Shown piece by piece: positions 1 through 64,000 of a DNA stretch of 64,000 nucleotides (positions within the stretch are counted from its first letter, which is position 1; every line of letters begins with the position of its first letter). The notes beneath the pieces were generated by a model. The model made no database searches, was not told the DNA's origin, and saw nothing but the letters and a program-made list of their open reading frames with translations. The position numbers and the translations under genes were made by a program. Source of the stretch: Siniperca chuatsi (Eukaryota > Chordata > Actinopteri > Centrarchiformes > Sinipercidae); the NCBI RefSeq assembly GCF_020085105.1, contig NC_058055.1, positions 28,061,372 to 28,125,371 of the forward strand. The letters run 5' to 3'.

Positions 1-111
1 GAAGGAAACACAATTGCTGCCTGGATTATTTTTTCCAGTACAGAAGGTGTTACATTTTTTTTACCACATGCTAGTTGTACGGAGATGGTCGGGCCGGATG
101 GTGGCCGTGTG

Positions 112-257
112 GTTAGGTTTAGGCAACAAAAACACTTTGGTTAAGGTTAGGGAAGGATGGTGGTAAAGTCCGTTCTGTGTCACTTTTTCAGTATTAAACC
201 AAGACCACCATCTTTCCCTAACCTTAACCAAGAGCTTAGAGTGCCTAAACAGAACCA
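112..257. repeat. Fold-back (inverted) repeat
   Basis: Two arms of about 50 bases (112-164 and 203-257) are imperfect reverse complements. The left arm carries GTTTAGGCAACA and TTAAGGTTAGGGAA; the right arm carries TTCCCTAACCTTAA and GCCTAAAC. Fish genomes contain dispersed repeats with this kind of motif, but the family is not identified here. The rest of 1-552 shows no gene. Confidence 0.55.
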
Positions 258-688
258 TAAAAAAGTTTAATCATGCATCAGATGCTACGCGTGGATATCG
301 TAGGAAAACAAATGAAATACTTCAGTCAACGTTTTAGAGATAAGTTCATTACAAACGGTTTCATCATTATGTTGAGAAAACATCTAATTCAGGTGGTATT
401 AGTAGTACACTACTAATTTGCAAGATATAAAATAGTCAGTAGGAGACAGAGCGGCTTTTTTATGTGTGCGTTCATTGGCCTGATGTTTATATTTCGTTAC
501 ATTCATATACACATTCTATTTCTACATCTGTATGAATAAAGCTGATGGAAATATGAACAGGCTGAGGTAAGATTTCATGTGATCCAGTATGCTCCTGTTG
601 AACCATGAACTATAAAACTCCTCTCTGTCTTCTGATGTCCTGTCTGTGAATCAACACTGACGCTTCTCTCACCTCACTCTTTCTCCAG

Positions 689-3600
689 ATTCATACCTGC
701 ACTCATCGACCAATCACAGGTCCAGCTCTGTTAACAGCACCTGGGAGCCTGATGGCGTCACTTTCTTCATCATCCAGGGCCTTGCTAAACTTGGCGAGAA
801 AGGGATGATTCTTTTTGTCATCCTGCTGCTGGGTTACATCATCATCCTGGGAGGAAACAGCATGATCATCTTTGTGGTACAAAACAAAGCCGTATATCTA
901 GTTTCATCATTCGCCTCAGTCTGACTAAGATTCAGTTTTTAGTATCTTAATCACTGCCACTGTCTTTTCTCATGCAGGCGTTGACTGATCCAAAGCTCAC
1001 CACTCCCATGTATTTCTTTCTCTACAACCTCGCCATTGTGGACATCGTCTACACCACCACCACCATCCCCAAAATGCTCTGCGGTTTCCTGACAGACATG
1101 AATACCATTTCCGTCCCAGGCTGCTTCCTCCAGATGCATTTCTTTATTCAGCTAGCCGTTACCGGCTATGCCATCCTGACTGTCATGGCGTATGACCGCT
1201 ACGTGGCCATCTGCAACCCTCTGCGCTACACTGCCATCATGACCCGGCCCGTCCAACTGCTCCTCATCATAGGAGCCTGGGGCTTCAGCATCTTCTGCAC
1301 GCTGCCAGCGACCTCCATGACCTGGCAGCGGCCTTACTGTGGCCCGAATGTGGTTAGGAATGCCTGGTGCGACCTGTCGTCTGTAAGGCAGCTGGTGTGC
1401 GCTGACACCTCCGTGGATAACATTGTGTCCGTTTCTTTCGCCGTATTGGCGCTACTGACCACAGGAGTTCTCATCCTCACCTCCTATGTCCTGATTGGTG
1501 TTTCCATGTTGAAGATGGGTGTTGCTCAGAGGCTGAAGGCCTTTGGAACGTGTGCCGCCCACCTGACTGTGGTGTCCATCTCTTACAGCTCAGCCTCGTG
1601 TGTATTCATCTCCTACCGGGTGGGAAACATTTCACCAGAGGTACAAGACTAATCATTCTGCCTTAATATTAACCTTTGCCTTAGTACATGTCTCACATAT
1701 GTCCACCAAAACTGACATTTAAGGTATTCAGCACCAGTCTTTTAAACAAGACTAGCAAGCAGTTTGGAGGTTCATTCTTGACCTTGGAAGCAGCAGTGTG
1801 ACAAAAAACCTAAACATTAGGTCCACTTACCTTGTGTTTCCAAAGCTTTCAACCACATCCTGTGGCCTTCAGCAGATGAAGTTGCTGAGTTGTCATGGAG
1901 ATGTTTTAGTTGTTATTATGTGACCTAAGTTTTGAATTTCTGTTACCTTCAACCACAGACAGTTTGTTGCATTGGAGGACTATGAGTCCGAACACACAGA
2001 CCTGGCCCACCACAAAGATATCAGATGGCTCAACTTGGGCAAATTGCTGAAAATAAAACTCAGATTCAACAGTTTTGTGAGATGAAAGGACAAGGAAATT
2101 CCCATAACCCATACTTGGGTCACATGATGAACAACTCAACCACCTCAAGCAACTCCGCTGCGGAAGGCCACGAGATGTGGTTGAAAGATTTGGAAACATA
2201 AAGTAAGTGGACCTTTTGTTGACAATTTTCCATGCTAGCAGTGAGGCTCTATAGATGGAAATGTCTGTCGGTGTTGGTCCACCACTTTGGCACAGACTGA
2301 AATATGTCAACAACTACTGGATGGATTGTCTTGAAATTTGGTTCAGATATCCAGGGTGCCCAGAAACTGTATCCTAATAACTTTGGTGATCCCCTGACTT
2401 TTCCTCTAGTGCCACCATGAGGTTGACATTTGCGGTTTTGAGAAATGTCTCGACAACTATTGAATGGATTACCATGACATGTGGTTCAGACATTCATGTT
2501 CCCCTCAGGATGAACTGTAATAACTTTGGTGATCCTCTGACCTTTGGTCTATCGCTATCATCAGGTCAACATTTTTATTTTCCAATACTATAGCATGCAA
2601 AATGCTAAACTAAAATGGTGCACATGGTAAACATACCTGCTAAACATCAGCATGTTAGCATTGTGAGCATGTTAGCATGCTTATGTTAGCATTAAGCTCA
2701 AAGCTGCTAGCATGGCTTTAGACACTTAGTCTTGTTGTCAAAGGGCTAATAGTCTTAAAACCTTGCTAATGCAAGCTAATAGAAGCTGGATTGTACATTA
2801 CACCCCACAAGATGACAGAACAAAATACATACTGATGATTTTCCTCTTCTTAGAGCAATGGAGCTCCGAGGGTGGTGCAAAAAAAAAGTCATGTAGTCAT
2901 AAAATCCTCTAGAGAGCATGAATGTTTCCAGTACATTTCATGGCAATCTGGCCTGTAGTTTTTGAGATATCTGTTTCCACTAACAGGTACCCTTCATATA
3001 CCCCATTGCTAGCACGGAATACATATTAGATAGAGGAAAAATCAGGAGATCGCAATAACTGTGGGATTGAGCCTCTGGTAACCACAAATATTCACAATAA
3101 ATTTCACAGGAATGTGACCATTTGGTCTTCAAGATAACTTGTCAACCAAATCATTGATTGAGGGGAGACTTTGTACAATGGTCTGGGGGGTCACCAAACA
3201 TATTATGACTCGAGAAGATTCGTGGTTGTTTGGGGACCACGAGTGTCTATAGCAATTTTTTGGAGATCTGAAATGGTCAAGAATTGTGTTTTTTTTTTAG
3301 ATGTGTATCATTGAGACTGTGTTGTACTCTGCCCTGACTTCTTGGATTTATCACAATGATGATGAAAATCCACAGCAAATTAAATATCCATTTGGTCTTA
3401 CAAACTACCTTTTCAACCAAAATGTTGAAAGGGCACTAGATAAAAAGTCTGGTGGTCACCAAATATATTGGGAATCATGTTGATGCTACACGGCCATTTG
3501 GGGACAACAAGCACTCATAACATGCCAATAATTTGTGTTGGACGACCAAACTTGTCATCCTTAGGACCTTCCGCTAGTCGGGAGAAATGCCAAATATTCT

Positions 3601-3802
3601 CAGTGAACCTTGTGTGTTCAATAATTTTATTTTGTTTTAGGTTCGCATCATTGTGTCTGTGCTGTTCTCCGCTCTAACTCCTTTCCTAAATCCGATGATC
3701 TACAGTGTGAGGAACAAGGAGCTGCGAGAGTCCGTCAGAAGGACTCTGAGCAGGTTCAGACCTGCAGCTGTGTTACCCAAGAAGGACGTCACAGTGTCCT
3801 GA
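689..3802 (+). CDS. Olfactory receptor with coding introns (OR0)
   Basis: A rhodopsin-class odorant receptor split over at least three coding exons: 689-876, 978-1640 and 3641-3802 (stop TGA 3800-3802). Each intron starts GT and ends AG, and both visible junctions fall between codons. Exon 1 gives an NST glycosylation site and TM1 with the GGN motif. Exon 2 gives PMYFFLYNL (TM2), MAYDRYVAICNPLRY at the end of TM3, the cysteine-rich second extracellular loop, and LKAFGTCAAHL before TM6. Exon 3 gives TM7 with LNPMIYSVRNKEL and the cytoplasmic tail. About 336 codons are visible, normal for the family. No in-frame ATG lies in exon 1: two leading bases complete a codon from an upstream exon that I could not place (an ATG at 553 before a GT donor is in the wrong phase). 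All core OR motifs are intact. It is the only plus-strand OR here and is clearly not a member of the minus-strand subfamily. Most fish ORs have an uninterrupted coding exon, so the split is notable. Confidence 0.82.
2290..2760. repeat. Dispersed repeat inside the OR0 intron
   Basis: The 2.0 kb intron 1641-3640 contains a repeat with two related sub-units of about 110 bases (around 2305-2410 and 2445-2550). Each has 'ACTATTG/CTGGATGGATT', 'TAATAACTTTGGTGATCC' and 'CTGAC(T/C)TTT'. A stretch of 'CATGTTAGCAT'-type repeats follows at 2640-2720. This resembles a very common percomorph repeat by memory; no coding frame is seen. The remainder of the intron holds nothing recognisable. Confidence 0.6.
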
Positions 3803-4449
3803 CTGCGAAAGAAAACCTGCCACTGGACACCCACAAACTGGAGAGAGAAAAGGCAACTGAACATCCAGAGTGACTGTCTTGCACAAAAACTTATTTAGAA
3901 ATTACATGATGTCTTTTTTAATTTGTATACTGTGCTAATAATATGTTTGTTCAGCTATCTATACACAAAACTTACTATGTTAAATTTGCATTCAAGAGTC
4001 CCATTAAACTAGTTAATGATCCTTTTAATTAAATATGTTAATTAACAGTCCCCTCTCATTGGAGAACTGCTTTTACCAGCTATGAATGGATGGATCAATA
4101 TTACAATAAATTTAGTTTTTTTTTTCAAAAAGTTGCGTGAATAAGTCTCAGAATTCATTTGTCCAATGCTTTGCTGTTTACACCTTCTGCTCCAGGTGTC
4201 CAATAACAGCCTATTGAGGGCTCAATCAGGCAGCTGATCCCCTGTGACTTCTCCCCCACACTCTGCAGCTAGAGGGCTGCATGTGGTCAGGAGATCCCTC
4301 AACTTTCTCAGTAGTGGAACGTAAATAAATACTTTTAATCCTTTCACCTCCATCATGTTGGGGTGGCTGCAGAAATCTTGGATATCTCAAAACCTGGACA
4401 AATACAATGAAAACTATCTGCGTGGGGAGGTTCCCTCTAGAGGTGGTGT
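3803..4449. other. 3' flank of OR0, no gene seen
   Basis: AT-rich sequence after the OR0 stop. An AATAAA near 4104 could serve as a polyadenylation signal. Nothing else is recognised. Confidence 0.4.
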
Positions 4450-6018
4450 ATGGAATGCCATTTTTATTCAATATTAAATAAATAAATAGACTATGAAATA
4501 AATCCTAAAATAAATAAATGAGGCATTAAATAAATAAATGTGAATATAAATATAGAAATTAGTCAATATAGTTAAATACATGAATAAATAAGTTTTTATT
4601 TCAAAAAGGACATTTTTCAATAGACATATTTATTTCAGGCGACATTTATTTCCATGTTTTATATTCAAATGAAGGGGCTTGGTTGTCTCACAGAGATGTA
4701 AGACCGGACACAGACACGGAATACAGTACAGAGGCGGTTTTCTTTCCGGTTTGGCTTCTGGCATCCATCTCTGCCTCAGCTCTCGGTGATTTATGGAGTT
4801 TCCTGATGTACAGATAGCTTTACATGTTGCTAAAGTAACTAAAGTAACTGCAGCTGCCGTTAGCTAATTGTCCTATTAGCTGACTCTGCCTGGACTGGGA
4901 GCTCGGAGCACCGTGTTGGTGTTTACAGCTCTAGCACAGGAGCTTTGGACCGCCAGAAGGAGGAGGTTTTCAGGCCCGAGCTCAGCATCATGGCTAACTG
5001 AGCTAACTTAACGTTAGCTAGCAGCAGCTACTGCTAGCAGCAGTTAGCAGTTAACATTACTCTAGCAACAAGTAAAGCTATCTGTGCATCAGGAACCTCC
5101 ATAAATCACGGAGAGTTGAGGCAGAGCCGGGTGCCAGGAGCCAAACTGCAAACTGGCCTTTCGTCTTCTCCGAGGCTGCGTCCGGTCTGTGAGATAACCA
5201 CGCCCCCTTCATTTGAGTATAACAGGCAGCAATAAATGTGGCATTGTGAAATAAATGTCCCCTGAAATAAATAAATGTGGGTGTCAGTGTCCAGCTGTGC
5301 CTCTCTCTTTCATTCCCTGTGTTTTCCTGCCTTTTCCCCCTCCTTGTGTTCCTGTCAGTCCCCTGTTCATGTTCTCTGTCTATGTGTGTGTGGTGTGTGT
5401 GTGTGTGTCTGTTAGGGCGTGGGACTCCTGCTGTTGATCACCTGCACACCTGCAACTCATCCACTCATCAAGCTCCTGTAGTATAAAACCCAGGCTCTCC
5501 TCTCTAGCCTTCGCTAGATCGTTTCGTTTGCTGAAGTGGTTCTCACGCTACGGCCAAGTTCTTGGTTTAGATAGTATTTTCCGTGTGTTACCTGAGCTCT
5601 AACTCTGCGTCTGCTTGTACTTCAGGTTCATATCCTCCTGTGTTGTGTGCTTGCCTGCCTCGCTCAGTGTCCTGCCAGTCTGCCTTCCTGCCCACAGCCC
5701 TGCTCAATCAGCCAGCTCTGCTTCACATAAATCCTGGATCAGCACTCCAGACCATCAGCTCATAATCCTTCAGATAAACAACCTTGAACTGTTGCAAACC
5801 ACTTGTACACCAGTGGCATTATGAAATAAAATTCCAGTGAAATAAATAAAAGTCTTTTGGAAAAACATCCTTTTTAAAACAAAAAAAACAACAACCCAAA
5901 AACCTATTTATTCATTTTTTAAATTATATTTACTCAATTATTATTTCATAGACATATTTACTAATTTCATAGGCATATTTATTTATTTACTTAATATTGA
6001 CTAAAATGGCATTCCATA
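4450..6018. mobile_element. Inverted-repeat transposon-like element (fold-back/MITE)
   Basis: The outer ends are reverse complements. The left end, from about 4451, reads TGGAATGCCATTTT followed by CAATATTAA and an AAATAAATA run. The right end near 6010 is the inverse. Both ends are flanked by TA, a possible target duplication. Deeper arms also pair: TTTATGGAG-TTCCTGATG-TACAGATAGCTTTA near 4795-4830 is matched in reverse near 5075-5110. No transposase frame is present, so it would be non-autonomous. A separate LTR-like block (5283-5810) sits within the right arm, where the AAATAAATA-type sequence occurs on both sides of it. The superfamily is not certain; TA flanks would fit Tc1/mariner- or Harbinger-type mobilisation. 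Confidence 0.55.
5283..5810 (+). mobile_element. Solo-LTR-like block, probably Ty3/gypsy (fossil)
   Basis: Begins TGTCAG and ends with CA. It has a TATA-like 'GTATAAAACCCAGGCTCTCC' in the middle and a pyrimidine-rich downstream half, a layout typical of fish gypsy LTRs. No coding parts adjoin it. It interrupts the right arm of the inverted-repeat element. It contains a TG-rich microsatellite near 5383-5410. The identification rests on structure only. Confidence 0.4.
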
Positions 6019-6731
6019 GTTGTGGAGGAAATGAGTTTTTTGGATGATAATAATAATTAGGTCACATGCAGTCAGCTGAATTTGAGCATACCATACTTTT
6101 ATATTCAAGAGTAAGGAGAAAGCCCCAAGTTGATTCTTTTTGACACATTTAAACATTCTTTATTAAGCATATTATTCAAACAAACAATATAACTGTATTA
6201 GAAATCTCCCATGACCCCATCTGGATATGAAGTGACCACATTTGGTAAAAACTCCTACCTTGTTTTGAAATAATAATGTAAAATACATTAAAACAGAGCT
6301 TTTATTAAAGTAACCAGCAGGATGTTTAATACTTAAAACAGATTATTGTATTGAATACAATTTTACAACAAAACAAGCTTAATCAATTGAAATGTATGTG
6401 AAATATTATCATGACATGTCAATACATACAAACGTGTCCTGTAAAATAGGAGACCGAGTACAATTTGATTAGAATAACAAAAAAAATGAGGATAATGTCA
6501 GTCTTATGATCGTCAGTAAAATTAAATAAAAGTTTGAGACAAACATTTTACTTTTAACTTACAAACTGCAGGCTCAGAGAGTCCTGTAAACATCTTCTAT
6601 CAACTGTTGTAAAATACAAATTTATACCTTAAATTCCCCTAAATTGTTCATGTTACGGAGAAATGTGTACGGAACTCAAGGTACTTGATTGATGAGACCT
6701 TTATTTTAGGAAGCGTGTGCGACTTTAAGAG
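6019..6731. other. 3' flank of OR1, no gene seen
   Basis: AT-rich, no conserved frame, no recognisable repeat. Confidence 0.4.
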
Positions 6732-7688
6732 TTATTTATGGAAAGTTTTCACATCCATGCCTTTATTCTTGTGAAACACGGCGACAATCTTCTGTCTGAG
6801 CTCTTTACACTGCAGCCCGTAGATGATGGGGTTCAGGGCCGGCGGCACGACATGGAACATGATGGACGCCACTTTCCCATTGTCTGCCCACTCGGGGTAA
6901 TGGTGAATGATCATGGGGGTGAAGGATGCAACCAACATGATCAGGTAGACAGCCAAGTGGGTGGCGCAGGTCTGCAGCGCCCGGCTGTTCAGCACCTTGT
7001 TCTTACTGCTCAAACACACCATGGCGATCCTCAGGTAGGTGAGTGTGATGCTGCCGAGGGAGGAGCCCAGGATGACCACGGCGCTGCCGAGGCCGTAGAT
7101 ATGGTTGATGAGAAGGTTCTGGCAGGAGAGCTTGAACAAGGAGGCGTTGTCGCAGAACGGGTTGATGATAACCCGCCTGCAGCGCGTCAGGTGAATGGTG
7201 AGACCCAGGAGGATCGCGACAGAGATGAAGGCCGCCACCCAGGCTGACACCGACAGCTTCACCACCATCCTGCTGGTCATGATGGTGGCGTAACGCAGGG
7301 GGTTGCAGATGGCCGCGTAGCGGTCGAAGGCCATGATCATGAGCACCACGTGAGAGGTGCCTGCATGAAAGTGTGAAGCGAAGGCCTGAACGACGCAGTC
7401 TATGTAATGGATGTAGCGCTCTGTGACTGGAGTAAAAACATCACTCAGCAAGCGAGGAATGATGGTCGTGGCCCCAAAAACATCATTAATACTCATGTTG
7501 CAGAAGAGCAGATACATGGGCTCGTGGAGGCTCCTCTCCATGAAGATCAGGACTACTAGGCTGATGTTGGACACCATGATGAAGATGTAGATGAGGAGGA
7601 GGAGGATGAATGCGGGAACTGAGAACTGGGGGCTGACCTTTAACCCCTCGATGAATATTATATCCATATTGTAAGTTTGGTTCTCCAT
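6732..7688 (-). CDS. Olfactory receptor, intact (OR1)
   Basis: A 318-codon seven-helix odorant receptor in one coding exon, of normal OR length. It should sit in the membrane of olfactory cilia and signal through a Gs/olf-type G protein (family knowledge). Residues near 3-5 form an N-glycosylation site (NQT); TM1 has SN in place of the usual GN. PMYLLFCNMS marks TM2, MAFDRYAAICNPLRY ends TM3, FCDNASLFKLSC forms the second extracellular loop, SRALQTCATHL opens TM6 and LNPIIYGLQCKEL is TM7. The DRYAAIC in place of DRYVAIC is unusual. The start ATG (7686-7688) lies 16 bases after a good splice acceptor (AG at 7706-7707), so the leader is spliced to a non-coding first exon near 9360. It is the most diverged member of the minus-strand subfamily and the only one keeping P in the NPxxY-like TM7 motif. 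The MAFDRY form suggests a fish-specific OR group; the exact subfamily is not assigned. Confidence 0.93.
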   Translation of the reverse strand: MENQTYNMDIIFIEGLKVSPQFSVPAFILLLLIYIFIMVSNISLVVLIFMERSLHEPMYLLFCNMSINDVFGATTIIPRLLSDVFTPVTERYIHYIDCVVQAFASHFHAGTSHVVLMIMAFDRYAAICNPLRYATIMTSRMVVKLSVSAWVAAFISVAILLGLTIHLTRCRRVIINPFCDNASLFKLSCQNLLINHIYGLGSAVVILGSSLGSITLTYLRIAMVCLSSKNKVLNSRALQTCATHLAVYLIMLVASFTPMIIHHYPEWADNGKVASIMFHVVPPALNPIIYGLQCKELRQKIVAVFHKNKGMDVKTFHK

Positions 7689-7705
7689 ACTGCAGAGGGA
7701 GGATC

Positions 7706-9359
7706 CTGGAGAGCATCATAGGCAGAGAATTCAGTCAACACTGTTTGTTATCAAAACCTGATCTGTCAAAGGGTTAGGTTATGGTTTAAAATAAATAAAT
7801 GTAACAGTCAAAAACTCAGTTAATCTGCTTCATCAGGACTGTGTTGGTGTGGTTTTATCAGATTGTGGTCTACCAACATAAAAACCAACTGCACAATCAT
7901 CAAATTACATTTTGATTCAAATAATGCAGAATCCTGATTGGTGTATGGAGGTACATTCATATTCACATTCATTCAACATTTTGAGCCTTGCCCAACAAAC
8001 CAGTGAGAGAAGCCCAGAGAAAAACACAGAAATCTGTCAAGCAGTGATGGGAATTACTGCTCTCAGACGGGATAAACTAATATGAGACAAATCTTAAGCA
8101 AAAAAATCTTATGTGAAAATCACACAACAATGGAAATGACTCCAAACATTTATGTCCTCCTGTTTAATCTTTCTACAGTTTGAGTCCAACTTGTGTTATC
8201 AACACTGATTTATATTTTCTCTCTTATAACGACAGAAAACATTTCTTCAGCTGAATCAGATCCTCGGTCATTCTTTTAGTTCAGATTTATTTGAATTCTT
8301 TCAGATGATTTATTTTCAGACAATGTCTAATGGCTCACTCATGTACACATGTAAACAAAGTAATGACACTTGTATGTCTTAAGATGCAACATTAGCACAT
8401 TATCTCTGTTATCAGCACTGTCACATAACACCTCATATGTAAAAACACACATATATATATATAATGTATATGTATATATATATGTATATGTATATTTATG
8501 TATATGTATATATATATGTATATATATATAATGTATATGTGTGTGTCAAAACAGAAAATAGACAGAAATGTTCAACAGAAAACATCAACGCTGCACCTGA
8601 TGAAGTTCATTAAACCCTGAAATCTGAAATCATGATCACAATGATTAGAAGATTAATTATCCTAACTGTGTGTCTACAATGTCAAGTTTTCATGTAAGAA
8701 ATAAAAAGACATATTTTTAGCTTCATGAAAGTGTCTTTGGTTTTATCCTAAACCCAGCATGTTTTCCCCCCAGGTGATGATTCACTGTGACCTGAAGTCA
8801 TTTGACAGCTGACACAAATAATGTTTGCGGCTCTGCCTCCTACACAGAACCAAGGCTCCCGTACAATCAGTGAATATTAAAAATGATTTTAGTTCAGGCT
8901 GCTGTGCCTTAAAAACGTATCACACCCCAATGTTTAGTCTCGTCAGTCAGCCTGGAGACATACAGTATCAATACAAGTCGGGAAACAGGTCACCACTTCA
9001 TGTAATTCAATATGATTAAAAGGTCATTGCCGCAGACACTTGACAGATTCATGTTTCATATTATTTAATTTGTTTGTCTTTCATTGGCATTTAAATTTGG
9101 CACATTTTTTCATCAACAGTTACAGCATCCAGTACAAACACACTTCACTGCTTTCTTATTTTTGCAATAAACCATCTGACATTTCATTTTGGATTTTTGT
9201 TTTCCAATTTGCTGTCAGATAACAGATCATTCTGTTAATCAATAGTAGCGTTTCACTGTTTTCTTTCTTCACAAAACATACCAGACACAGTCAACATTCA
9301 GTGAACAATAGAAGACATCATTGCTAGATTGTGTGTGAGGGTGTGTGTGGCAGGTTTAC
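7706..9359 (-). other. 5' UTR intron of OR1
   Basis: Inferred intron between the leader exon and the coding exon: donor on the minus strand CACAG|GTAAACC at 9359-9360, acceptor CTCCAG|GATCC at 7705-7706. It holds a TA/TG microsatellite (8441-8550) and otherwise nothing recognisable. Confidence 0.7.
8441..8550. repeat. (TA)n/(TATG)n microsatellite
   Basis: About 100 bases of alternating TA with interspersed TG steps, ending in a short (GT) run. Confidence 0.9.
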
Positions 9360-9480
9360 CTGTGTTGATGTGAACCTCCTCCAGCCAGACCAGAGGAGGA
9401 CTGGTAAACCTTTTATACTGAGCGGCCCCTACTGCTCAACAGTCACCAGGCAAAGGTTGCTGTCAACTGGGCATCATCAT
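9360..9480 (-). promoter_or_regulatory. OR1 promoter and non-coding exon 1
   Basis: Read on the minus strand there is TTGCCTGGTGAC, then AGGGGCCGCTCAG, then a consensus TATAAAA box (plus 9411-9417), then about 30-50 bases to a splice donor at 9360/9359. The same order occurs upstream of OR2 and, more loosely, OR3-OR7. The TTGCCTGGTGAC block resembles an RFX/X-box half site (inference). Confidence 0.65.
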
Positions 9481-9720
9481 GCATGTTGTCAACAATTGTG
9501 TGACTTCACTGTGGTTTGGGTTTCATCTGTTTTTTTATTTACATGTTAGCCAGTTGCATTCTGGATCTAATTCCAAGTTGGTAAAACAACTCGGATTCAT
9601 TAAACTCACAGTCTAAAAAAATCTCTTCTCTCCTTTCAATCTAAGAAATGGCCAGTGAAAAAAAAACCTAACCTTAACATGGCTATAATGTATATTTTAA
9701 TAATAATAATGTATCAAATG

Positions 9721-9960
9721 AGACGGTGTAGTCCCTCATTCGTTCAGGAGTGTTCTAACGTAGAAAAGGTTTCAGTCGCAGTCATCTGGACACTGTTTTC
9801 AGAATCACGACGTTTCGGCTCCCATCCGGAAGTCATTCTCAATTGTGAAAAAATGGGACGGGAACTAGAAATTTAAGCTACTCTGTGTTACATAAGCCCT
9901 GCCCTCAAGAGGCAGGAGTCTACCTGAGTATCTGTTAATAGCTAGTTTCACCTGAAACCA
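9721..9960 (-). mobile_element. Penelope-like element end fragment
   Basis: Starts at AGACGGTGTAGTCCCTCATT and carries GACGTTTCGGCTCCCATCC. It matches closely the ends of the longer Penelope fragments at 26329 and 27733 in this window. No coding part is present, and it is diverged from those copies by scattered changes. The Penelope assignment comes from the GIY-YIG frame attached to the 27.7 kb copy. Confidence 0.65.
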
Positions 9961-10199
9961 CTTCACATGAATAGCGTTTCCTGGGTTAATATCTGTCATA
10001 AACACTAATTCTCCTCACAAATCATTAAAATTGTTGATAGAATTCCACTTTTCGCTCTGTAAGGTCTTGCGAGGTGCATGCAGCGGCCACTTTCAGCACA
10101 GAGCAGCAGCAGAAGTCAGAAACCCACAACAAACAGAAACGTGGATGATACACGAACTGACTTCAATAACTTCATGAGTCACTAACAACAACAAGCGTG

Positions 10200-10561
10200 T
10201 CCAAGCTGTGCTCAGCACTTTTTAGTGTCCTCTGGAAACACTTCCGTTGTCGTTTTGTATTTGCACTGCGTTTCTGTATTTGGTTGTGTGTATTTGTAGC
10301 GCATGTGTTGTCAAATTGATGATGTTTTCTTAATTTGACTTTGGCTGGTTTATGGACTTTTTGATTTTCTGTTTGCTCCTTTGGACTTGTTTGCCTTCAT
10401 GGGCTGCTTCCCTGGTTCCCTGGTCAATCACTGCCTGCCTGAAAACAGTGTAAGCCTTTTCGTTGAAATCATTAAAGGATTTAAACTGCACCTGCTCCAC
10501 CTACTTGTCTGCATTTGGGTCCTACTCCTTGTGTTATTGGTTATCCTGCTTGACTTGTAAC
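10200..10561 (+). mobile_element. LTR-like fragment (fossil)
   Basis: The segment ends with a gypsy-style R/U5-like tail: an ATTAAAGGATTT polyadenylation-type region, 'CTGCACCTGCTCC', 'TGTCTGCATTTGGGTCC' and a terminal GTAACA. The left limit is uncertain. No coding parts are attached. Confidence 0.35.
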
Positions 10562-10800
10562 AGAAGGGGGAACTATAGGAAAAGGCCCTGCAGCCAGATG
10601 ACTTCTTTTGAACTCTGGGGACATGGATAGGGAACCAATGAAGGGAAGCTAAATTTGGTGTAATGTGGTCAAATGTTCTAGTTTTAAGATCCTTGCTGCA
10701 ATATTCTGAACCATTTGAAGACTTTTAGTAGCCCGACAACAAAACGTTACAAAAATCAAGTCTGGATGAAACAAATATGTGAATTAGGATCTCTTGTGGT
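10562..10800. repeat. Dispersed fish repeat, left part
   Basis: Contains 'CCAATGAAGGGAAGCTAAATTTGGTGTAATGTGGTC' type sequence (split here: CCAATGAAGGGAAGC then GTGTAATGTGGTC) and 'GCTGCAATATTCTGAACC'. It is related to the block 'GCCAGTGTAAGGAGGC...GTGATGTGGTCAC' found in every OR3-OR7 leader intron. The likely continuation is at 12353-12600, so the gypsy piece 10801-12352 appears to have been inserted in it. Confidence 0.45.
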
Positions 10801-12352
10801 AGTTTAGGTATATCACTTCCTGGTTTATTTTGTAGTATTCTCCTTCCCTTGTGTGTCTTGTGTTTTGACTTCCTGTCTTTGTTTTCCCTCCAGTTTTGAT
10901 TGTTGGTCCTCCCTTGATTGTTTGCATCTGTGTCTCGTTGTCTCACCTCCCCTAGGGTATTTAGTCTGGGTCTTTTCTTTGTTCAGTGTTGGATCATCGT
11001 TGTACACATGGTGTTGTTCCTGCCAAGCGTGTTTGCCATAAGTTTGTATTGGATTCTTTGTTCTCCCGTGGACCTTGTTTGGATTTTGGATTCTTGGATT
11101 TTGGATTTTTGGATTTTGCCTGCTCCCCTGTGAACTGTGTTCCCACCTTGGACTCACTCCCCTGCTTTCACCTATACTAGCCGTTACTTATCTGCCTTTT
11201 GTGTGCTCACTACCTGTCTGCTTACTGTTCTGCCCGTACTTGCCTGCATACCACCCCACAATAAACAAGGTAGTCATCCGGCTACTTTTTCCTGAGACTG
11301 CTTTCTCGTCATCTGCTTTTGGGTCCACTTACCTCCATACAGCACCCCTTACGACAGAATGATCCAACCAAACATGGACCCAGCAGGTAAAACCCCAGAA
11401 GTAGCACCCTACCACTTAGTGCTGGCTAACCGAGAGATTCTGCTAGGCCAGCATGAACAATTACTCCAGACTCTGAAAGACAGCAAACAGGCTATGGTTT
11501 CCCAAATTACACAGCTAACCCAGCAGGTCTCCCGACTCACCATCCAGCTCTCAACAGCCGGCACCACCTCGCCTACAGATTCCGGTCACTCTCCACCGCT
11601 CCCGGTCTCTGCTGGATGGCAGCAGTCATCACTCCCTGTCGCCGCTGGATCGCGGCCGCACCCTGTCCTCGCCTCCGCCGCTGGATCGCGGCCGCACCCT
11701 GTCCTCGCCTCCGCCGCTGGATCACAGCAGCCTGCGCTCACCACCTTTGCCGGGCTGCTGCAGCCTCAGGCGCCACCTTCACGTCCTACTGGAACACAGC
11801 AAACAGCAACCCCGGCCTGGTGGCAACTGCTCTCCGCTCCCGTACTCCCTGCTGCATCGCAGTCTAATCTCTTGCCGGCCGGACCACAGCAGCTCCCAGA
11901 GACTCTCTGTCTTCGCCGCCGGCCTCCATGAGGGTTCAGCGTTCGCCGCCGGCCTCCAGAGACTCTCGGTCTTCGCCGCTGTACTCCCGGAGGGTTCAGC
12001 GTTCGCCGCCGGCCTCCAGAAGGGTTCCGTCTTCGTCACCGGCCTCCAGAAGGGTTCCGTCTTCGTCACCGGCCTCCAGAAGGGTTCCGTCCTCGTCACC
12101 GGCCTCCAGAAGGGCTCAGTGTTCGCCATCAGCCTCCTGTGACTCTGTGTTCGCTGCCGGTCTTCTGTCTGGTCTTCGGATGGTGTCAGTCTCCATCACG
12201 GACCTCGGGAGAACAGCTCCGAGGTCCCCAGCTCCGCACCTGTCCAGCCCCCGGGCCGTCCGCCCGAGGTCCCCAGCTGCGCACCTGTCCAGCCCCCAGG
12301 CCGTCCGCCCCAAGCCTCCCACCTGGCCCTTGAATCCCTCCTCCAGACCCCC
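10801..12352 (+). mobile_element. Ty3/gypsy LTR plus start of gag (fossil)
   Basis: An LTR-like block runs from about 10801 to 11355 and is followed by a gag-like frame from 11359 (about 190 codons). The frame's N-terminus has the MDPAG start and an H-E-Q-L-L-Q-T-L coiled region seen in fish gypsy gag. The gag-like part is rich in tandem repeats: a 36-base unit near 11640-11735, a 30-base unit GGCCTCCAGAAGGGTTCCGT-type near 11930-12125, and a 48-base unit near 12225-12315. No pol parts are seen. Broken, and represented only by its 5' part. Confidence 0.6.
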
Positions 12353-14095
12353 ATCCGCCATCATGGTGATTTCTTTAATGCGCTGATCAAAAGAGCAGGT
12401 AGGATCAAACGTAACACCAAGTTTCTTGGCTGTCGAACTTAGTTGTCCAGAGTAACTGTTATTTTATCCAACCGGTGTCTATGTCAAGCCGGGCCAATGA
12501 CCAGCATCTCCGTTTTATCAGAATTGAGGAGCAGGAAATAATGCAGATCAAGCTGCAAATGGGACATTGGTATTCTTGTTGACATCATCAGCTCAGCTGG
12601 GCTCAGGTGATTACACCTGACAACTCAAAGAGATGCAGTGAACGGACACACTTGATATTCTCAATGATAAGAATAATATCACACGCAATTCTACCAGTCT
12701 TCATTTTTTATATTTATTAATTTTTAATGAATTGTGGCATGGTCTGCACATGCAAGCACCCAAAAGCACACACAAGCAGAACTATTGCATATTAACTTTC
12801 CAAAAAAAACCCCATGAACCTTAACTTTACCTTCAAACCAATTTTGCATCAACAAATATCAGATTTAAACTCTGAGACCTACGTTTGTCTTAGAAAAGTT
12901 ATTATGTTATGTTCAAAATGCTACAGAGACTCCAGTGTACAAGAACAAAGCTGCTCCTTCATTTTCATGACTTTTTCTTTGGATATATAAGTTGTAGCCT
13001 CAGTCTTTCTTGCTTCACCAGTGTGATGTTGTGTATGTAGCCAGCAAAGGCACACTGAAGTAATAAATAAAGACAGACAACTTCATTTGATGTATAAAGT
13101 CTTTTTATTATTATACACATACTTAACCCACTGTAGGAAAAAATTAAGTACAGGAGCCCGTCCTTTCTTTGAGCAATACAGTGGAGACGCATCTATGTTG
13201 TAATACTTTGGTATAAAGAGTTGTATAACGCAAACTCAAAACTGTTAGTCACTGTCATTAGTGGATTCATTCCCATAAAGTACCTATAACAAGGAAATAT
13301 TAATGCTTAAAGTTTATTCAGTTTTTGGAATTCTTAGCATAAAATAATACTAAACAGACTAGACAGCTGCTAAAGCTAACGTATGGATGTTTTTTGACTA
13401 TGACTAAGACTTATTTACATCAGCAATAACACCCTCACAGATAATAAGAAATGTGCAAAGGGATTTTTTTTTTCTCCAAGTCAAACTCTTACAGCATAAG
13501 TTCTTACATAAAATTAAAATTTATGAATATTTTATATTATTTGTAAATACTATTATTAGTAAGTAGTGGAAAGTAATTTTAGCACAATGACTCTGTTGGG
13601 GCCTTTAAATCCAAACTTAAAACTCATCTTTTCGCCTTAACCTTCAGTTAGTTGGTTATTCTTGATTACCTTGTACCTGTTACCATTATCCTTCTCACAA
13701 CCACTGCATCTCTTTAACTCTCTGTTTGTTTGTGTCCCATAAACATAGCTGTGTGCCTACCTTTTTTTTCATCTTGTGTAAACAAGACAACACGTGCATG
13801 CAAAATCTACATGTTGTGCTAACAACACATTAACTTGTCCAAAGCTAATAACTCATGTCAGCTTGGAGAGAGGACATAATCCCGACAACAGCCAAGTTTC
13901 ATTTGGATATTTTAGCAAGTAATTTAAGCATTACTGTTTGTTTGTTACACCTGAGAAAATACATACAATACAACTGTCATTCAAACCAGTGAAAGCAACG
14001 GCCAGCAGCATCTAAAAATTAAAAGCCTGCTACCTGAATGTTCTGCACATTGCGAATAAAAGTGAAGAGAGACACAAGATTATGAGATTTGATTG
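12353..14095. other. Intergenic, little recognisable
   Basis: 12353-12600 looks like the right part of the repeat begun at 10562. Around 13590-13640, 'AAATCCAAACTTAAAACTCATC' type sequence (split at AAACTTAAAACTCATC) resembles the very end of an L2-like LINE reading frame. The remainder is AT-rich without a conserved frame. Confidence 0.4.
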
Positions 14096-14290
14096 TAAAT
14101 CGCTTTTATCCAAAGTGCAAATTCCTCTGATTCAACCACTCACACAATGATGGCAGCGAGGTACCACACAGGAGCAATTTGGGGTTCAGTGTTGCCCAAA
14201 GAAACCTTGGCATGTGAAGCTGGGGTTTGAACCACCAACCCTGTGATCAGGGAGCCGCTCTACCTCCTGAGCCACAGCTGCCCTCAAAAT
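14096..14290. repeat. SINE-like dispersed repeat
   Basis: Contains 'AATTTGGGGTTCAGTGTTGCCC' type sequence (key parts GGGGTTCAGTGT, GGTTTGAACCACCAACC, CTACCTCCTGAGCCACAG). This matches, from memory, an abundant teleost short repeat. No frame. Confidence 0.5.
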
Positions 14291-14367
14291 AACCAATCCG
14301 GGTCTTTTATGAACCTGGAGCCAGATCCAAAACAGAACCAGCTATTTTTGGAACCCAACTGCAGATA

Positions 14368-15744
<1,377 letters not shown>

Positions 15745-15857
15745 ATGTGTGTATATATATTTTAACAGGACATTTCGCTAGTACTTCAGTACTATCATAG
15801 TATTTAATTACCATTTCTTCTACATTTAAATCAGTTTTGTCATTTCACCTCACACAA

Positions 15858-16787
15858 TCATTTTTTCCTAGTAAACAGGATGACTATTTTTTCTCTGACC
15901 GCTTTGATTTGCAGTCCATAGATAACAGCGTTCATAGTAGGAGGGACCACATGGAACAAGATGGATGCTAGCTTCCTTTCGTCTGAAAATTCCTGGAAAC
16001 GATGGAGGAGGATGATGATGTTGCCTGATAAGAGGAGGATGATGTACACAGCCAGGTGGGTGGCACAGGTCTGCAGCGCTTTTCTGTTCAGAGCCTTGTT
16101 CTTACTACTCAAACACACTATGGCGATCTTCAGGTAGGTGAGCATTATGCTGCACAGGGAGCAGGCCATCGTCACCATGGCGGTTCCGAGGCCGTAGATG
16201 TTATTAATGAGAACATTTTCACAGGACAGCTTGAACAAGGAGGCGTTGTCGCAGAATGGGTTGAGTACAACCCGCCTGCAGCGCGATAAGCAGACACTGA
16301 GGCTCACGAGGATTACAATCAAAAAGAAAGCTGCCCCCCAGGCCGACACCGACAGTGTCACCACCATCCTGCTGGTCATGATGGTGGCGTAACGCAGGGG
16401 GTTGCAAATGGCTACGTAGCGGTCGAAGGCCATGATTATGAGCACAGTGTGAGAGACGCCTGCATGAAAATGAGCACAAAAAGCTTGAATCACACACTCA
16501 TAATAATGGATGTAGCGCTCTGTGACTGGAGTAAAAATATCACTCAGCAAGCGAGGAATGATGATTGTGGCCCCAAAAACATCATTAATGCTCATGTTGC
16601 AGAAGAGCAGATACATGGGCTGGTGGAGGCTCCTCTCCATGAAGATCAGGACTACGAGTCCGATGTTGGACACCATGATGAAGATGTAGATGAGGAGGAG
16701 GAGGATGAAGGCGGGAATGGAGGACTGGGAGCTGACCTTTAACCCCTCCAGCTGTAGAATATCCATATTGTAAGTTTGGTTCTCCAT
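15858..16787 (-). CDS. Olfactory receptor, intact (OR2)
   Basis: 309 codons, single coding exon. Starts MENQTYNMD (N-glycosylation NQT). TM2 PMYLLFCNMSINDVFG, conserved Cys of extracellular loop 1 in YYECVIQAFC, MAFDRYVAICNPLRY after TM3, SKNKALNRKALQTCATHL into TM6, and TM7 MNAVIYGLQIKAV. Compared with OR4-OR7 it has a distinct TM4 (GAAFFLIVILVSL), a distinct TM6 (LLLSGNIIILL) and a C-terminus about seven residues shorter, ending FTRKK. The first half matches OR3 and OR7 best, including TPVTERYIHYYEC. The ATG at 16785-16787 follows a splice acceptor at 16805-16806, so the gene shares the two-exon leader arrangement of OR1. The TM7 motif has A where the family normally has P (N-A-x-x-Y), shared with OR3-OR7. 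The Tc1 relic ends 114 bases downstream of its stop. Confidence 0.93.
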   Translation of the reverse strand: MENQTYNMDILQLEGLKVSSQSSIPAFILLLLIYIFIMVSNIGLVVLIFMERSLHQPMYLLFCNMSINDVFGATIIIPRLLSDIFTPVTERYIHYYECVIQAFCAHFHAGVSHTVLIIMAFDRYVAICNPLRYATIMTSRMVVTLSVSAWGAAFFLIVILVSLSVCLSRCRRVVLNPFCDNASLFKLSCENVLINNIYGLGTAMVTMACSLCSIMLTYLKIAIVCLSSKNKALNRKALQTCATHLAVYIILLLSGNIIILLHRFQEFSDERKLASILFHVVPPTMNAVIYGLQIKAVREKIVILFTRKK

Positions 16788-16804
16788 ACTGCAGGGGGAG
16801 GATC

Positions 16805-18443
16805 CTGGAGAGAAAATTCAGTCAACACTGGGTTTGTTATTAAAACCGGATCTGTCAAAGTGATTGTGTTAGAAATGATCACTTGTGAGCTGGTAACTAA
16901 TGCAGCTCTGCAGTTTACAAAATGCGTAAAGCAAAAAGAAATCATTGCAGAAGTATAAAGTAAATATTTTGCATGTTTAGAGAAAAGTCAAACAGAGCAG
17001 TAGTCCTGTCTTGAATTTGGCAAAACAAACAAATTAACATCTGAACTGAAAATGTTTCCCGATTCAGTTATTTGACATTGATCATAGGAGTGTACATTTA
17101 ATAAGTAACCAAATGAAATACATTGTGCTTTTGATGTTCTTTCATGTCATTAAAGCCTTACAAGCTTTCCTTGTCAATTGAAATGTTTTGTAAATGTGAA
17201 AAGAATAATAAATCAGAAGATAATACTACTGTTATACTACAGTTCTGTTTATCACTCTCTCCCATGCTGTATGAGATAACTTATTATTTAGGTTTGCTTT
17301 TATTGCTTTTCAAATTTTGCCTTTTAGACTGTTTCTTTTTAGATACTAATCACTGGTTATCTGTTATCAAGAGTCACTCAATAAGGTTGCACTGAAATCT
17401 AAACATTTTAGGTTTGTACTTAATAGCAGCAGTAAAAACAGAAAGTACTTTCTTCAAATGTAAAAAATAGTTAGCTTTGTTATCAGACTCAATAGAGTAA
17501 GAGATCGCAACAAAGTACTTCACCATACTTGATCGTTTAAAAATTGAAACTGAAATAAGACTGCCCTGACTTTAACACTTTCTAAGCCTATATTAGAAAC
17601 AAAACCGGCTTCAGATATACAAATCTTTGAGTCAATCATCAACACTGCACCTGATCAAGTTCATCTAACTGTGGAAGCTGAAATTATCATTACATCACAT
17701 TTTCAGGTCCTACTGTTCGCTTTATGAAAGTGAGTCTAAACCCGACATTAGGACCATGTTCAATCTGTCTTTCAAGTCAAAACAGGAACAAAAACACCAA
17801 AATTGAAGTCACAAGGTTCAACAAAAAGCTATTATTTCTGTGCAAACATGAATTTGAATAATCAGGCCGCTGATCTGCTTCAGTGAAAACAAAGATGAAA
17901 CACACCGCAACTCAAAGGTCACCTCTATGTTCAGTCTGATTTCACTCATTTCCAGAATAGCCTGGAAATATACAGCACAGTATCACTGGTGAGACCGAAT
18001 ACCATTAACAACATGTCAATAAACACTCAACCGGTCTCGCAGTGTAGCTCTTGCGTAGTCAACACAAACAGGGGTCACCACTTTAAGTAAATCTAATATT
18101 TAAGAGTAGTGCACATTAATTTGTGAGTTCACAGGCTGTTTTGATAGAACAAATATGAACATTTAATAAAGAAGCAACTCTAAAGCCTTCAAATAATTTT
18201 AAGCTCTTTCAAAAACAAAGTTTTGCAGTAAAACATCTGACAGATTATTGTACTCCTGCTTTCATTCCATTTCATCTTGGATTCTTCTCCAATTTTCCTG
18301 ATTACAGTTCAATTCGTTCATCAATATTAACCTTTCACTCTTGTTTGTGTTAACATAACATACAATACAGTACATTCAGTATTCAGTGAACAGTGGACAA
18401 CATCATTGTTAAACTTTTATGAGTGTGTTTGTGTCAGGTTTAC
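16805..18443 (-). other. 5' UTR intron of OR2
   Basis: Bounded on the minus strand by GCAGAG|GTAAACC (18444/18443) and CTCTCCAG|GATCC (16805/16804). No repeat family or conserved frame recognised inside. Confidence 0.68.
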
Positions 18444-18560
18444 CTCTGCTGACGTAAACCTCCTCCTGCCAGACCAGAGGTGGACTGGCAGACACCTTTT
18501 ATAAGATGACTCAACGGCCCCTGGTTCACAAAGCAGTGATGCTCCTGGCCACTCTGGTGC
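18444..18560 (-). promoter_or_regulatory. OR2 promoter and non-coding exon 1
   Basis: On the minus strand: CCAGGGGCCGTTGAG, then TATAAAAGG (TATAAAA = plus 18497-18503), then a short leader with GGTCTGGCAGGAGGAGG and the donor at 18444. Leader sequence CCACCTCTGGTCTGGC is very like OR1 (CTCCTCTGGTCTGGC), so the two promoters share ancestry. Confidence 0.65.
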
Positions 18561-20337
18561 CCTATGGGCCAGACCTCTACTGGTGGCCCTGAGGGCTTTG
18601 ATCTCTTCCTCTTCTCTTCATCTCATCCTGCTTTTGATCCATGACATGATGTTTACATGGAACATTATCATTACATTACATTAGCAATGTTTCTGACTGT
18701 AATCCAGCTTACAGTCCACTGTGGCTTCACCCTTCAGAAGCACTGATAATATCTCGCCAACAACCACAAATACCGCCAACAACCTTTTTCAGTCTTTCCC
18801 ACTCATAGATGCCATCACAAGATTCAAAGCAAACTTTATACGGACAGCTCACATTACAGTTTACCTAACCGTTGTAACACGACTACTGTTGTCAACAATC
18901 ATCTGCTTCCTTTTTGAAAGAAAATAACCATTTTGTGCACTTTGTAATAACTCAGTTTTCATGATTAAGTCATAGGCTATTATATATCATTCAGAAATTC
19001 AAATTAAATAAATGTGAATTAGCTGAATGGCTTTTCAGTGAAAACATAAGCATAGCTGCCCCTTTTCTCAAGCTTCAGATAGCTTATCAGGGTGTCCCAT
19101 TTCAGATTATGTCTTATGTATTTGAACTGTTTGTGAATAAACTGAAACTGAAGCATCACAGCTTTCCTTTTAAGGTTTTCAACATTTTGCATAGTGCCTT
19201 GTATTTGCAATGTTTCCCACAGATATATTTTACTTGGGCTGCCAGCAAAGTATGTCAACTTAACCCTTTTTAAGAATTTTTGGTAATTTTATTTATTATT
19301 GTTATGAGATAGTTTTGTCGACCTTTCAATGAAATAAATTCTAAGATGAAATATGATACACTAATGTAAGTAAAGTTACAGAGCGCCCGAAAATCTAGAA
19401 AGATTATATTTCTTTGTGCATAGGATACTAACTTCCATGCACAAGAAATCAGTTGTCTATTACTTTGATTGATTGCTTTATATTAATTATTAATATTAAT
19501 GCCCCTCATGCTAAAGCTGTTTGCTGCTAGTGTTCCTGCCACCGCTCTTCCTGTTTTTGGACACCTTTGTTAAGTAAATAATCGAGTTTGTGCCGTGTGC
19601 ACTGCTTCCTGCTTGCCAATGTTGAGAGTCAGAGCTGATGATATATTAGCCAACGTATAAACCTATAAATTATTTCTGATTTCTGAACAGCTCAAATGGC
19701 AGGTTAGAACCCTAATCCTCCTGTAAAGTATCTGCTGATTGTGCTTTGCCTTGACTAAGTATTGGCTTTTTCTTTGCTTTGCAAATACCAGTGAGTTAGC
19801 TCTGAGGCAGGCTGTTTCTCAACCTGAATCTTTGGAAGTTTTCTATAATGCTGCTACATCTAGGCATTTTAATTTGCATAGGTGTGATGGTTATTCTGCC
19901 GGCTATTTTCCAGATTCCCAAGTTGATCTCTTAATTGCTTGTTTTGTCCGAACATCAGTCCAAAAACCAGATATTCAATCTATAATGACATTAAACTAAA
20001 GCAGAAAATACATTCATGAAGCTGTTTTTTTAACATTTTTGCTAAACATTGATTGATTATATAACAATAATAACAAATCGATAAATTGACTAATTGTTTC
20101 AGCTCTATCTTAAATTTATTTTCCTGGAGCAAATGTACTCATTTGGCTGTTGTTTGACATATATATTTTGCTGTCTTGCCAATGGCTAAAGTGGTGAAAT
20201 TTGAATAATGTGAGCTGAACTGGCCGTGAGCTCACTGCAAACTGACATTATTTGCCTGCAATATTGACATAACGAACCACACACAACAATAATGGTGCAT
20301 TTATGTGTTTTCTTGATAGGCTGTAAAGCTAAGCATC
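18561..20337. other. Intergenic between OR2 and the OR3-OR7 array
   Basis: AT-rich, only short frames without recognisable domains. It ends where the repeated array sequence begins (TCAGATATTTTGAT at about 20338). Confidence 0.45.
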
Positions 20338-21704
20338 AGATATTTTGATAAAAACATGTGGTTTTTATTACAGCTTCACTTTTCTTTATACCATAATTGA
20401 AACTAATAACTCTTGTGCATTGCTAAATTGGTTAGCATCTAGGGAGGTGAGAAGGCGTGGCTTGCATTTGAGAGTAACATAATGCATTGCTACACTTCAA
20501 GGTAGATTTAGTTGTTGAACATTTCCCCTGGATCATGATACTGTTAAAATATTATCGTATATTTATCTGAGAGTACGCATTGGACCTACTTAGTTAATCT
20601 CAGTAGGCAAAGCCTTTGCTCTTCACATCCCGACAGCAATCAATAAATCAAATCCTCTGGAGAAAAATGTAAAAACTCCGGTATCTGTGGCTGTCGCAGG
20701 CCAGTAATAAGCACATCCAATCATTCCTGGCCTACCTGCGCGCACTCTGTCCGTGCACTTATTGTGCATGCAAATGTGTTTTGGGGAAGGGGCTTTGGAA
20801 GGAGGCCTAAACGGGGGGTATCCAGCTGATTTTTTCAGTTGGATACTTTCAAATCTAGCTGTCTCTGCTAGTTTCTCCAGTTTTATTTTATTTGCATTGT
20901 CTGCCCCTGCCCCAGTCTCGGAACCCATCGGCTATTGTCTGACAACGATTTAGCCTTCAGGCAATGGCCAATGTTTCAGGGCTTCCAGTGTATCCGGATA
21001 ACGGATACCCGGGCCAAGACGTCCTCTTCCGTGCGCCTGTCATTGTTTACAATCCGATTAGCAATCTCGGAACCCATCGGATATCGTCTGACAGCGTTTT
21101 GGATGCGGATCCATTTTTTAAAAGCTAATAAAAAGCTCATCTCTAGGGTTCCGAGTCTGATAAAAAGTTAAATCATCCTTAGACAATAGCCAATGGGCAA
21201 TTCGGCCAATGAGTTCCGTCTCTTTTTGGTCAATACTACTCGGACTACAAACAGACTACAAACAGAAACAAGAATGATTCCGATACCAAAATCCTGTCCC
21301 TTGACTACAGATACTGCATTGATATGTAGATATCTGTTTATATAGATTAGCCCCATCCTGATTAGTTTCACCTGTCATTCATTATCCTTCCCTAGTGTAT
21401 TTAGTTTGTGTGTTCCCTTGTCTCAGTGCCAGTTCATCTTTGTCCATGTGTCAAGCGTTCCAGCCATTGCCCCAGTGTTTATTCGCTCAAAGAAGGGAAG
21501 TCAAACTCTTAATTAACTGTATAAACATACATTTAATTTATATCAAATAATTACTCAATGGGTGTGTAGATAAGTGAAATTAATTTGAAAAGTAAGAAAA
21601 ATACATTTCAGCATGCCATAGCGAGTGAGAAAGTATTTTAATTGCATGACTGAAAATTTCAGTGATTTATTTTATAAATTATTTACATTTAATTCACTAT
21701 TGAG
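20338..21704. repeat. Array unit: downstream flank of OR3
   Basis: Duplicated segment also found at 34371-35926, 48511-50062, 40409-40672 plus 42238-42686, and 57606-58192 plus 60450-60791. It contains the hairpin element (20916-21195) and part of an old LTR-like stretch (from about 21340). In this copy the LTR-like stretch is cut short at about 21480 compared with OR4. No gene. Confidence 0.8.
20916..21195. repeat. Hairpin element, copy in OR3 flank
   Basis: The motif TCTCGGAACCCATCGGCTAT-TGTCTGACAACGATTT occurs directly at 20916, again directly near 21065, and inverted near the right end, so the segment can fold back. Possibly a small MITE. The right arm is degraded in this copy. Confidence 0.6.
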
Positions 21705-22591
21705 TCATTTCACCTCTGTCACAGTCATTGAATTCCTAGTAAACATGATGACTATTTTTTCTCTGACCGCTTTGATTTGCAGTCCATAGATAACAGCGTT
21801 CATAGTAGGAGGGAACACATGGAACAAGATGGATGCTAGCTTCCTTTCGTCTGAAAAGTCCTGGAAACGATGGAGGATGATAGGGATGAAGCCAGACACA
21901 AACATGATGATGTACACAGCCAGGTGGGTGGCACAGGTCCGCAGCGCACGGCTGTTCAGAACCTTGTTTTTACTGAGCACACACACTGCAGCAGTTTTCA
22001 GGTAGGTGAGAGTGACGCTGCCGATGGAGGAGCCCAGGGCAGGTGCCGAGGCCGTGATGTTAGCTTTCACAGGACAGCCGTAAGGAGGCGTTATTGATGA
22101 GGATACTTTCACAGGACAGCTTGAACAAGGAGGCGTTATCGCAATCACCATCGGGTTCAAAATAACTGCCCTGCAGCTGGTCATGATGGTGGCGTAACGC
22201 AGGGGCTGCAGATGGCCACGTAGCGGTCGAAGGCCATGATCATGAGCACAGTGTGAGAGACGCCTAAATGAAAATGAGCACAGAAGGCCTGAATCACACA
22301 CTCATAATAATGGATGTAGCGCTTTGTGACTGGCGTAAAAATATCACTCAGCAAGCGAGGAATGATGGTCGTGGCCCCAAAAACATCATTAATGCTCATG
22401 TTGCAGAAGAGCAGATACATGGGCTGGTGGAGGCTCCTCTCCATGGTGATCAGGACTACCAGGCCGATGTTGGACACCATGATGAAGATGTAGATGAGGA
22501 GGAGGAGGATGAAGGCGGGAATGGAAGACTGGGGGCTGACCTTTAACCCCTCCAGCTGTAGAATGTCTATACTTAAAGTCTGGTTCTCCAT
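21705..22591 (-). pseudogene. Olfactory receptor pseudogene (OR3)
   Basis: Clearly derived from the OR4-OR7 type. The N-terminal 130 residues are intact (MENQTLSIDI through MAFDRYVAIC). A frame change just after, at the GGGGCTGCAG position (other copies have one G more plus a T), diverts the frame. TM4 and the following loop are missing: the ATIMTS codons run directly into CRAVILNP. A block near 22040-22150 carries a local duplication of TTTCACAGGACAGC...AAGGAGGCGTTAT, scrambling extracellular loop 2. The C-terminal part, from GSSIGSVTLTYLK through SRALRTCATHL to NAVIYGLQIKAVREK, reads on in another frame. Without TM4 the receptor cannot fold. Promoter, leader exon and intron remain. The loop 1-TM3 segment (TPVTKRYIHYYEC, HFHLGVS) matches OR7 rather than OR4-OR6. 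Confidence 0.92.
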
Positions 22592-22613
22592 AGTGCAGAG
22601 GGTTATTTTAAGC

Positions 22614-23995
22614 CTATTTAGGATGGGAGAGCAAAAAATAATTTATATGGCATTTAATATCAAAAACATGTTTTTGAAGATAATAACTAGGTAGATACAG
22701 TAATCTACACAAACAGTGGAAGAAAGTGGCTTCTCAAACAGGTCAGCAGTACCGCCTAAAAAGTAGGGTAGCGTTCAATGCAAGAAATAAAAGTGGAAAA
22801 ATATTGTAAATATGCACAAATTGAGCATATTAAAATATTGTTCTGGAGATATGAGAACTTAGTAACAATAGACAACAATATGGTTGTTTGCCTGTGAAAT
22901 CTGGAACTTGGTTAAATGATATGAAGATTGAATTATTCAAACAGGACATACTGTATGTACTATAAGAATACTACTTTTAAAGGCCTACTGTGGAGACGCA
23001 AGACTTACAAAAATTACAAATAATGAAATAATTTAACCAAACTGAAACTTGTTTTGGCATTTGTGTGCACATGGTGTACAACACAATTAAACAACATTTA
23101 AAAAAAACAACATACAATACAAAAAAAAATCAAAGAAAATGATAATTACTGCAAAACTTTAAATAATGCCTCATTTGACAACAAAACTTCCAAAGTATAA
23201 CCCTGAAAAATCGCTGTTTCAAAATGTCGCAGACAAAAAGAAGTTTGAATTTAAATTCGGTCATGATTTAATGTCATAGGCTAGATACAATATCAGTCAT
23301 TCAGCAACAGACAACAATAAGGATAGTTGTCTCCCTGACAGATAAGACTTAGTGAAGTAATGTGAAAACCAAATAATTCGTTAAATTTTCATTTTATTCC
23401 AATTTGCCTTCAAAATGCAATTAATTTGTTCATCAGTTCTTTTCATGTATTTAAGATTTAATTTCGTGTCTTAAAACAAAAAGTGTTAAAACAAAACACA
23501 GGATATACTGTACATAGTAATAACAACATATTAATAATCGTTATTTATAGAGCACCTTTTAAAACCTGATTTAGAAAGTGTTTCACACAAGGCAGCAAAT
23601 TAAAATCAACAAATTATGAAGTTTCATATAGAATCTAATCAAATAGCAAACTTTTAGGTAACAAAAGACATCAATTGACCAAGAGTAAATTTAAATTAAA
23701 TTTAAAATAAAAATATATAAGTAAGATATTAGAATCAGTTCTAAAACATACTGGGAGCCAGTGTAAAGAGGCTAAAGCAGGTGTGATGTGGTCACTGAGT
23801 TCTGTAGCCTGGCAATAGATTTTCCTTTAAGTACAAACGCTGTTGCAGTAATTGAGGCTGGAGAAGATAAAAGTATGTCTCTGTCTTTAGAACATAAGAG
23901 AGTATTTTTGCAATATTTCATAAATGATAAAAACATGATTGGCATTATTCAGTAAACAAACAACATCATTTACATACTGTGTGTCTCATGCTTAC
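22614..23995 (-). other. 5' UTR intron of OR3 (array upstream flank)
   Basis: Donor AGAG|GTAAGC at 23996/23995; acceptor side CTAAATAG|GCTTAAAA at 22614/22613 (the other copies read CTCACTAG). It contains, around 23535-23905, the dispersed repeat with TTATTTATAGAGCACC and GCCAGTGTAAAGAGGC. The same block is in all array copies. Confidence 0.65.
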
Positions 23996-24130
23996 CTCTG
24001 TTGACATGAATCCCCTCCACTCACCCGAGGTGGGCTGACATCTGTTATAAGCTGAATGATGGCCCCCGGTATTTGAGAGTTTGTTGCGTCACTGAACTCT
24101 TACCAGTTTCTTACCAGGCAACAACTGCTG
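23996..24130 (-). promoter_or_regulatory. OR3 promoter and non-coding exon 1
   Basis: Minus strand order: GTTGCCTGGTAAG (RFX-like), AGTGACGCAACAAAC (CRE/ATF-like), CCGGGGGCCATCATTC, TATA-like CTTATAAC (plus 24044-24051), a leader containing CCCACCTCGGGTGAGTGGAG, and donor at 23996. The factor names are inference from motif shape. Confidence 0.62.
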
Positions 24131-24240
24131 TCACAACACTATGTTTGCTATTGGTGGTTTGGATGCCCCTGTGGTAGATGAAACATGATAAAGTACCCTC
24201 TAGGGCGCCCTTCCAGTGGAGAAAACATGATGCGGTGCAT

Positions 24241-26328
24241 CGAAATGTGCGCATGCGCCAACATGCATGCTGCCTGTTTCCGTAGCTCCGTCTCGTCGTC
24301 TTTTTCCAACTTTTAGCTTTCCTTTTTCTTCCAAACTTGAGTAACTTGTGTGTAAGTATAACTTAAACTACGGTCTTTACGAAAATGAGAGTAGAAAGTT
24401 TTTTAGTACTTTTTTCGCCGTGGAACTTCTTCTCCTGCTACTTGGTCAGGGCACCGCTGCAGATCAGCTGTTTGGCTGCATTGTTTACAGCAGAGAGCAG
24501 CTGATTGCACTGAAGCCGAGCGATATGGCGCCCAGGACAACTGATGTCCCCACTGAGGGATCACTCCTGGAGGGGTAATCGGAAAGGCGGTGGGCTTACT
24601 GTTCTGCAATGACATTCACACCACCATAGCACAACTCCAGACTCAACACCCGAGTGCACTCATATTAATCTCTGGTGACTTCAACCATGTCAGTGTTTCA
24701 ACAACACTGACAAATTTCACCCACTATGTGTGTTGTCCTACTAGAGAGGAGAGGACACTGGACATGCTGTATGCTAACGTTAAGGACGCATTGAGCTCTT
24801 CCACCCTCCCCCCTTTGGGTAGGTCGGACCACAACCTGGTTCATCTTAAATCCTGCTATGTGACCAACTGGAATGCACTCTGTGAGCCTCATGGAGAGGA
24901 CATTGATGGGCTCACTGAGTGCATCATCACATTAACTTCTGTGTGGACTGCAATGTCCCAACTAAGGTGGTCCATTGTTATCCAAATAACAAACCGTGGT
25001 TAACAAAGGACATCAAAGACATCCTGAATGCCAAGAGGAGGGCCTTTACTGATGGTAATAGGGAGGAGGTGCGGGCAATCCAGGTTGACCTGAAGGTGAA
25101 GATCAGGGAAGCCAAGGAGTAGTACAGGAGGAAGCTGGAGCGGAAACTCCGGCAGAACAACATGTGAGAGGTCTGGAGCGGCATGAAGAGCATCATTGGC
25201 TTCAGACCGACTGGCAGCAGAGGAGTTGAAGGCAGCTTGGACAGGGCCAACGAACTTAATCTGTTCTTTAACAGATTTGACACACCAGCTCCTGCTCATC
25301 CCCCCTCTAACTCAGCTGCTGTTGGCCCTCAGACTCCTCTGAGTCCTCTGCTCCCCCCTCCTCCATCTTCCTGGGAGAGTCCTACTCCCCCCTCAACTGG
25401 CTATCAGGCTAACGGCCCTCTTCACACTAATGACTCCCCCCCTCCCCTGCCTGTAACCTCTGCTGTGTGCCTGACTACTGACCAGGTGAGAAGACAGCTG
25501 ATGAAACTACACTCAAACAAGGCTGCAGGCCCCGATGGTGTTTGCCCCGGGGTGCTAAAAGCCTGTGCACCCCAGCTATGTGGAGTCCTTCAACATGTCT
25601 TCAACCTGAGCCTGAGTCTTCAAAGGGTCCCTGTTCTGTGGAAGACATCTTGCTTCGTTCCTGTGCCGAAGACGCCGCGTCCCAGTGGCTCCAAGGACTA
25701 CAGACCGGTGGCACTGACCTCCCACATAATGAAGACCCTGGAGAGACTAGTGCTGGAACAGCTGCGGCCATTGGTCAGACCCCTCCTGGACCCTCTTCAG
25801 TTCGCCTACCATCCCCGGCTGGGAGTTGAGGATGCCATCATCTTCCTGCTGAACCGCATCCACACCCACCTGGACAAGCTGGCAAGGACGTTGCTCCAGT
25901 GCTTTCAACACCATCCGGCCAGCCATGCTGGGTGAGAAGCTGGCAGCGATGCAGGTGGATGCCCCCCTCGTGTCCTGGATTGTTGACTACCTGACTGGCA
26001 GACCACAGCATGTGCGCCTTCAGCACTGCGTGTCAGACAACGTGGTCAGCAACACTGGAGCCCTTCAGGGGACTGTCCTCTCTCCCTTTCTCTTCACCAT
26101 CTATCACGGACTTCAGCTACCACACAGAGTCCTGCCACCTTCAGAAGTTTTTTGGTGATGAGTCTGAGTACAGGGCTGTGGTGGGGAACTTGTCTCATGG
26201 TGTGAGCAGAACCATCTGCAGCTCAATGCGACAAAGTCTAAGGAGCTGGTTGTGGATCTACGAAAGGCCAAGGCACCAGTGACCCCATTTTCTATCCAGG
26301 GGGTCAGTGTGGACATTGTAGAGGATTA
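24241..26328 (+). mobile_element. Rex1/L2-like LINE, copy A, internally deleted
   Basis: Begins with the LINE 5' head CGAAATGTGCGCATGCGCC right after TGCAT, the same junction as copies C and D. It keeps part of the apurinic-type endonuclease (ILISGDFNHVSVS, TLDMLYANVKDA, GRSDHNLVHLKSCY) and the reverse transcriptase start (AAGPDGVCPGVLKAC, DYRPVALTS, LQFAYHPRLGVEDAI). Relative to copy D it lacks a stretch after the leader, a stretch after KSCYV and a stretch in the RT before SAFNT, and it has in-frame stops. At 26328 it is interrupted by a Penelope fragment after GTAGAGGATTA. Confidence 0.85.
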
Positions 26329-26910
26329 AGACGGTGTAGTCCCTCATTCGTCCAGGAGTGTTCTATCGTAGAAAAGGTTTCAGTCATAGTCATCTGGACA
26401 CTGTTTTCAGAATCAAGACGTTTCGGCTCCCATCCGGAAGTCATTCTCAATTGTGAAAAAATTGGATGGGAACTGGAAATTTAAGCTAATCTGAGTTACA
26501 TAAACCCTGCCCTCAGGAGGGAATCTGCCTGAGTATCTGTTAATAGCTAGTTTCACCTGAAACTGATCTAATAGTTTCAAGATGGCCCAGTGATCAGTAA
26601 TCAGGCCTATTGTTCTCTGGCTGCATCTACTTCATCACTGTTAAGTGCCTGATTAGCATGTGATTGGCGTGACCAAGGTGATAATACACTCTTTGGGCAG
26701 ATTAAATCTCAGACCACCATTTCTGTTCAAAGAGGGGTTCTCTTTCTTCACAAAAATGGCTTCCTTGACTCCCCGTTCAAACCAACTCTTCTCTCTAAGA
26801 ATCTTCACCTCGCTGTCTTCAAATGTGTGGTTTGTAGCTTTTAAATGCAAATGCACGGCGCTCTGTAATCCTGAGTTAGCGTGTCGTCTGTGCTGATAAA
26901 GTCTTTTGTG
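25504..26910. repeat. 1.4 kb direct tandem duplication, first copy
   Basis: Runs from AAACTACACTCAAACAAGGC in the LINE RT region through the LINE-Penelope junction to GTCTTTTGTG. It is followed immediately by a near-identical second copy. The junction shows TGAA-like microhomology (ATGAAAC before copy 1, TGTGAAAC at the joint, TGTGAAGT after copy 2). Confidence 0.92.
26329..26910 (-). mobile_element. Penelope-like element fragment, first copy
   Basis: Minus-strand fragment inserted in LINE A. The outer end is AGACGGTGTAGTCCC. The frame complementary to 26653-26910 encodes the end of the GIY-YIG-containing C-terminal region (HLHLKATNHTFEDSEVKI, FVKKENPSLNRNGGLRFNLP). It is cut at the tandem duplication joint. 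Confidence 0.75.
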
Positions 26911-28314
26911 AAACTACACTCAAACAAGGCTGCAGGCCCCGATGGTGTTTGCCCCGGGGTGCTAAAAGCCTGTGCACCCCAGCTATGTGGAGTCCTTCAA
27001 CATGTCTTCAACCTGAGCCTGAGTCTCTCAAAGGGTCCCTGTTCTGTGGAAGACATCTTGCTTCGCTCCTGTGCCGAAGACGCCGCGCCCCAGTGGCTCC
27101 AAGGACTACAGACCGGTGGCACTGACCTCCCACATAATGAAGACCCTGGAGAGACTAGTGCTGGAACAGCTGCGGCCATTGGTCAGACCCCTCCTGGACC
27201 TCTTCAGTTCGCCTACCATCCCCGGCTGGGAGTTGAGGATGCCATCATCTTCCTGCTGAACCGCATCCACACCCACCTGGACAAGCTGGCAAGGACGTTG
27301 CTCCAGTGCTTTCAACACCATCCGGCCAGCCATGCTGGGTGAGAAGCTGGCAGCGATGCAGGTGGATGCCCCCTCGTGTCCTGGATTGTTGACTACCTGA
27401 CTGGCAGACCACAGCATGTGCGCCTTCAGCACTGCGTGTCAGACAACGTGGTCAGCAACACTGGAGCCCTTCAGGGGACTGTCCTCTCTCCTTTCTCTTC
27501 ACCATCTATCACGGACTTCAGCTACCACACAGAGTCCTGCCACCTTCAGAAGTTTTTGGTGATGAGTCTGAGTACAGGGCTGTGGTGGGGAACTTGTCTC
27601 ATGGTGTGAGCAGAACCATCTGCAGCTCAATGCGACAAAGTCTAAGGAGCTGGTTGTGGATCTACGAAAGGCCAAGGCACCAGTGACCCCATTTTCTATC
27701 CAGGGGGTCAGTGTGGACATTGTAGAGGATTAAGACGGTGTAGTCCCTCATTCGTCCAGGAGTGTTCTATCGTAGAAAAGGTTTCAGTCATAGTCATCTG
27801 GACACTGTTTTCAGAATCAAGACGTTTCGGCTCCCATCCGGAAGTCATTCTCAATTGTGAAAAAATTGGATGGGAACTGGAAATTTAAGCTAATCTGAGT
27901 TACATAAACCCTGCCCTCAGGAGGGAATCTGCCTGAGTATCTGTTAATAGCTAGTTTCACCTGAAACTGATCTAATAGTTTCAAGATGGCCCAGTGATCA
28001 GTAATCAGGCCTATTGTTCTCTGGCTGCATCTACTTCATCACTGTTAAGTGCCTGATTAGCATGTGATTGGCGTGACCAAGGTGATAATACACTCTTTGG
28101 GCAGATTAAATCTCAGACCACCATTTCTGTTCAAAGAGGGGTTCTCTTTCTTCACAAAAATGGCTTCCTTGACTCCCCGTTCAAACCAACTCTTCTCTCT
28201 AAGAATCTTCACCTCGCTGTCTTCAAATGTGTGGTTTGTAGCTTTTAAATGCAAATGCACGGCGCTCTGTAATCCTGAGTTAGCGTGTCGTCTGTGCTGA
28301 TAAAGTCTTTTGTG
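26911..28314. repeat. 1.4 kb direct tandem duplication, second copy
   Basis: Near-identical to 25504-26910 at an offset of about 1407 bases. LINE RT part 26911-27732, Penelope part 27733-28314. Most differences seen by eye are single-base changes in homopolymer runs, usually shorter here (for example CCCCCC/CCCCC near 25963 and 27370, and a T run near 27555). Confidence 0.92.
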
Positions 28315-28480
28315 AAGTGGCTGTTTGGTTTCGCCTATGTACCGTTCTTTGCAGTTTTCCTCACTGCACTGAATGGGGTAGACAACATTGCTCTGTTTCT
28401 GTGTGGGTAACTTGTCCTTAGGGTGAACGGGTTTCTTTAAACCAGGCAACACTTTAAGACAGAAACTCGTCTCCGGAGCT
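27733..28480 (-). mobile_element. Penelope-like element fragment with GIY-YIG domain
   Basis: The frame complementary to 28057-28452 (131 codons) encodes the C-terminus of a Penelope-like retroelement: VVYPIQCSEENCKERYIGET is a GIY-YIG-type endonuclease core (Y-P-I, then Y-I-G), followed by KRLYQHRR and a conserved Asn/Lys-rich tail. Penelope elements use this nuclease for insertion (family knowledge). The reverse transcriptase part is absent. The left end is the GACGGTGTAG terminus; the right end abuts array flank sequence at about 28481 (TTGTCTCCCTGACATATAAG). Confidence 0.8.
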
Positions 28481-30108
28481 TTGTCTCCCTGACATATAAG
28501 ACGTTAGAAGTGATGTGAATACCAAATTAATCAGACATATTTTAGAACAGCATAGCTCTGGTTTCACTACAGCAGTTCAGCCATGTGTCTACAGGCTTTC
28601 ATTCAAACCAAACACCATTTCATACATAACCACACTGACACATAAAACAATGGGTAAAAACATAATGACCATAGACAAACAATACAACTTTTATGCATTT
28701 AGCAAGCGTTCACATAGGGATGCTATGGTTTGAGATTGAAAATCTGCATACACAACTTAAATGGCACATGGTTCAATAACTGTTACGGACAGTACAGACC
28801 GGAGACACAGGGAAGATACTGATATGGTTTATTGAAACACGAGCAGAATGAACAGATAATGGATGGAAGTATACTGTCCTTTCACTGGAGATCGTGGAGC
28901 TCTGGAGTAGTGTGGCTGAACACAGGAGAGTGGGTTCACACAGGGCTGGGAACCGGAGTGACACACACACAGGAGATGAGAGACACACTCACGGGAGACT
29001 GAAGACACACGGGATCTGGAGCTGGAGTGACACACACGGAGGACTGGAGTAGACAGGAGCCGGGATCGAGGTACTGGGTGCTGGGTGATCGTCGGAGGTT
29101 ATTCCTTCTGTAGTTTAGTCCGAGGCGTAGTAGATTCAGGAGACAAGAGTACAATCTTTTGTCTAAATGAGACCGGACACTGACTGTGGTGAGGGGCTGG
29201 GATTTATAGGGGAGTGGAGTGCTGACTGGATGCAGGTGTATACTAGGTAACAGGTGAAGGGAATCAGTAATCGGGTGAGGGAGTGTAGTGGCTGGAGAGA
29301 ACATGACAGACGGTGACAATAACAGGTGTGTAGCTTAGAATTCACTTGTATAGTTTTGTGGTGGATGTTGAACAGGCTGCTGGAAACACATCTCACACAT
29401 CAGGAAACAGTTGACTGCATTTAAATATAATATATAATTACTTTACTGAATGCTATATTCCTGGTTTCATTCCTTTTCAAATTTCATTTAATTCCAATTT
29501 GCCTTCAAAATGCAATTAATTTGTTCATCAGTTCTTTTCATGTATTTAAGATTTCATTTTGTGTCTTAAAACAACAAATGTTAAAACTAAAACGAAACAC
29601 AGGATATACTGTACATAGTAATAATGTAATATGTAATGTGTAAACAACATAATAATAATCTATTTGTAGAGCACTTTTCAAAACCTGATTTAGAAAGTGT
29701 TTCACACAAGGCAGCAAATTAAAATCAACAAATTATGAAGTTTCATATAGAATCTAATCAAATAGCAAACTTTTAGGTAACAAAAGACATCAATTGACCA
29801 AGAGTAAATTTAAGATATAAATAAAAATATATAAGTTAGATATTAGAATCAGTTCTAAAACATACTGGGAGCCAGTGTAAGGAGGCTAAAGCAGGTGTGA
29901 TGTGGTCACTGAGTTCTGTAGCCTGGCAATAGAGTTTCCTTTAAGTATAAACGTTGTTGCAGTAATCGAGGCTGGAGAAGATAAAAGTATGTCTCTGTCT
30001 TTAGAACATAAAAGAGAGTATTTTTGCAATATTTCATAAATGATAAAAACATGATTGGCATTATTCAGTAAACAAACATCATTTACATACTGTGTGTCTC
30101 ATGCTTAC
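28481..30108 (-). other. Remnant leader intron of a lost b-type OR
   Basis: This corresponds to 62469-63579, the leader intron of OR7, but no OR coding sequence precedes it. The first roughly 700 bases of intron and the whole gene are missing, replaced by the Penelope/LINE sequence. A solo LTR (28781-29318) has been inserted. The dispersed repeat with TTTGTAGAGCACTTTTC lies at about 29660-30020. Confidence 0.75.
28781..29318 (-). mobile_element. Solo LTR, Ty3/gypsy-like, with target duplication (fossil)
   Basis: Flanked by the 5-base duplication ATAAC (28776-28780 and 29319-29323). The uninterrupted paralogues (for example 37888) read TTCAATAACAGGTGTG. On the minus strand it starts TGTCACCGTCTGTC, has a CTATAAATCCCAGCCCC promoter-like box and CAATAAACC polyadenylation-type signal, and ends GTCCGTAACA, like the LTRs of the two larger gypsy copies. 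It is absent from the other array copies, so it was inserted after the array duplicated. Confidence 0.8.
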
Positions 30109-30260
30109 CTCTGCTGACATGAACTCCCTCCACTCACCCGAGGTGGGCTGACATCTGTTATAAGCTGAATGATGGCCCCCGGTATTTGAGAGTTTGTTGC
30201 GTCACTGAACTCTTACCAGTTTCTTACCAGGCAACAACTGCTGTCACAACACTATGTTTC
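30109..30260 (-). promoter_or_regulatory. Orphan OR promoter and leader exon
   Basis: Full copy of the array promoter on the minus strand: GTTGCCTGGTAAG, GTGACGCAAC, CCGGGGGCCATC, CTTATAAC (plus 30157-30164), and donor CAGAG|GTAAGC at 30109/30108. No OR follows; transcription would run through the solo LTR, Penelope and LINE sequences toward OR3. Confidence 0.65.
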
Positions 30261-31078
30261 CTTTTGGTGGTTTGGATGCCGCTGTGGTAGATGAAACATG
30301 ATAAAGTACCCTCTAGGGCGCCCTTCTAGTGGAGAAAACATGATGCGGTGCATACTGGCTGCCCTACATGTTACATGTACATGTTTTACAGAGGTGTAGT
30401 AGTTATACTTTAAATCTGAGTCATATTTTAAAACAACTGTTTCACCATAAATGCTTCAGGACTTTCTGCACCCTGGTGCCCCACCTCATGCAGCTGGTGC
30501 CCTTTTTATTTTTTTGCCCCTGCCCCTCAGACAGCCTGAGTCAGCCTCTGACTGGTGGGCAGAAAACATGGGTGATTTAGCTATTTTCAGCCCTGCTGGC
30601 ATATAAATGTATTATTACAGACTGCTGGGGGTAGCTAGTTTTACCATACACCTTTTTGACCGAAGACATTTTGACTTGTCATCGTAGGAAAAGGTGTTAC
30701 AAAAAACATTAACAAATGGTCCATTTTATTCGTGTCCCAGTAAACCATGACAGTGCTGCTTGTTTCCATCCACTGCTGCTGTGAATATGAGTTCATCAGT
30801 TGCTGCTCTTAAACCATCGCAGAAGAATCAGAATCAGGAATCCTTTATTGATCCCCAAGGGGAAACTCTTTAAGAAAAAGCAAAGCTAAAAGTTGGAAAA
30901 AGTAAGATGACGAGATGGAGCAACGGCAACAGGCAGCATGCACGTTGGCGGATGCGCACAATTCACCAAAAAAGAGCACACAAGGAGATGACGTCATTAA
31001 AAGAGCTCCAGTCAAATCTGAAATAATGGATAACCACTCCCTCACCAGAGTACTAACCACTCACACACACCTGCTCCC
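30261..31078. repeat. Array spacer between modules 1 and 2
   Basis: Begins with the empty LINE site (GCATACTGGCTGCCC at 30349) and continues with a spacer shared with 45070-45480, 56470-57280 and 63815-64000 ('GCACCCTGGTGCCCCACC', 'GGGCAGAAAACATGGGTG'). It contains the mini-LINE 30821-30959. No gene. Confidence 0.75.
30821..30959 (-). mobile_element. 139-base LINE-derived mini element
   Basis: Read on the minus strand it is the 5' head of the Rex1/L2-like LINE (GCATGCTGCCTGTTGCCG, CTTTTTCCAACTTTTAGCTT) joined directly to its 3' tail (AAAGAGTTTCCCCTTGGGG, ATCAATAAAGGATTCC, TGATTCTGATTCTT). Everything between, including both enzymatic domains, is absent. A second copy of the same length lies at the equivalent place, 57041-57179. 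Confidence 0.75.
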
Positions 31079-34000
31079 TATCACACACACCTGCTCCCCA
31101 TCAGCACCTCATCAATACTAGTATAAATGCACACTACTCACCCCAGCCAGTTGTCCGGTCTCGTTAATACTAAGGACTCTCCCCATCGATGAAAGACGAC
31201 TTTTGGATTCCTTCCTTTTCCTATGCCAAGTGTGCGCTTCCACTCCAGTGTTGAATCATCCAGTCGTGAGTTTACCAGTCTCCAGTGTGTGTCTCCGGTT
31301 CCCAATCTCCAACACCATTCTACAAAGGACGGTATGAGTACTCCACTCGTTATTTTAGACTGCTCCATCACCCATCACTTACCAGCTTACTGTGTGCTCA
31401 TTGCTGTGTTCAATAAAAACTACATCTGTTTCCACCTTGGTGTCTCTTGCCCTTCTGTCTGTAACAGAAGACCGGACCTCAATGTAGAACGGCCAGCATG
31501 AGTACCATGGACCCTTTCCAGGAGCTGGTGGATCTCCTTCGCTGTGGGCTCTCCGCCACACCACCAGCATCCACACCAGCCATCACGTCCGCATCCGCCG
31601 CCGTCACTCCGCCACCTCTGGTGTACGCCAGTCCCATGGCCAAACCAGCGGCCTTCTCTGGCTTGGTGGAAGACTGCAATGGTTTCATCCTGCAGTGTTC
31701 GCTGGTCCTGGAGATGCAGCTGCACCTGTACCCTGACGATCGTTCCAAGGTGGCTTTCGTCATATCACAGCTCAACGGACGTGCTCTACAATGGGCTGAG
31801 ACAATATGGGCACAGAATGGACCTGTAACTCAGTCCCTAACCAACTTCATCTCCCACTTCAAAGAGGTGTTCGGAAGACCGGCTGGAGATTCTTCTGCAG
31901 GAGAATGCCTCTACCACCTAAAGCAGGGTTCCAGATCGATAAACGACTATGCCCTAGAATTCCGGACTCTCACGGCTGTCAGTGGGTGGAACGAGCAGTC
32001 CCTAATCACCACCTTCCGTCAGGGATTGGATCCCAGGGTATGGCTGCATCTCGCCGCATGTGCGGATACTATTGGCCTTGAACGGTTCATCCAACTGTCT
32101 ATCAGAGTCGCCACCCATATGCAGGCGTGTTTTGAAGAACACCAGGACCAGTCGACATCCATGCCATCCCTCTGCCAGCCTGATATCCACCGCCCTCCAG
32201 AACCAGACCACGAACCCATGCAGCTGGAGAATAACACACTGACCCCCACTGAGCGGCAGAGGCGTCTGTGCCAGGGCTTGTGTCTGTACTGTGGAGCTGC
32301 TGGGTATGCCATAACTTCCTGTCCCATCCGCCCTCTGCGGCCTATGGTGAGTGCCATCCTTCCCTCATTTAAGAATATGAAGCCCCTCTCCACTGTGATA
32401 ACACTCATTACTCCCGCTGTATCCATCCCAGTACATGCCCTCATTGACTTCGGGTCAGGCGGTAACTTCATCTCTGGTGCCCTCTGCCGCCAGCTCAACC
32501 TTAAACCACCACCACGCCGTCTGTCTACCAGATCCAGGCCGTGACAGGCAGACCACTCAGCCGTGCACAAGTCCAGGTATGTGCTGGACCTGTTAACATC
32601 CAGGTAGGCCTATTGCATTAAGAACAGCAACATCTCCTGGTTCTGGAGGGTTCCACCGCTGAAGTGATCTTAGGGCGCCCATGGTTGGAACAACATAACC
32701 CCATCATCTCCTGGACCACTGGTGAAGTGCTAAAGTGGGGCAACTCCTGTTTTCCAGACAATTTCCCTAGCCTACCACAAGACTCTTCATGTCTGCACCA
32801 CATCCATAGAGAGTCCGCGAGAAAAACAGTATGTGGATATTCCGCCCTGCCCACTACCCACTGCCATGGAAACCGGTAAACTCATGTTCAACCACATCTT
32901 CTGGTATTATGGCATTCCAGAGGACATCGTGTCAGACCAGGTGCCCCAGTGCATCTCCAGAGTGTGGAAGGCCTTCTTCTCCCTCCTAGGCGTGACCGTC
33001 AGCCTCTCTTCTGGATACCACCTGCAGTCGATTGGGCAGATGGAAAAGAAGGTACAGGAGATCGGCCACTTCCTACATACCTTCTGCCATAGCCACCAGG
33101 ACTCTTGGAACCAGTTCCTGGGATGGGCTGAGTACGGCCAGAATTCCCTCCGCCAACCTACCACTGGACTCACTCCCTTCCAGTGCTTAATCGGTTACCA
33201 ACCCCCTCTCTTCCCGTGGTCGGGAGAACCCTTGGAGGTTCCAGCGGTAGACTACTGGTTCCGAGAGAGCGAGAGGGTCTGGGACGCAGCTCATCATCAG
33301 CTGCAACGAGCGCTTTGCAGGTGCAGACTAACAGCCAACCTGAGACGCTCCACTGCTCCCGTCTATCAACCTGGTCAGAAGGTCTGACTGTCTACCTGGG
33401 ACATCAGGATGTGTCTGCCCTGCAAAAAGCTCAGTCCCAGATTCATTGGTCCCTTCACCATCACCAAGCAAATCAACCCAGTCACTTATCAGCTCCAACT
33501 GCCACCACAGTACAGAATTACCCTACTTTCCATGTTTCACTCCTCAAACCTCACCACCCTTCTGTTCCTGTTTCCACAGAGCCTGGCGCTGCAGCGGAAC
33601 CCCCCCTTCCTCTCATCCTGGAGGACGGAGCGGCGTACCGGGTGAACGAGATCTTGGACTCCCGGTGTCGTGTAGGTCTACTAGAATACCGGTCCATCTA
33701 GAGCACTCGTGGGTACCCAGACACGACATCCTTGACCCAACATCACACACACCTGCTCCCCATCAGCACCTCATCAACACTAGTGTAAAGGCACACTACT
33801 CACCCCAGCCAGTTGTCCGGTCTCGTTAATACTAAGGACTCTCCCCATCGATGAAAGACGACTTTTGGATTCCTTCCTTTTCCTACGCCAAGCGTGCGCT
33901 TCCACTCCAGTGTTGAATCATCCAGTCGTGAGTTTACCAGTCTCCAGTGTGTGTCTCCGGTTCCCAATCTCCAACCCCATTCTACAAATGACGGTATCAG

Positions 34001-34128
34001 TACTCCACTCGTTGTTCTAGACTGCTCCATCACCCATCACTTACCAGCTTACTGTGTGCTCATTGCTGTGTTCAATAAAAACTACATCTGTCTCCACCTC
34101 GGTGTCTCCTGCCCTTCTGTCCGTAACA
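31079..34128 (+). mobile_element. Ty3/gypsy chromovirus-like element E1 (fossil)
   Basis: 5' LTR about 31080-31466 and 3' LTR about 33742-34128, both near 387 bases and both ending CTGT(C/T)CGTAACA-style, with about 14 differences by eye. Parts recognised: gag (from 31498, with a capsid-like region and Cys-rich zinc knuckle), an aspartic protease-like region near 32420-32480, and an integrase C-terminal half ([20 protein letters not shown]) with a GPF-type module and a chromodomain-like tail to about 33700. Several breaks and an incomplete set of parts; not functional. It shares its right insertion junction and internal layout with E2, so both descend from one insertion copied with the OR module. 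LTR difference suggests a moderately young insertion. Confidence 0.85.
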
Positions 34129-34370
34129 TCTAGAGCCAGTGTTTGATTTGTCTGTTCTGGGCTACTGTGGAAACATGGCGGTGCAACATAGCAGCCTCTG
34201 TGGAAGGGGACCCGCTCCCTCTGTAGATATAAAGGACTTATTCTAAGGTAATGAAAACACAACGATTCTTATTTTCAGGTGATTATACACTAATGAAAAC
34301 ATACTTATAAATATTATATTCCATTTCTGCCAATAGCTCTTCCTAAATATTATCAGATATTTTGATTAAA
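34129..34370 (+). repeat. Right half of a common teleost MITE/SINE-like repeat
   Basis: Starts TCTAGAGCCAGTGTTTGATT and runs through 'GAAACATGGCGGTGCAACAT' and 'TTCAGGTGATTATACACTAATG' type motifs. E1 is inserted in it. The left half of the same repeat is seen at 57425-57605, where no gypsy element is present. Confidence 0.7.
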
Positions 34371-35926
34371 ACATGCCTTTTATTACAGCTTCACTTTTCT
34401 TTATACCATAATTGAAGCTAATTACTCTTGTGCATTGCTAAACTGGTTAGCATCTAGGGAGGTGAGAAGGCTTGGCTTGCATTTGAGAGTAACATACTGC
34501 ATTGCTACACTTCTAGCTAGATTTAGTTGTCGAACATTTCCCCTGGATCATGATACCATAAAAACATTGCTGTATATTTAACTGAGAGTACGCATTGGAC
34601 TTACTGAGTTAATCACAGTAGGCAAGGCCTTTGCTCTTCACATCCCGACAGCAATCAATAAATCAAATGCTCTGGAAAAAAAATGCAAAAAATCTGGTAT
34701 CTGTGGCTGTCGCAGGCCAGTAATAAGCCCATCCAATCATTCCTGGCCTACCTGCGTGCACTCTGTCCCTGCGGTCATTGTGCATGCAAATGTGTTTGGG
34801 GAGGGGCTTTTGAAGAAGGCCTAAAGGCCTTTAGGCCTCCTTCTCAAATCTAGCTGTCTCTGCAAGTTTCTCCAATTTTATTTTATTTGCATTTTCTGCC
34901 CCGCCCCAGTCTTGGAACCCATCGGCTATTGTATGACAACGATTTAGCCTTCAGGCAATGGCCAATGTTTCAGGGCTTCCGGTGTGTCCGGATAACGGAT
35001 ACCCGGGCCAAGACATCCTCTTCCGTGCACTTGTCATTGTTTACAATCCGATTGGCAATCTCGGAACCCATCAGCTATTGTCTGACGCCGATTTGGATGC
35101 AGATCCATTTTTTAAATGCTAAAAAAAAGCTCATCTCTCGAGTTCCGAGTCTGATTAAAAAGTTAAATCGTTGTGAGAGGATAGCCGATGGGTTCCGAGA
35201 TAACAATTCGGCCAATGAGTTACCTCTCTTTTACTCTCCACGCAAACTGTTTACCTGCATGCAACCAAAGCCCACTGAAATGTGATTGGTCAATACTACT
35301 CGGACTACAAACAGACTACAAACAGAAACCAGAATGATTCCGATACCAAAATCCTGTCCCTTGCCTACAGATTTTGTATTGATATGCAGATATCTGTTTA
35401 TAGAGATTAGCCCCGTCCTGATTAGTTTTTCACCTGTACCTCATTATCCTTCCCTAGTGTATTTAGTCTGTGTGTTCCCTTGTCTCAGTGCCAGTTCATC
35501 TTTGTCCATGTGTCAAGCGTTCCAGCCATTGCCCTAGGGTTTCTTCTCTGTAAGCCTTTTGTACCTTTTGATTTTGTAAAGAAATCATTGTGCTGCACCA
35601 GCTCTGCCTCTGAGTCTGCATGTGGGTCCAATTCCTTGTGTTCCTGATTACCCTGCTGGCACTATCGTGACAGTATTACCAATTAAAATCAGTTGTGAAA
35701 CAAGTCAAACTCTTAATTAATTGTGTAAACATAATTTTAATTTATACCATCAAATTAATTAATTACTGAATGGGTGTGTAGATAAGTGAAATGATTTTGA
35801 AAAGTAAAAAATACATTTCAGCATGCCATAGCGAGTGAGCGAGAATGTTTTTTTATTGCATGACTGAACATTTCAATAAGTGCAACTATTTTATTAACAA
35901 TTATTTACATTTAATTAACTACTGAG
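34371..35926. repeat. Array unit: downstream flank of OR4
   Basis: Same segment as 20338-21704. It holds the hairpin element 34910-35200 and an old LTR-like stretch about 35400-35673 (AAAGAAATCATTGTGCTGC, then a GTGACAGTA end), uninterrupted here. A TTTATT at about 35890 is an AATAAA on the minus strand and could end the OR4 transcript. Confidence 0.75.
34910..35200. repeat. Hairpin element, copy in OR4 flank
   Basis: Left arm TCTTGGAACCCATCGGCTAT, a second direct copy near 35060, and an inverted right arm ATAGCCGATGGGTTCCGAGA. The arms are well preserved. Confidence 0.65.
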
Positions 35927-36877
35927 TCATTTCACCTGTGTCACAGCCATTGTATTCCTAGTAAACATGATGAATATTTTTTGTCTGACCGCTTTGATTT
36001 GCAGTCCATAGATAACAGCATTCATAGTTGGAGGGACCACATAGAACAAGATGGATGCTAGCTTCCTTTCGTCTGAAAAGTCCTGGAAACGATGGAGGAT
36101 AATAGGGATGAAACCAGACACAAACATGATGATGTACATAGCCAGGTGGGTGGCACAGGTCTGCAGTGCCCGGCTGTTCAGCACTTTGTTTTTACTGAGC
36201 ACACACACTGCAGCAATTTTTAGGTAGGTGAGAGTGACGCTGCCGATGGAGGAGCCCAACAGGACCGCCGTGTAGCCGAGGCCGTAGATGTTATTGATGA
36301 GGACACTTTCACAGGACAGCTTGAACAAGGAGGCGTTGTCACAGAACGGGTTCAAAATAACTGCCCTGCAGCGTGACAGGCGGACGCTGAGGCCCACGAG
36401 GATCGACACCATCAATAAAACCACCATCCAGGCCGACACCGACAGCGTCACCACCATCCTGCTGGTCATGATGGTGGCGTAACGCAGGGGGTTGCAGATG
36501 GCCACGTAGCGGTCGAAGGACATGATCATGAGCACAGTGTGAGAGGCGCTTGCATGGAGTTGAGCACAAAAAGCCTGAATGACACAATCGATATAATGAA
36601 TGTATCGGTCTGTGCTTGGAATAAAAATGTCACTCAACAATTGAGGAATGATGGTCGTGGCCCCAAAAACATCATTAATACTCATGTTGCAGAAGAGCAG
36701 ATACATGGGCTGGTGGAGGCTCCTCTCCATGGTGATCAGGACTACCAGGCAGATGTTGGACACCATGATGAAGATGTAGATAAGGAGGAGGATGATGAAG
36801 GTGGGAATGGAGGACTGGGGGCTGACCTTTAACCCCTCCAGCTGTAGAATGTCTATACTTAAAGTCTGGTTCTCCAT
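35927..36877 (-). CDS. Olfactory receptor, intact, type a (OR4)
   Basis: 316 codons, one coding exon. NQT glycosylation site at residues 3-5; TM1 with SNICLVVL; PMY at 57-59; the extracellular loop 1 segment FIPSTDRYIHYIDC, followed by QAFCAQLHASAS in TM3, shared with OR5 and OR6; MSFDRYVAICNPLRY at 119-133; NPFCDNASLFKLSC in loop 2; SKNKVLNSRALQTCATHL before TM6; NAVIYGLQ in TM7. Private changes include IIPQLL (R in the others) at the end of TM2, THLAMY in TM6, and FYVVPP before TM7. ATG follows the acceptor CTCACTAG at 36900. The gene sits between gypsy E1 downstream and LINE C upstream of its promoter. All core motifs intact, so probably functional. Confidence 0.94.
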   Translation of the reverse strand: MENQTLSIDILQLEGLKVSPQSSIPTFIILLLIYIFIMVSNICLVVLITMERSLHQPMYLLFCNMSINDVFGATTIIPQLLSDIFIPSTDRYIHYIDCVIQAFCAQLHASASHTVLMIMSFDRYVAICNPLRYATIMTSRMVVTLSVSAWMVVLLMVSILVGLSVRLSRCRAVILNPFCDNASLFKLSCESVLINNIYGLGYTAVLLGSSIGSVTLTYLKIAAVCVLSKNKVLNSRALQTCATHLAMYIIMFVSGFIPIILHRFQDFSDERKLASILFYVVPPTMNAVIYGLQIKAVRQKIFIMFTRNTMAVTQVK

Positions 36878-36899
36878 AGTGCAGAGGGTAATTTTAAGC

Positions 36900-38600
36900 C
36901 TAGTGAGGATGGGACAGCAAAAAATAATTTATATGGTGTTTAATATCAAAAAGATGTTTTTGAAGATAATAATAACTAGATGGATACAGTAAGTGGCTTC
37001 TCAAACAGGTCAGCAGTGCCACCTAAAAAGTAGGGTAGCGTTCAATGCAAGAAATAAAAGTGGAAAATATTATCAATATGCACAAATTGAACATATTAAA
37101 ATATTGTTCTGGAGATATGAAAACTTAGTAACAATAGACAACAATATGGTTGTTTGCCTGTTAAATCTAGAACTTGGTTAAATGATATGACAACTGAATT
37201 ATTCAAACAGGACATACTATATGTACTATAAGAATAGTACCTTTAAATGCCTACTGTGGAGACGCAAGACTTACAAAAATTACAAATAATGAAATAATTA
37301 AACCAAACTGAAACTTGTTTTGGCATGTGTGTGCACATGGTCTACAATACAATTAAACAATATTTAAAAAAAAAACATACAATACAAAAAAAATCAAAGA
37401 AAATGATAATTACTGCAACAATTTTAATAATGCCTCATTTGACAACAAAACTTCCAAAGTATAACCCTGAAAAATGGCTGTTTCAAAATGTGGCAGGCAA
37501 AAAGAAGATTGAATTTAAATTCGGTCATGATTTAATGTCATAGGCTAGATACAATATCAGTCAATCAGCAACAGACAACAATAAGGATATTTGTCTCCCT
37601 GACATATAAGACTTAGTGAAGTGATGTGAAAACCAAATAATTCAGACATATTTTAGAACAGCATACCTCTGGTTTCTCTACAGCAGTTCAGCCATGTGTC
37701 TACAGGCTTTCATTCAAACCAAACACCATTTCATATATAACCACAATGACACATAAAACAATGGGTAAAAACATAATGACCATAGACAAACAATAAAAAG
37801 TTTATGCATTTAGCAAGCGTTCGCATAAGGATGCTATGGTTTGAGAATGATAATCTGCATACACAACTTAAATGACACATGGTTCAATAACAGGTGTGTA
37901 GCTTAGTATTCACTTGTATAGTTTTATGGTGGATGTTGAACAGGCTGCTGGAAACACAGCTCACACATCAGGAAACAGTTGACTGCATTTAAATATAATA
38001 TATAATTACTTTACTGAATGCTATATTCCTGGTTTCATTCCTTTTCAAATTTCATTTAATTCCAATTTGCCTTCAAAATGCAATTAATTTGTTCATCAGT
38101 TCTTTTCATGTATTTAAGATTTCATTTTGTGTCTTAAAACAACAAATGTTAAAACTAAAACGAAACACAGGATATACTGTACATAGTAATAACAACATAA
38201 TAATCTATTTGTAGAGCACTTTTCAAAACCTGATATAGGAAGTGTTTCACACAAGGCAGCAAATTAAAATCAACAAATTATGAAGTTTCATATAGAATCT
38301 AATCAAATAGCAAACTTTTAGGTAACAAAAGACATCAATTGACCAAGATTTTTGTAAGGACAATTGTAAGGAGGCTAAAGCAGGTGTGATGTGGTCACTG
38401 AGTTCTGTAGCCCGGCAATAGATTTTCATTTAAGTACAAACGCTGTTGCATTAACCGAGGCTGGAGAAGATAAAAGTATGTCTCTGTCTTTAGAACATAA
38501 AAGAGAGTATTTTTGCAATATTTCATGAATGATAAAAACATGATTGGCATTATTCAGTAAACAAATAACATTATTTATATACTGTGTGTCTCATGCTTAC
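36900..38600 (-). other. 5' UTR intron of OR4
   Basis: Donor AGAG|GTAAGC at 38601/38600, acceptor at 36900. It carries the dispersed repeat (about 38200-38500), here with a deletion that removes the GAATCAGTTCTAAAACATACTG part found in the other copies. Confidence 0.68.
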
Positions 38601-38720
38601 CTCTGCTGACATGAACTACCTCCACTCACCCGAGGTGGGCTGACATCTGTTATAAGCTGAATGATGGCCCCCGGTATTTGAGAGTTTGTTGCGTCACTGA
38701 ACTCTTACCAGTTTCTTACC
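38601..38720 (-). promoter_or_regulatory. OR4 promoter and non-coding exon 1
   Basis: Array-type promoter: GTTGCCTGGTAAG, GTGACGCAAC, CCGGGGGCCATC, CTTATAAC (plus 38649-38656), donor at 38601. Confidence 0.63.
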
Positions 38721-38845
38721 AGGCAACAACTGCTGTCACAACACTATGTTTCCTTTTGGTGGTTTGGATGCCCCTGTGGTAGATGAAACATGATAAAGTA
38801 CCCTCTAGGGCGCCCTTCCAGTGGAGAAAACATGATGCGGTGCAT

Positions 38846-40408
38846 CGAAATGTGCGCATGCGCCAACATGCATGCTGCCTGTTTCCGTAGCTCCGTCTCG
38901 TCGTCTTTTTCCAACTTTTAGCTTTCCTTTTTCTTCCAAACTTGAGTAACTTGTGTGTAAGTATAACTTAAACTACAGTCTTTACGAAAATGAGAGTAGA
39001 AAGTTTTTTAGTACTTTTTTTGTCGTGGAACTTCTTCTCCTGCTACTTGGTCAGGGCACCGCTGCAGATCAGCTGTTTGGCTGCATTGTTTACAGCAGCA
39101 AACAGCTGATCGCACTGAAGCCGAGCGGCATGGAGCCCAGGAGGAGGACACACCGAGGATGCAGAGGTGGAACAAAGCGGCGAGGGAAGAGAGGGGTGCA
39201 GACAAAAGAGACTTAAGAACAAGAGATTTAAGCCGTGTCTGCCTTCTCTCGTAATGGGCAACGTGAAATCGCTGGCGAATAAAATGGACGAGCTAACGCC
39301 GTTAGCCCGGAGTCAGACGGAGTTCTGTGAGTGTAGTTTGATGTGCTTCTCAGAGACATGGCTACATCAGGATTTCCTGGATCATAACGTTTCCATTGAC
39401 GGCTTTCAGACTGTTTGGGCCGACAGGGATCACACTGGGAGCGGTATGAGGAAAGGCAGTGGGCTTGCTGTTCTGGTTAACAACAGATGGTGTAACCCTG
39501 GTCACGTTACTATCAAGCAGAGTATCTGTAGCCCGGACATTGAACTGTTAGCTGTGGGACTCCGGCCATATTATCTGCCATGTGAATTCTCACATGCCAT
39601 TGTTGTGGCTGTTTACATCCCCCCATCTGCTAACCCAGCATCGGCGTGCAATGCCATTCACACTGCCATAGCACAACTCCAGACTCAACACCCAAGTGCA
39701 CTCATATTAATCTCTGGTGACTTCAACCATATCAGTGTTTCAACAGCACTGACTAATTTCACCCACTATGTGTGTTGTCCTACTAGAGAGGAGAGGACAC
39801 TGGACCTGCTGTATGCTAACGTTAAGGACGCATTGAGCTCTTCCACCCTCCCCCCCTTGGGTAGGTTGGACCACAACCTGGTTCATCTTAAATCTTGCTA
39901 TGTGCCTCTGGTTAAAAGGCAGCCTGCGACCATAAGGACAGGGAGGAGATGGTCAGAGGAGGCCTATGAGACACTGCAGGAATGTTTTGAAGTAACAAAC
40001 TGGGATGCACTCTGTGAGCCTCATGGAGAGGACATTGATGGGCTCACTGAGTGCATCATCACATTAACTTCTGTGTGGACTGCAATGTCCCAACTAAGGT
40101 GGTCCATTGTTATCCAAATAACAAACCGTGGGTAACAAAGGACATCAAAGACATCCTGAATGCCAAGAGGAGGGCCTTTACTGATGGCAATAGGGAGGAG
40201 GTGAGGGCAATCCAGGCTGACCTGAAGGTGAAGATCAGGGAAGCCAAGGAGAAGTACAGGAGGAAGCTGGAGCGGAAACTCCAGAAAAACAACATGAGAG
40301 AGGTCTGGAGCGGCATGAAGAGCATCACTGGCTTCAGACCGACTGGCAGCAGAGGAGTTGAAGGCAGCTTGTACAGGGCCAACAAACTTAATCTGTTCTT
40401 TAACAGAT
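38846..40408 (+). mobile_element. Rex1/L2-like LINE, copy C, lacks its 3' part
   Basis: Starts at the same site as copies A and D (TGCAT|CGAAATGTGCGC). It holds the best-preserved endonuclease of the three: 39167-40135 is open for 322 codons, with MGNVKSLANKMDEL, SETWLHQDF, VAVYIPPSANP, ILISGDFNHISVS and DHNLVHLKSCY (the last Asp-His pair is catalytic in this nuclease family). The SD of GRSDHN reads LD here. The next region reads in a second frame to 40408, then stops abruptly against OR-flank sequence (GGGCAATTCAGCCAATGAG). Loss of a 3' end is unusual for LINEs, which normally lose 5' ends, so a later deletion is likely. Confidence 0.87.
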
Positions 40409-40672
40409 TGGGCAATTCAGCCAATGAGTTCCATCTCTTTTGCTCTCCACATGAACTGTTTACCTGCATGCAAACAAAGCCCACTGAAATGTGATTGGTC
40501 AATACTACTCGGATTAGAAACAGACTACAAACAGAAACCAGAATGCTTCCAATACCAAAATCCTGTCCCTTACCTACAGATTTTGCATTGATATGCAGAT
40601 ATCTGTTTATAGAGATTAGCCCCATCCTGATTAGCTTCACCTGTCGCTCATTATCCTTCCCTAGTGTATTTA
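40409..40672. repeat. Array unit: downstream flank of OR5, truncated
   Basis: Equivalent to about 57913-58192; the hairpin element and everything to its left are missing. Continues at 42238-42686 after the LINE insertion. Both parts are non-coding and include the old LTR-like stretch. Confidence 0.75.
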
Positions 40673-42237
40673 TATTTTATTATATCGATTCTATTCACCT
40701 TATATATGCTTCCTCTAGGCAATATTATTAGGAAACACTCCACACACTTTCATTGCTATGCAGATGATACCCAATTTTATTTATCTATTGATCAAGCCAG
40801 ATGAAACTAACCAGTTAACTAAACTTCAAGCATGCCTTAAAGACATAAAGACCTGGATGACTTGCAACTTTCTGATGGTAAACTCTGACAAAACTGAAGT
40901 TCTTGTACAGGGAACCCAAACACCTCCAAGACACATTATCTAAAGATATAGTTGCTCTAGATGGCATTGCCCTGGCCTCCAGCAGCACTGTAAGGAACCT
41001 CGGAGTTATCTTATCCTATAACTCCTACATGAAACAAACTTCAAGGAGTGTCTTTTTTCACCTACGTAACTTTGCAAAAATCAGGCATATCCTGTCTCAA
41101 AATGATGCCGAAAAATTAGTACATGCATTTGTTACTTCTAGGCTGGATTAATGCAATTCCTTATTATCCGGCCCTTAAGTCCCTTAAGACTCTCCAGTTG
41201 ATCCAGAATGCTGCGGCACGTGTACTGACAAGAACTAGGAAAAGAGATCATATTTCTCCAATATTAGCTTCTCTGCACTGGCTCCCTGTAAAATCCAGAA
41301 TAGAATTTAAAATCCTTCTCCTCACCTACAAAGCTCTTAATGGTCTGGCACCATCGTATCTTAAATATCTCATAATACCTTATTACCCGACTAGAACACT
41401 GCGCTCCCAGAATGCAGGGTTACTTGTGGTTCCTAGAGTCTCCAAAAGTAGACTGGGAGCCAGAGCCTTCAGTTATCAAGCTCCTCTCCTGTGGAATCAG
41501 ATCCCAGTTTGGGTTCGGGAGGCAGACACCATCTCCACATTTAAGAGTAGGCTAAAGACTTTCCTCTATGATAAAGCTTATAATTAGGGCTGGCTTGGGT
41601 GAGTCCTGAACCATCCCTTAGTTATGCTGCTATAGGCCTAGACTGCCGGGAGACTTCCCATGATGAGCCTCTTTCCTCTCTCCTCCTCTCCCTCTCCATC
41701 TCTATGCATTTTTATCCCATTACTGCATGTTACTAACTCGACATCTTCTCTCTCCCATAGTTCTGTGCTTTCTCGTTTCTCTCCTCTCTCCTTCTGTCGC
41801 TTTCAGCAGGTATTTCTGCCTCCGGAGCTGCAGAGACTGGATCTGTGGTTGTGGGCCACCTGCTGCCCCCGTGTTCCTGCTCCACAACTGCTACTGCAGT
41901 TGTTGGCCTCCCCAAACCCCTCCCCTCTCTCTCTCTCTCTCTCTTGCTCTCTATCTGTCTCTCTGTCTCTCTCTCTCTCTCTCTCAAAACCTAACACAGT
42001 AGCAGCGGATGGCCACCCACCATTGAATCTGGTTCTGTCCAATGTTTCTGCCTCTTAAAGGAAGTTTTTCCTTGCCACTGTTGCCAAATGCTTGCTCATG
42101 GTGGGATTTGTTGGGTCTCTGTAATTAATATTATAAAGAATACAGCCTAGAACTGCTCTATGGGAAAAGTGCAATGAGATAACTTCAGGTATGAATTGCC
42201 GCTATATAAATAAATTTAAATTTAATTGAAATTGAAT
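40673..42237 (+). mobile_element. L2-like LINE, 5'-truncated, in OR5 flank
   Basis: Inserted in GTATTTA|GTCTGTGTG of the LTR-like stretch (compare 35460). It begins within the reverse transcriptase near the YADDTQLYLS active-site box (about 40755) and continues with FLMVNSDKTEVL, a region of altered frame, then a long C-terminal frame 41123-41587 (154 codons: LQLIQNAAARVLTRTRKRDH, LHWLPVKSRIEFKILLLTYKAL). A CT-rich tract (41924-41990) and a 3' UTR ending in AATTGAAATTGAATT follow. Typical of fish L2-clade LINEs. Several frame changes; dead copy. The same insertion is in the OR7 flank. Confidence 0.85.
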
Positions 42238-42686
42238 TAGTCTGTGTGTTCCCTTGTCTCAGTGCCAGTTCGTCATTGTCCATGTGTCAAGTGTTCCAGC
42301 CATTGCCCTAGTGTTTCTTCTCTGTAAGCCTTTTGTACCTTTTGATTTTGTAAATAAATCATTGTGCTGCACCAGCTCTGCCTCTGAGTCTGCATGTGGG
42401 TCAAGTTCCTGATTTCCCTGCTTGCACTATTCTGACAGTATTTCCAGTAAAAATCCGTTGTGAAACAAATCAAACTCTTAATTAATTGTGTAAACATATT
42501 TTTAATTGATATCATCAAATAATTACTGAATGGGTGTGTAGATAAGTGAAATGAATTTGAAAAGTAACAAAAATACATTTCAGCATGCCATAGCGAGTGA
42601 GTGAATCTTTTTTAATTGCATGACTGAACATTTCAGTAAGTGCAACTATTTTATTAATAATTATTTACATTTAATTAACTTTTGAG
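42238..42686. repeat. Array unit: downstream flank of OR5, right part
   Basis: Resumes at TCTGTGTGTTCCC, includes the R/U5-like CATTGTGCTGCACC stretch and the AT-rich 3' flank of OR5 with AATAAA (minus strand) near 42650. No gene. Confidence 0.7.
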
Positions 42687-43637
42687 TCATTTCCCCTCTG
42701 TCACAGCCATTGTATTCCTAGTAAACATGATGAATATTCTTTCTCTGACCGCTTTGATTTGCAGTCCATAGATAACAGCGTTCATAGTAGGAGGGACCAC
42801 ATGGAACAAGATGGATGCTAGCTTCCTTTCGTCTGAAAAGTCCTGGAAACGATGGAGGATGATAGGGATGAAACCAGACACAATCATGATGATGTACGCA
42901 GCCAGGTGGGTGGCACAGGTCTGCAGCGCCCTGCTGTTCAGAACCTTGCTTTTACTGAGCACACACACTGCAGCAATTTTCAGGTAGGTGAGAGTGACGC
43001 TGCCGATGGAAGAGCCCAGCAGGACCGCCGTGTAGCCGAGGCCGTAGATGTTATTGATGAGGATACTTTCACAGGACAGCTTGAACAAGGAGGCGTTATC
43101 GCAGAACGGGTTCAAAATAACTGCCCTGCAGCGTGACAGGCGGACGCTGAGGCCCACGAGGATCGACACCATCAATAAAACCACCATCCAGGCCGACACC
43201 GACAGCGTCACCACCATCCTGCTGGTCATGATGGTGGCGTAACGCAGGGGGTTGCAGATGGCCACGTAGCGGTCGAAGGACATGATCATGAGCACAGTGT
43301 GAGAGGCGCTTGCATGGAGATGAGCACAAAAGGCCTGAATGACACAGTCGATATAATGAATGTATCGGTCTGTGCTTGGAATAAAAATGTCACTCAACAA
43401 GCGAGGAATGATGGTCGTGGCCCCAAAAACATCATTAATACTCATGTTGCAGAAGAGCAGATACATGGGCTGGTGGAGGCTCCTCTCCATGGTGATCAGG
43501 ACTACCAGGCCGATGTTGGACACCATGATGAAGATGTAGATGAGGAGAAGGAGGATGAAGGTGGGAATGGAGGACTGGGGGCTGACCTTTAACCCCTCCA
43601 GCTGTAGAATGTCTATACTTAAAGTCTGGTTCTTCAT
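42687..43637 (-). CDS. Olfactory receptor, intact, type b (OR5)
   Basis: 316 codons. Starts MKNQTLSID (K at residue 2, shared only with OR6). Loop 1 segment of the IPSTDRYIHYIDC type with CAHLHASAS in TM3; MSFDRYVAICNPLRY; TM4-loop 2 block MVVLLMVSILVGLSVRLSRC identical in type to OR4, OR6 and OR7; a private S in SKSKVLNSRALQTC (K-N-K elsewhere); HLAAYIIMIVSG in TM6, with HLAAY shared only with OR7; tail ending FTRNTMAVTEGK. All structural motifs are present and the length is normal. The leader acceptor is at 43660. The gene has the b-type surroundings: an L2 LINE downstream and an empty LINE site upstream. Confidence 0.94.
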   Translation of the reverse strand: MKNQTLSIDILQLEGLKVSPQSSIPTFILLLLIYIFIMVSNIGLVVLITMERSLHQPMYLLFCNMSINDVFGATTIIPRLLSDIFIPSTDRYIHYIDCVIQAFCAHLHASASHTVLMIMSFDRYVAICNPLRYATIMTSRMVVTLSVSAWMVVLLMVSILVGLSVRLSRCRAVILNPFCDNASLFKLSCESILINNIYGLGYTAVLLGSSIGSVTLTYLKIAAVCVLSKSKVLNSRALQTCATHLAAYIIMIVSGFIPIILHRFQDFSDERKLASILFHVVPPTMNAVIYGLQIKAVRERIFIMFTRNTMAVTEGK

Positions 43638-43659
43638 AGTGCAGAGGGTTATTTTAAGC

Positions 43660-44367
43660 CTAGTGAGGATGGGAGAGTAAAAAATTATTTATATGGCGTT
43701 TAATATCAAAAAGATGTTTATGAAGACAATAATAACTAGATGGATACAGTAATCTACACAAACAGTGGAAGAAGTGGCTTCTCAAACAGGTCAGCAGTAC
43801 CGCCTAAAAAGCAGGGTAGCATTCAATGCAAGAAATAAAAGTGGAATATATTGTCAATATGCACAAATTGAGCACATTAAGATAGATATGAAAACTTAGT
43901 AACAATAGACAACAATATGGTTGTTTGCCTGTGAAATCTAAAACTTGGTTAAATGATATGAAGATTGAATTATTCAAACAGGACATACTGTATGTACTAT
44001 AAGAATACTATTTTTAAAGGCCTACTGTGGAGACGCAAGACTTACAAAAATTACAAATAATAAAATAATTAAACCAAACTGAAACTTGTTTTGGCATTTG
44101 TGTACACATCATCTACAACACAATTAAAGACCATTTAAAAAATCAACATACAATTTAAAAAAAATCAAAGAAAATGATAATTACTGCAAAGATTTTAAGT
44201 AATGCCTCATTTGACAACAAAACTTCCAAAGTATAACCCTGAAAAATGGTTGTTTCAAAATGTGGCAGACAAAAAGAAGTTTGAATTTAAATTCAGTCAT
44301 GATTTAATGTCTAGATAAGATAAGGCTAGATGCAATATCAGTCAATCAGCAACAGATAACAATAAGG

Positions 44368-44400
<33 letters not shown>

Positions 44401-44833
44401 TTCAAAACCTGATTATGAAAGTGTGTAACACAATGCTGCAAATTAAAATCAACAAATTATGAAGTTTCATATAGAATCTAATCAAATAGCAAACTTTTAG
44501 GTAACAAAAGACATCAATTGACCAAGAGTAAAATTAAGATATAAATAAAAATATATAAGTAAGATACTAGAATCAGTTCTAAAACATACTGGGAGCCAGT
44601 GTAAGGAGGCTAAAACAGGTGTGATGTGGTCACTGAGTTCTGTAGCTTGGCAATAGATTTTCCTTTAAGTAAAAACGCTGTTGCAGTAATTGAGGCTGGA
44701 GAAGATAAAAGTATGTCTCTGTCTTTAGAACATAAGATAGTATTTTTGCAATATTTCATGAATGATAAAAACATGATTGGCATTATTCAGTAAACAAACA
44801 ACATCATTTATAGTTTGTGTGTCTCATGCTTAC
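43660..44833 (-). other. 5' UTR intron of OR5, shortened
   Basis: Only about 1.17 kb, against 1.4-1.8 kb in its paralogues. An (AT)n tract at 44363-44402 stands where roughly 700 bases present in OR4, OR6 and OR7 are missing. The dispersed repeat follows at about 44400-44730. Confidence 0.7.
44363..44402. repeat. (AT)n microsatellite at a deletion joint
   Basis: Uninterrupted TA/AT steps between AATAAGGATAT and TTTCAAAACCTG, which in other copies are separated by several hundred bases. Confidence 0.9.
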
Positions 44834-44960
44834 CTCTGCTGACATGAACCCCCTCCACTCATCTGAGGTGGGCTGACATCTATTATAAGCTGAATGATGG
44901 CAACCGGTATTTGAGAGTTTGTTGCGTCACTGAACTCTGAACAGTTTCTTACTAGGCAAC
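44834..44960 (-). promoter_or_regulatory. OR5 promoter and non-coding exon 1
   Basis: Array-type promoter with changes: the GGGGGCC block reads CCGGTTGCCATC, TATA-like CTTATAAT (plus 44882-44889), donor at 44834. The GACGCAACAAAC element is kept. The altered GGGGGCC block is private to this copy. Confidence 0.6.
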
Positions 44961-45499
44961 AACTGCTGTCACAACACTATGTTTGCTTTTGGTGGTTTGG
45001 ATGCCCCTGTGGTAGATGAAACATGATAAAGTACCCTCTAGGGCGCCCTTCCAGTGGAGAAAACATGATGCAGTGCATACAGGCTGCCTGACATGCGAGA
45101 AAACTAGTAGGCCTCTTTGCGCTTCTAAATGGTTAAATAGTTAATAGTTCCCTGTGTGGTTGTTTTATAGAGGTGTAGTAGTTACACTTTAAATCTGAGT
45201 CACGTTATAAAACAACTGTTTCACCATAAATGCATCAGAACTTTCGGCACCCTGGTGCCCCAACCACATGCTGCTGGTGCCCTTTTTATTTTTTTGCCCC
45301 TGCCCCTCAGACAGCCTGAGTCTGCCACTGACTGGTGGGCAGAAAACATGGGTGATTTAGCTATTTTCAGCCCTCCTGGCATATAAATGTATTATTACAG
45401 ACAGAGGACCCAACGAGTTGACGTCATTAAAAGAGCTCCAGTCAAATCTGAAATGATGGAAAACCATGTGGAAAACATGATGGAAATACGCCAATACGC
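44961..45499. repeat. Array spacer between modules 2 and 3
   Basis: Empty LINE site at GTGCATACAGGCTGCC (about 45075), then the shared spacer. Here the mini-LINE segment is missing: ATTACAGAC runs almost directly into GACGTCATTAAAAGAGC. Confidence 0.7.
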
Positions 45500-48270
45500 T
45501 TTCCTACGCCAAGTGTGCGCATCCACTCCAGTGTTCCGTCATCCAGTCATGAGTTTACCTGTCTCCAGTGTATGTGTCTCCGGTTCCCAATCTCCAACCC
45601 CATTCCACAAAGGATGGTATCAGTACTCCATTCGTTATTCTAGACTGCTCCATCACCCATCACTTACCAGCTTACTGTGTGCTGTGTAGGACGGCCAGCA
45701 TGAGTACCACGGACCCTTTCCAGTAGCTGGTGGATCTCCTTCGCCGTGGGCTATCCGACACACCACCTGCCTCCACACCAGCCATAACTTCTGCATCCAC
45801 CGCCGTCACTCCGCCACCTCCGGTGTACGCCAGTCCCATGGCCAAACCAGCGCCCTTCTCTGGCTTGGCAGAGGACTGCAACTGTTTCATCCTGCAGTGT
45901 TCGCTGGTCATGGAGATGCAGCCGCACCTGTACCCTGACGATCGTTCCAAGGTGGCTCTCGTCATATCACAGCTCAACAGACGTGCTCTACAATGGGCTG
46001 AGACAATATGGGCACAGAATGGACCTGTAACTCAGTCCCTAACCAACTTCATCTCCCACTTCAAAGAGGTGTTCGGAAGACCGGCTGGAGATTCTTCTGC
46101 AGGAGAATGCCTCTACCACCTAAAGCAGGGTTCCAGATCGATAAACGACTATGCCCTGGAATTCCGGACTCTCGCGGCTGCCAGTGGGTGGAACGAGCAG
46201 TCCCTAATCACCACCTTCCGTCAGGGATTGGATCCCAGGGTACGGCTGCAACTTGCCGCATGTGAGGATACCATCGGCCTTGAACGGTTCATCCAACTGT
46301 CTATAAGAGTCGCTACCCATATGCAGGTGTGTTTAGAAGAACACCAGGACCAGTCGACATCCACGCCATCCCTCCGCCAGCCTGAGATCCACCGCCCTCC
46401 AGAACCAGACCACGAACCCATGCAGCTGGAGAATAACAGACTGACCCCCACTGAGCGGCAGAGGTGTCTGTCCCAGGGCTTGTGTCTGTACTGTGGAGCT
46501 GCTGGGTATGCCATAACTTCCTGTCCCATCCGCCCTCTGCGGCCTATGGTGAGTGCCATCCTTCCCTCATTTAAGAATATGAAGCCCCTCTCCACTGTGA
46601 TAACACTTATTACTCCCGCTGTATCCATCCCAGTACATGCCCTCATTGACTTCGGGTCAGGCGGTAACTTCATCTCTGGTGCCCTCTGCCGCCAGTTCAA
46701 CCTTAAAACCACCACCATGCTGTCCGTCTACCAGATCCACGCCGTGACAGGCAGACCACTCAGCTGCGCACAAGTCCAGGTATGTGCTGGTCCTGTTAAC
46801 ATCCAGGTAGGCCTTTTGCATGAAGAACAGCAACATCTCCTGGTTCTGGAGGGTTCCACTGCTGAGGTGATCTTAGGGCGCCCATGGTTGGAACAACATA
46901 ACCCCATCATCTCCTGGACCACTGGTGAAGTGCTGAAGTGGAGCAACTCCTGTTTCCCAGACTGTTTCCCTCGCTTACACCAACCATCTACTCCTCACCC
47001 CAAGACATTTCATGTCTGCACCACATCCATAGAGAGTCTGCGAGAAAAACTGTCTATATATTTTCTTCCCTGCCCACTACCCACTGCCATGGAAACCGCC
47101 AAACTCATGTTCAACCACATCTTCCGCTATTATGGCATTCCAGAAGACATCGTGTCAGACCAGGAACCCCAGTTCATCTCCAGAGTGTGGAAGGCCTTCT
47201 TCTCCCTAGGTGTGACCATCAGCTTCTCTTCTGGATACCACTTGCAGTCGAACGGGCAGACAGAGAGGAAGATACAGGAGATCGGCCGCTTCCTACATAC
47301 CTTCTGCCATGGCCACCAGGACTCTTGGAACCAGTTCCTGGGTTGGGCCGAGTACGCCCAGAATTCCCTCCGCCAACCTACCACTGGACTCACTCCCTTC
47401 CAGTGCTTACTTGGTTACCAACCCCCTCTCTTCCCGTGGTCGGGACAACCCTCAGAGGTTCCAGCGGTAGACTACTGGTTCCGAGAGAGCGAGAGGTTCT
47501 GGGACGCAGCTCATCATCAGCTGCAACGAGCGCTTTGCAGGTGCAGACTGACAGCTGACCTGAGACACTCCACTGCTCCCGTCTATCAACCTGGTCAGAA
47601 GGTCTGGCTGTCTACCTGGGACATCAAGATGTGTCTGCACTGCAAAAAGCTCAGTCCCAGATTCATTGGTCCCTTCACCATCACCAAGCAAATCAACCCA
47701 GTCACTTATCAGCTCCAACTGCCACCACAGTACAGAATTAACCTACTTTCCATGTTTCACTCCTCAAACCTCACCACCCTTCTGTTCCTGTTTCCACAGA
47801 GCCTGGCGCTGCAGCGGAACCCCCCCCTTCCTCTCATCCTGGAGGATAGAGCGGCTTACCGGGTGAACAAGATCTTGGACTCCCGGTGTCGTGGAGGTCT
47901 ACTAGAATACCGGTCCAGAGGAGCGCTCGTGGGTACCCAGACACGACATCCTTGACCCAACATCACACACACCTGCACACTACTCACCCCAGGCAGTTGT
48001 CCAGTCTTGTTAATACTAAGGACTCTCCCCATTGATGAAAGACGACTTTTGGATCCATCATCCAGTCGTGAGTTTACCTGTCTCCAGTGTGTGTGTCTCC
48101 GATTCCCAATCTCCAACCCCATTCTACAAAGGACGGTATCAGTACTCCACTCGTTGTTCTAGACTGCTCCATCACCCATCACTTACCAGCTTACTGTGTG
48201 CTCATTGCTGTGTTCAATAAAAACTACATCTGTCTCCACCTCGGTGTCTCCTGTCCTTCTGTCCGTAACA
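45500..48270 (+). mobile_element. Ty3/gypsy chromovirus-like element E2 (fossil)
   Basis: Part of the 5' LTR at about 45502-45683; 3' LTR about 47961-48270, ending GTCCGTAACA against TCTAGAGCCAGTG, the same right junction as E1. One long frame from 45730 keeps gag with a Cys-rich knuckle, a protease-like region (HALIDFGSGGNFIS), the integrase C-terminal half ([18 protein letters not shown]) and a chromodomain-like tail. The frame looks more continuous than E1, but the set of parts is incomplete and the element is broken. The copy is derived from the same ancestral insertion as E1. Confidence 0.85.
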
Positions 48271-48510
48271 TCTAGAGCCAGTGTTTGGTTTGTCCGTTCT
48301 GGGTTACTGTGGAAACACGGCGGTGCAACATGGCAGCCTCCGTGGAAGGGGACCCGCAACCTCTGTAGATATAAAGGACTTATTCTAAGATAATAAAAAC
48401 ACATCGATTCTTATCTTCAGGTGATTATGCACTAATGAAAACATACTTATAAATATTATATTCCATTTCTGCAAATAGCTCCTCCTAAATATTATCAGAT
48501 ATTTTAATAA
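48271..48510 (+). repeat. Right half of MITE/SINE-like repeat next to E2
   Basis: Same sequence and same cut point as 34129-34370 (TCTAGAGCCAGTGTTTGG onward). Confidence 0.7.
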
Positions 48511-50062
48511 AAACATGTGGTTTTTATTACAGCTTCACTTTTCTTTATACCATAATTGAAGCTAATAACTCTTGTGCATTGCTAAACTGGTTAGCATCTA
48601 GGGAGGTGAGAAGGCATGGCTTGCATTTGAGAGTAACACACTGCATTGCTACACTTCTAGGTAGATTTAGTTGTCGAACATTTCCCCTGGATCATGATAC
48701 CGTAAAAACATTGCTGTATATTTAACTGAGAGTACGCATTGGACTTACTGAGTTAATCACAGTAAGCAAGGCCTTTGCTCTTCACATCCCGACAGCAATC
48801 AATAAATCAAATGCTCTGGAAAAAAAATGCAAAAAATCCGGTATCTGTGGCCGTCGCAGGCCAGTAATAAGCCCATCCAATCATTCCTGGCCTACCTGCG
48901 CGCACTCTGTCCGTGTACTATTTGTGCATGCAAATGTGTTTTGGGGAGGGGCTTCGGAAGGAGGCCTAAACGGGGGTATCCAGCTGATTTTTTCAGTTGG
49001 ACACATTCAAATCTAGCTGTCTCTTGCTAGTTTCTCCAGTTTTAATTTATTTGCATTGTCTGCCCCTGCCCCAGTCTCGGAACCCATCGGCTATTGTATG
49101 ACAACGATTTAGCCTTCAGGCAATGGCCAATGTTTCAAGACTTCCATTGTATCCGGATAACGGATACCCGGACCAAGACATCCTCTTCCGTGCGCCTGTC
49201 ATTGTTTACAATCCGATTAGCAATCTCGGAAACCAATAGCTATCGTCTGATGCAGATTTGGATGCAGATCTATTTTTTAAATGCTAATAAAAAGCCAATC
49301 TCTCAGGTTCCGAGACTGATAAAAAGTTAAATCGTCGTCAGACGATAGCCGATGGGTTCCGAGATAACAATTCGGCCAATGAGTTTCGTCTTTTTTGCTC
49401 TCCACATGAACTGTTTACCTGCATGCAACCAAAGCCCACTGAAACGTGATTGGTCAATACTATTCGGACTACAAACAGACTACAAACAGAAACAAGAATG
49501 ATTCCGATACCAAAATCCTGTCCTTTGCCCACAGATTTTGCATTGATATGCAGATATCTGTTTATAGAGATTAGCCCCGTCCTGATTAGTTTTTCACCTG
49601 TCCCTCATATCCTTCCCTAGTGTATTTAGTTTGTGTGTTCCCTTGTCTCAGTGCCAGTTCATCGTTGTCTATGTGTCAAGCGTTCCAGCCATTGCCCTAG
49701 TGTTTCTTCTCTGTAAGCCTTTTGTACCTTTTGATTTTGTAAATAAATCATTGTGCTGCACCATCTCTGCCTCTGAGTTTGTATGTGGGTCCAATTCCTT
49801 GTGTTCCTAATTACCCTGCTTGCAATTAAAATCAATTGTGAAACAAGTCAAACTCTTAATTAATTGTGTAAACATTTTTAATTTATACCATCAAATAATT
49901 ACTTAATGGGTGTGTAGATAAGTGAAATTAATTTGAAATGTAAGAAATACATTTCAGCTTTCCATAGCGAGTGAGCGAGAATGTTTTTTAATTGCATGAC
50001 TGAACATTTCAATAAGTGCAACTATTTTATTAACAATTATTTACATTTAATTAACTATTGAG
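48511..50062. repeat. Array unit: downstream flank of OR6
   Basis: Same segment as the OR4 flank, with the hairpin element (49075-49364) and the uninterrupted LTR-like stretch (about 49565-49823). AATAAA on the minus strand near 50028. No gene. Confidence 0.75.
49075..49364. repeat. Hairpin element, best-preserved copy
   Basis: Left arm TCTCGGAACCCATCGGCTAT, right arm ATAGCCGATGGGTTCCGAGA in exact inverse over at least 20 bases, and a third degraded direct copy (CTCGGAAACCAATAGCTATC) near 49227. Confidence 0.7.
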
Positions 50063-51013
50063 TCATTTCACCTCTGTCACAGTCATTGTATTCCTAGTAA
50101 ACATGATGACTATTCTTTCTCTGACCGCTTTGATTTGCAGTCCATAGATAACAGCGTTCATAGTAGGAGGGACCACATTGAACAAGATGGATGCTAGCTT
50201 CCTTTCGTCTGAAAAGTCCTGGAAACGATGGAGGATGATAGGGATGAAGCCAGACACAAACATGATGATGTACACAGCCAGGTGGGTGGCACAGGTCTGC
50301 AGTGCCCGGCTGTTCAGAACCTTGTTTTTACTGAGCACACACACTGCAGCAATTTTCAGGTAGGTGAGAGTGACGCTGCCGATGGAGGAGCCCAGCAGGA
50401 CCGCCGTGTAGCCGAGGCCGTAGATGTTATTGATGAGGATACTTTCACAGGACAGCTTGAACAAGGAGGCGTTGTCGCAGAACGGGTTCAAAATAACTGC
50501 CCTGCAGCGTGACAGGCGGACACTGAGGCCCACGAGGATCGACACCATCAATAAAACCACCATCCAGGCCGACACCGACAGCGTCACCACCATCCTGCTG
50601 GTCATGATGGTGGCGTAACGCAGGGGGTTACAAATAGCCACGTAGCGGTCAAAGGCCATGATCATGAGCACAGTGTGAGAGGCGCTTGCATGGAGTTGAG
50701 CACAAAAAGCCTGAATGACACAATCAATATAATGAATGTATCGGTGTGTGCTTGGAATAAAAACGTCACTCAACAATCGAGGAATGATGGTCGTGGCCCC
50801 AAAAACATCATTAACGCTCATGTTGCAGAAGAGCAGATACATGGGCTGGTGGAGGCTCCTCTCCATGGTGATCAGGACTACCAGGCCGATGTTGGACACC
50901 ATGATGAAGATGTAGATGAAGAGGAGGAGGATGAAGGCGGGAATGGAGGACTGGGGGCTGACCTTTAACCCCTCCAGCTGTAGAATGTCTATACTTAAAG
51001 TCTGGTTCTTCAT
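50063..51013 (-). CDS. Olfactory receptor, intact, type a (OR6)
   Basis: 316 codons. MKNQT start; FIYIFIMVSN in TM1 (L in the others at the first F); NMSVNDVFG in TM2; loop 1 FIPSTHRYIHYIDC with CAQLHASAS as in OR4; MAFDRYVAICNPLRY, matching OR1-OR3 rather than the MSFDRY of OR4, OR5 and OR7; SKNKVLNSRALQTCATHLAVY; a private FNVVPP before TM7; tail FTRNTMTVTEVK. Leader acceptor at 51036. a-type surroundings: gypsy E2 downstream, LINE D upstream of the promoter. All receptor motifs are complete. Mixed similarity to neighbours in different segments suggests conversion among copies. Confidence 0.94.
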   Translation of the reverse strand: MKNQTLSIDILQLEGLKVSPQSSIPAFILLLFIYIFIMVSNIGLVVLITMERSLHQPMYLLFCNMSVNDVFGATTIIPRLLSDVFIPSTHRYIHYIDCVIQAFCAQLHASASHTVLMIMAFDRYVAICNPLRYATIMTSRMVVTLSVSAWMVVLLMVSILVGLSVRLSRCRAVILNPFCDNASLFKLSCESILINNIYGLGYTAVLLGSSIGSVTLTYLKIAAVCVLSKNKVLNSRALQTCATHLAVYIIMFVSGFIPIILHRFQDFSDERKLASILFNVVPPTMNAVIYGLQIKAVRERIVIMFTRNTMTVTEVK

Positions 51014-51035
51014 AGTGCAGAGGATTATTTTAAGC

Positions 51036-52750
51036 CTAGTGAGGATGGGAGAGTAAAAAATTATTTATATGGCGTTTAATATCAAAAAGATGTTTTTGAA
51101 GATTATAATAACTAGATGGATACAGTAATCTACACAAACAGTGGAAGAAGTGGTTTCTCAAACAGGTCAGCAGTACCGCCTAAAAAGCAGGGTAGCGTTC
51201 AATGCAAGAAATAAAAGTGGAAAATATTGTAAATATGCACAAATTGAGCATATTAAAATATTGTTCTGGAGATATGAGAACTTAGTAACAATAGACAACA
51301 ATATGCTTGTTTGCCTGTAAAATCTAGAATTTGGTTAAATGATATGAAGATTGAAATTTTCAAACAGGACATACTGTATGTACTATAAGAATACTACCTT
51401 TAAATGCCTACTGTGGAGACGCAAGACTTACAAAAATTACAAATAATGAAATAATTAAACCAAACTGAAACTTGCTTTGGCATTTATGTGCACATGATGC
51501 ACAACACAATTAAACAACATTTAAAAAATCAACATACAATACAAAAAAAAAATCAAAGAAAATGATAATTACTGCAAAAATTTAAATAATGCCTCATTTG
51601 ACAATAAAACTTCCAAAGTATAACCCTGAAAAATCGCTGTTTCAAAATGTGGCAGACAAAAAGAAGATTGAATTTATATTCGGTCATGATTTAATGTCGT
51701 AGGCTAGATACAATATCACTCAATCAGCAACAAACAACAATAAGGATATTTGTCTCCCTGACATATAAGACTTAGTGAAGTGATGTGAAAACCAAATAAT
51801 TCAGACATATTTTAGAACAGCATACCTCTGGTTTCTCTACAGCAGTTCAGCCATGTGTCTACGGGCTTTCATTCAAACCAAACACCATTTCATATATAAC
51901 CACAATGACACATAAAACAATGGGTAAAAACATAATGACCATAGACAAACAATAAAAAGTTTATGCATTTAGCAAGCGTTCGCATAAGGATGCTATGGTT
52001 TGAGAATGAAAATCTGTATACACAACTTAAATGGCACATGGTTCGATAACAGTTGTGTAGCTTACAGTTGACTGCATTTAAATATAATATATAATTGCTT
52101 TACTGAATGCTATATTCCTGGTTTCATTCCTTTTCAATTTTCATTTTATTCCAATTTACCTTCAAAATGCAATTAATATGTTCATCAGTTCTTTTCATGT
52201 ATTTAAGATTTCATTTTGTGTCTTAAAACAAAAAATGTTAAAACTAAAATGAAACACAGGATATACTGTACATAGTAATAACAACATATTAATAATCTAT
52301 TTGTAGAGCACTTTTCAAAACCTGATATAGGAAGTGTTTCACACAAGGCAGCAAATTAAAATCAACAAATTATGAAGTTTCATATAGAATCTAATCAAAT
52401 AGCAAACTTTTAGGTAACAAAAGACATCAATTGACCAAGAGTAAAATTAAGATATAAATAAAAATATATAAGTAAGATATTAGAAGCAGTTCTAAAACAT
52501 ACTGGGAGCCAGTGTAAGGAGGCTAAAGCAGGTCTGATGTGGTCACTGAGTTCTGTAGCCTGGCAATAGTAATTAATTTTCCTTTAAGTAAAAATGCTGT
52601 TGCAGTAATTGAGGCTGGAGAAGATAAAAGTATGTCTCTGTCTTTAGAACATAAAAGAGAGTATTTTTGCAATATTTCATAAATGATAAAAACATGATTG
52701 GCATTATTCAGTTAACAACATCATTTATAGACTGTGTGTCTCATGCTTAC
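51036..52750 (-). other. 5' UTR intron of OR6
   Basis: Donor AGAG|GTAAGC at 52751/52750, acceptor CACTAG at 51036. Full-length array intron with the dispersed repeat at about 52290-52650; the segment around 52060 is slightly shorter than in OR4. Confidence 0.68.
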
Positions 52751-52870
52751 CTCTGCTGACATGAACCCCCTCCACTCATCTGAGGTGGGCTGACATCTAT
52801 TATAAGCTGAATGATGGCCCCCGGTATTTGAGAGTTTGTTGCGTCACTGAACTCTTACCAGTTTCTTACC
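52751..52870 (-). promoter_or_regulatory. OR6 promoter and non-coding exon 1
   Basis: Array-type promoter: TTGCCTGGTAAG, GTGACGCAAC, CCGGGGGCCATC, TATA-like CTTATAAT (plus 52799-52806), donor at 52751. It lies about 125 bases from the LINE D insertion. Confidence 0.63.
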
Positions 52871-52995
52871 AGGCAACAATTGCTGTCACAACACTATGTT
52901 TGCTTTTGGTGGTTTGGATGCCCCTGTGGTAGATGAAACATGATAAAGTACCCTCTAGGGCGCCCTTCCAGTGGAGAAAACCTGATGCGGTGCAT

Positions 52996-55900
52996 CGAAA
53001 TGTGCGCATGCGCCAACATGCATGCTACAAAGTTTTTTAGTACCTTTATTCGCCGTGGAACTTCTTCTCCTGCTACTTGGTCAGGGCACTGCTGCAGATC
53101 AGCTGTTTGGCTGCATTGTTTACAGCAGGGAACAGCTGATCGCACTGAAGCCGAGCGGCATGGCGCCCAGGACAACTGATGTCCCCACTGAAATCTGGAG
53201 GAGCACACACAGAGGATGCAGAGGTGGAACAAAGCGGCGAGGGAAGAGAGAGGGGTGCAGACAAAAGAGACTTAAGAACAAGAGATTTAAGCCGTGTCTG
53301 CCTTCTCTCATAATGGGCAACGTGAAATCGCTGCCAAATAAAATGGACGAGCTAACGCCGTTAGTCAGACGGAGTTCCGTGAGTGTAGTTTGATGTGCTT
53401 CCCGGAGACATGGCTACACCAGGATATCCCGGATCATAACGTTTCCTTCGACGGCTTTCAGACTGTTTGGGCCGACAGGGATCACTCCTGAAGCGGTAAG
53501 CGGAAAGGCGGTGGGCTTACTGTTCTGGTTAACAACAGATGGTGTAACCCTGGTCACGTTACTATCAAGCAGAGTATCTGTAGCCCGGACATTGAACTGT
53601 TAGCTGTGGGACTCCGGCCATATTATCTGCCATGTGAATTCTCACATGCCATTGTTGTGGCTGTTTACATCCCCCCATCTGTTAACCCGGCATCGGCGTG
53701 CAACGCCATTCACACCGCCATAGCACAACTCCAGACTCAACACCCGAGTGCACTCATATTAATCTCTGGTGACTTCAACCATGTCAGTGTTTCAACAACA
53801 CTGACTAATTTCACCCACTATGTGTGTTGTCCTACTAGAGAGGAGAGGACACTGGACCTGCTGTATGCTAACGTTAAGGACGCATTGAGCTCTTCCACCC
53901 TCCCCCCCTTGGGTAGGTCGGACCACAACCTGGTTCATCTTAAATCCTGCTATGTGCCTCTGGTAAAAAGGCAGCCTGCGACCATAAGGACAGTGAGGAG
54001 ATGGTCAGAGGAGGCCTATGAGACACTGCAGGAATGTTTTGAAGTGACAAACTGGGATGCACTCTGTGAGCCTCATGGAGAGGATATTGATGGGCTCACT
54101 GAGTGCATCATCACATTAACTTCTGTGTGGACTGCAATGTCCCAATGTCCCAGGTGGTCCATTGTTATCCAAATAACAAACCGTGGTTAACAAAGGACAT
54201 CAAAGACATCCTGAATGCCAAGAGGAGGGCCTTTACTGATGGTAATAGGGAGGAGGTGAGGGCAATCCAGGTTGACCTGAAGGTGAAGATCAGGGAAGCC
54301 AAGGAGAAGTACAGGAGGAAGCTGGAGCGGAAACTCCGGCAGAACAACATGAGAGAGGTCTGGAGTGGCATGAAGAGCATCATTGGCTTCAGACCGACTG
54401 GCAGCAGAGGAGTTGAAGGCAGCTTGTACAGGGCCAACGAACTTAATCTGTTCTTTAACAGATTTGACACACCAGCTCCTGCTCATCCCCCCTCTAACTC
54501 AGCTGCTGTCGGCTCTCAGACTCCTCTGAGTCCTCTGCTCCCCCCTCCTCCATCTTCCTGGGAGAGTCCTACTCCCCCCTCAACTGGCTATCAGGCTAAC
54601 GGCCCTCTTCACACTAATGACTCCCCCCCTCCCCTGCCTGTAACCTCTGCTGTGTGCCTGACTACTGACCAGGTGAGAGGACAGCTGATGAAACTACACT
54701 CAAACAAGGATGCAGGCCCCGATGGTGTTTGCCCCGGGGTGCTAAAAGCCTATGCACCTCAGCTATGTGGAGTCCTTCAACATGTCTTCAACCTGAGCCT
54801 GAGTCTTCAAAGGGTCCCTGTTCTGTGGAAGACATCTTGCCTCGTTCCTGTGCCGAAGACGCCGCGTCCCAGTGGCTCCAAGGACTACAGACGGTGGCAC
54901 TGACCTCCCACATAATGAAGACCCTGGAGAGACTAGTGCTGGAACAGCTGCGGTCCATGGTCAGACCCCTCCTGGACCCTCTTCAGTTCGCCTACCATCC
55001 CCGGCTGGGAGTTGAGGATGCCATCATCTTCTTGCTGAACCGCATCCACACCCACCTGGACAAGCCGGCAAGGACGGTGAGGATCATGTTTTTTGACTTC
55101 TCCAGTGCTTTCAACACCATCCGGCCAGCCATGCTGGGTGAGAAGCTGGCAGCGATGCAGGTGGATGCCCCCCTCGTGTCCTGGATTGTTGACTACCTGA
55201 CTGGCAGACCACAGCATGTGCGCCTTCAGCACTGCGTGTCGGACAGCGTGGTCAGCAACACTGGGGCCCTTCAGGGGACGGTCCTCTCTCCCTTTCTCTT
55301 CACCATCTATCACGGACTTCAGCTACCACACAGAGTCCTGCCACCTTCAGAAGTTTTCTGATGACTCTGCTGTGGTGGGATGTATCAGCGGTGGTGATGA
55401 GTCTGAGTACAGGGCTGTGGTGGGGAACTTGTCTCATGGTGTGAGCAGAACCATCTGCAGCTCAATGCGATGAAGTCTAAGGAGCTGGTTGTGGATCTAC
55501 AAAGGGCCAAGGCACCAGTGACCCCGGTTTCCATCCAGGGGGGTCAGTGTGGATATCGTAGAGGATTACAAGTACCTGGGAGTACACATGGACAATAAAC
55601 TGGACTGGGCTAAGAACACTCAAGCTGTTTACAGGAAGGGCCAGAGCCGCCTCTATTTTCTGAGGAGGCTGAGGTCCTTCACCATCTGCCGGACAATGCT
55701 GAGGATGTTTTATAAGTCTGTGGTAGCCAGTGCTATCCTGTATGCTGGGCAGCAGGTTGAGAGCAGATGCTAACAGACTCAACAAACTAATCCGTAAGGC
55801 CAGTGACATTGTGGGGGTGGAGCTGGACTCTCTGGCGGTGGTGTCAGAGAGGAGGATGCTGGCCAAACTACACGCCATCTTGGACAGTGTCTCCCACCCA

Positions 55901-56469
55901 CTGAAGGAGTACCTTCAGCGGAAGACTCATCCCCCCAAAATGCACCACAGAGCGCCACAGGAAGTCATTCCTGCCTGTGGCCATCAGACTCTTTAACTCC
56001 TCCCTCTAAGTGTCAGTCTATATGACCCTAAGTCATTAAACTGGACATTGATCATTAACATCACTGCAATACTTAATAATAATTGTGCAATATTCTGTGT
56101 TAATACTCCTGTGCAATATACTCTTTTCAGTTTAAAATTCCTTATTTATTGATATTTATTCATACTTCTATTACTGCTGTGCAATATCCTCCGTCTCATT
56201 ATAAATAAGCTACACTTAACTTGACAGTTCATGCACTATTACTTTATACCGTATTATTATCATCAACCAGTAAACCCACTTTGTACTTCACACTTATTTT
56301 ATACTTATACCCACTTGGTACTTAATTTATTTTCAGACCTGTATTATAGAGTATAATATTTTTTGCTTAGTACTTCTATTCCTGTGTGCACTGACATGAT
56401 GAGTGAGCTGCTGTAACAAAAGAGTTTCCCCTCGGGGATCAATAAAGTATTTCTGATTCTGATTCTGAT
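52996..56469 (+). mobile_element. Rex1/L2-like LINE, copy D, both ends present
   Basis: About 3.47 kb. Both ends are fixed by comparison with the empty site GTGCATACAGGCTGCC at 45075 and 63816: the LINE begins CGAAATGTGCGC after TGCAT and ends CTGATTCTGAT before ACAGGCTGCC. Endonuclease 53290-54180 (VAVYIPPSVNP, ILISGDFNHVSVS, GRSDHNLVHLKS); a basic linker (EKYRRKLERKLRQNNMREVW); RT 54640-55450 (DAGPDGVCPGVLKAY, LQFAYHPRLGVEDAI, MFFDFSSAFNTI, active-site box FSDDSA); C-terminal region to a stop near 56009 (VAIRLFNSSL). The 3' tail GGGGATCAATAAAGTATTTC plus tandem TGATTC repeats is typical of the L2/Rex1 group. Multiple frame changes (for example near 53360, 54890 and 55360) make it inactive. 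Confidence 0.9.
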
Positions 56470-57424
56470 ACAGGCTGCCCTACATGTGAGAAAACTAGTT
56501 TGCTGCTGCGCGCTTCTAAATGGTTAAATAGTTAATAGTTCCCTGTGTGGTTGTTTTACAGAGGTTTAGTAGTTACACTTTAAATCTGAGTCACGTAATA
56601 AAACAACTGTTTCACCATAAATGCATCAGGACTTTCTGCACCCTGGTGCCCCACCTCATGCAGCTGGTGCCCTTTTATTTTTTTGCCCCTGCCCCTCAGA
56701 CAGCCTGAGTCTGCCACTGACTGGTGGGCAGAAAACATGGGTGATTTAGCTATTTTCAGCCCTGCTGGTATATAAATGTATTATTACAGACTGCTGGGAG
56801 TAGCTAGTTTTACCATAGACCTTTTTCACCAAAGACATTTTGACTTGTCATCTTAGGAAAAGGTGTTACTAATAACATTAACAAATGCTCCATTTTAAGT
56901 TTTAAGCTCAAGTGTCCCAGTAAACCATGACAGTGTTGCTTGTTTCCATCCACTGCTGCTGTGTGAATATGAGTTCATTGGTTGATGGAGATAAACAGCC
57001 GGTGGAGATAATTATCCAGTCGCTGTCATTAAACCATCACAGAAGAATCAGAATCATAAATCCTTTATTGATCCCCGAGGAGAAACTCTTTAAGAAAAAG
57101 CAAAGCTAAAAGATGGAAAAAGTAAGACGACAAGACGGAGCAACGGCAACAGGCAGCATGCACGTTGGCGCATGCGCCCAATTCACCAAAGAAGAGGACA
57201 CAAGGAGATGACGTCATTAAAAGAGCTCCAGTCAAATCTGAAATAATGGAAAACCATGTGGAAAACATGATGGAAATATAACATTTCTGTTAGTTTCATG
57301 TGTTAATGTGAGGAACAAGAGTGTAAGTTTTGTTTCAACATTGGAGGGGATACCTATTAAGCAGGGGGTCTGGTGGTCCACCCAACTCCTTTGTGTCTTT
57401 TGTTTGTGGAAATAACCTCTTTAA
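56470..57424. repeat. Array spacer between OR6 and OR7
   Basis: Same spacer as 30350-31040 with the mini-LINE at 57041-57179. After GTCATTAAAAGAGCTCCAG it continues into sequence that gypsy elements interrupt elsewhere. No gene. Confidence 0.72.
57041..57179 (-). mobile_element. 139-base LINE-derived mini element, second copy
   Basis: Same head-to-tail structure as 30821-30959 (minus strand: GGCAACAGG-side head, then GAGTTTCTCCTCGGGGATC and tandem TGATTC). Differs from the first copy by a few bases. Confidence 0.75.
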
Positions 57425-57605
57425 AGGTCCTGTGTGCAGGATTTAGTGGCATCTAACGGTGAAATTACAGTCTGCAACCATGTGAATACCGCTCGCCTCA
57501 TCCTCCCCTTCAAAGCGTGTAGGAGAAACTACGGTGGCTGGGGAACTCACAAAAACAGTGAAAGGCCCTATCTAGAGCCAGTGTTTGGTTTGTCTATTTT
57601 AGGTT
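57425..57605 (+). repeat. Left part of MITE/SINE-like repeat
   Basis: GGTCCTGTGTGCAGGATTTA, 'GTGTAGGAGAAACTACGGTGG' type motif (GTGTAGGAG, ACTACGGTGG), and then TCTAGAGCCAGTGTTTGG. This joins the sequence that follows E1 and E2, showing the pre-insertion state of that site. The right half is cut off at about 57605. Confidence 0.65.
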
Positions 57606-58192
57606 TGTTATTTTATTTGCATTGTCTGCCCCTGCCCCAGTCTCGGAACCCATCGGCTATTGTCTGACAACGATTTAGCCTTCAGGCAATGGCCAATGTT
57701 TCAGGGCTTCCAGTGTATCCAAATAACAGATACCCAGGCCAAGACATCCTCTTCCGTGCGCCTGTCATTGTTTACAGTCCGATTAGTAGTCTTGGAACCC
57801 ATTGGCTATTGTCTGACAGCGATTTGGATGCAGATCCATTTTTAAAATGCCAATAAAAAGCTAATCTCTAGGATTCCGAGACTGATAAAAAGGTAAATCA
57901 TTGTCAGACAATAGCCGATGGGCAATTCAGCCAATGAGTTCCATCTCTTTTGCTCTCCACATGAACTGTTTACCTGCATGCAACCAAAGCCCACTGAAAC
58001 GTGATTGGTCAATACTAATTGGACTACAACCGGACTACAAACAGAAACCAGAATGATTCCGATACCAAAATCCTGTCCCTTGCCTACAGATTCTGCATTG
58101 ATATGCCGATATCTGTTTATAGAGTTTAGTCCCGTCCTGATTAGCTTCACCTGTCCCTCATTATCCTTCTCTAGTGTATTTATATTTTATTA
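57606..58192. repeat. Array unit: downstream flank of OR7, left part
   Basis: Contains the hairpin element 57641-57922, whose right arm lacks the last bases, and the start of the LTR-like stretch. Continues at 60450-60791. No gene. Confidence 0.72.
57641..57922. repeat. Hairpin element, copy in OR7 flank
   Basis: Left arm TCTCGGAACCCATCGGCTAT, internal direct copy near 57790 (CTTGGAACCCATTGGCTATT), inverted right arm GACAATAGCCGATGGG. Confidence 0.62.
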
Positions 58193-60449
58193 TATCGATT
58201 CTATTCACCTTGTATGTGCTTCCTCTAGGCAATATTATTAGGAAATACTCCATAAACTAGTTGCTCTTGGCATTGCCCTGGCCTCCAGCAGCACCGTAAG
58301 GAACCTCAGAGTTATCTTTGATCAGGATTCATCCTTTAACTCCCACATGAAACAAACTTCAAGGACTGACTTTTTTCACCTACGTAACATTGCAAAAATC
58401 AGGCATATCCTGTCTCAAAATGATGCCGAAAAATTAGTGCATGCATTTGTTACTTCTAGGCTGGATTATTGCAACCACAAGGGGGCACAAGCCAGTGTCT
58501 TCTTGTGCCAGTCCTAAGTCTGGATAAATGCAGAGGGTCGTGTCAGGAAGGGCATCCGATGTAAAACACATGCCAAATAAAAAATGCGAATCGTGAAAAT
58601 GACTTCCATACCGGATCGGTCGGGGCCTGGGTTAACAACGACCACCACCGGTGCTGTTGACCTACAGGGTACCGGTGGATATTGGACTACTGTTGGTCAA
58701 AGACGAAGAAGGAGAGGAGGAAGGTGTGTTCGTAGGCAGAGAGAGAAGAGGAAAGCTAAGAATCTAGGACTGACAGTAGGGACTTTGAATGTTGGGACTA
58801 TGACAGGGAAGGCTAGAGAGTTGGTTGACATGATGCAGAGAAGGAAGGTGGACATGCTGTGTGTCCAGGAGACCAGGTGGAAAGGTAGCAAGGCTAGAAG
58901 CTTAGGAGCAGGGTTCAAGTTGTTCTACCATGGGTCAGATAGGAAGAGAAACGGAGTAGGAGTTATCCTGAAAGAGGAGTTTGTGAGGAATGTTCTAGAG
59001 GTGAAAAGAGTATCAGATTGATGAGTCTGAAGCTGGAAATTGAAGGCGTCCAATGTTGTGAGTGGTTATGCCCCACAGGTAGGATGTGAGTTTGAAGAGA
59101 AGGAGAAATTTTGGAGTGAGTTAGAATAAGTGATGCAGAGCATCCCCAGAGGTGAGAGAGTGGTGGTTGGTGCAGATTTCAATGGGCATGTAGGTGAAGG
59201 GAACAGAGGTGATGAGAATGTGATGGGCAGGTTTGGTCTTCAGGACAGGAACGCAGAAGGACAGATGGTGGTAGACTTTGCAAAGAGGATGGAAATGGCT
59301 GTAGTGAACACTTTCTTCCAGAAGAGGCATGAACATAGGGTGACATATAAGAGCGGAGGTAGAAGCACTCAGGTGGACTACATCTTGTGTAGACGTTGTA
59401 ATCTGAAAGAGACCAGTGACTGTAAAGTAGTGGTAGGGGAGAGTGTAGCCAGACAACACAGGATGGTAGTGTGTAAAATGACTCTGGTGGTGAGGAAGAT
59501 GAAGAGGACAGAGGCAGAGCAGAGGACAAAGTGGTGGAAGTTGAAAAAAGAAGAATGTCGTGTAGTTTTCAGGGAGGAGCTGAGACAGACTCTGGGTGGT
59601 CAGGAAGTGCTCCCAGATGACTGGACCACTACAGCTACTGTAATAAGGGAGACAGGTAGGAGGGTACTCGGTGTGTCACCTGGAAAGAGGAAAGTGGACA
59701 AGGAGACTTGGTGGTGGAACGAGGAAGTGCAGGAGTGTATACAGAGAAAGAGGTTAGCTAAGAAGAAGTGGGACACTGAGAGGACTGAAGAGAGTAGACA
59801 GGAGTACAGGGAGATGCAGCGTAAGGTGAAGGTAGAGGTGGCAAAGGCCAAACAAAGAGCATATGAGGACTTGTATGCTAGGTTGGACACTGAAGAGAGA
59901 GAGGTGGATTTGTACAGGTTGGCCAGACAAAGAGATAGAGATGGGAAGGATGTGCAGCAGGTTAGGGTGATGAAACATAAGGATGGAAATGTATTGACAG
60001 GTGCCAGGAGTGTGATGGGAAGATGGAAGGAGTACTTTGAAGAGTTGATGAATGAGGAAAATGAAAGTGAACAAAGAGGTGACTGGTGTGGAGCAGGAAG
60101 TAGCAAAGATTAGCAAGAGTGAAGTGAGGAGGACGTTGAAGAGGATGAAGAGTGGAAAGGCAGTTGCTCTCTCTCTCTCTCTCTCCCTCTCTCTCAAAAC
60201 ACAGCAGCGGTGGATGGCCACCCACCATTGAGTCTGGTTCTGTCCAATGTTTCTGCCTCTTAAAGGAAGTTTTTCCTTGCCACTGTTGCCAAATGCTTGC
60301 TCATGGTGGGATTTGTTGGGTCTCTGTAATTAAAATTATAAAGAGTATGGTCTAGAACTGCTCTATGGGAAAAGTGCAATGAGATAACTTCTGTTATGAA
60401 TTGCCACTATAGGAATAAATTTAAATTGAATTGAATTGAAATTTAATTG
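58193..60449 (+). mobile_element. L2-like LINE in OR7 flank, interrupted
   Basis: Same insertion point and same 5' truncation start (TATTTTATTATATCGATTC) as 40673-42237. Here the RT active-site part is deleted and the middle is replaced by an RTE-like LINE (58475-60166). The 3' UTR from the CT-rich tract onward (60167-60449) is retained and ends in TTGAATTGAA repeats. Confidence 0.83.
58475..60166 (+). mobile_element. RTE-like LINE fragment (endonuclease part), nested
   Basis: Starts CCACAAGGGGGCACAAGCC. Frame 58584-59021 encodes LGLTVGTLNVGTMTGKAREL and VDMLCVQETRWKGSKARSLG, the start of an apurinic-type endonuclease. Frame 59130-60113 (327 codons) continues with GADFNGHVGEGN (catalytic D, N), VDFAKRMEMAVVNTFF, RSTQVDYILCRR and a linker up to MGRWKEYFEELMNEENE, just before where the RT would begin. 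The two frames are separated by a frame change and a stop around 59020-59130. The reverse transcriptase is absent. Genome pipelines often mislabel this frame as craniofacial development protein 2-like. Dead. Confidence 0.82.
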
Positions 60450-60791
60450 GTCTGTGTGTTCCCTTGTCTCAGTGCCTCTGCCTCTGAGTCTGCATGTGGA
60501 TCAAGTTCCTGATTACCCTGCTTGCACTTTCATGACAGTATTTCCAGTTAAAATCCGTTGTGAAACAAGTCAAACTCTTAATTAATTGTGTAAACATATT
60601 TTTAATTTATATCATCAAATAATTACTGAATGGGTGTGTAGATAAGTGAAATTAATTTGAAAAGTAACAAAAATACATTTCAGCATGCCATAGCGAGTGA
60701 GAGAGAATGTTTTTTTAATTGCATGACTGAACATTTCAGTAAGTGCATTTATTAATAATTAACAAATATTTAAGTTTAATTCATTATTGAG
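60450..60791. repeat. Array unit: downstream flank of OR7, right part
   Basis: Resumes at TCTGTGTGTTCCC; part of the LTR-like stretch present in OR5 is missing here (TCAGTGCC joins CTCTGCCTCTGAG). AATAAA on the minus strand near 60750 could end the OR7 transcript. Confidence 0.7.
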
Positions 60792-61742
60792 TCATTTCAC
60801 CTCTGTCACAACCATTGTATTCCTGGTAAACATGATGACTATTTTTTGTCTGACAGCTTTGATTTGCAGTCCATAGATAACAGCGTTCATAGTAGGAGGG
60901 ACCACATGGAACAAGATGGATGCTAGCTTCCTTTCGTCTGAAAAGTCCTGGAAACGATGGAGGATGACAGGGATGAAGCCAGACACAAACATGATGATGT
61001 ACGCAGCCAGGTGGGTGGCACAGGTCTGCAGCGCCCTGCTGTTCAGAACCTTGTTTTTACTGAGCACACACTCTGCAGCAGTTTTCAGGTAGGTGAGAGT
61101 GACGCTGCAGATGGAGGAGCCCAGCATGACTGCCGTGTAGCCGAGGCCGTAGATGTTATTGATGAGGATACTTTCACAGGACAGCTTGAACAAGGAGGCG
61201 TTATCGCAAAACGGGTTCAAAATAACTGCCCTGCAGCGTGACAGGCGGACACTGAGGCCCACGAGGATCGACACCATCAATAAAACCACCATCCAGGCCG
61301 ACACCGACAGCTTCACCACCATCCTGCTGGTCATGATGGTGGCGTAACGCAGGGGGTTGCAGATGGCCACGTAGCGGTCAAAGGACATGATCATGAGCAC
61401 AGTGTGAGAGACGCCTAAATGAAAATGAGCACAGAAGGCCTGAATCACACACTCATAATAATGGATGTAGCGCTCTGTGACTGGAGTAAAAACGTCACTC
61501 AGCAAGCGAGGAATGATGGTCGTGGCCCCAAAAACATCATTAATGCTCATGTTGCAGAAGAGCAGATACATGGGCTGGTGGAGGCTCCTCTCCATGGTGA
61601 TCAGGACTACCAGGCCGATGTTGGACACCATGATGAAGATGTAGATGAGGAGGAGGAGGATGAAGGCGGGAATGGAGGACTGGGGGCTGACCTTTAACCC
61701 CTCCAGCTGTAGAATGTCTATACTTAAAGTCTGGTTCTCCAT
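60792..61742 (-). CDS. Olfactory receptor, intact, type b, mosaic (OR7)
   Basis: 316 codons. Glycosylation site NQT 3-5; PMY 57-59; extracellular loop 1 FTPVTERYIHYYEC with conserved Cys98; TM3 CAHFHLGVSHTV; MSFDRYVAIC 119-128; CRAVILNPFCDNASLFKLSC (Cys 170, 179 and 189); SKNKVLNSRALQTCATHL 228-245; NAVIY 286-290; tail FTRNTMVVTEVK. The loop 1-TM3 segment matches OR2 and the pseudogene OR3, while TM4 to the C-terminus matches OR4-OR6, so the gene looks like a mosaic. Private E in TAAECVLSKN. Leader acceptor at 61765. b-type surroundings: L2 LINE downstream, empty LINE site upstream. Confidence 0.94.
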   Translation of the reverse strand: MENQTLSIDILQLEGLKVSPQSSIPAFILLLLIYIFIMVSNIGLVVLITMERSLHQPMYLLFCNMSINDVFGATTIIPRLLSDVFTPVTERYIHYYECVIQAFCAHFHLGVSHTVLMIMSFDRYVAICNPLRYATIMTSRMVVKLSVSAWMVVLLMVSILVGLSVRLSRCRAVILNPFCDNASLFKLSCESILINNIYGLGYTAVMLGSSICSVTLTYLKTAAECVLSKNKVLNSRALQTCATHLAAYIIMFVSGFIPVILHRFQDFSDERKLASILFHVVPPTMNAVIYGLQIKAVRQKIVIMFTRNTMVVTEVK

Positions 61743-61764
61743 AGTGCAGAGGGTTATTTTAAGC

Positions 61765-63579
61765 CTAGTGAGGATGGGAGAGCAAAAAATAATTTATATG
61801 GTGTTTAATATCAAAAACATGTTTTTGAAGATAATAATAACTAGGTAGATACAGTAATCTACACAAACAGTGGAAGAAGTGGCTTCTCAAACAGGTCAGC
61901 AGTACCGCCTAAAAAGTAGGGTAGCGTTCAATGCAAGAAATAAAAGTGGAAAATATTATCAATATGCACAAATTGAGCATAGCAAATTATTGTTCTGGAG
62001 ATGAAAACTTAGTAACAATAGACAACAATATGGTTGTTTGCCTGTGAAATCTAGAACTTGGTTAAATGATATAAAGATTGAAATTTTCAAACAGGACATA
62101 CTGTATGTACTATAAGAATACTACCTTTAAAGGCCTACTGTGGAGACGCAAGACTTACAAAAAATGAAATAATTAAACCAAACTGAAACTTGCTTTGGAA
62201 TTTATGTGCACATGGTCTACAACACAATTAAACAATATTTTAATAAAAACAACATACAATACAAAAAAAATCAAAGAAAATGATAATTACTGCAAAAATT
62301 TAATAATGCCTCATTTGACAACAAAACTTCCAAAGTATAACCCTGAAAAATCGCTGTTTCAAAATGTGGCAGACAAAAAGAAGTTTGAATTTAAATTCAG
62401 TCATGATTTAATGTCATAGGCTAGATACAATATCAGTCAATCAGCAACAAACAACAATAAGGATATTTGTCTCCCTGACATATAAGACTTAGTGAAGTGA
62501 TGTGAAAAACAAATTATTCAGACATTAGAACAGCATAGCTCTGGTTTCTCTACAGCAGTTCAGCCACGTGTCTACAGGCTTTCATTCAAACCAAACACTC
62601 AATATTTTATTGTTATTTCATACATAACCACACTGACACATAAAACAATGGGTAAAAACATAATGACCATAGACAAACAATACAACTTTTATGCATTTAG
62701 CAAGCGTTCACATAGGGATGCTATGGTTTGAGAATGATAATCTGCATACACAACTTAAATGGCACATGGTTCGATAACAGTTGTGTAGCTTAGTATTCAC
62801 TTGTATAGTTTTGTGGTGGATGTTGAACAGGCTGCTGGAAACACAGCTCACACATCAGGAAACAGTTGACTGCATTTAAATATAATATATAATTACTTTA
62901 CTGAATGCTATATTCCTGGTTTCATTCCTTTTCAAATTTCATTTAATTCCAATTTGCCTTCAAAATGCCATTAATTTGTTTATCAGATCTTTTCAAGTAT
63001 TTAAGATTTCATTTTGTGTCTTAAAACTAAAAATGTTAAAACTAAAACGAAACACAGGATATACTGTACATAGTAATAAAAACATATTAATAATCTATTT
63101 GTAGAGCACTTTTCATAACCTGATTTAGAAAGTGTTTCACACATGGCAGCAAATTAAAATCAACAAATTATGTTAAGTTTGCACCTGCAAAGCGCTCGTT
63201 GTTAATTAAGTTTCATATAGAATCTAATCAAATAGCAAACTTTTAGGTAACAAAAGACATCAATTGACCAAGAGTAAAATTAAGATATAAATAAAAATAT
63301 ATAAGTAAGATATTAGAATCAGTTCTAAAACATACTGGGAGCTAGTGTAAGGAGGCTAAAGCAGGTGTGATGTGGTCACTGAGTTCTGTAGCCTGGCAAT
63401 AGAATTTCCTTTAAGTACAAACGCTGTTGCAGTAATCGAGGCTGGAGAAGATAAATGTATGTCTCTGACTTTAGAACATAAGAGAGTATTTTTGCAATAT
63501 TTCATAAATGATAAAAACATGATTGGCATTATTCAGTAAACAAACAACATCATTTATAGACTGTGTGTCTCATGCTTAC
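61765..63579 (-). other. 5' UTR intron of OR7
   Basis: Donor AGAG|GTAAGC at 63580/63579, acceptor CACTAG at 61765. Longest of the leader introns. Dispersed repeat at about 63095-63460, with a short private insertion (GTTTGCACCTGCAAAGCGC) near 63177. Confidence 0.68.
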
Positions 63580-63710
63580 CTCTACTGACATGAACTCCCT
63601 CCACTCACCCGAGGTGGGCTGTTATAAGCTGAATGATGGCCCCCGATATTTGAGAGTTTGTTGCGTCACTTAAGTCTGAACAGTTTCTTACCAGGCAACA
63701 ACTGCTGTCA
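63580..63710 (-). promoter_or_regulatory. OR7 promoter and non-coding exon 1
   Basis: Array-type promoter: GTTGCCTGGTAAG, GTGACGCAAC, CGGGGGCCATCATTC, CTTATAAC (plus 63621-63628), donor at 63580. The leader is seven bases shorter than in OR4 (GACATCT missing). Confidence 0.63.
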
Positions 63711-64000
63711 CAACACTATGTTTGCTTTTGGTGGTTTGGATGCCGCTGTGGTAGATGAAACATGATAAAGTACCCTCTAGGGCGCCCTTCCAGTGGAGAA
63801 AACATGATGCGGTGCATACAGGCTGCCCTACATGTACATGTACATGTTTTACAGAGGTGTAGTAGTTATACTTTAAATCTGAGTTATATTTTAAAACAAC
63901 TGTTTCACCATAAATGCTTCAGGACTTTCTGCACCCTGGTGCCCCACCTCATGCAGCTGGTGCCCTTTTTATTTTTTTGCCCCTGCCCCTCAGACAGCCT
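63711..64000. repeat. Array spacer after OR7, runs off the window
   Basis: Empty LINE site GCATACAGGCTGCC near 63816 and shared spacer as at 30350. It suggests that the array continues past the window. Confidence 0.7.

What the first reader, a model, noticed from the sequence alone, without database searches (positions are those of the whole stretch)
20338..64000. OR array built of alternating a/b units marked by two independent LINE insertions
Seen: OR3, OR4 and OR6 all have a Rex1/L2-like LINE starting at the identical base after TGCAT upstream of the promoter (24241, 38846, 52996) and an uninterrupted downstream flank. OR5 and OR7 have the empty upstream site and an L2 LINE at the identical downstream site (40673, 58193). 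Gypsy E1/E2 share one junction at the b-to-a boundary. The two markers agree in all five genes. Inference: a two-gene module (14-18 kb) was duplicated at least twice.
Basis: partly seen in the sequence, partly recalled or inferred. Interest (0 to 1): 0.75.

Follow-up and report, generated by a model that had tools for sequence, protein, structure and literature searches.

The report
Fish smell-receptor array with nested duplications
A row of near-identical smell-receptor genes in what appears to be the mandarin fish grew by copying single genes and then blocks of neighbouring genes, and jumping-gene insertions caught in the copies let one read the order of events; the process is ordinary for this gene family, but the record is unusually clear.

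Summary
OR3, OR4 and OR6 carry a LINE at the identical base after TGCAT; OR5 and OR7 have that site empty and share an L2 at one site. A missed relic at 28480-31036, a b-type upstream flank without an OR gene and with the LINE site empty, lies between OR3 and OR4 and makes the order a-b-a-b-a-b. Four constrained trees pairing neighbours are rejected (AU p at most 0.0004).

The next 50 kb of the chromosome (Siniperca chuatsi, inferred) hold two more units, OR8 and OR9, with neither LINE nor L2, each preceded by the same gypsy. Gypsy 5' junctions match as E1=E3 and E2=E4. OR8 looks OR4-like on its left and OR5-like on its right.

Best history: monomer duplication at a MITE-like junction, a/b dimer, dimer duplication, a larger block duplication, an OR4/OR5-type hybrid (OR8), loss of the relic's OR, and gene conversion in the coding sequence. 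A well-marked case of known tandem-array evolution, not a new kind.

The parts
20335..21487 (.). Downstream flank D of OR3; left end of the array. Unique sequence lies to its left, no MITE-like repeat
21708..22642 (-). OR3, type a, pseudogene (frame breaks, internal rearrangement)
24241..26328 (+). LINE copy L3 at TGCAT site; its continuation is broken by a second element and a 1.4-kb tandem duplication (25502-26912 / 26909-28316, 99.5%)
28480..31036 (.). Relic ('ghost') b unit: upstream flank U1+U2 without an OR gene; LINE site empty at 30353|30354
31080..34128 (+). Gypsy E1 with both LTRs (31080-31466, 33742-34128)
35930..36877 (-). OR4, type a, intact 316 codons
38846..40408 (+). LINE copy L4, 3' part deleted and joined to D of OR5
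40673..42236 (+). L2 copy in downstream flank of OR5
42690..43637 (-). OR5, type b, intact 316 codons
45500..48270 (+). Gypsy E2, 5' LTR truncated
50066..51013 (-). OR6, type a, intact 316 codons
52996..56469 (+). LINE copy L6, the one copy with its 3' end in place (two bases AT could belong to either side)
56470..57574 (.). U2 of OR6 and gypsy-free boundary to OR7, with the left part of the MITE-like repeat from about 57420
58183..60475 (+). L2 copy in downstream flank of OR7, itself interrupted by another LINE-like insertion
60795..61742 (-). OR7, type b, intact 316 codons
63818..64000 (.). U2 of OR7 (LINE site empty), runs out of the window; outside it follow E3, OR8, E4, OR9 on the same chromosome (L001, L002)

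Best explanation
A tandem array of olfactory-receptor (OR) genes on one chromosome of a fish, most likely Siniperca chuatsi, that grew in nested steps. (1) A single unit (downstream flank, OR, upstream flank, MITE-like repeat) was duplicated in tandem; the junction inside the end of the MITE-like repeat is still seen left of OR4, OR6 and OR9, and OR3 keeps the unique left flank. (2) A gypsy element entered the MITE-like repeat at a unit boundary; a LINE entered the upstream flank of one unit (a), an L2 the downstream flank of another (b). (3) The a-b pair was duplicated as a block, giving OR3/relic, OR4/OR5 and OR6/OR7. (4) A larger block, at least from the relic's upstream flank to the downstream flank of OR6, was duplicated to give OR7's upstream flank, E3, OR8, E4 and the left part of OR9. 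(5) One OR4/OR5-type pair collapsed by unequal crossing-over into the single gene OR8, which removed both LINE and L2; the relic lost its OR in a deletion whose edge abuts another retroelement. (6) A short coding tract was exchanged between units. Shown: shared junctions, order, relic, nearest relatives per segment. Inferred: order in time, unequal crossing-over as the mechanism, direction of collapse.
For: Identical-base insertion sites with matching empty sites. Relic at 28480-31036 with empty LINE site; in U1 the quartet relic,OR7|OR4,OR6 has 12 sites against 5 and 1, in U2 relic,OR7|OR5,OR6 has 12 of 12 (seven of these 12 lie in one 10-bp run). With OR9 as assumed outgroup, 8 U1 columns at 51825-51987 split as 4 derived in OR4+OR6 and 4 derived in relic+OR7. 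Colinear chains between modules. Four neighbour-pairing topologies rejected, AU p 0.0004 or less. Outside the window: E1 and E3 share a 5' junction, E2 and E4 share another; relic+OR7 and OR5+OR8 100/100 in U2, OR4+OR8 95.2/94 in D; OR8's exclusive sharing is with OR4 at 5 of 8 columns left of the L2 site and with OR5 at 32 of 43 right of it (11 of those 32 lie at the edge of one shared deletion and may count as one event). Element divergence (LINE 2.3-4.3%, gypsy E1/E2/E4 4.2-5.5%) is of the order of flank divergence.
Against: Unconstrained flank tree does not unite OR5 with relic+OR7 (OR5 with OR4+OR6 at 48.8/42); the a-b split is weak in D (b5+b7 72/60). A topology with OR3+OR6 is not rejected (p 0.067) and the block duplication's left end is not located. 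A plain one-breakpoint permutation test for OR8 on all OR4/OR5 differences is weak: 112 of 187 sites fit, 696 of 20,000 shuffles reach it. OR8 is as close to OR9 as to OR4 in D (both 0.053). Gypsy internal quartet is undecided: E1,E3 7, E1,E4 6, E1,E2 1; E3 aligns badly (11-13%). L2 copies differ by 9.1% over 264 sites, more than the LINE copies. E1's two LTRs differ less (14 of 387) than E1 and E2 do inside (122 of 2,256), the reverse of simple expectation though within error. Coding sequences group OR4, OR5, OR6, OR8 against OR3, OR7, OR9 (100/100), against the a/b grouping.
Confidence: 0.78

Rival explanations
1. Exactly the reader's model: one a-b module duplicated at least twice, nothing more.
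For: Markers and colinearity within the window, and the relic, fit it.
Against: OR8 and OR9 have neither marker yet carry gypsy on their left; E1=E3 and E2=E4 junction classes and the nearest-relative pairs relic+OR7, OR5+OR8 need a larger duplicated block and a hybrid.
Confidence: 0.08
2. Single-unit duplications only, with the elements spread between units afterwards by gene conversion or crossing-over.
For: Conversion does occur in the coding sequence; some columns unite neighbours (OR6+OR7 exclusive sharing at 8 flank columns).
Against: Colinearity over about 12 kb including gypsy, OR, LINE and L2 in order; four neighbour-pairing topologies rejected; relic follows the b pattern without any gene.
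Confidence: 0.08
3. OR8 (and OR9) are plain older units that never had the elements, and OR4/OR5 arose from an OR8-like unit by insertion of a middle segment from another a-b pair.
For: The same OR4-left, OR5-right resemblance of OR8 is expected; OR9's upstream flank and U2 are not close to any other unit, as for an old end unit.
Against: Needs a two-sided exchange carrying several kb, against one deletion; LINE in OR4 is shared with OR3 and OR6, L2 in OR5 with OR7.
Confidence: 0.2
4. Independent insertions into hot spots, or an assembly artefact of split haplotypes.
For: Not positively supported; assembly not checked with reads.
Against: Same base for 3 of 3 LINE copies and both ends for 2 of 2 L2 copies; units differ by roughly 4-8% in flanks and carry private insertions and deletions, more than I would expect of two haplotypes (judgement).
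Confidence: 0.03

Closest known systems
Vertebrate OR/V1R clusters grown by tandem duplication with gene conversion (review PMC1995454, passages seen; teleost repertoire PMC1325023, passages seen)
   Same: Same-orientation arrays of close relatives, expansion by tandem duplication and unequal crossover, mosaic genes through conversion, retroelements thought to help
   Different: Here element insertions phase the array into two-unit and larger repeats, and one collapsed hybrid and one gene-less relic can be named
Mouse Abp gene family, blocks duplicated by NAHR between L1 elements (PMC3669608, abstract and outline seen)
   Same: Retroelement-rich gene array with block duplications
   Different: There recombinant L1 elements mark the duplication edges. 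Here the founding junction is inside a MITE-like repeat joined to unrelated sequence, and the OR8 switch lies in host sequence 3' of the OR; an element-to-element exchange was not shown
Higher-order repeats of alpha satellite (recalled)
   Same: Monomer, then multimer repeat, with like positions closer than neighbours
   Different: Units are 7-14 kb gene units, only a few copies, and the order breaks down at OR8/OR9

Membership tests
Olfactory receptor (7tm_4) gene array | Proteins match the olfactory receptor family | tested here: met
   OR1, OR2, OR4 and the + strand OR match PF13853, E 2e-36 to 6e-41 (OR5-OR9 not submitted to Pfam but 94% or more alike to OR6 in DNA in the coding region, or by alignment)
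Olfactory receptor (7tm_4) gene array | Several adjacent same-strand paralogues | tested here: met
   OR1-OR7 all on the minus strand; OR8 and OR9 likewise
Higher-order (multi-unit) repeat | Units in like position are closer than neighbours within a block | tested here: met
   Four neighbour-pairing topologies rejected; but recombination breaks the single-tree assumption and OR5 is not placed with the other b units in the free tree
Higher-order (multi-unit) repeat | The same unit order recurs along the whole array | tested here: not met
   a-b for the first six units, then two units with neither marker
Retroelement-mediated NAHR block duplication (Abp type) | Recombinant element at the duplication edge | tested here: inconclusive
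   Junction classes E1=E3 and E2=E4 lie inside the block; block edges not located; founding junction is MITE-like repeat to unrelated sequence
Gypsy/Ty3 LTR retrotransposon (E1, E2) | LTRs and gag/protease/integrase matches | tested here: met
   LTRs; Retrotrans_gag and Ty3_capsid in E1; gag, protease and integrase-C-terminal matches in E2; no reverse transcriptase match in the three ORFs searched, so both look internally deleted
Rex1/L2-like LINE | Reverse transcriptase and endonuclease matches | tested here: met
   RVT_1 2e-15 in L6; endonuclease weak, 2e-05 and 2e-04. The name Rex1 itself was not tested

The most novel reading that the evidence does not exclude
The gypsy copies at unit boundaries are themselves the substrate of the later block duplications: exchange between boundary elements set the phase and size of the repeated blocks, so that retroelement position, not gene position, decides which OR genes are copied together.
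Probability: 0.12. Interest if true: 0.5.

Novelty: new member of a known kind. Interest (0 to 1): 0.36.

Why it matters
Most OR clusters are described by coding sequences, which conversion blurs. Here insertions with matching empty sites, a gene-less relic and shared broken junctions fix the history independently of the genes, and the coding tree (100/100 for another grouping) shows how misleading the genes alone would be. It gives a small, testable case of how fish OR arrays gain and lose genes by blocks.

Tried and rejected
Rejected: independent insertions (identical bases at both compared ends); neighbour pairing of flanks; strict alternation over the whole array. Considered and not settled: OR3=OR6 pairing (LINE suggests it, 2.5% over 1,468 sites against 3-4% for the other pairs on shorter stretches; the flank tree prefers OR4+OR6, OR3+OR6 at p 0.067); gypsy internal phylogeny; direction of the coding-tract exchange: OR2 agrees with OR7 at 14 of 18 split columns, OR1 at 11 of 18, and other fishes' proteins show the OR4-like residues (by eye, 22 proteins fetched of 120 listed), so the polarity is open. 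A run-length permutation for the coding tract on OR4-OR7 gave 8,281 of 100,000 (not significant). A first L2 of evidence, U2 distances of OR5/OR8, is inflated by alignment at a deletion edge (columns 56833-56860). No OR coding sequence was found between L3 and the relic (tblastn best E 1.8). Whole-genome searches for other copies of the unit and for the gene of protein P0027 did not complete.
Full report
What the window is. The window is C14:28,061,372-28,125,371 of its assembly. C14 is 29,571,026 bases long, the length of the contig that carries P0001, a protein that reads the same as OR4, and P0027, which a source names Siniperca chuatsi. I infer Siniperca chuatsi. Seven OR genes lie on the minus strand (OR1-OR7) and one of another kind on the plus strand at 951-1649; the four given to Pfam match the olfactory receptor family. 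OR4-OR7 are intact with 316 codons and a TGA stop, OR3 is broken. dN/dS over the six pairs of OR4-OR7 is 0.26-0.49.

The observation. Self-comparison and reading of junctions confirm each marker. The LINE begins at 24241, 38846 and 52996, each after TGCAT; OR5 and OR7 read TGCAT|ACAGG through. In OR6 the LINE ends about 56469 and ACAGG follows, so the insertion can be taken out by eye and the empty site recovered. The L2 in OR5 (40673-42236) and OR7 (from 58183) shares its left and right junctions. E1 and E2 share the right junction only.

The missing b. Between OR3 and OR4, 28480-31036 aligns with the upstream flanks of the other units, has the LINE site empty and holds no OR gene; tblastn of three ORs against 26300-28600 found nothing better than E 1.8. 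Its sequence also belongs with OR7: quartet counts in U1 are 12, 5 and 1 in favour of relic+OR7 against OR4+OR6, and in U2 12 of 12 for relic+OR7 against OR5+OR6, seven of these in one 10-bp run.

Flank trees. On 5,144 flank columns and seven units (OR8 left out, being a hybrid), eight topologies were compared. The best is OR4+OR6 with OR3 next, against relic+OR7 with OR5 next (p-AU 0.94); OR3+OR6 instead is not rejected (0.067); four trees that pair neighbours are rejected (0.0004 or less); two others with the a/b split but without relic+OR7 are also rejected. Without constraint, relic+OR7 has 99.3/100, but OR5 goes with OR4+OR6 at 48.8/42, so the whole b clade is not shown by sequence alone. 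Single-tree tests assume no recombination, which does not hold here.

Beyond the window. I fetched the next 50 kb and the previous 10 kb. Coordinates continue past 64,000. OR7's U2 is followed by gypsy E3 (64482-66277), OR8 (coding 70184-71131), E4 (73175-76697) and OR9 (78510-79457); unit homology ends about 81654. OR8 and OR9 have both the LINE and the L2 site empty. The 5' junction of E3 is that of E1, apart from an 11-bp and a 20-bp repeat-number difference, and the 5' junction of E4 is that of E2; the 5' LTR pairs are E2+E4 96 and E1+E3 77. Nearest relatives are relic+OR7 (U2 2.1%) and OR5+OR8 (U2 1.5%, core 2.7%); in D, OR4+OR8 and OR6+OR9 are at 5.3%, OR8+OR9 also at 5.3%. Thus the stretch relic-E1-OR4-OR5-E2-OR6(left) matches OR7-E3-OR8-E4-OR9(left), 9 pieces, 12,189 bp at 92.3%.

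OR8 as a hybrid. Columns where OR8 shares a base with one other unit only: left of the L2 site OR4 5, OR9 2, OR7 1 (8 in all); right of it OR5 32 of 43, of which 11 sit at the edge of one shared deletion. The switch lies between columns 49408 and 49822 of OR6, 3' of the gene. A cruder test on all 187 OR4/OR5 differences is weak (696 of 20,000 shuffles). A crossing-over between an a and a b unit there would remove LINE and L2 together, as seen. That the change was a loss rather than a gain is inference.

The founding junction. A repeat with inverted ends (TTTAAAGGTCC...GGACCTTTAA; whole copy at L006 about 3830-4220) lies at the unit boundary. Left of OR4, OR6 and OR9 its right end is cut short by 16 bases and joined to TCAGATATTTTG, while OR3 has unrelated sequence before TCAGATATTTTG at about 20336. 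I read this as the first tandem-duplication junction, with OR3 as the left end of the array. The gypsy sits inside this repeat.

Gene conversion. In the coding sequence OR4, OR5, OR6 and OR8 stand against OR3, OR7 and OR9 (100/100). Of 44 informative coding columns, 18 have this split, and 17 of the 18 lie within 50682-50773. This 92-bp tract covers the third transmembrane region (position recalled, not computed). A run test restricted to OR4-OR7 was not significant. Direction is open.

Literature. The OR repertoire of Siniperca chuatsi is published with 152 genes, 123 intact (PMC6409572, abstract and Results read); the Results do not describe unit structure. Tandem duplication, conversion and a helping role of retroelements are textbook for OR arrays (PMC1995454, passages). 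Seven searches listed no description of this array; 'olfactory receptor' with 'higher-order repeat' and 'tandem duplication' gave one paper, on the chicken genome. The library holds open-licence papers only, so this is weak evidence of absence.

Verdict. It is a clear member of a known kind, of moderate interest for the way insertions and broken junctions resolve what coding sequences obscure.

Noticed in passing
18377-18525, with 23978-24070, 30091-30183, 38583-38675, 44781-44893, 52724-52825, 63527-63621; also 9180-9417: A block about 1.5-1.8 kb upstream of the start codon is kept at 68-76% between OR1, OR2 and the upstream flanks of all six units in the window, although the flanks around it are otherwise unlike; the LINE sits about 170 bp beyond it. 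Candidate promoter region.
   Followed up: partly
25502-28316: A 1.4-kb near-identical (99.5%) tandem duplication inside the broken LINE of OR3, much younger than the array.
   Followed up: no
28060-28479: Minus-strand reading frame resembling the end of a Penelope-like element (recognised by eye, not tested) that abuts the start of the OR-less relic.
   Followed up: partly
58475-60140: Another LINE-like element nested in the L2 of OR7 only; its 327-codon frame had no Pfam match.
   Followed up: no
ext 66597-69404 (L001:2597-5404): A 2.8-kb LINE-like insertion in the downstream flank of OR8, at another place than the L2 site.
   Followed up: no
30820-31000 and 57040-57220: A short element joining the 5' and 3' ends of the LINE in reverse orientation, in U2 of the relic and of OR6; related pieces occur elsewhere in the genome.
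   Followed up: no
11296-12383: Overlapping repetitive, proline- and serine-rich reading frames with 30-, 36-, 45- and 60-bp tandem repeats; one given to Pfam had no match.
   Followed up: no
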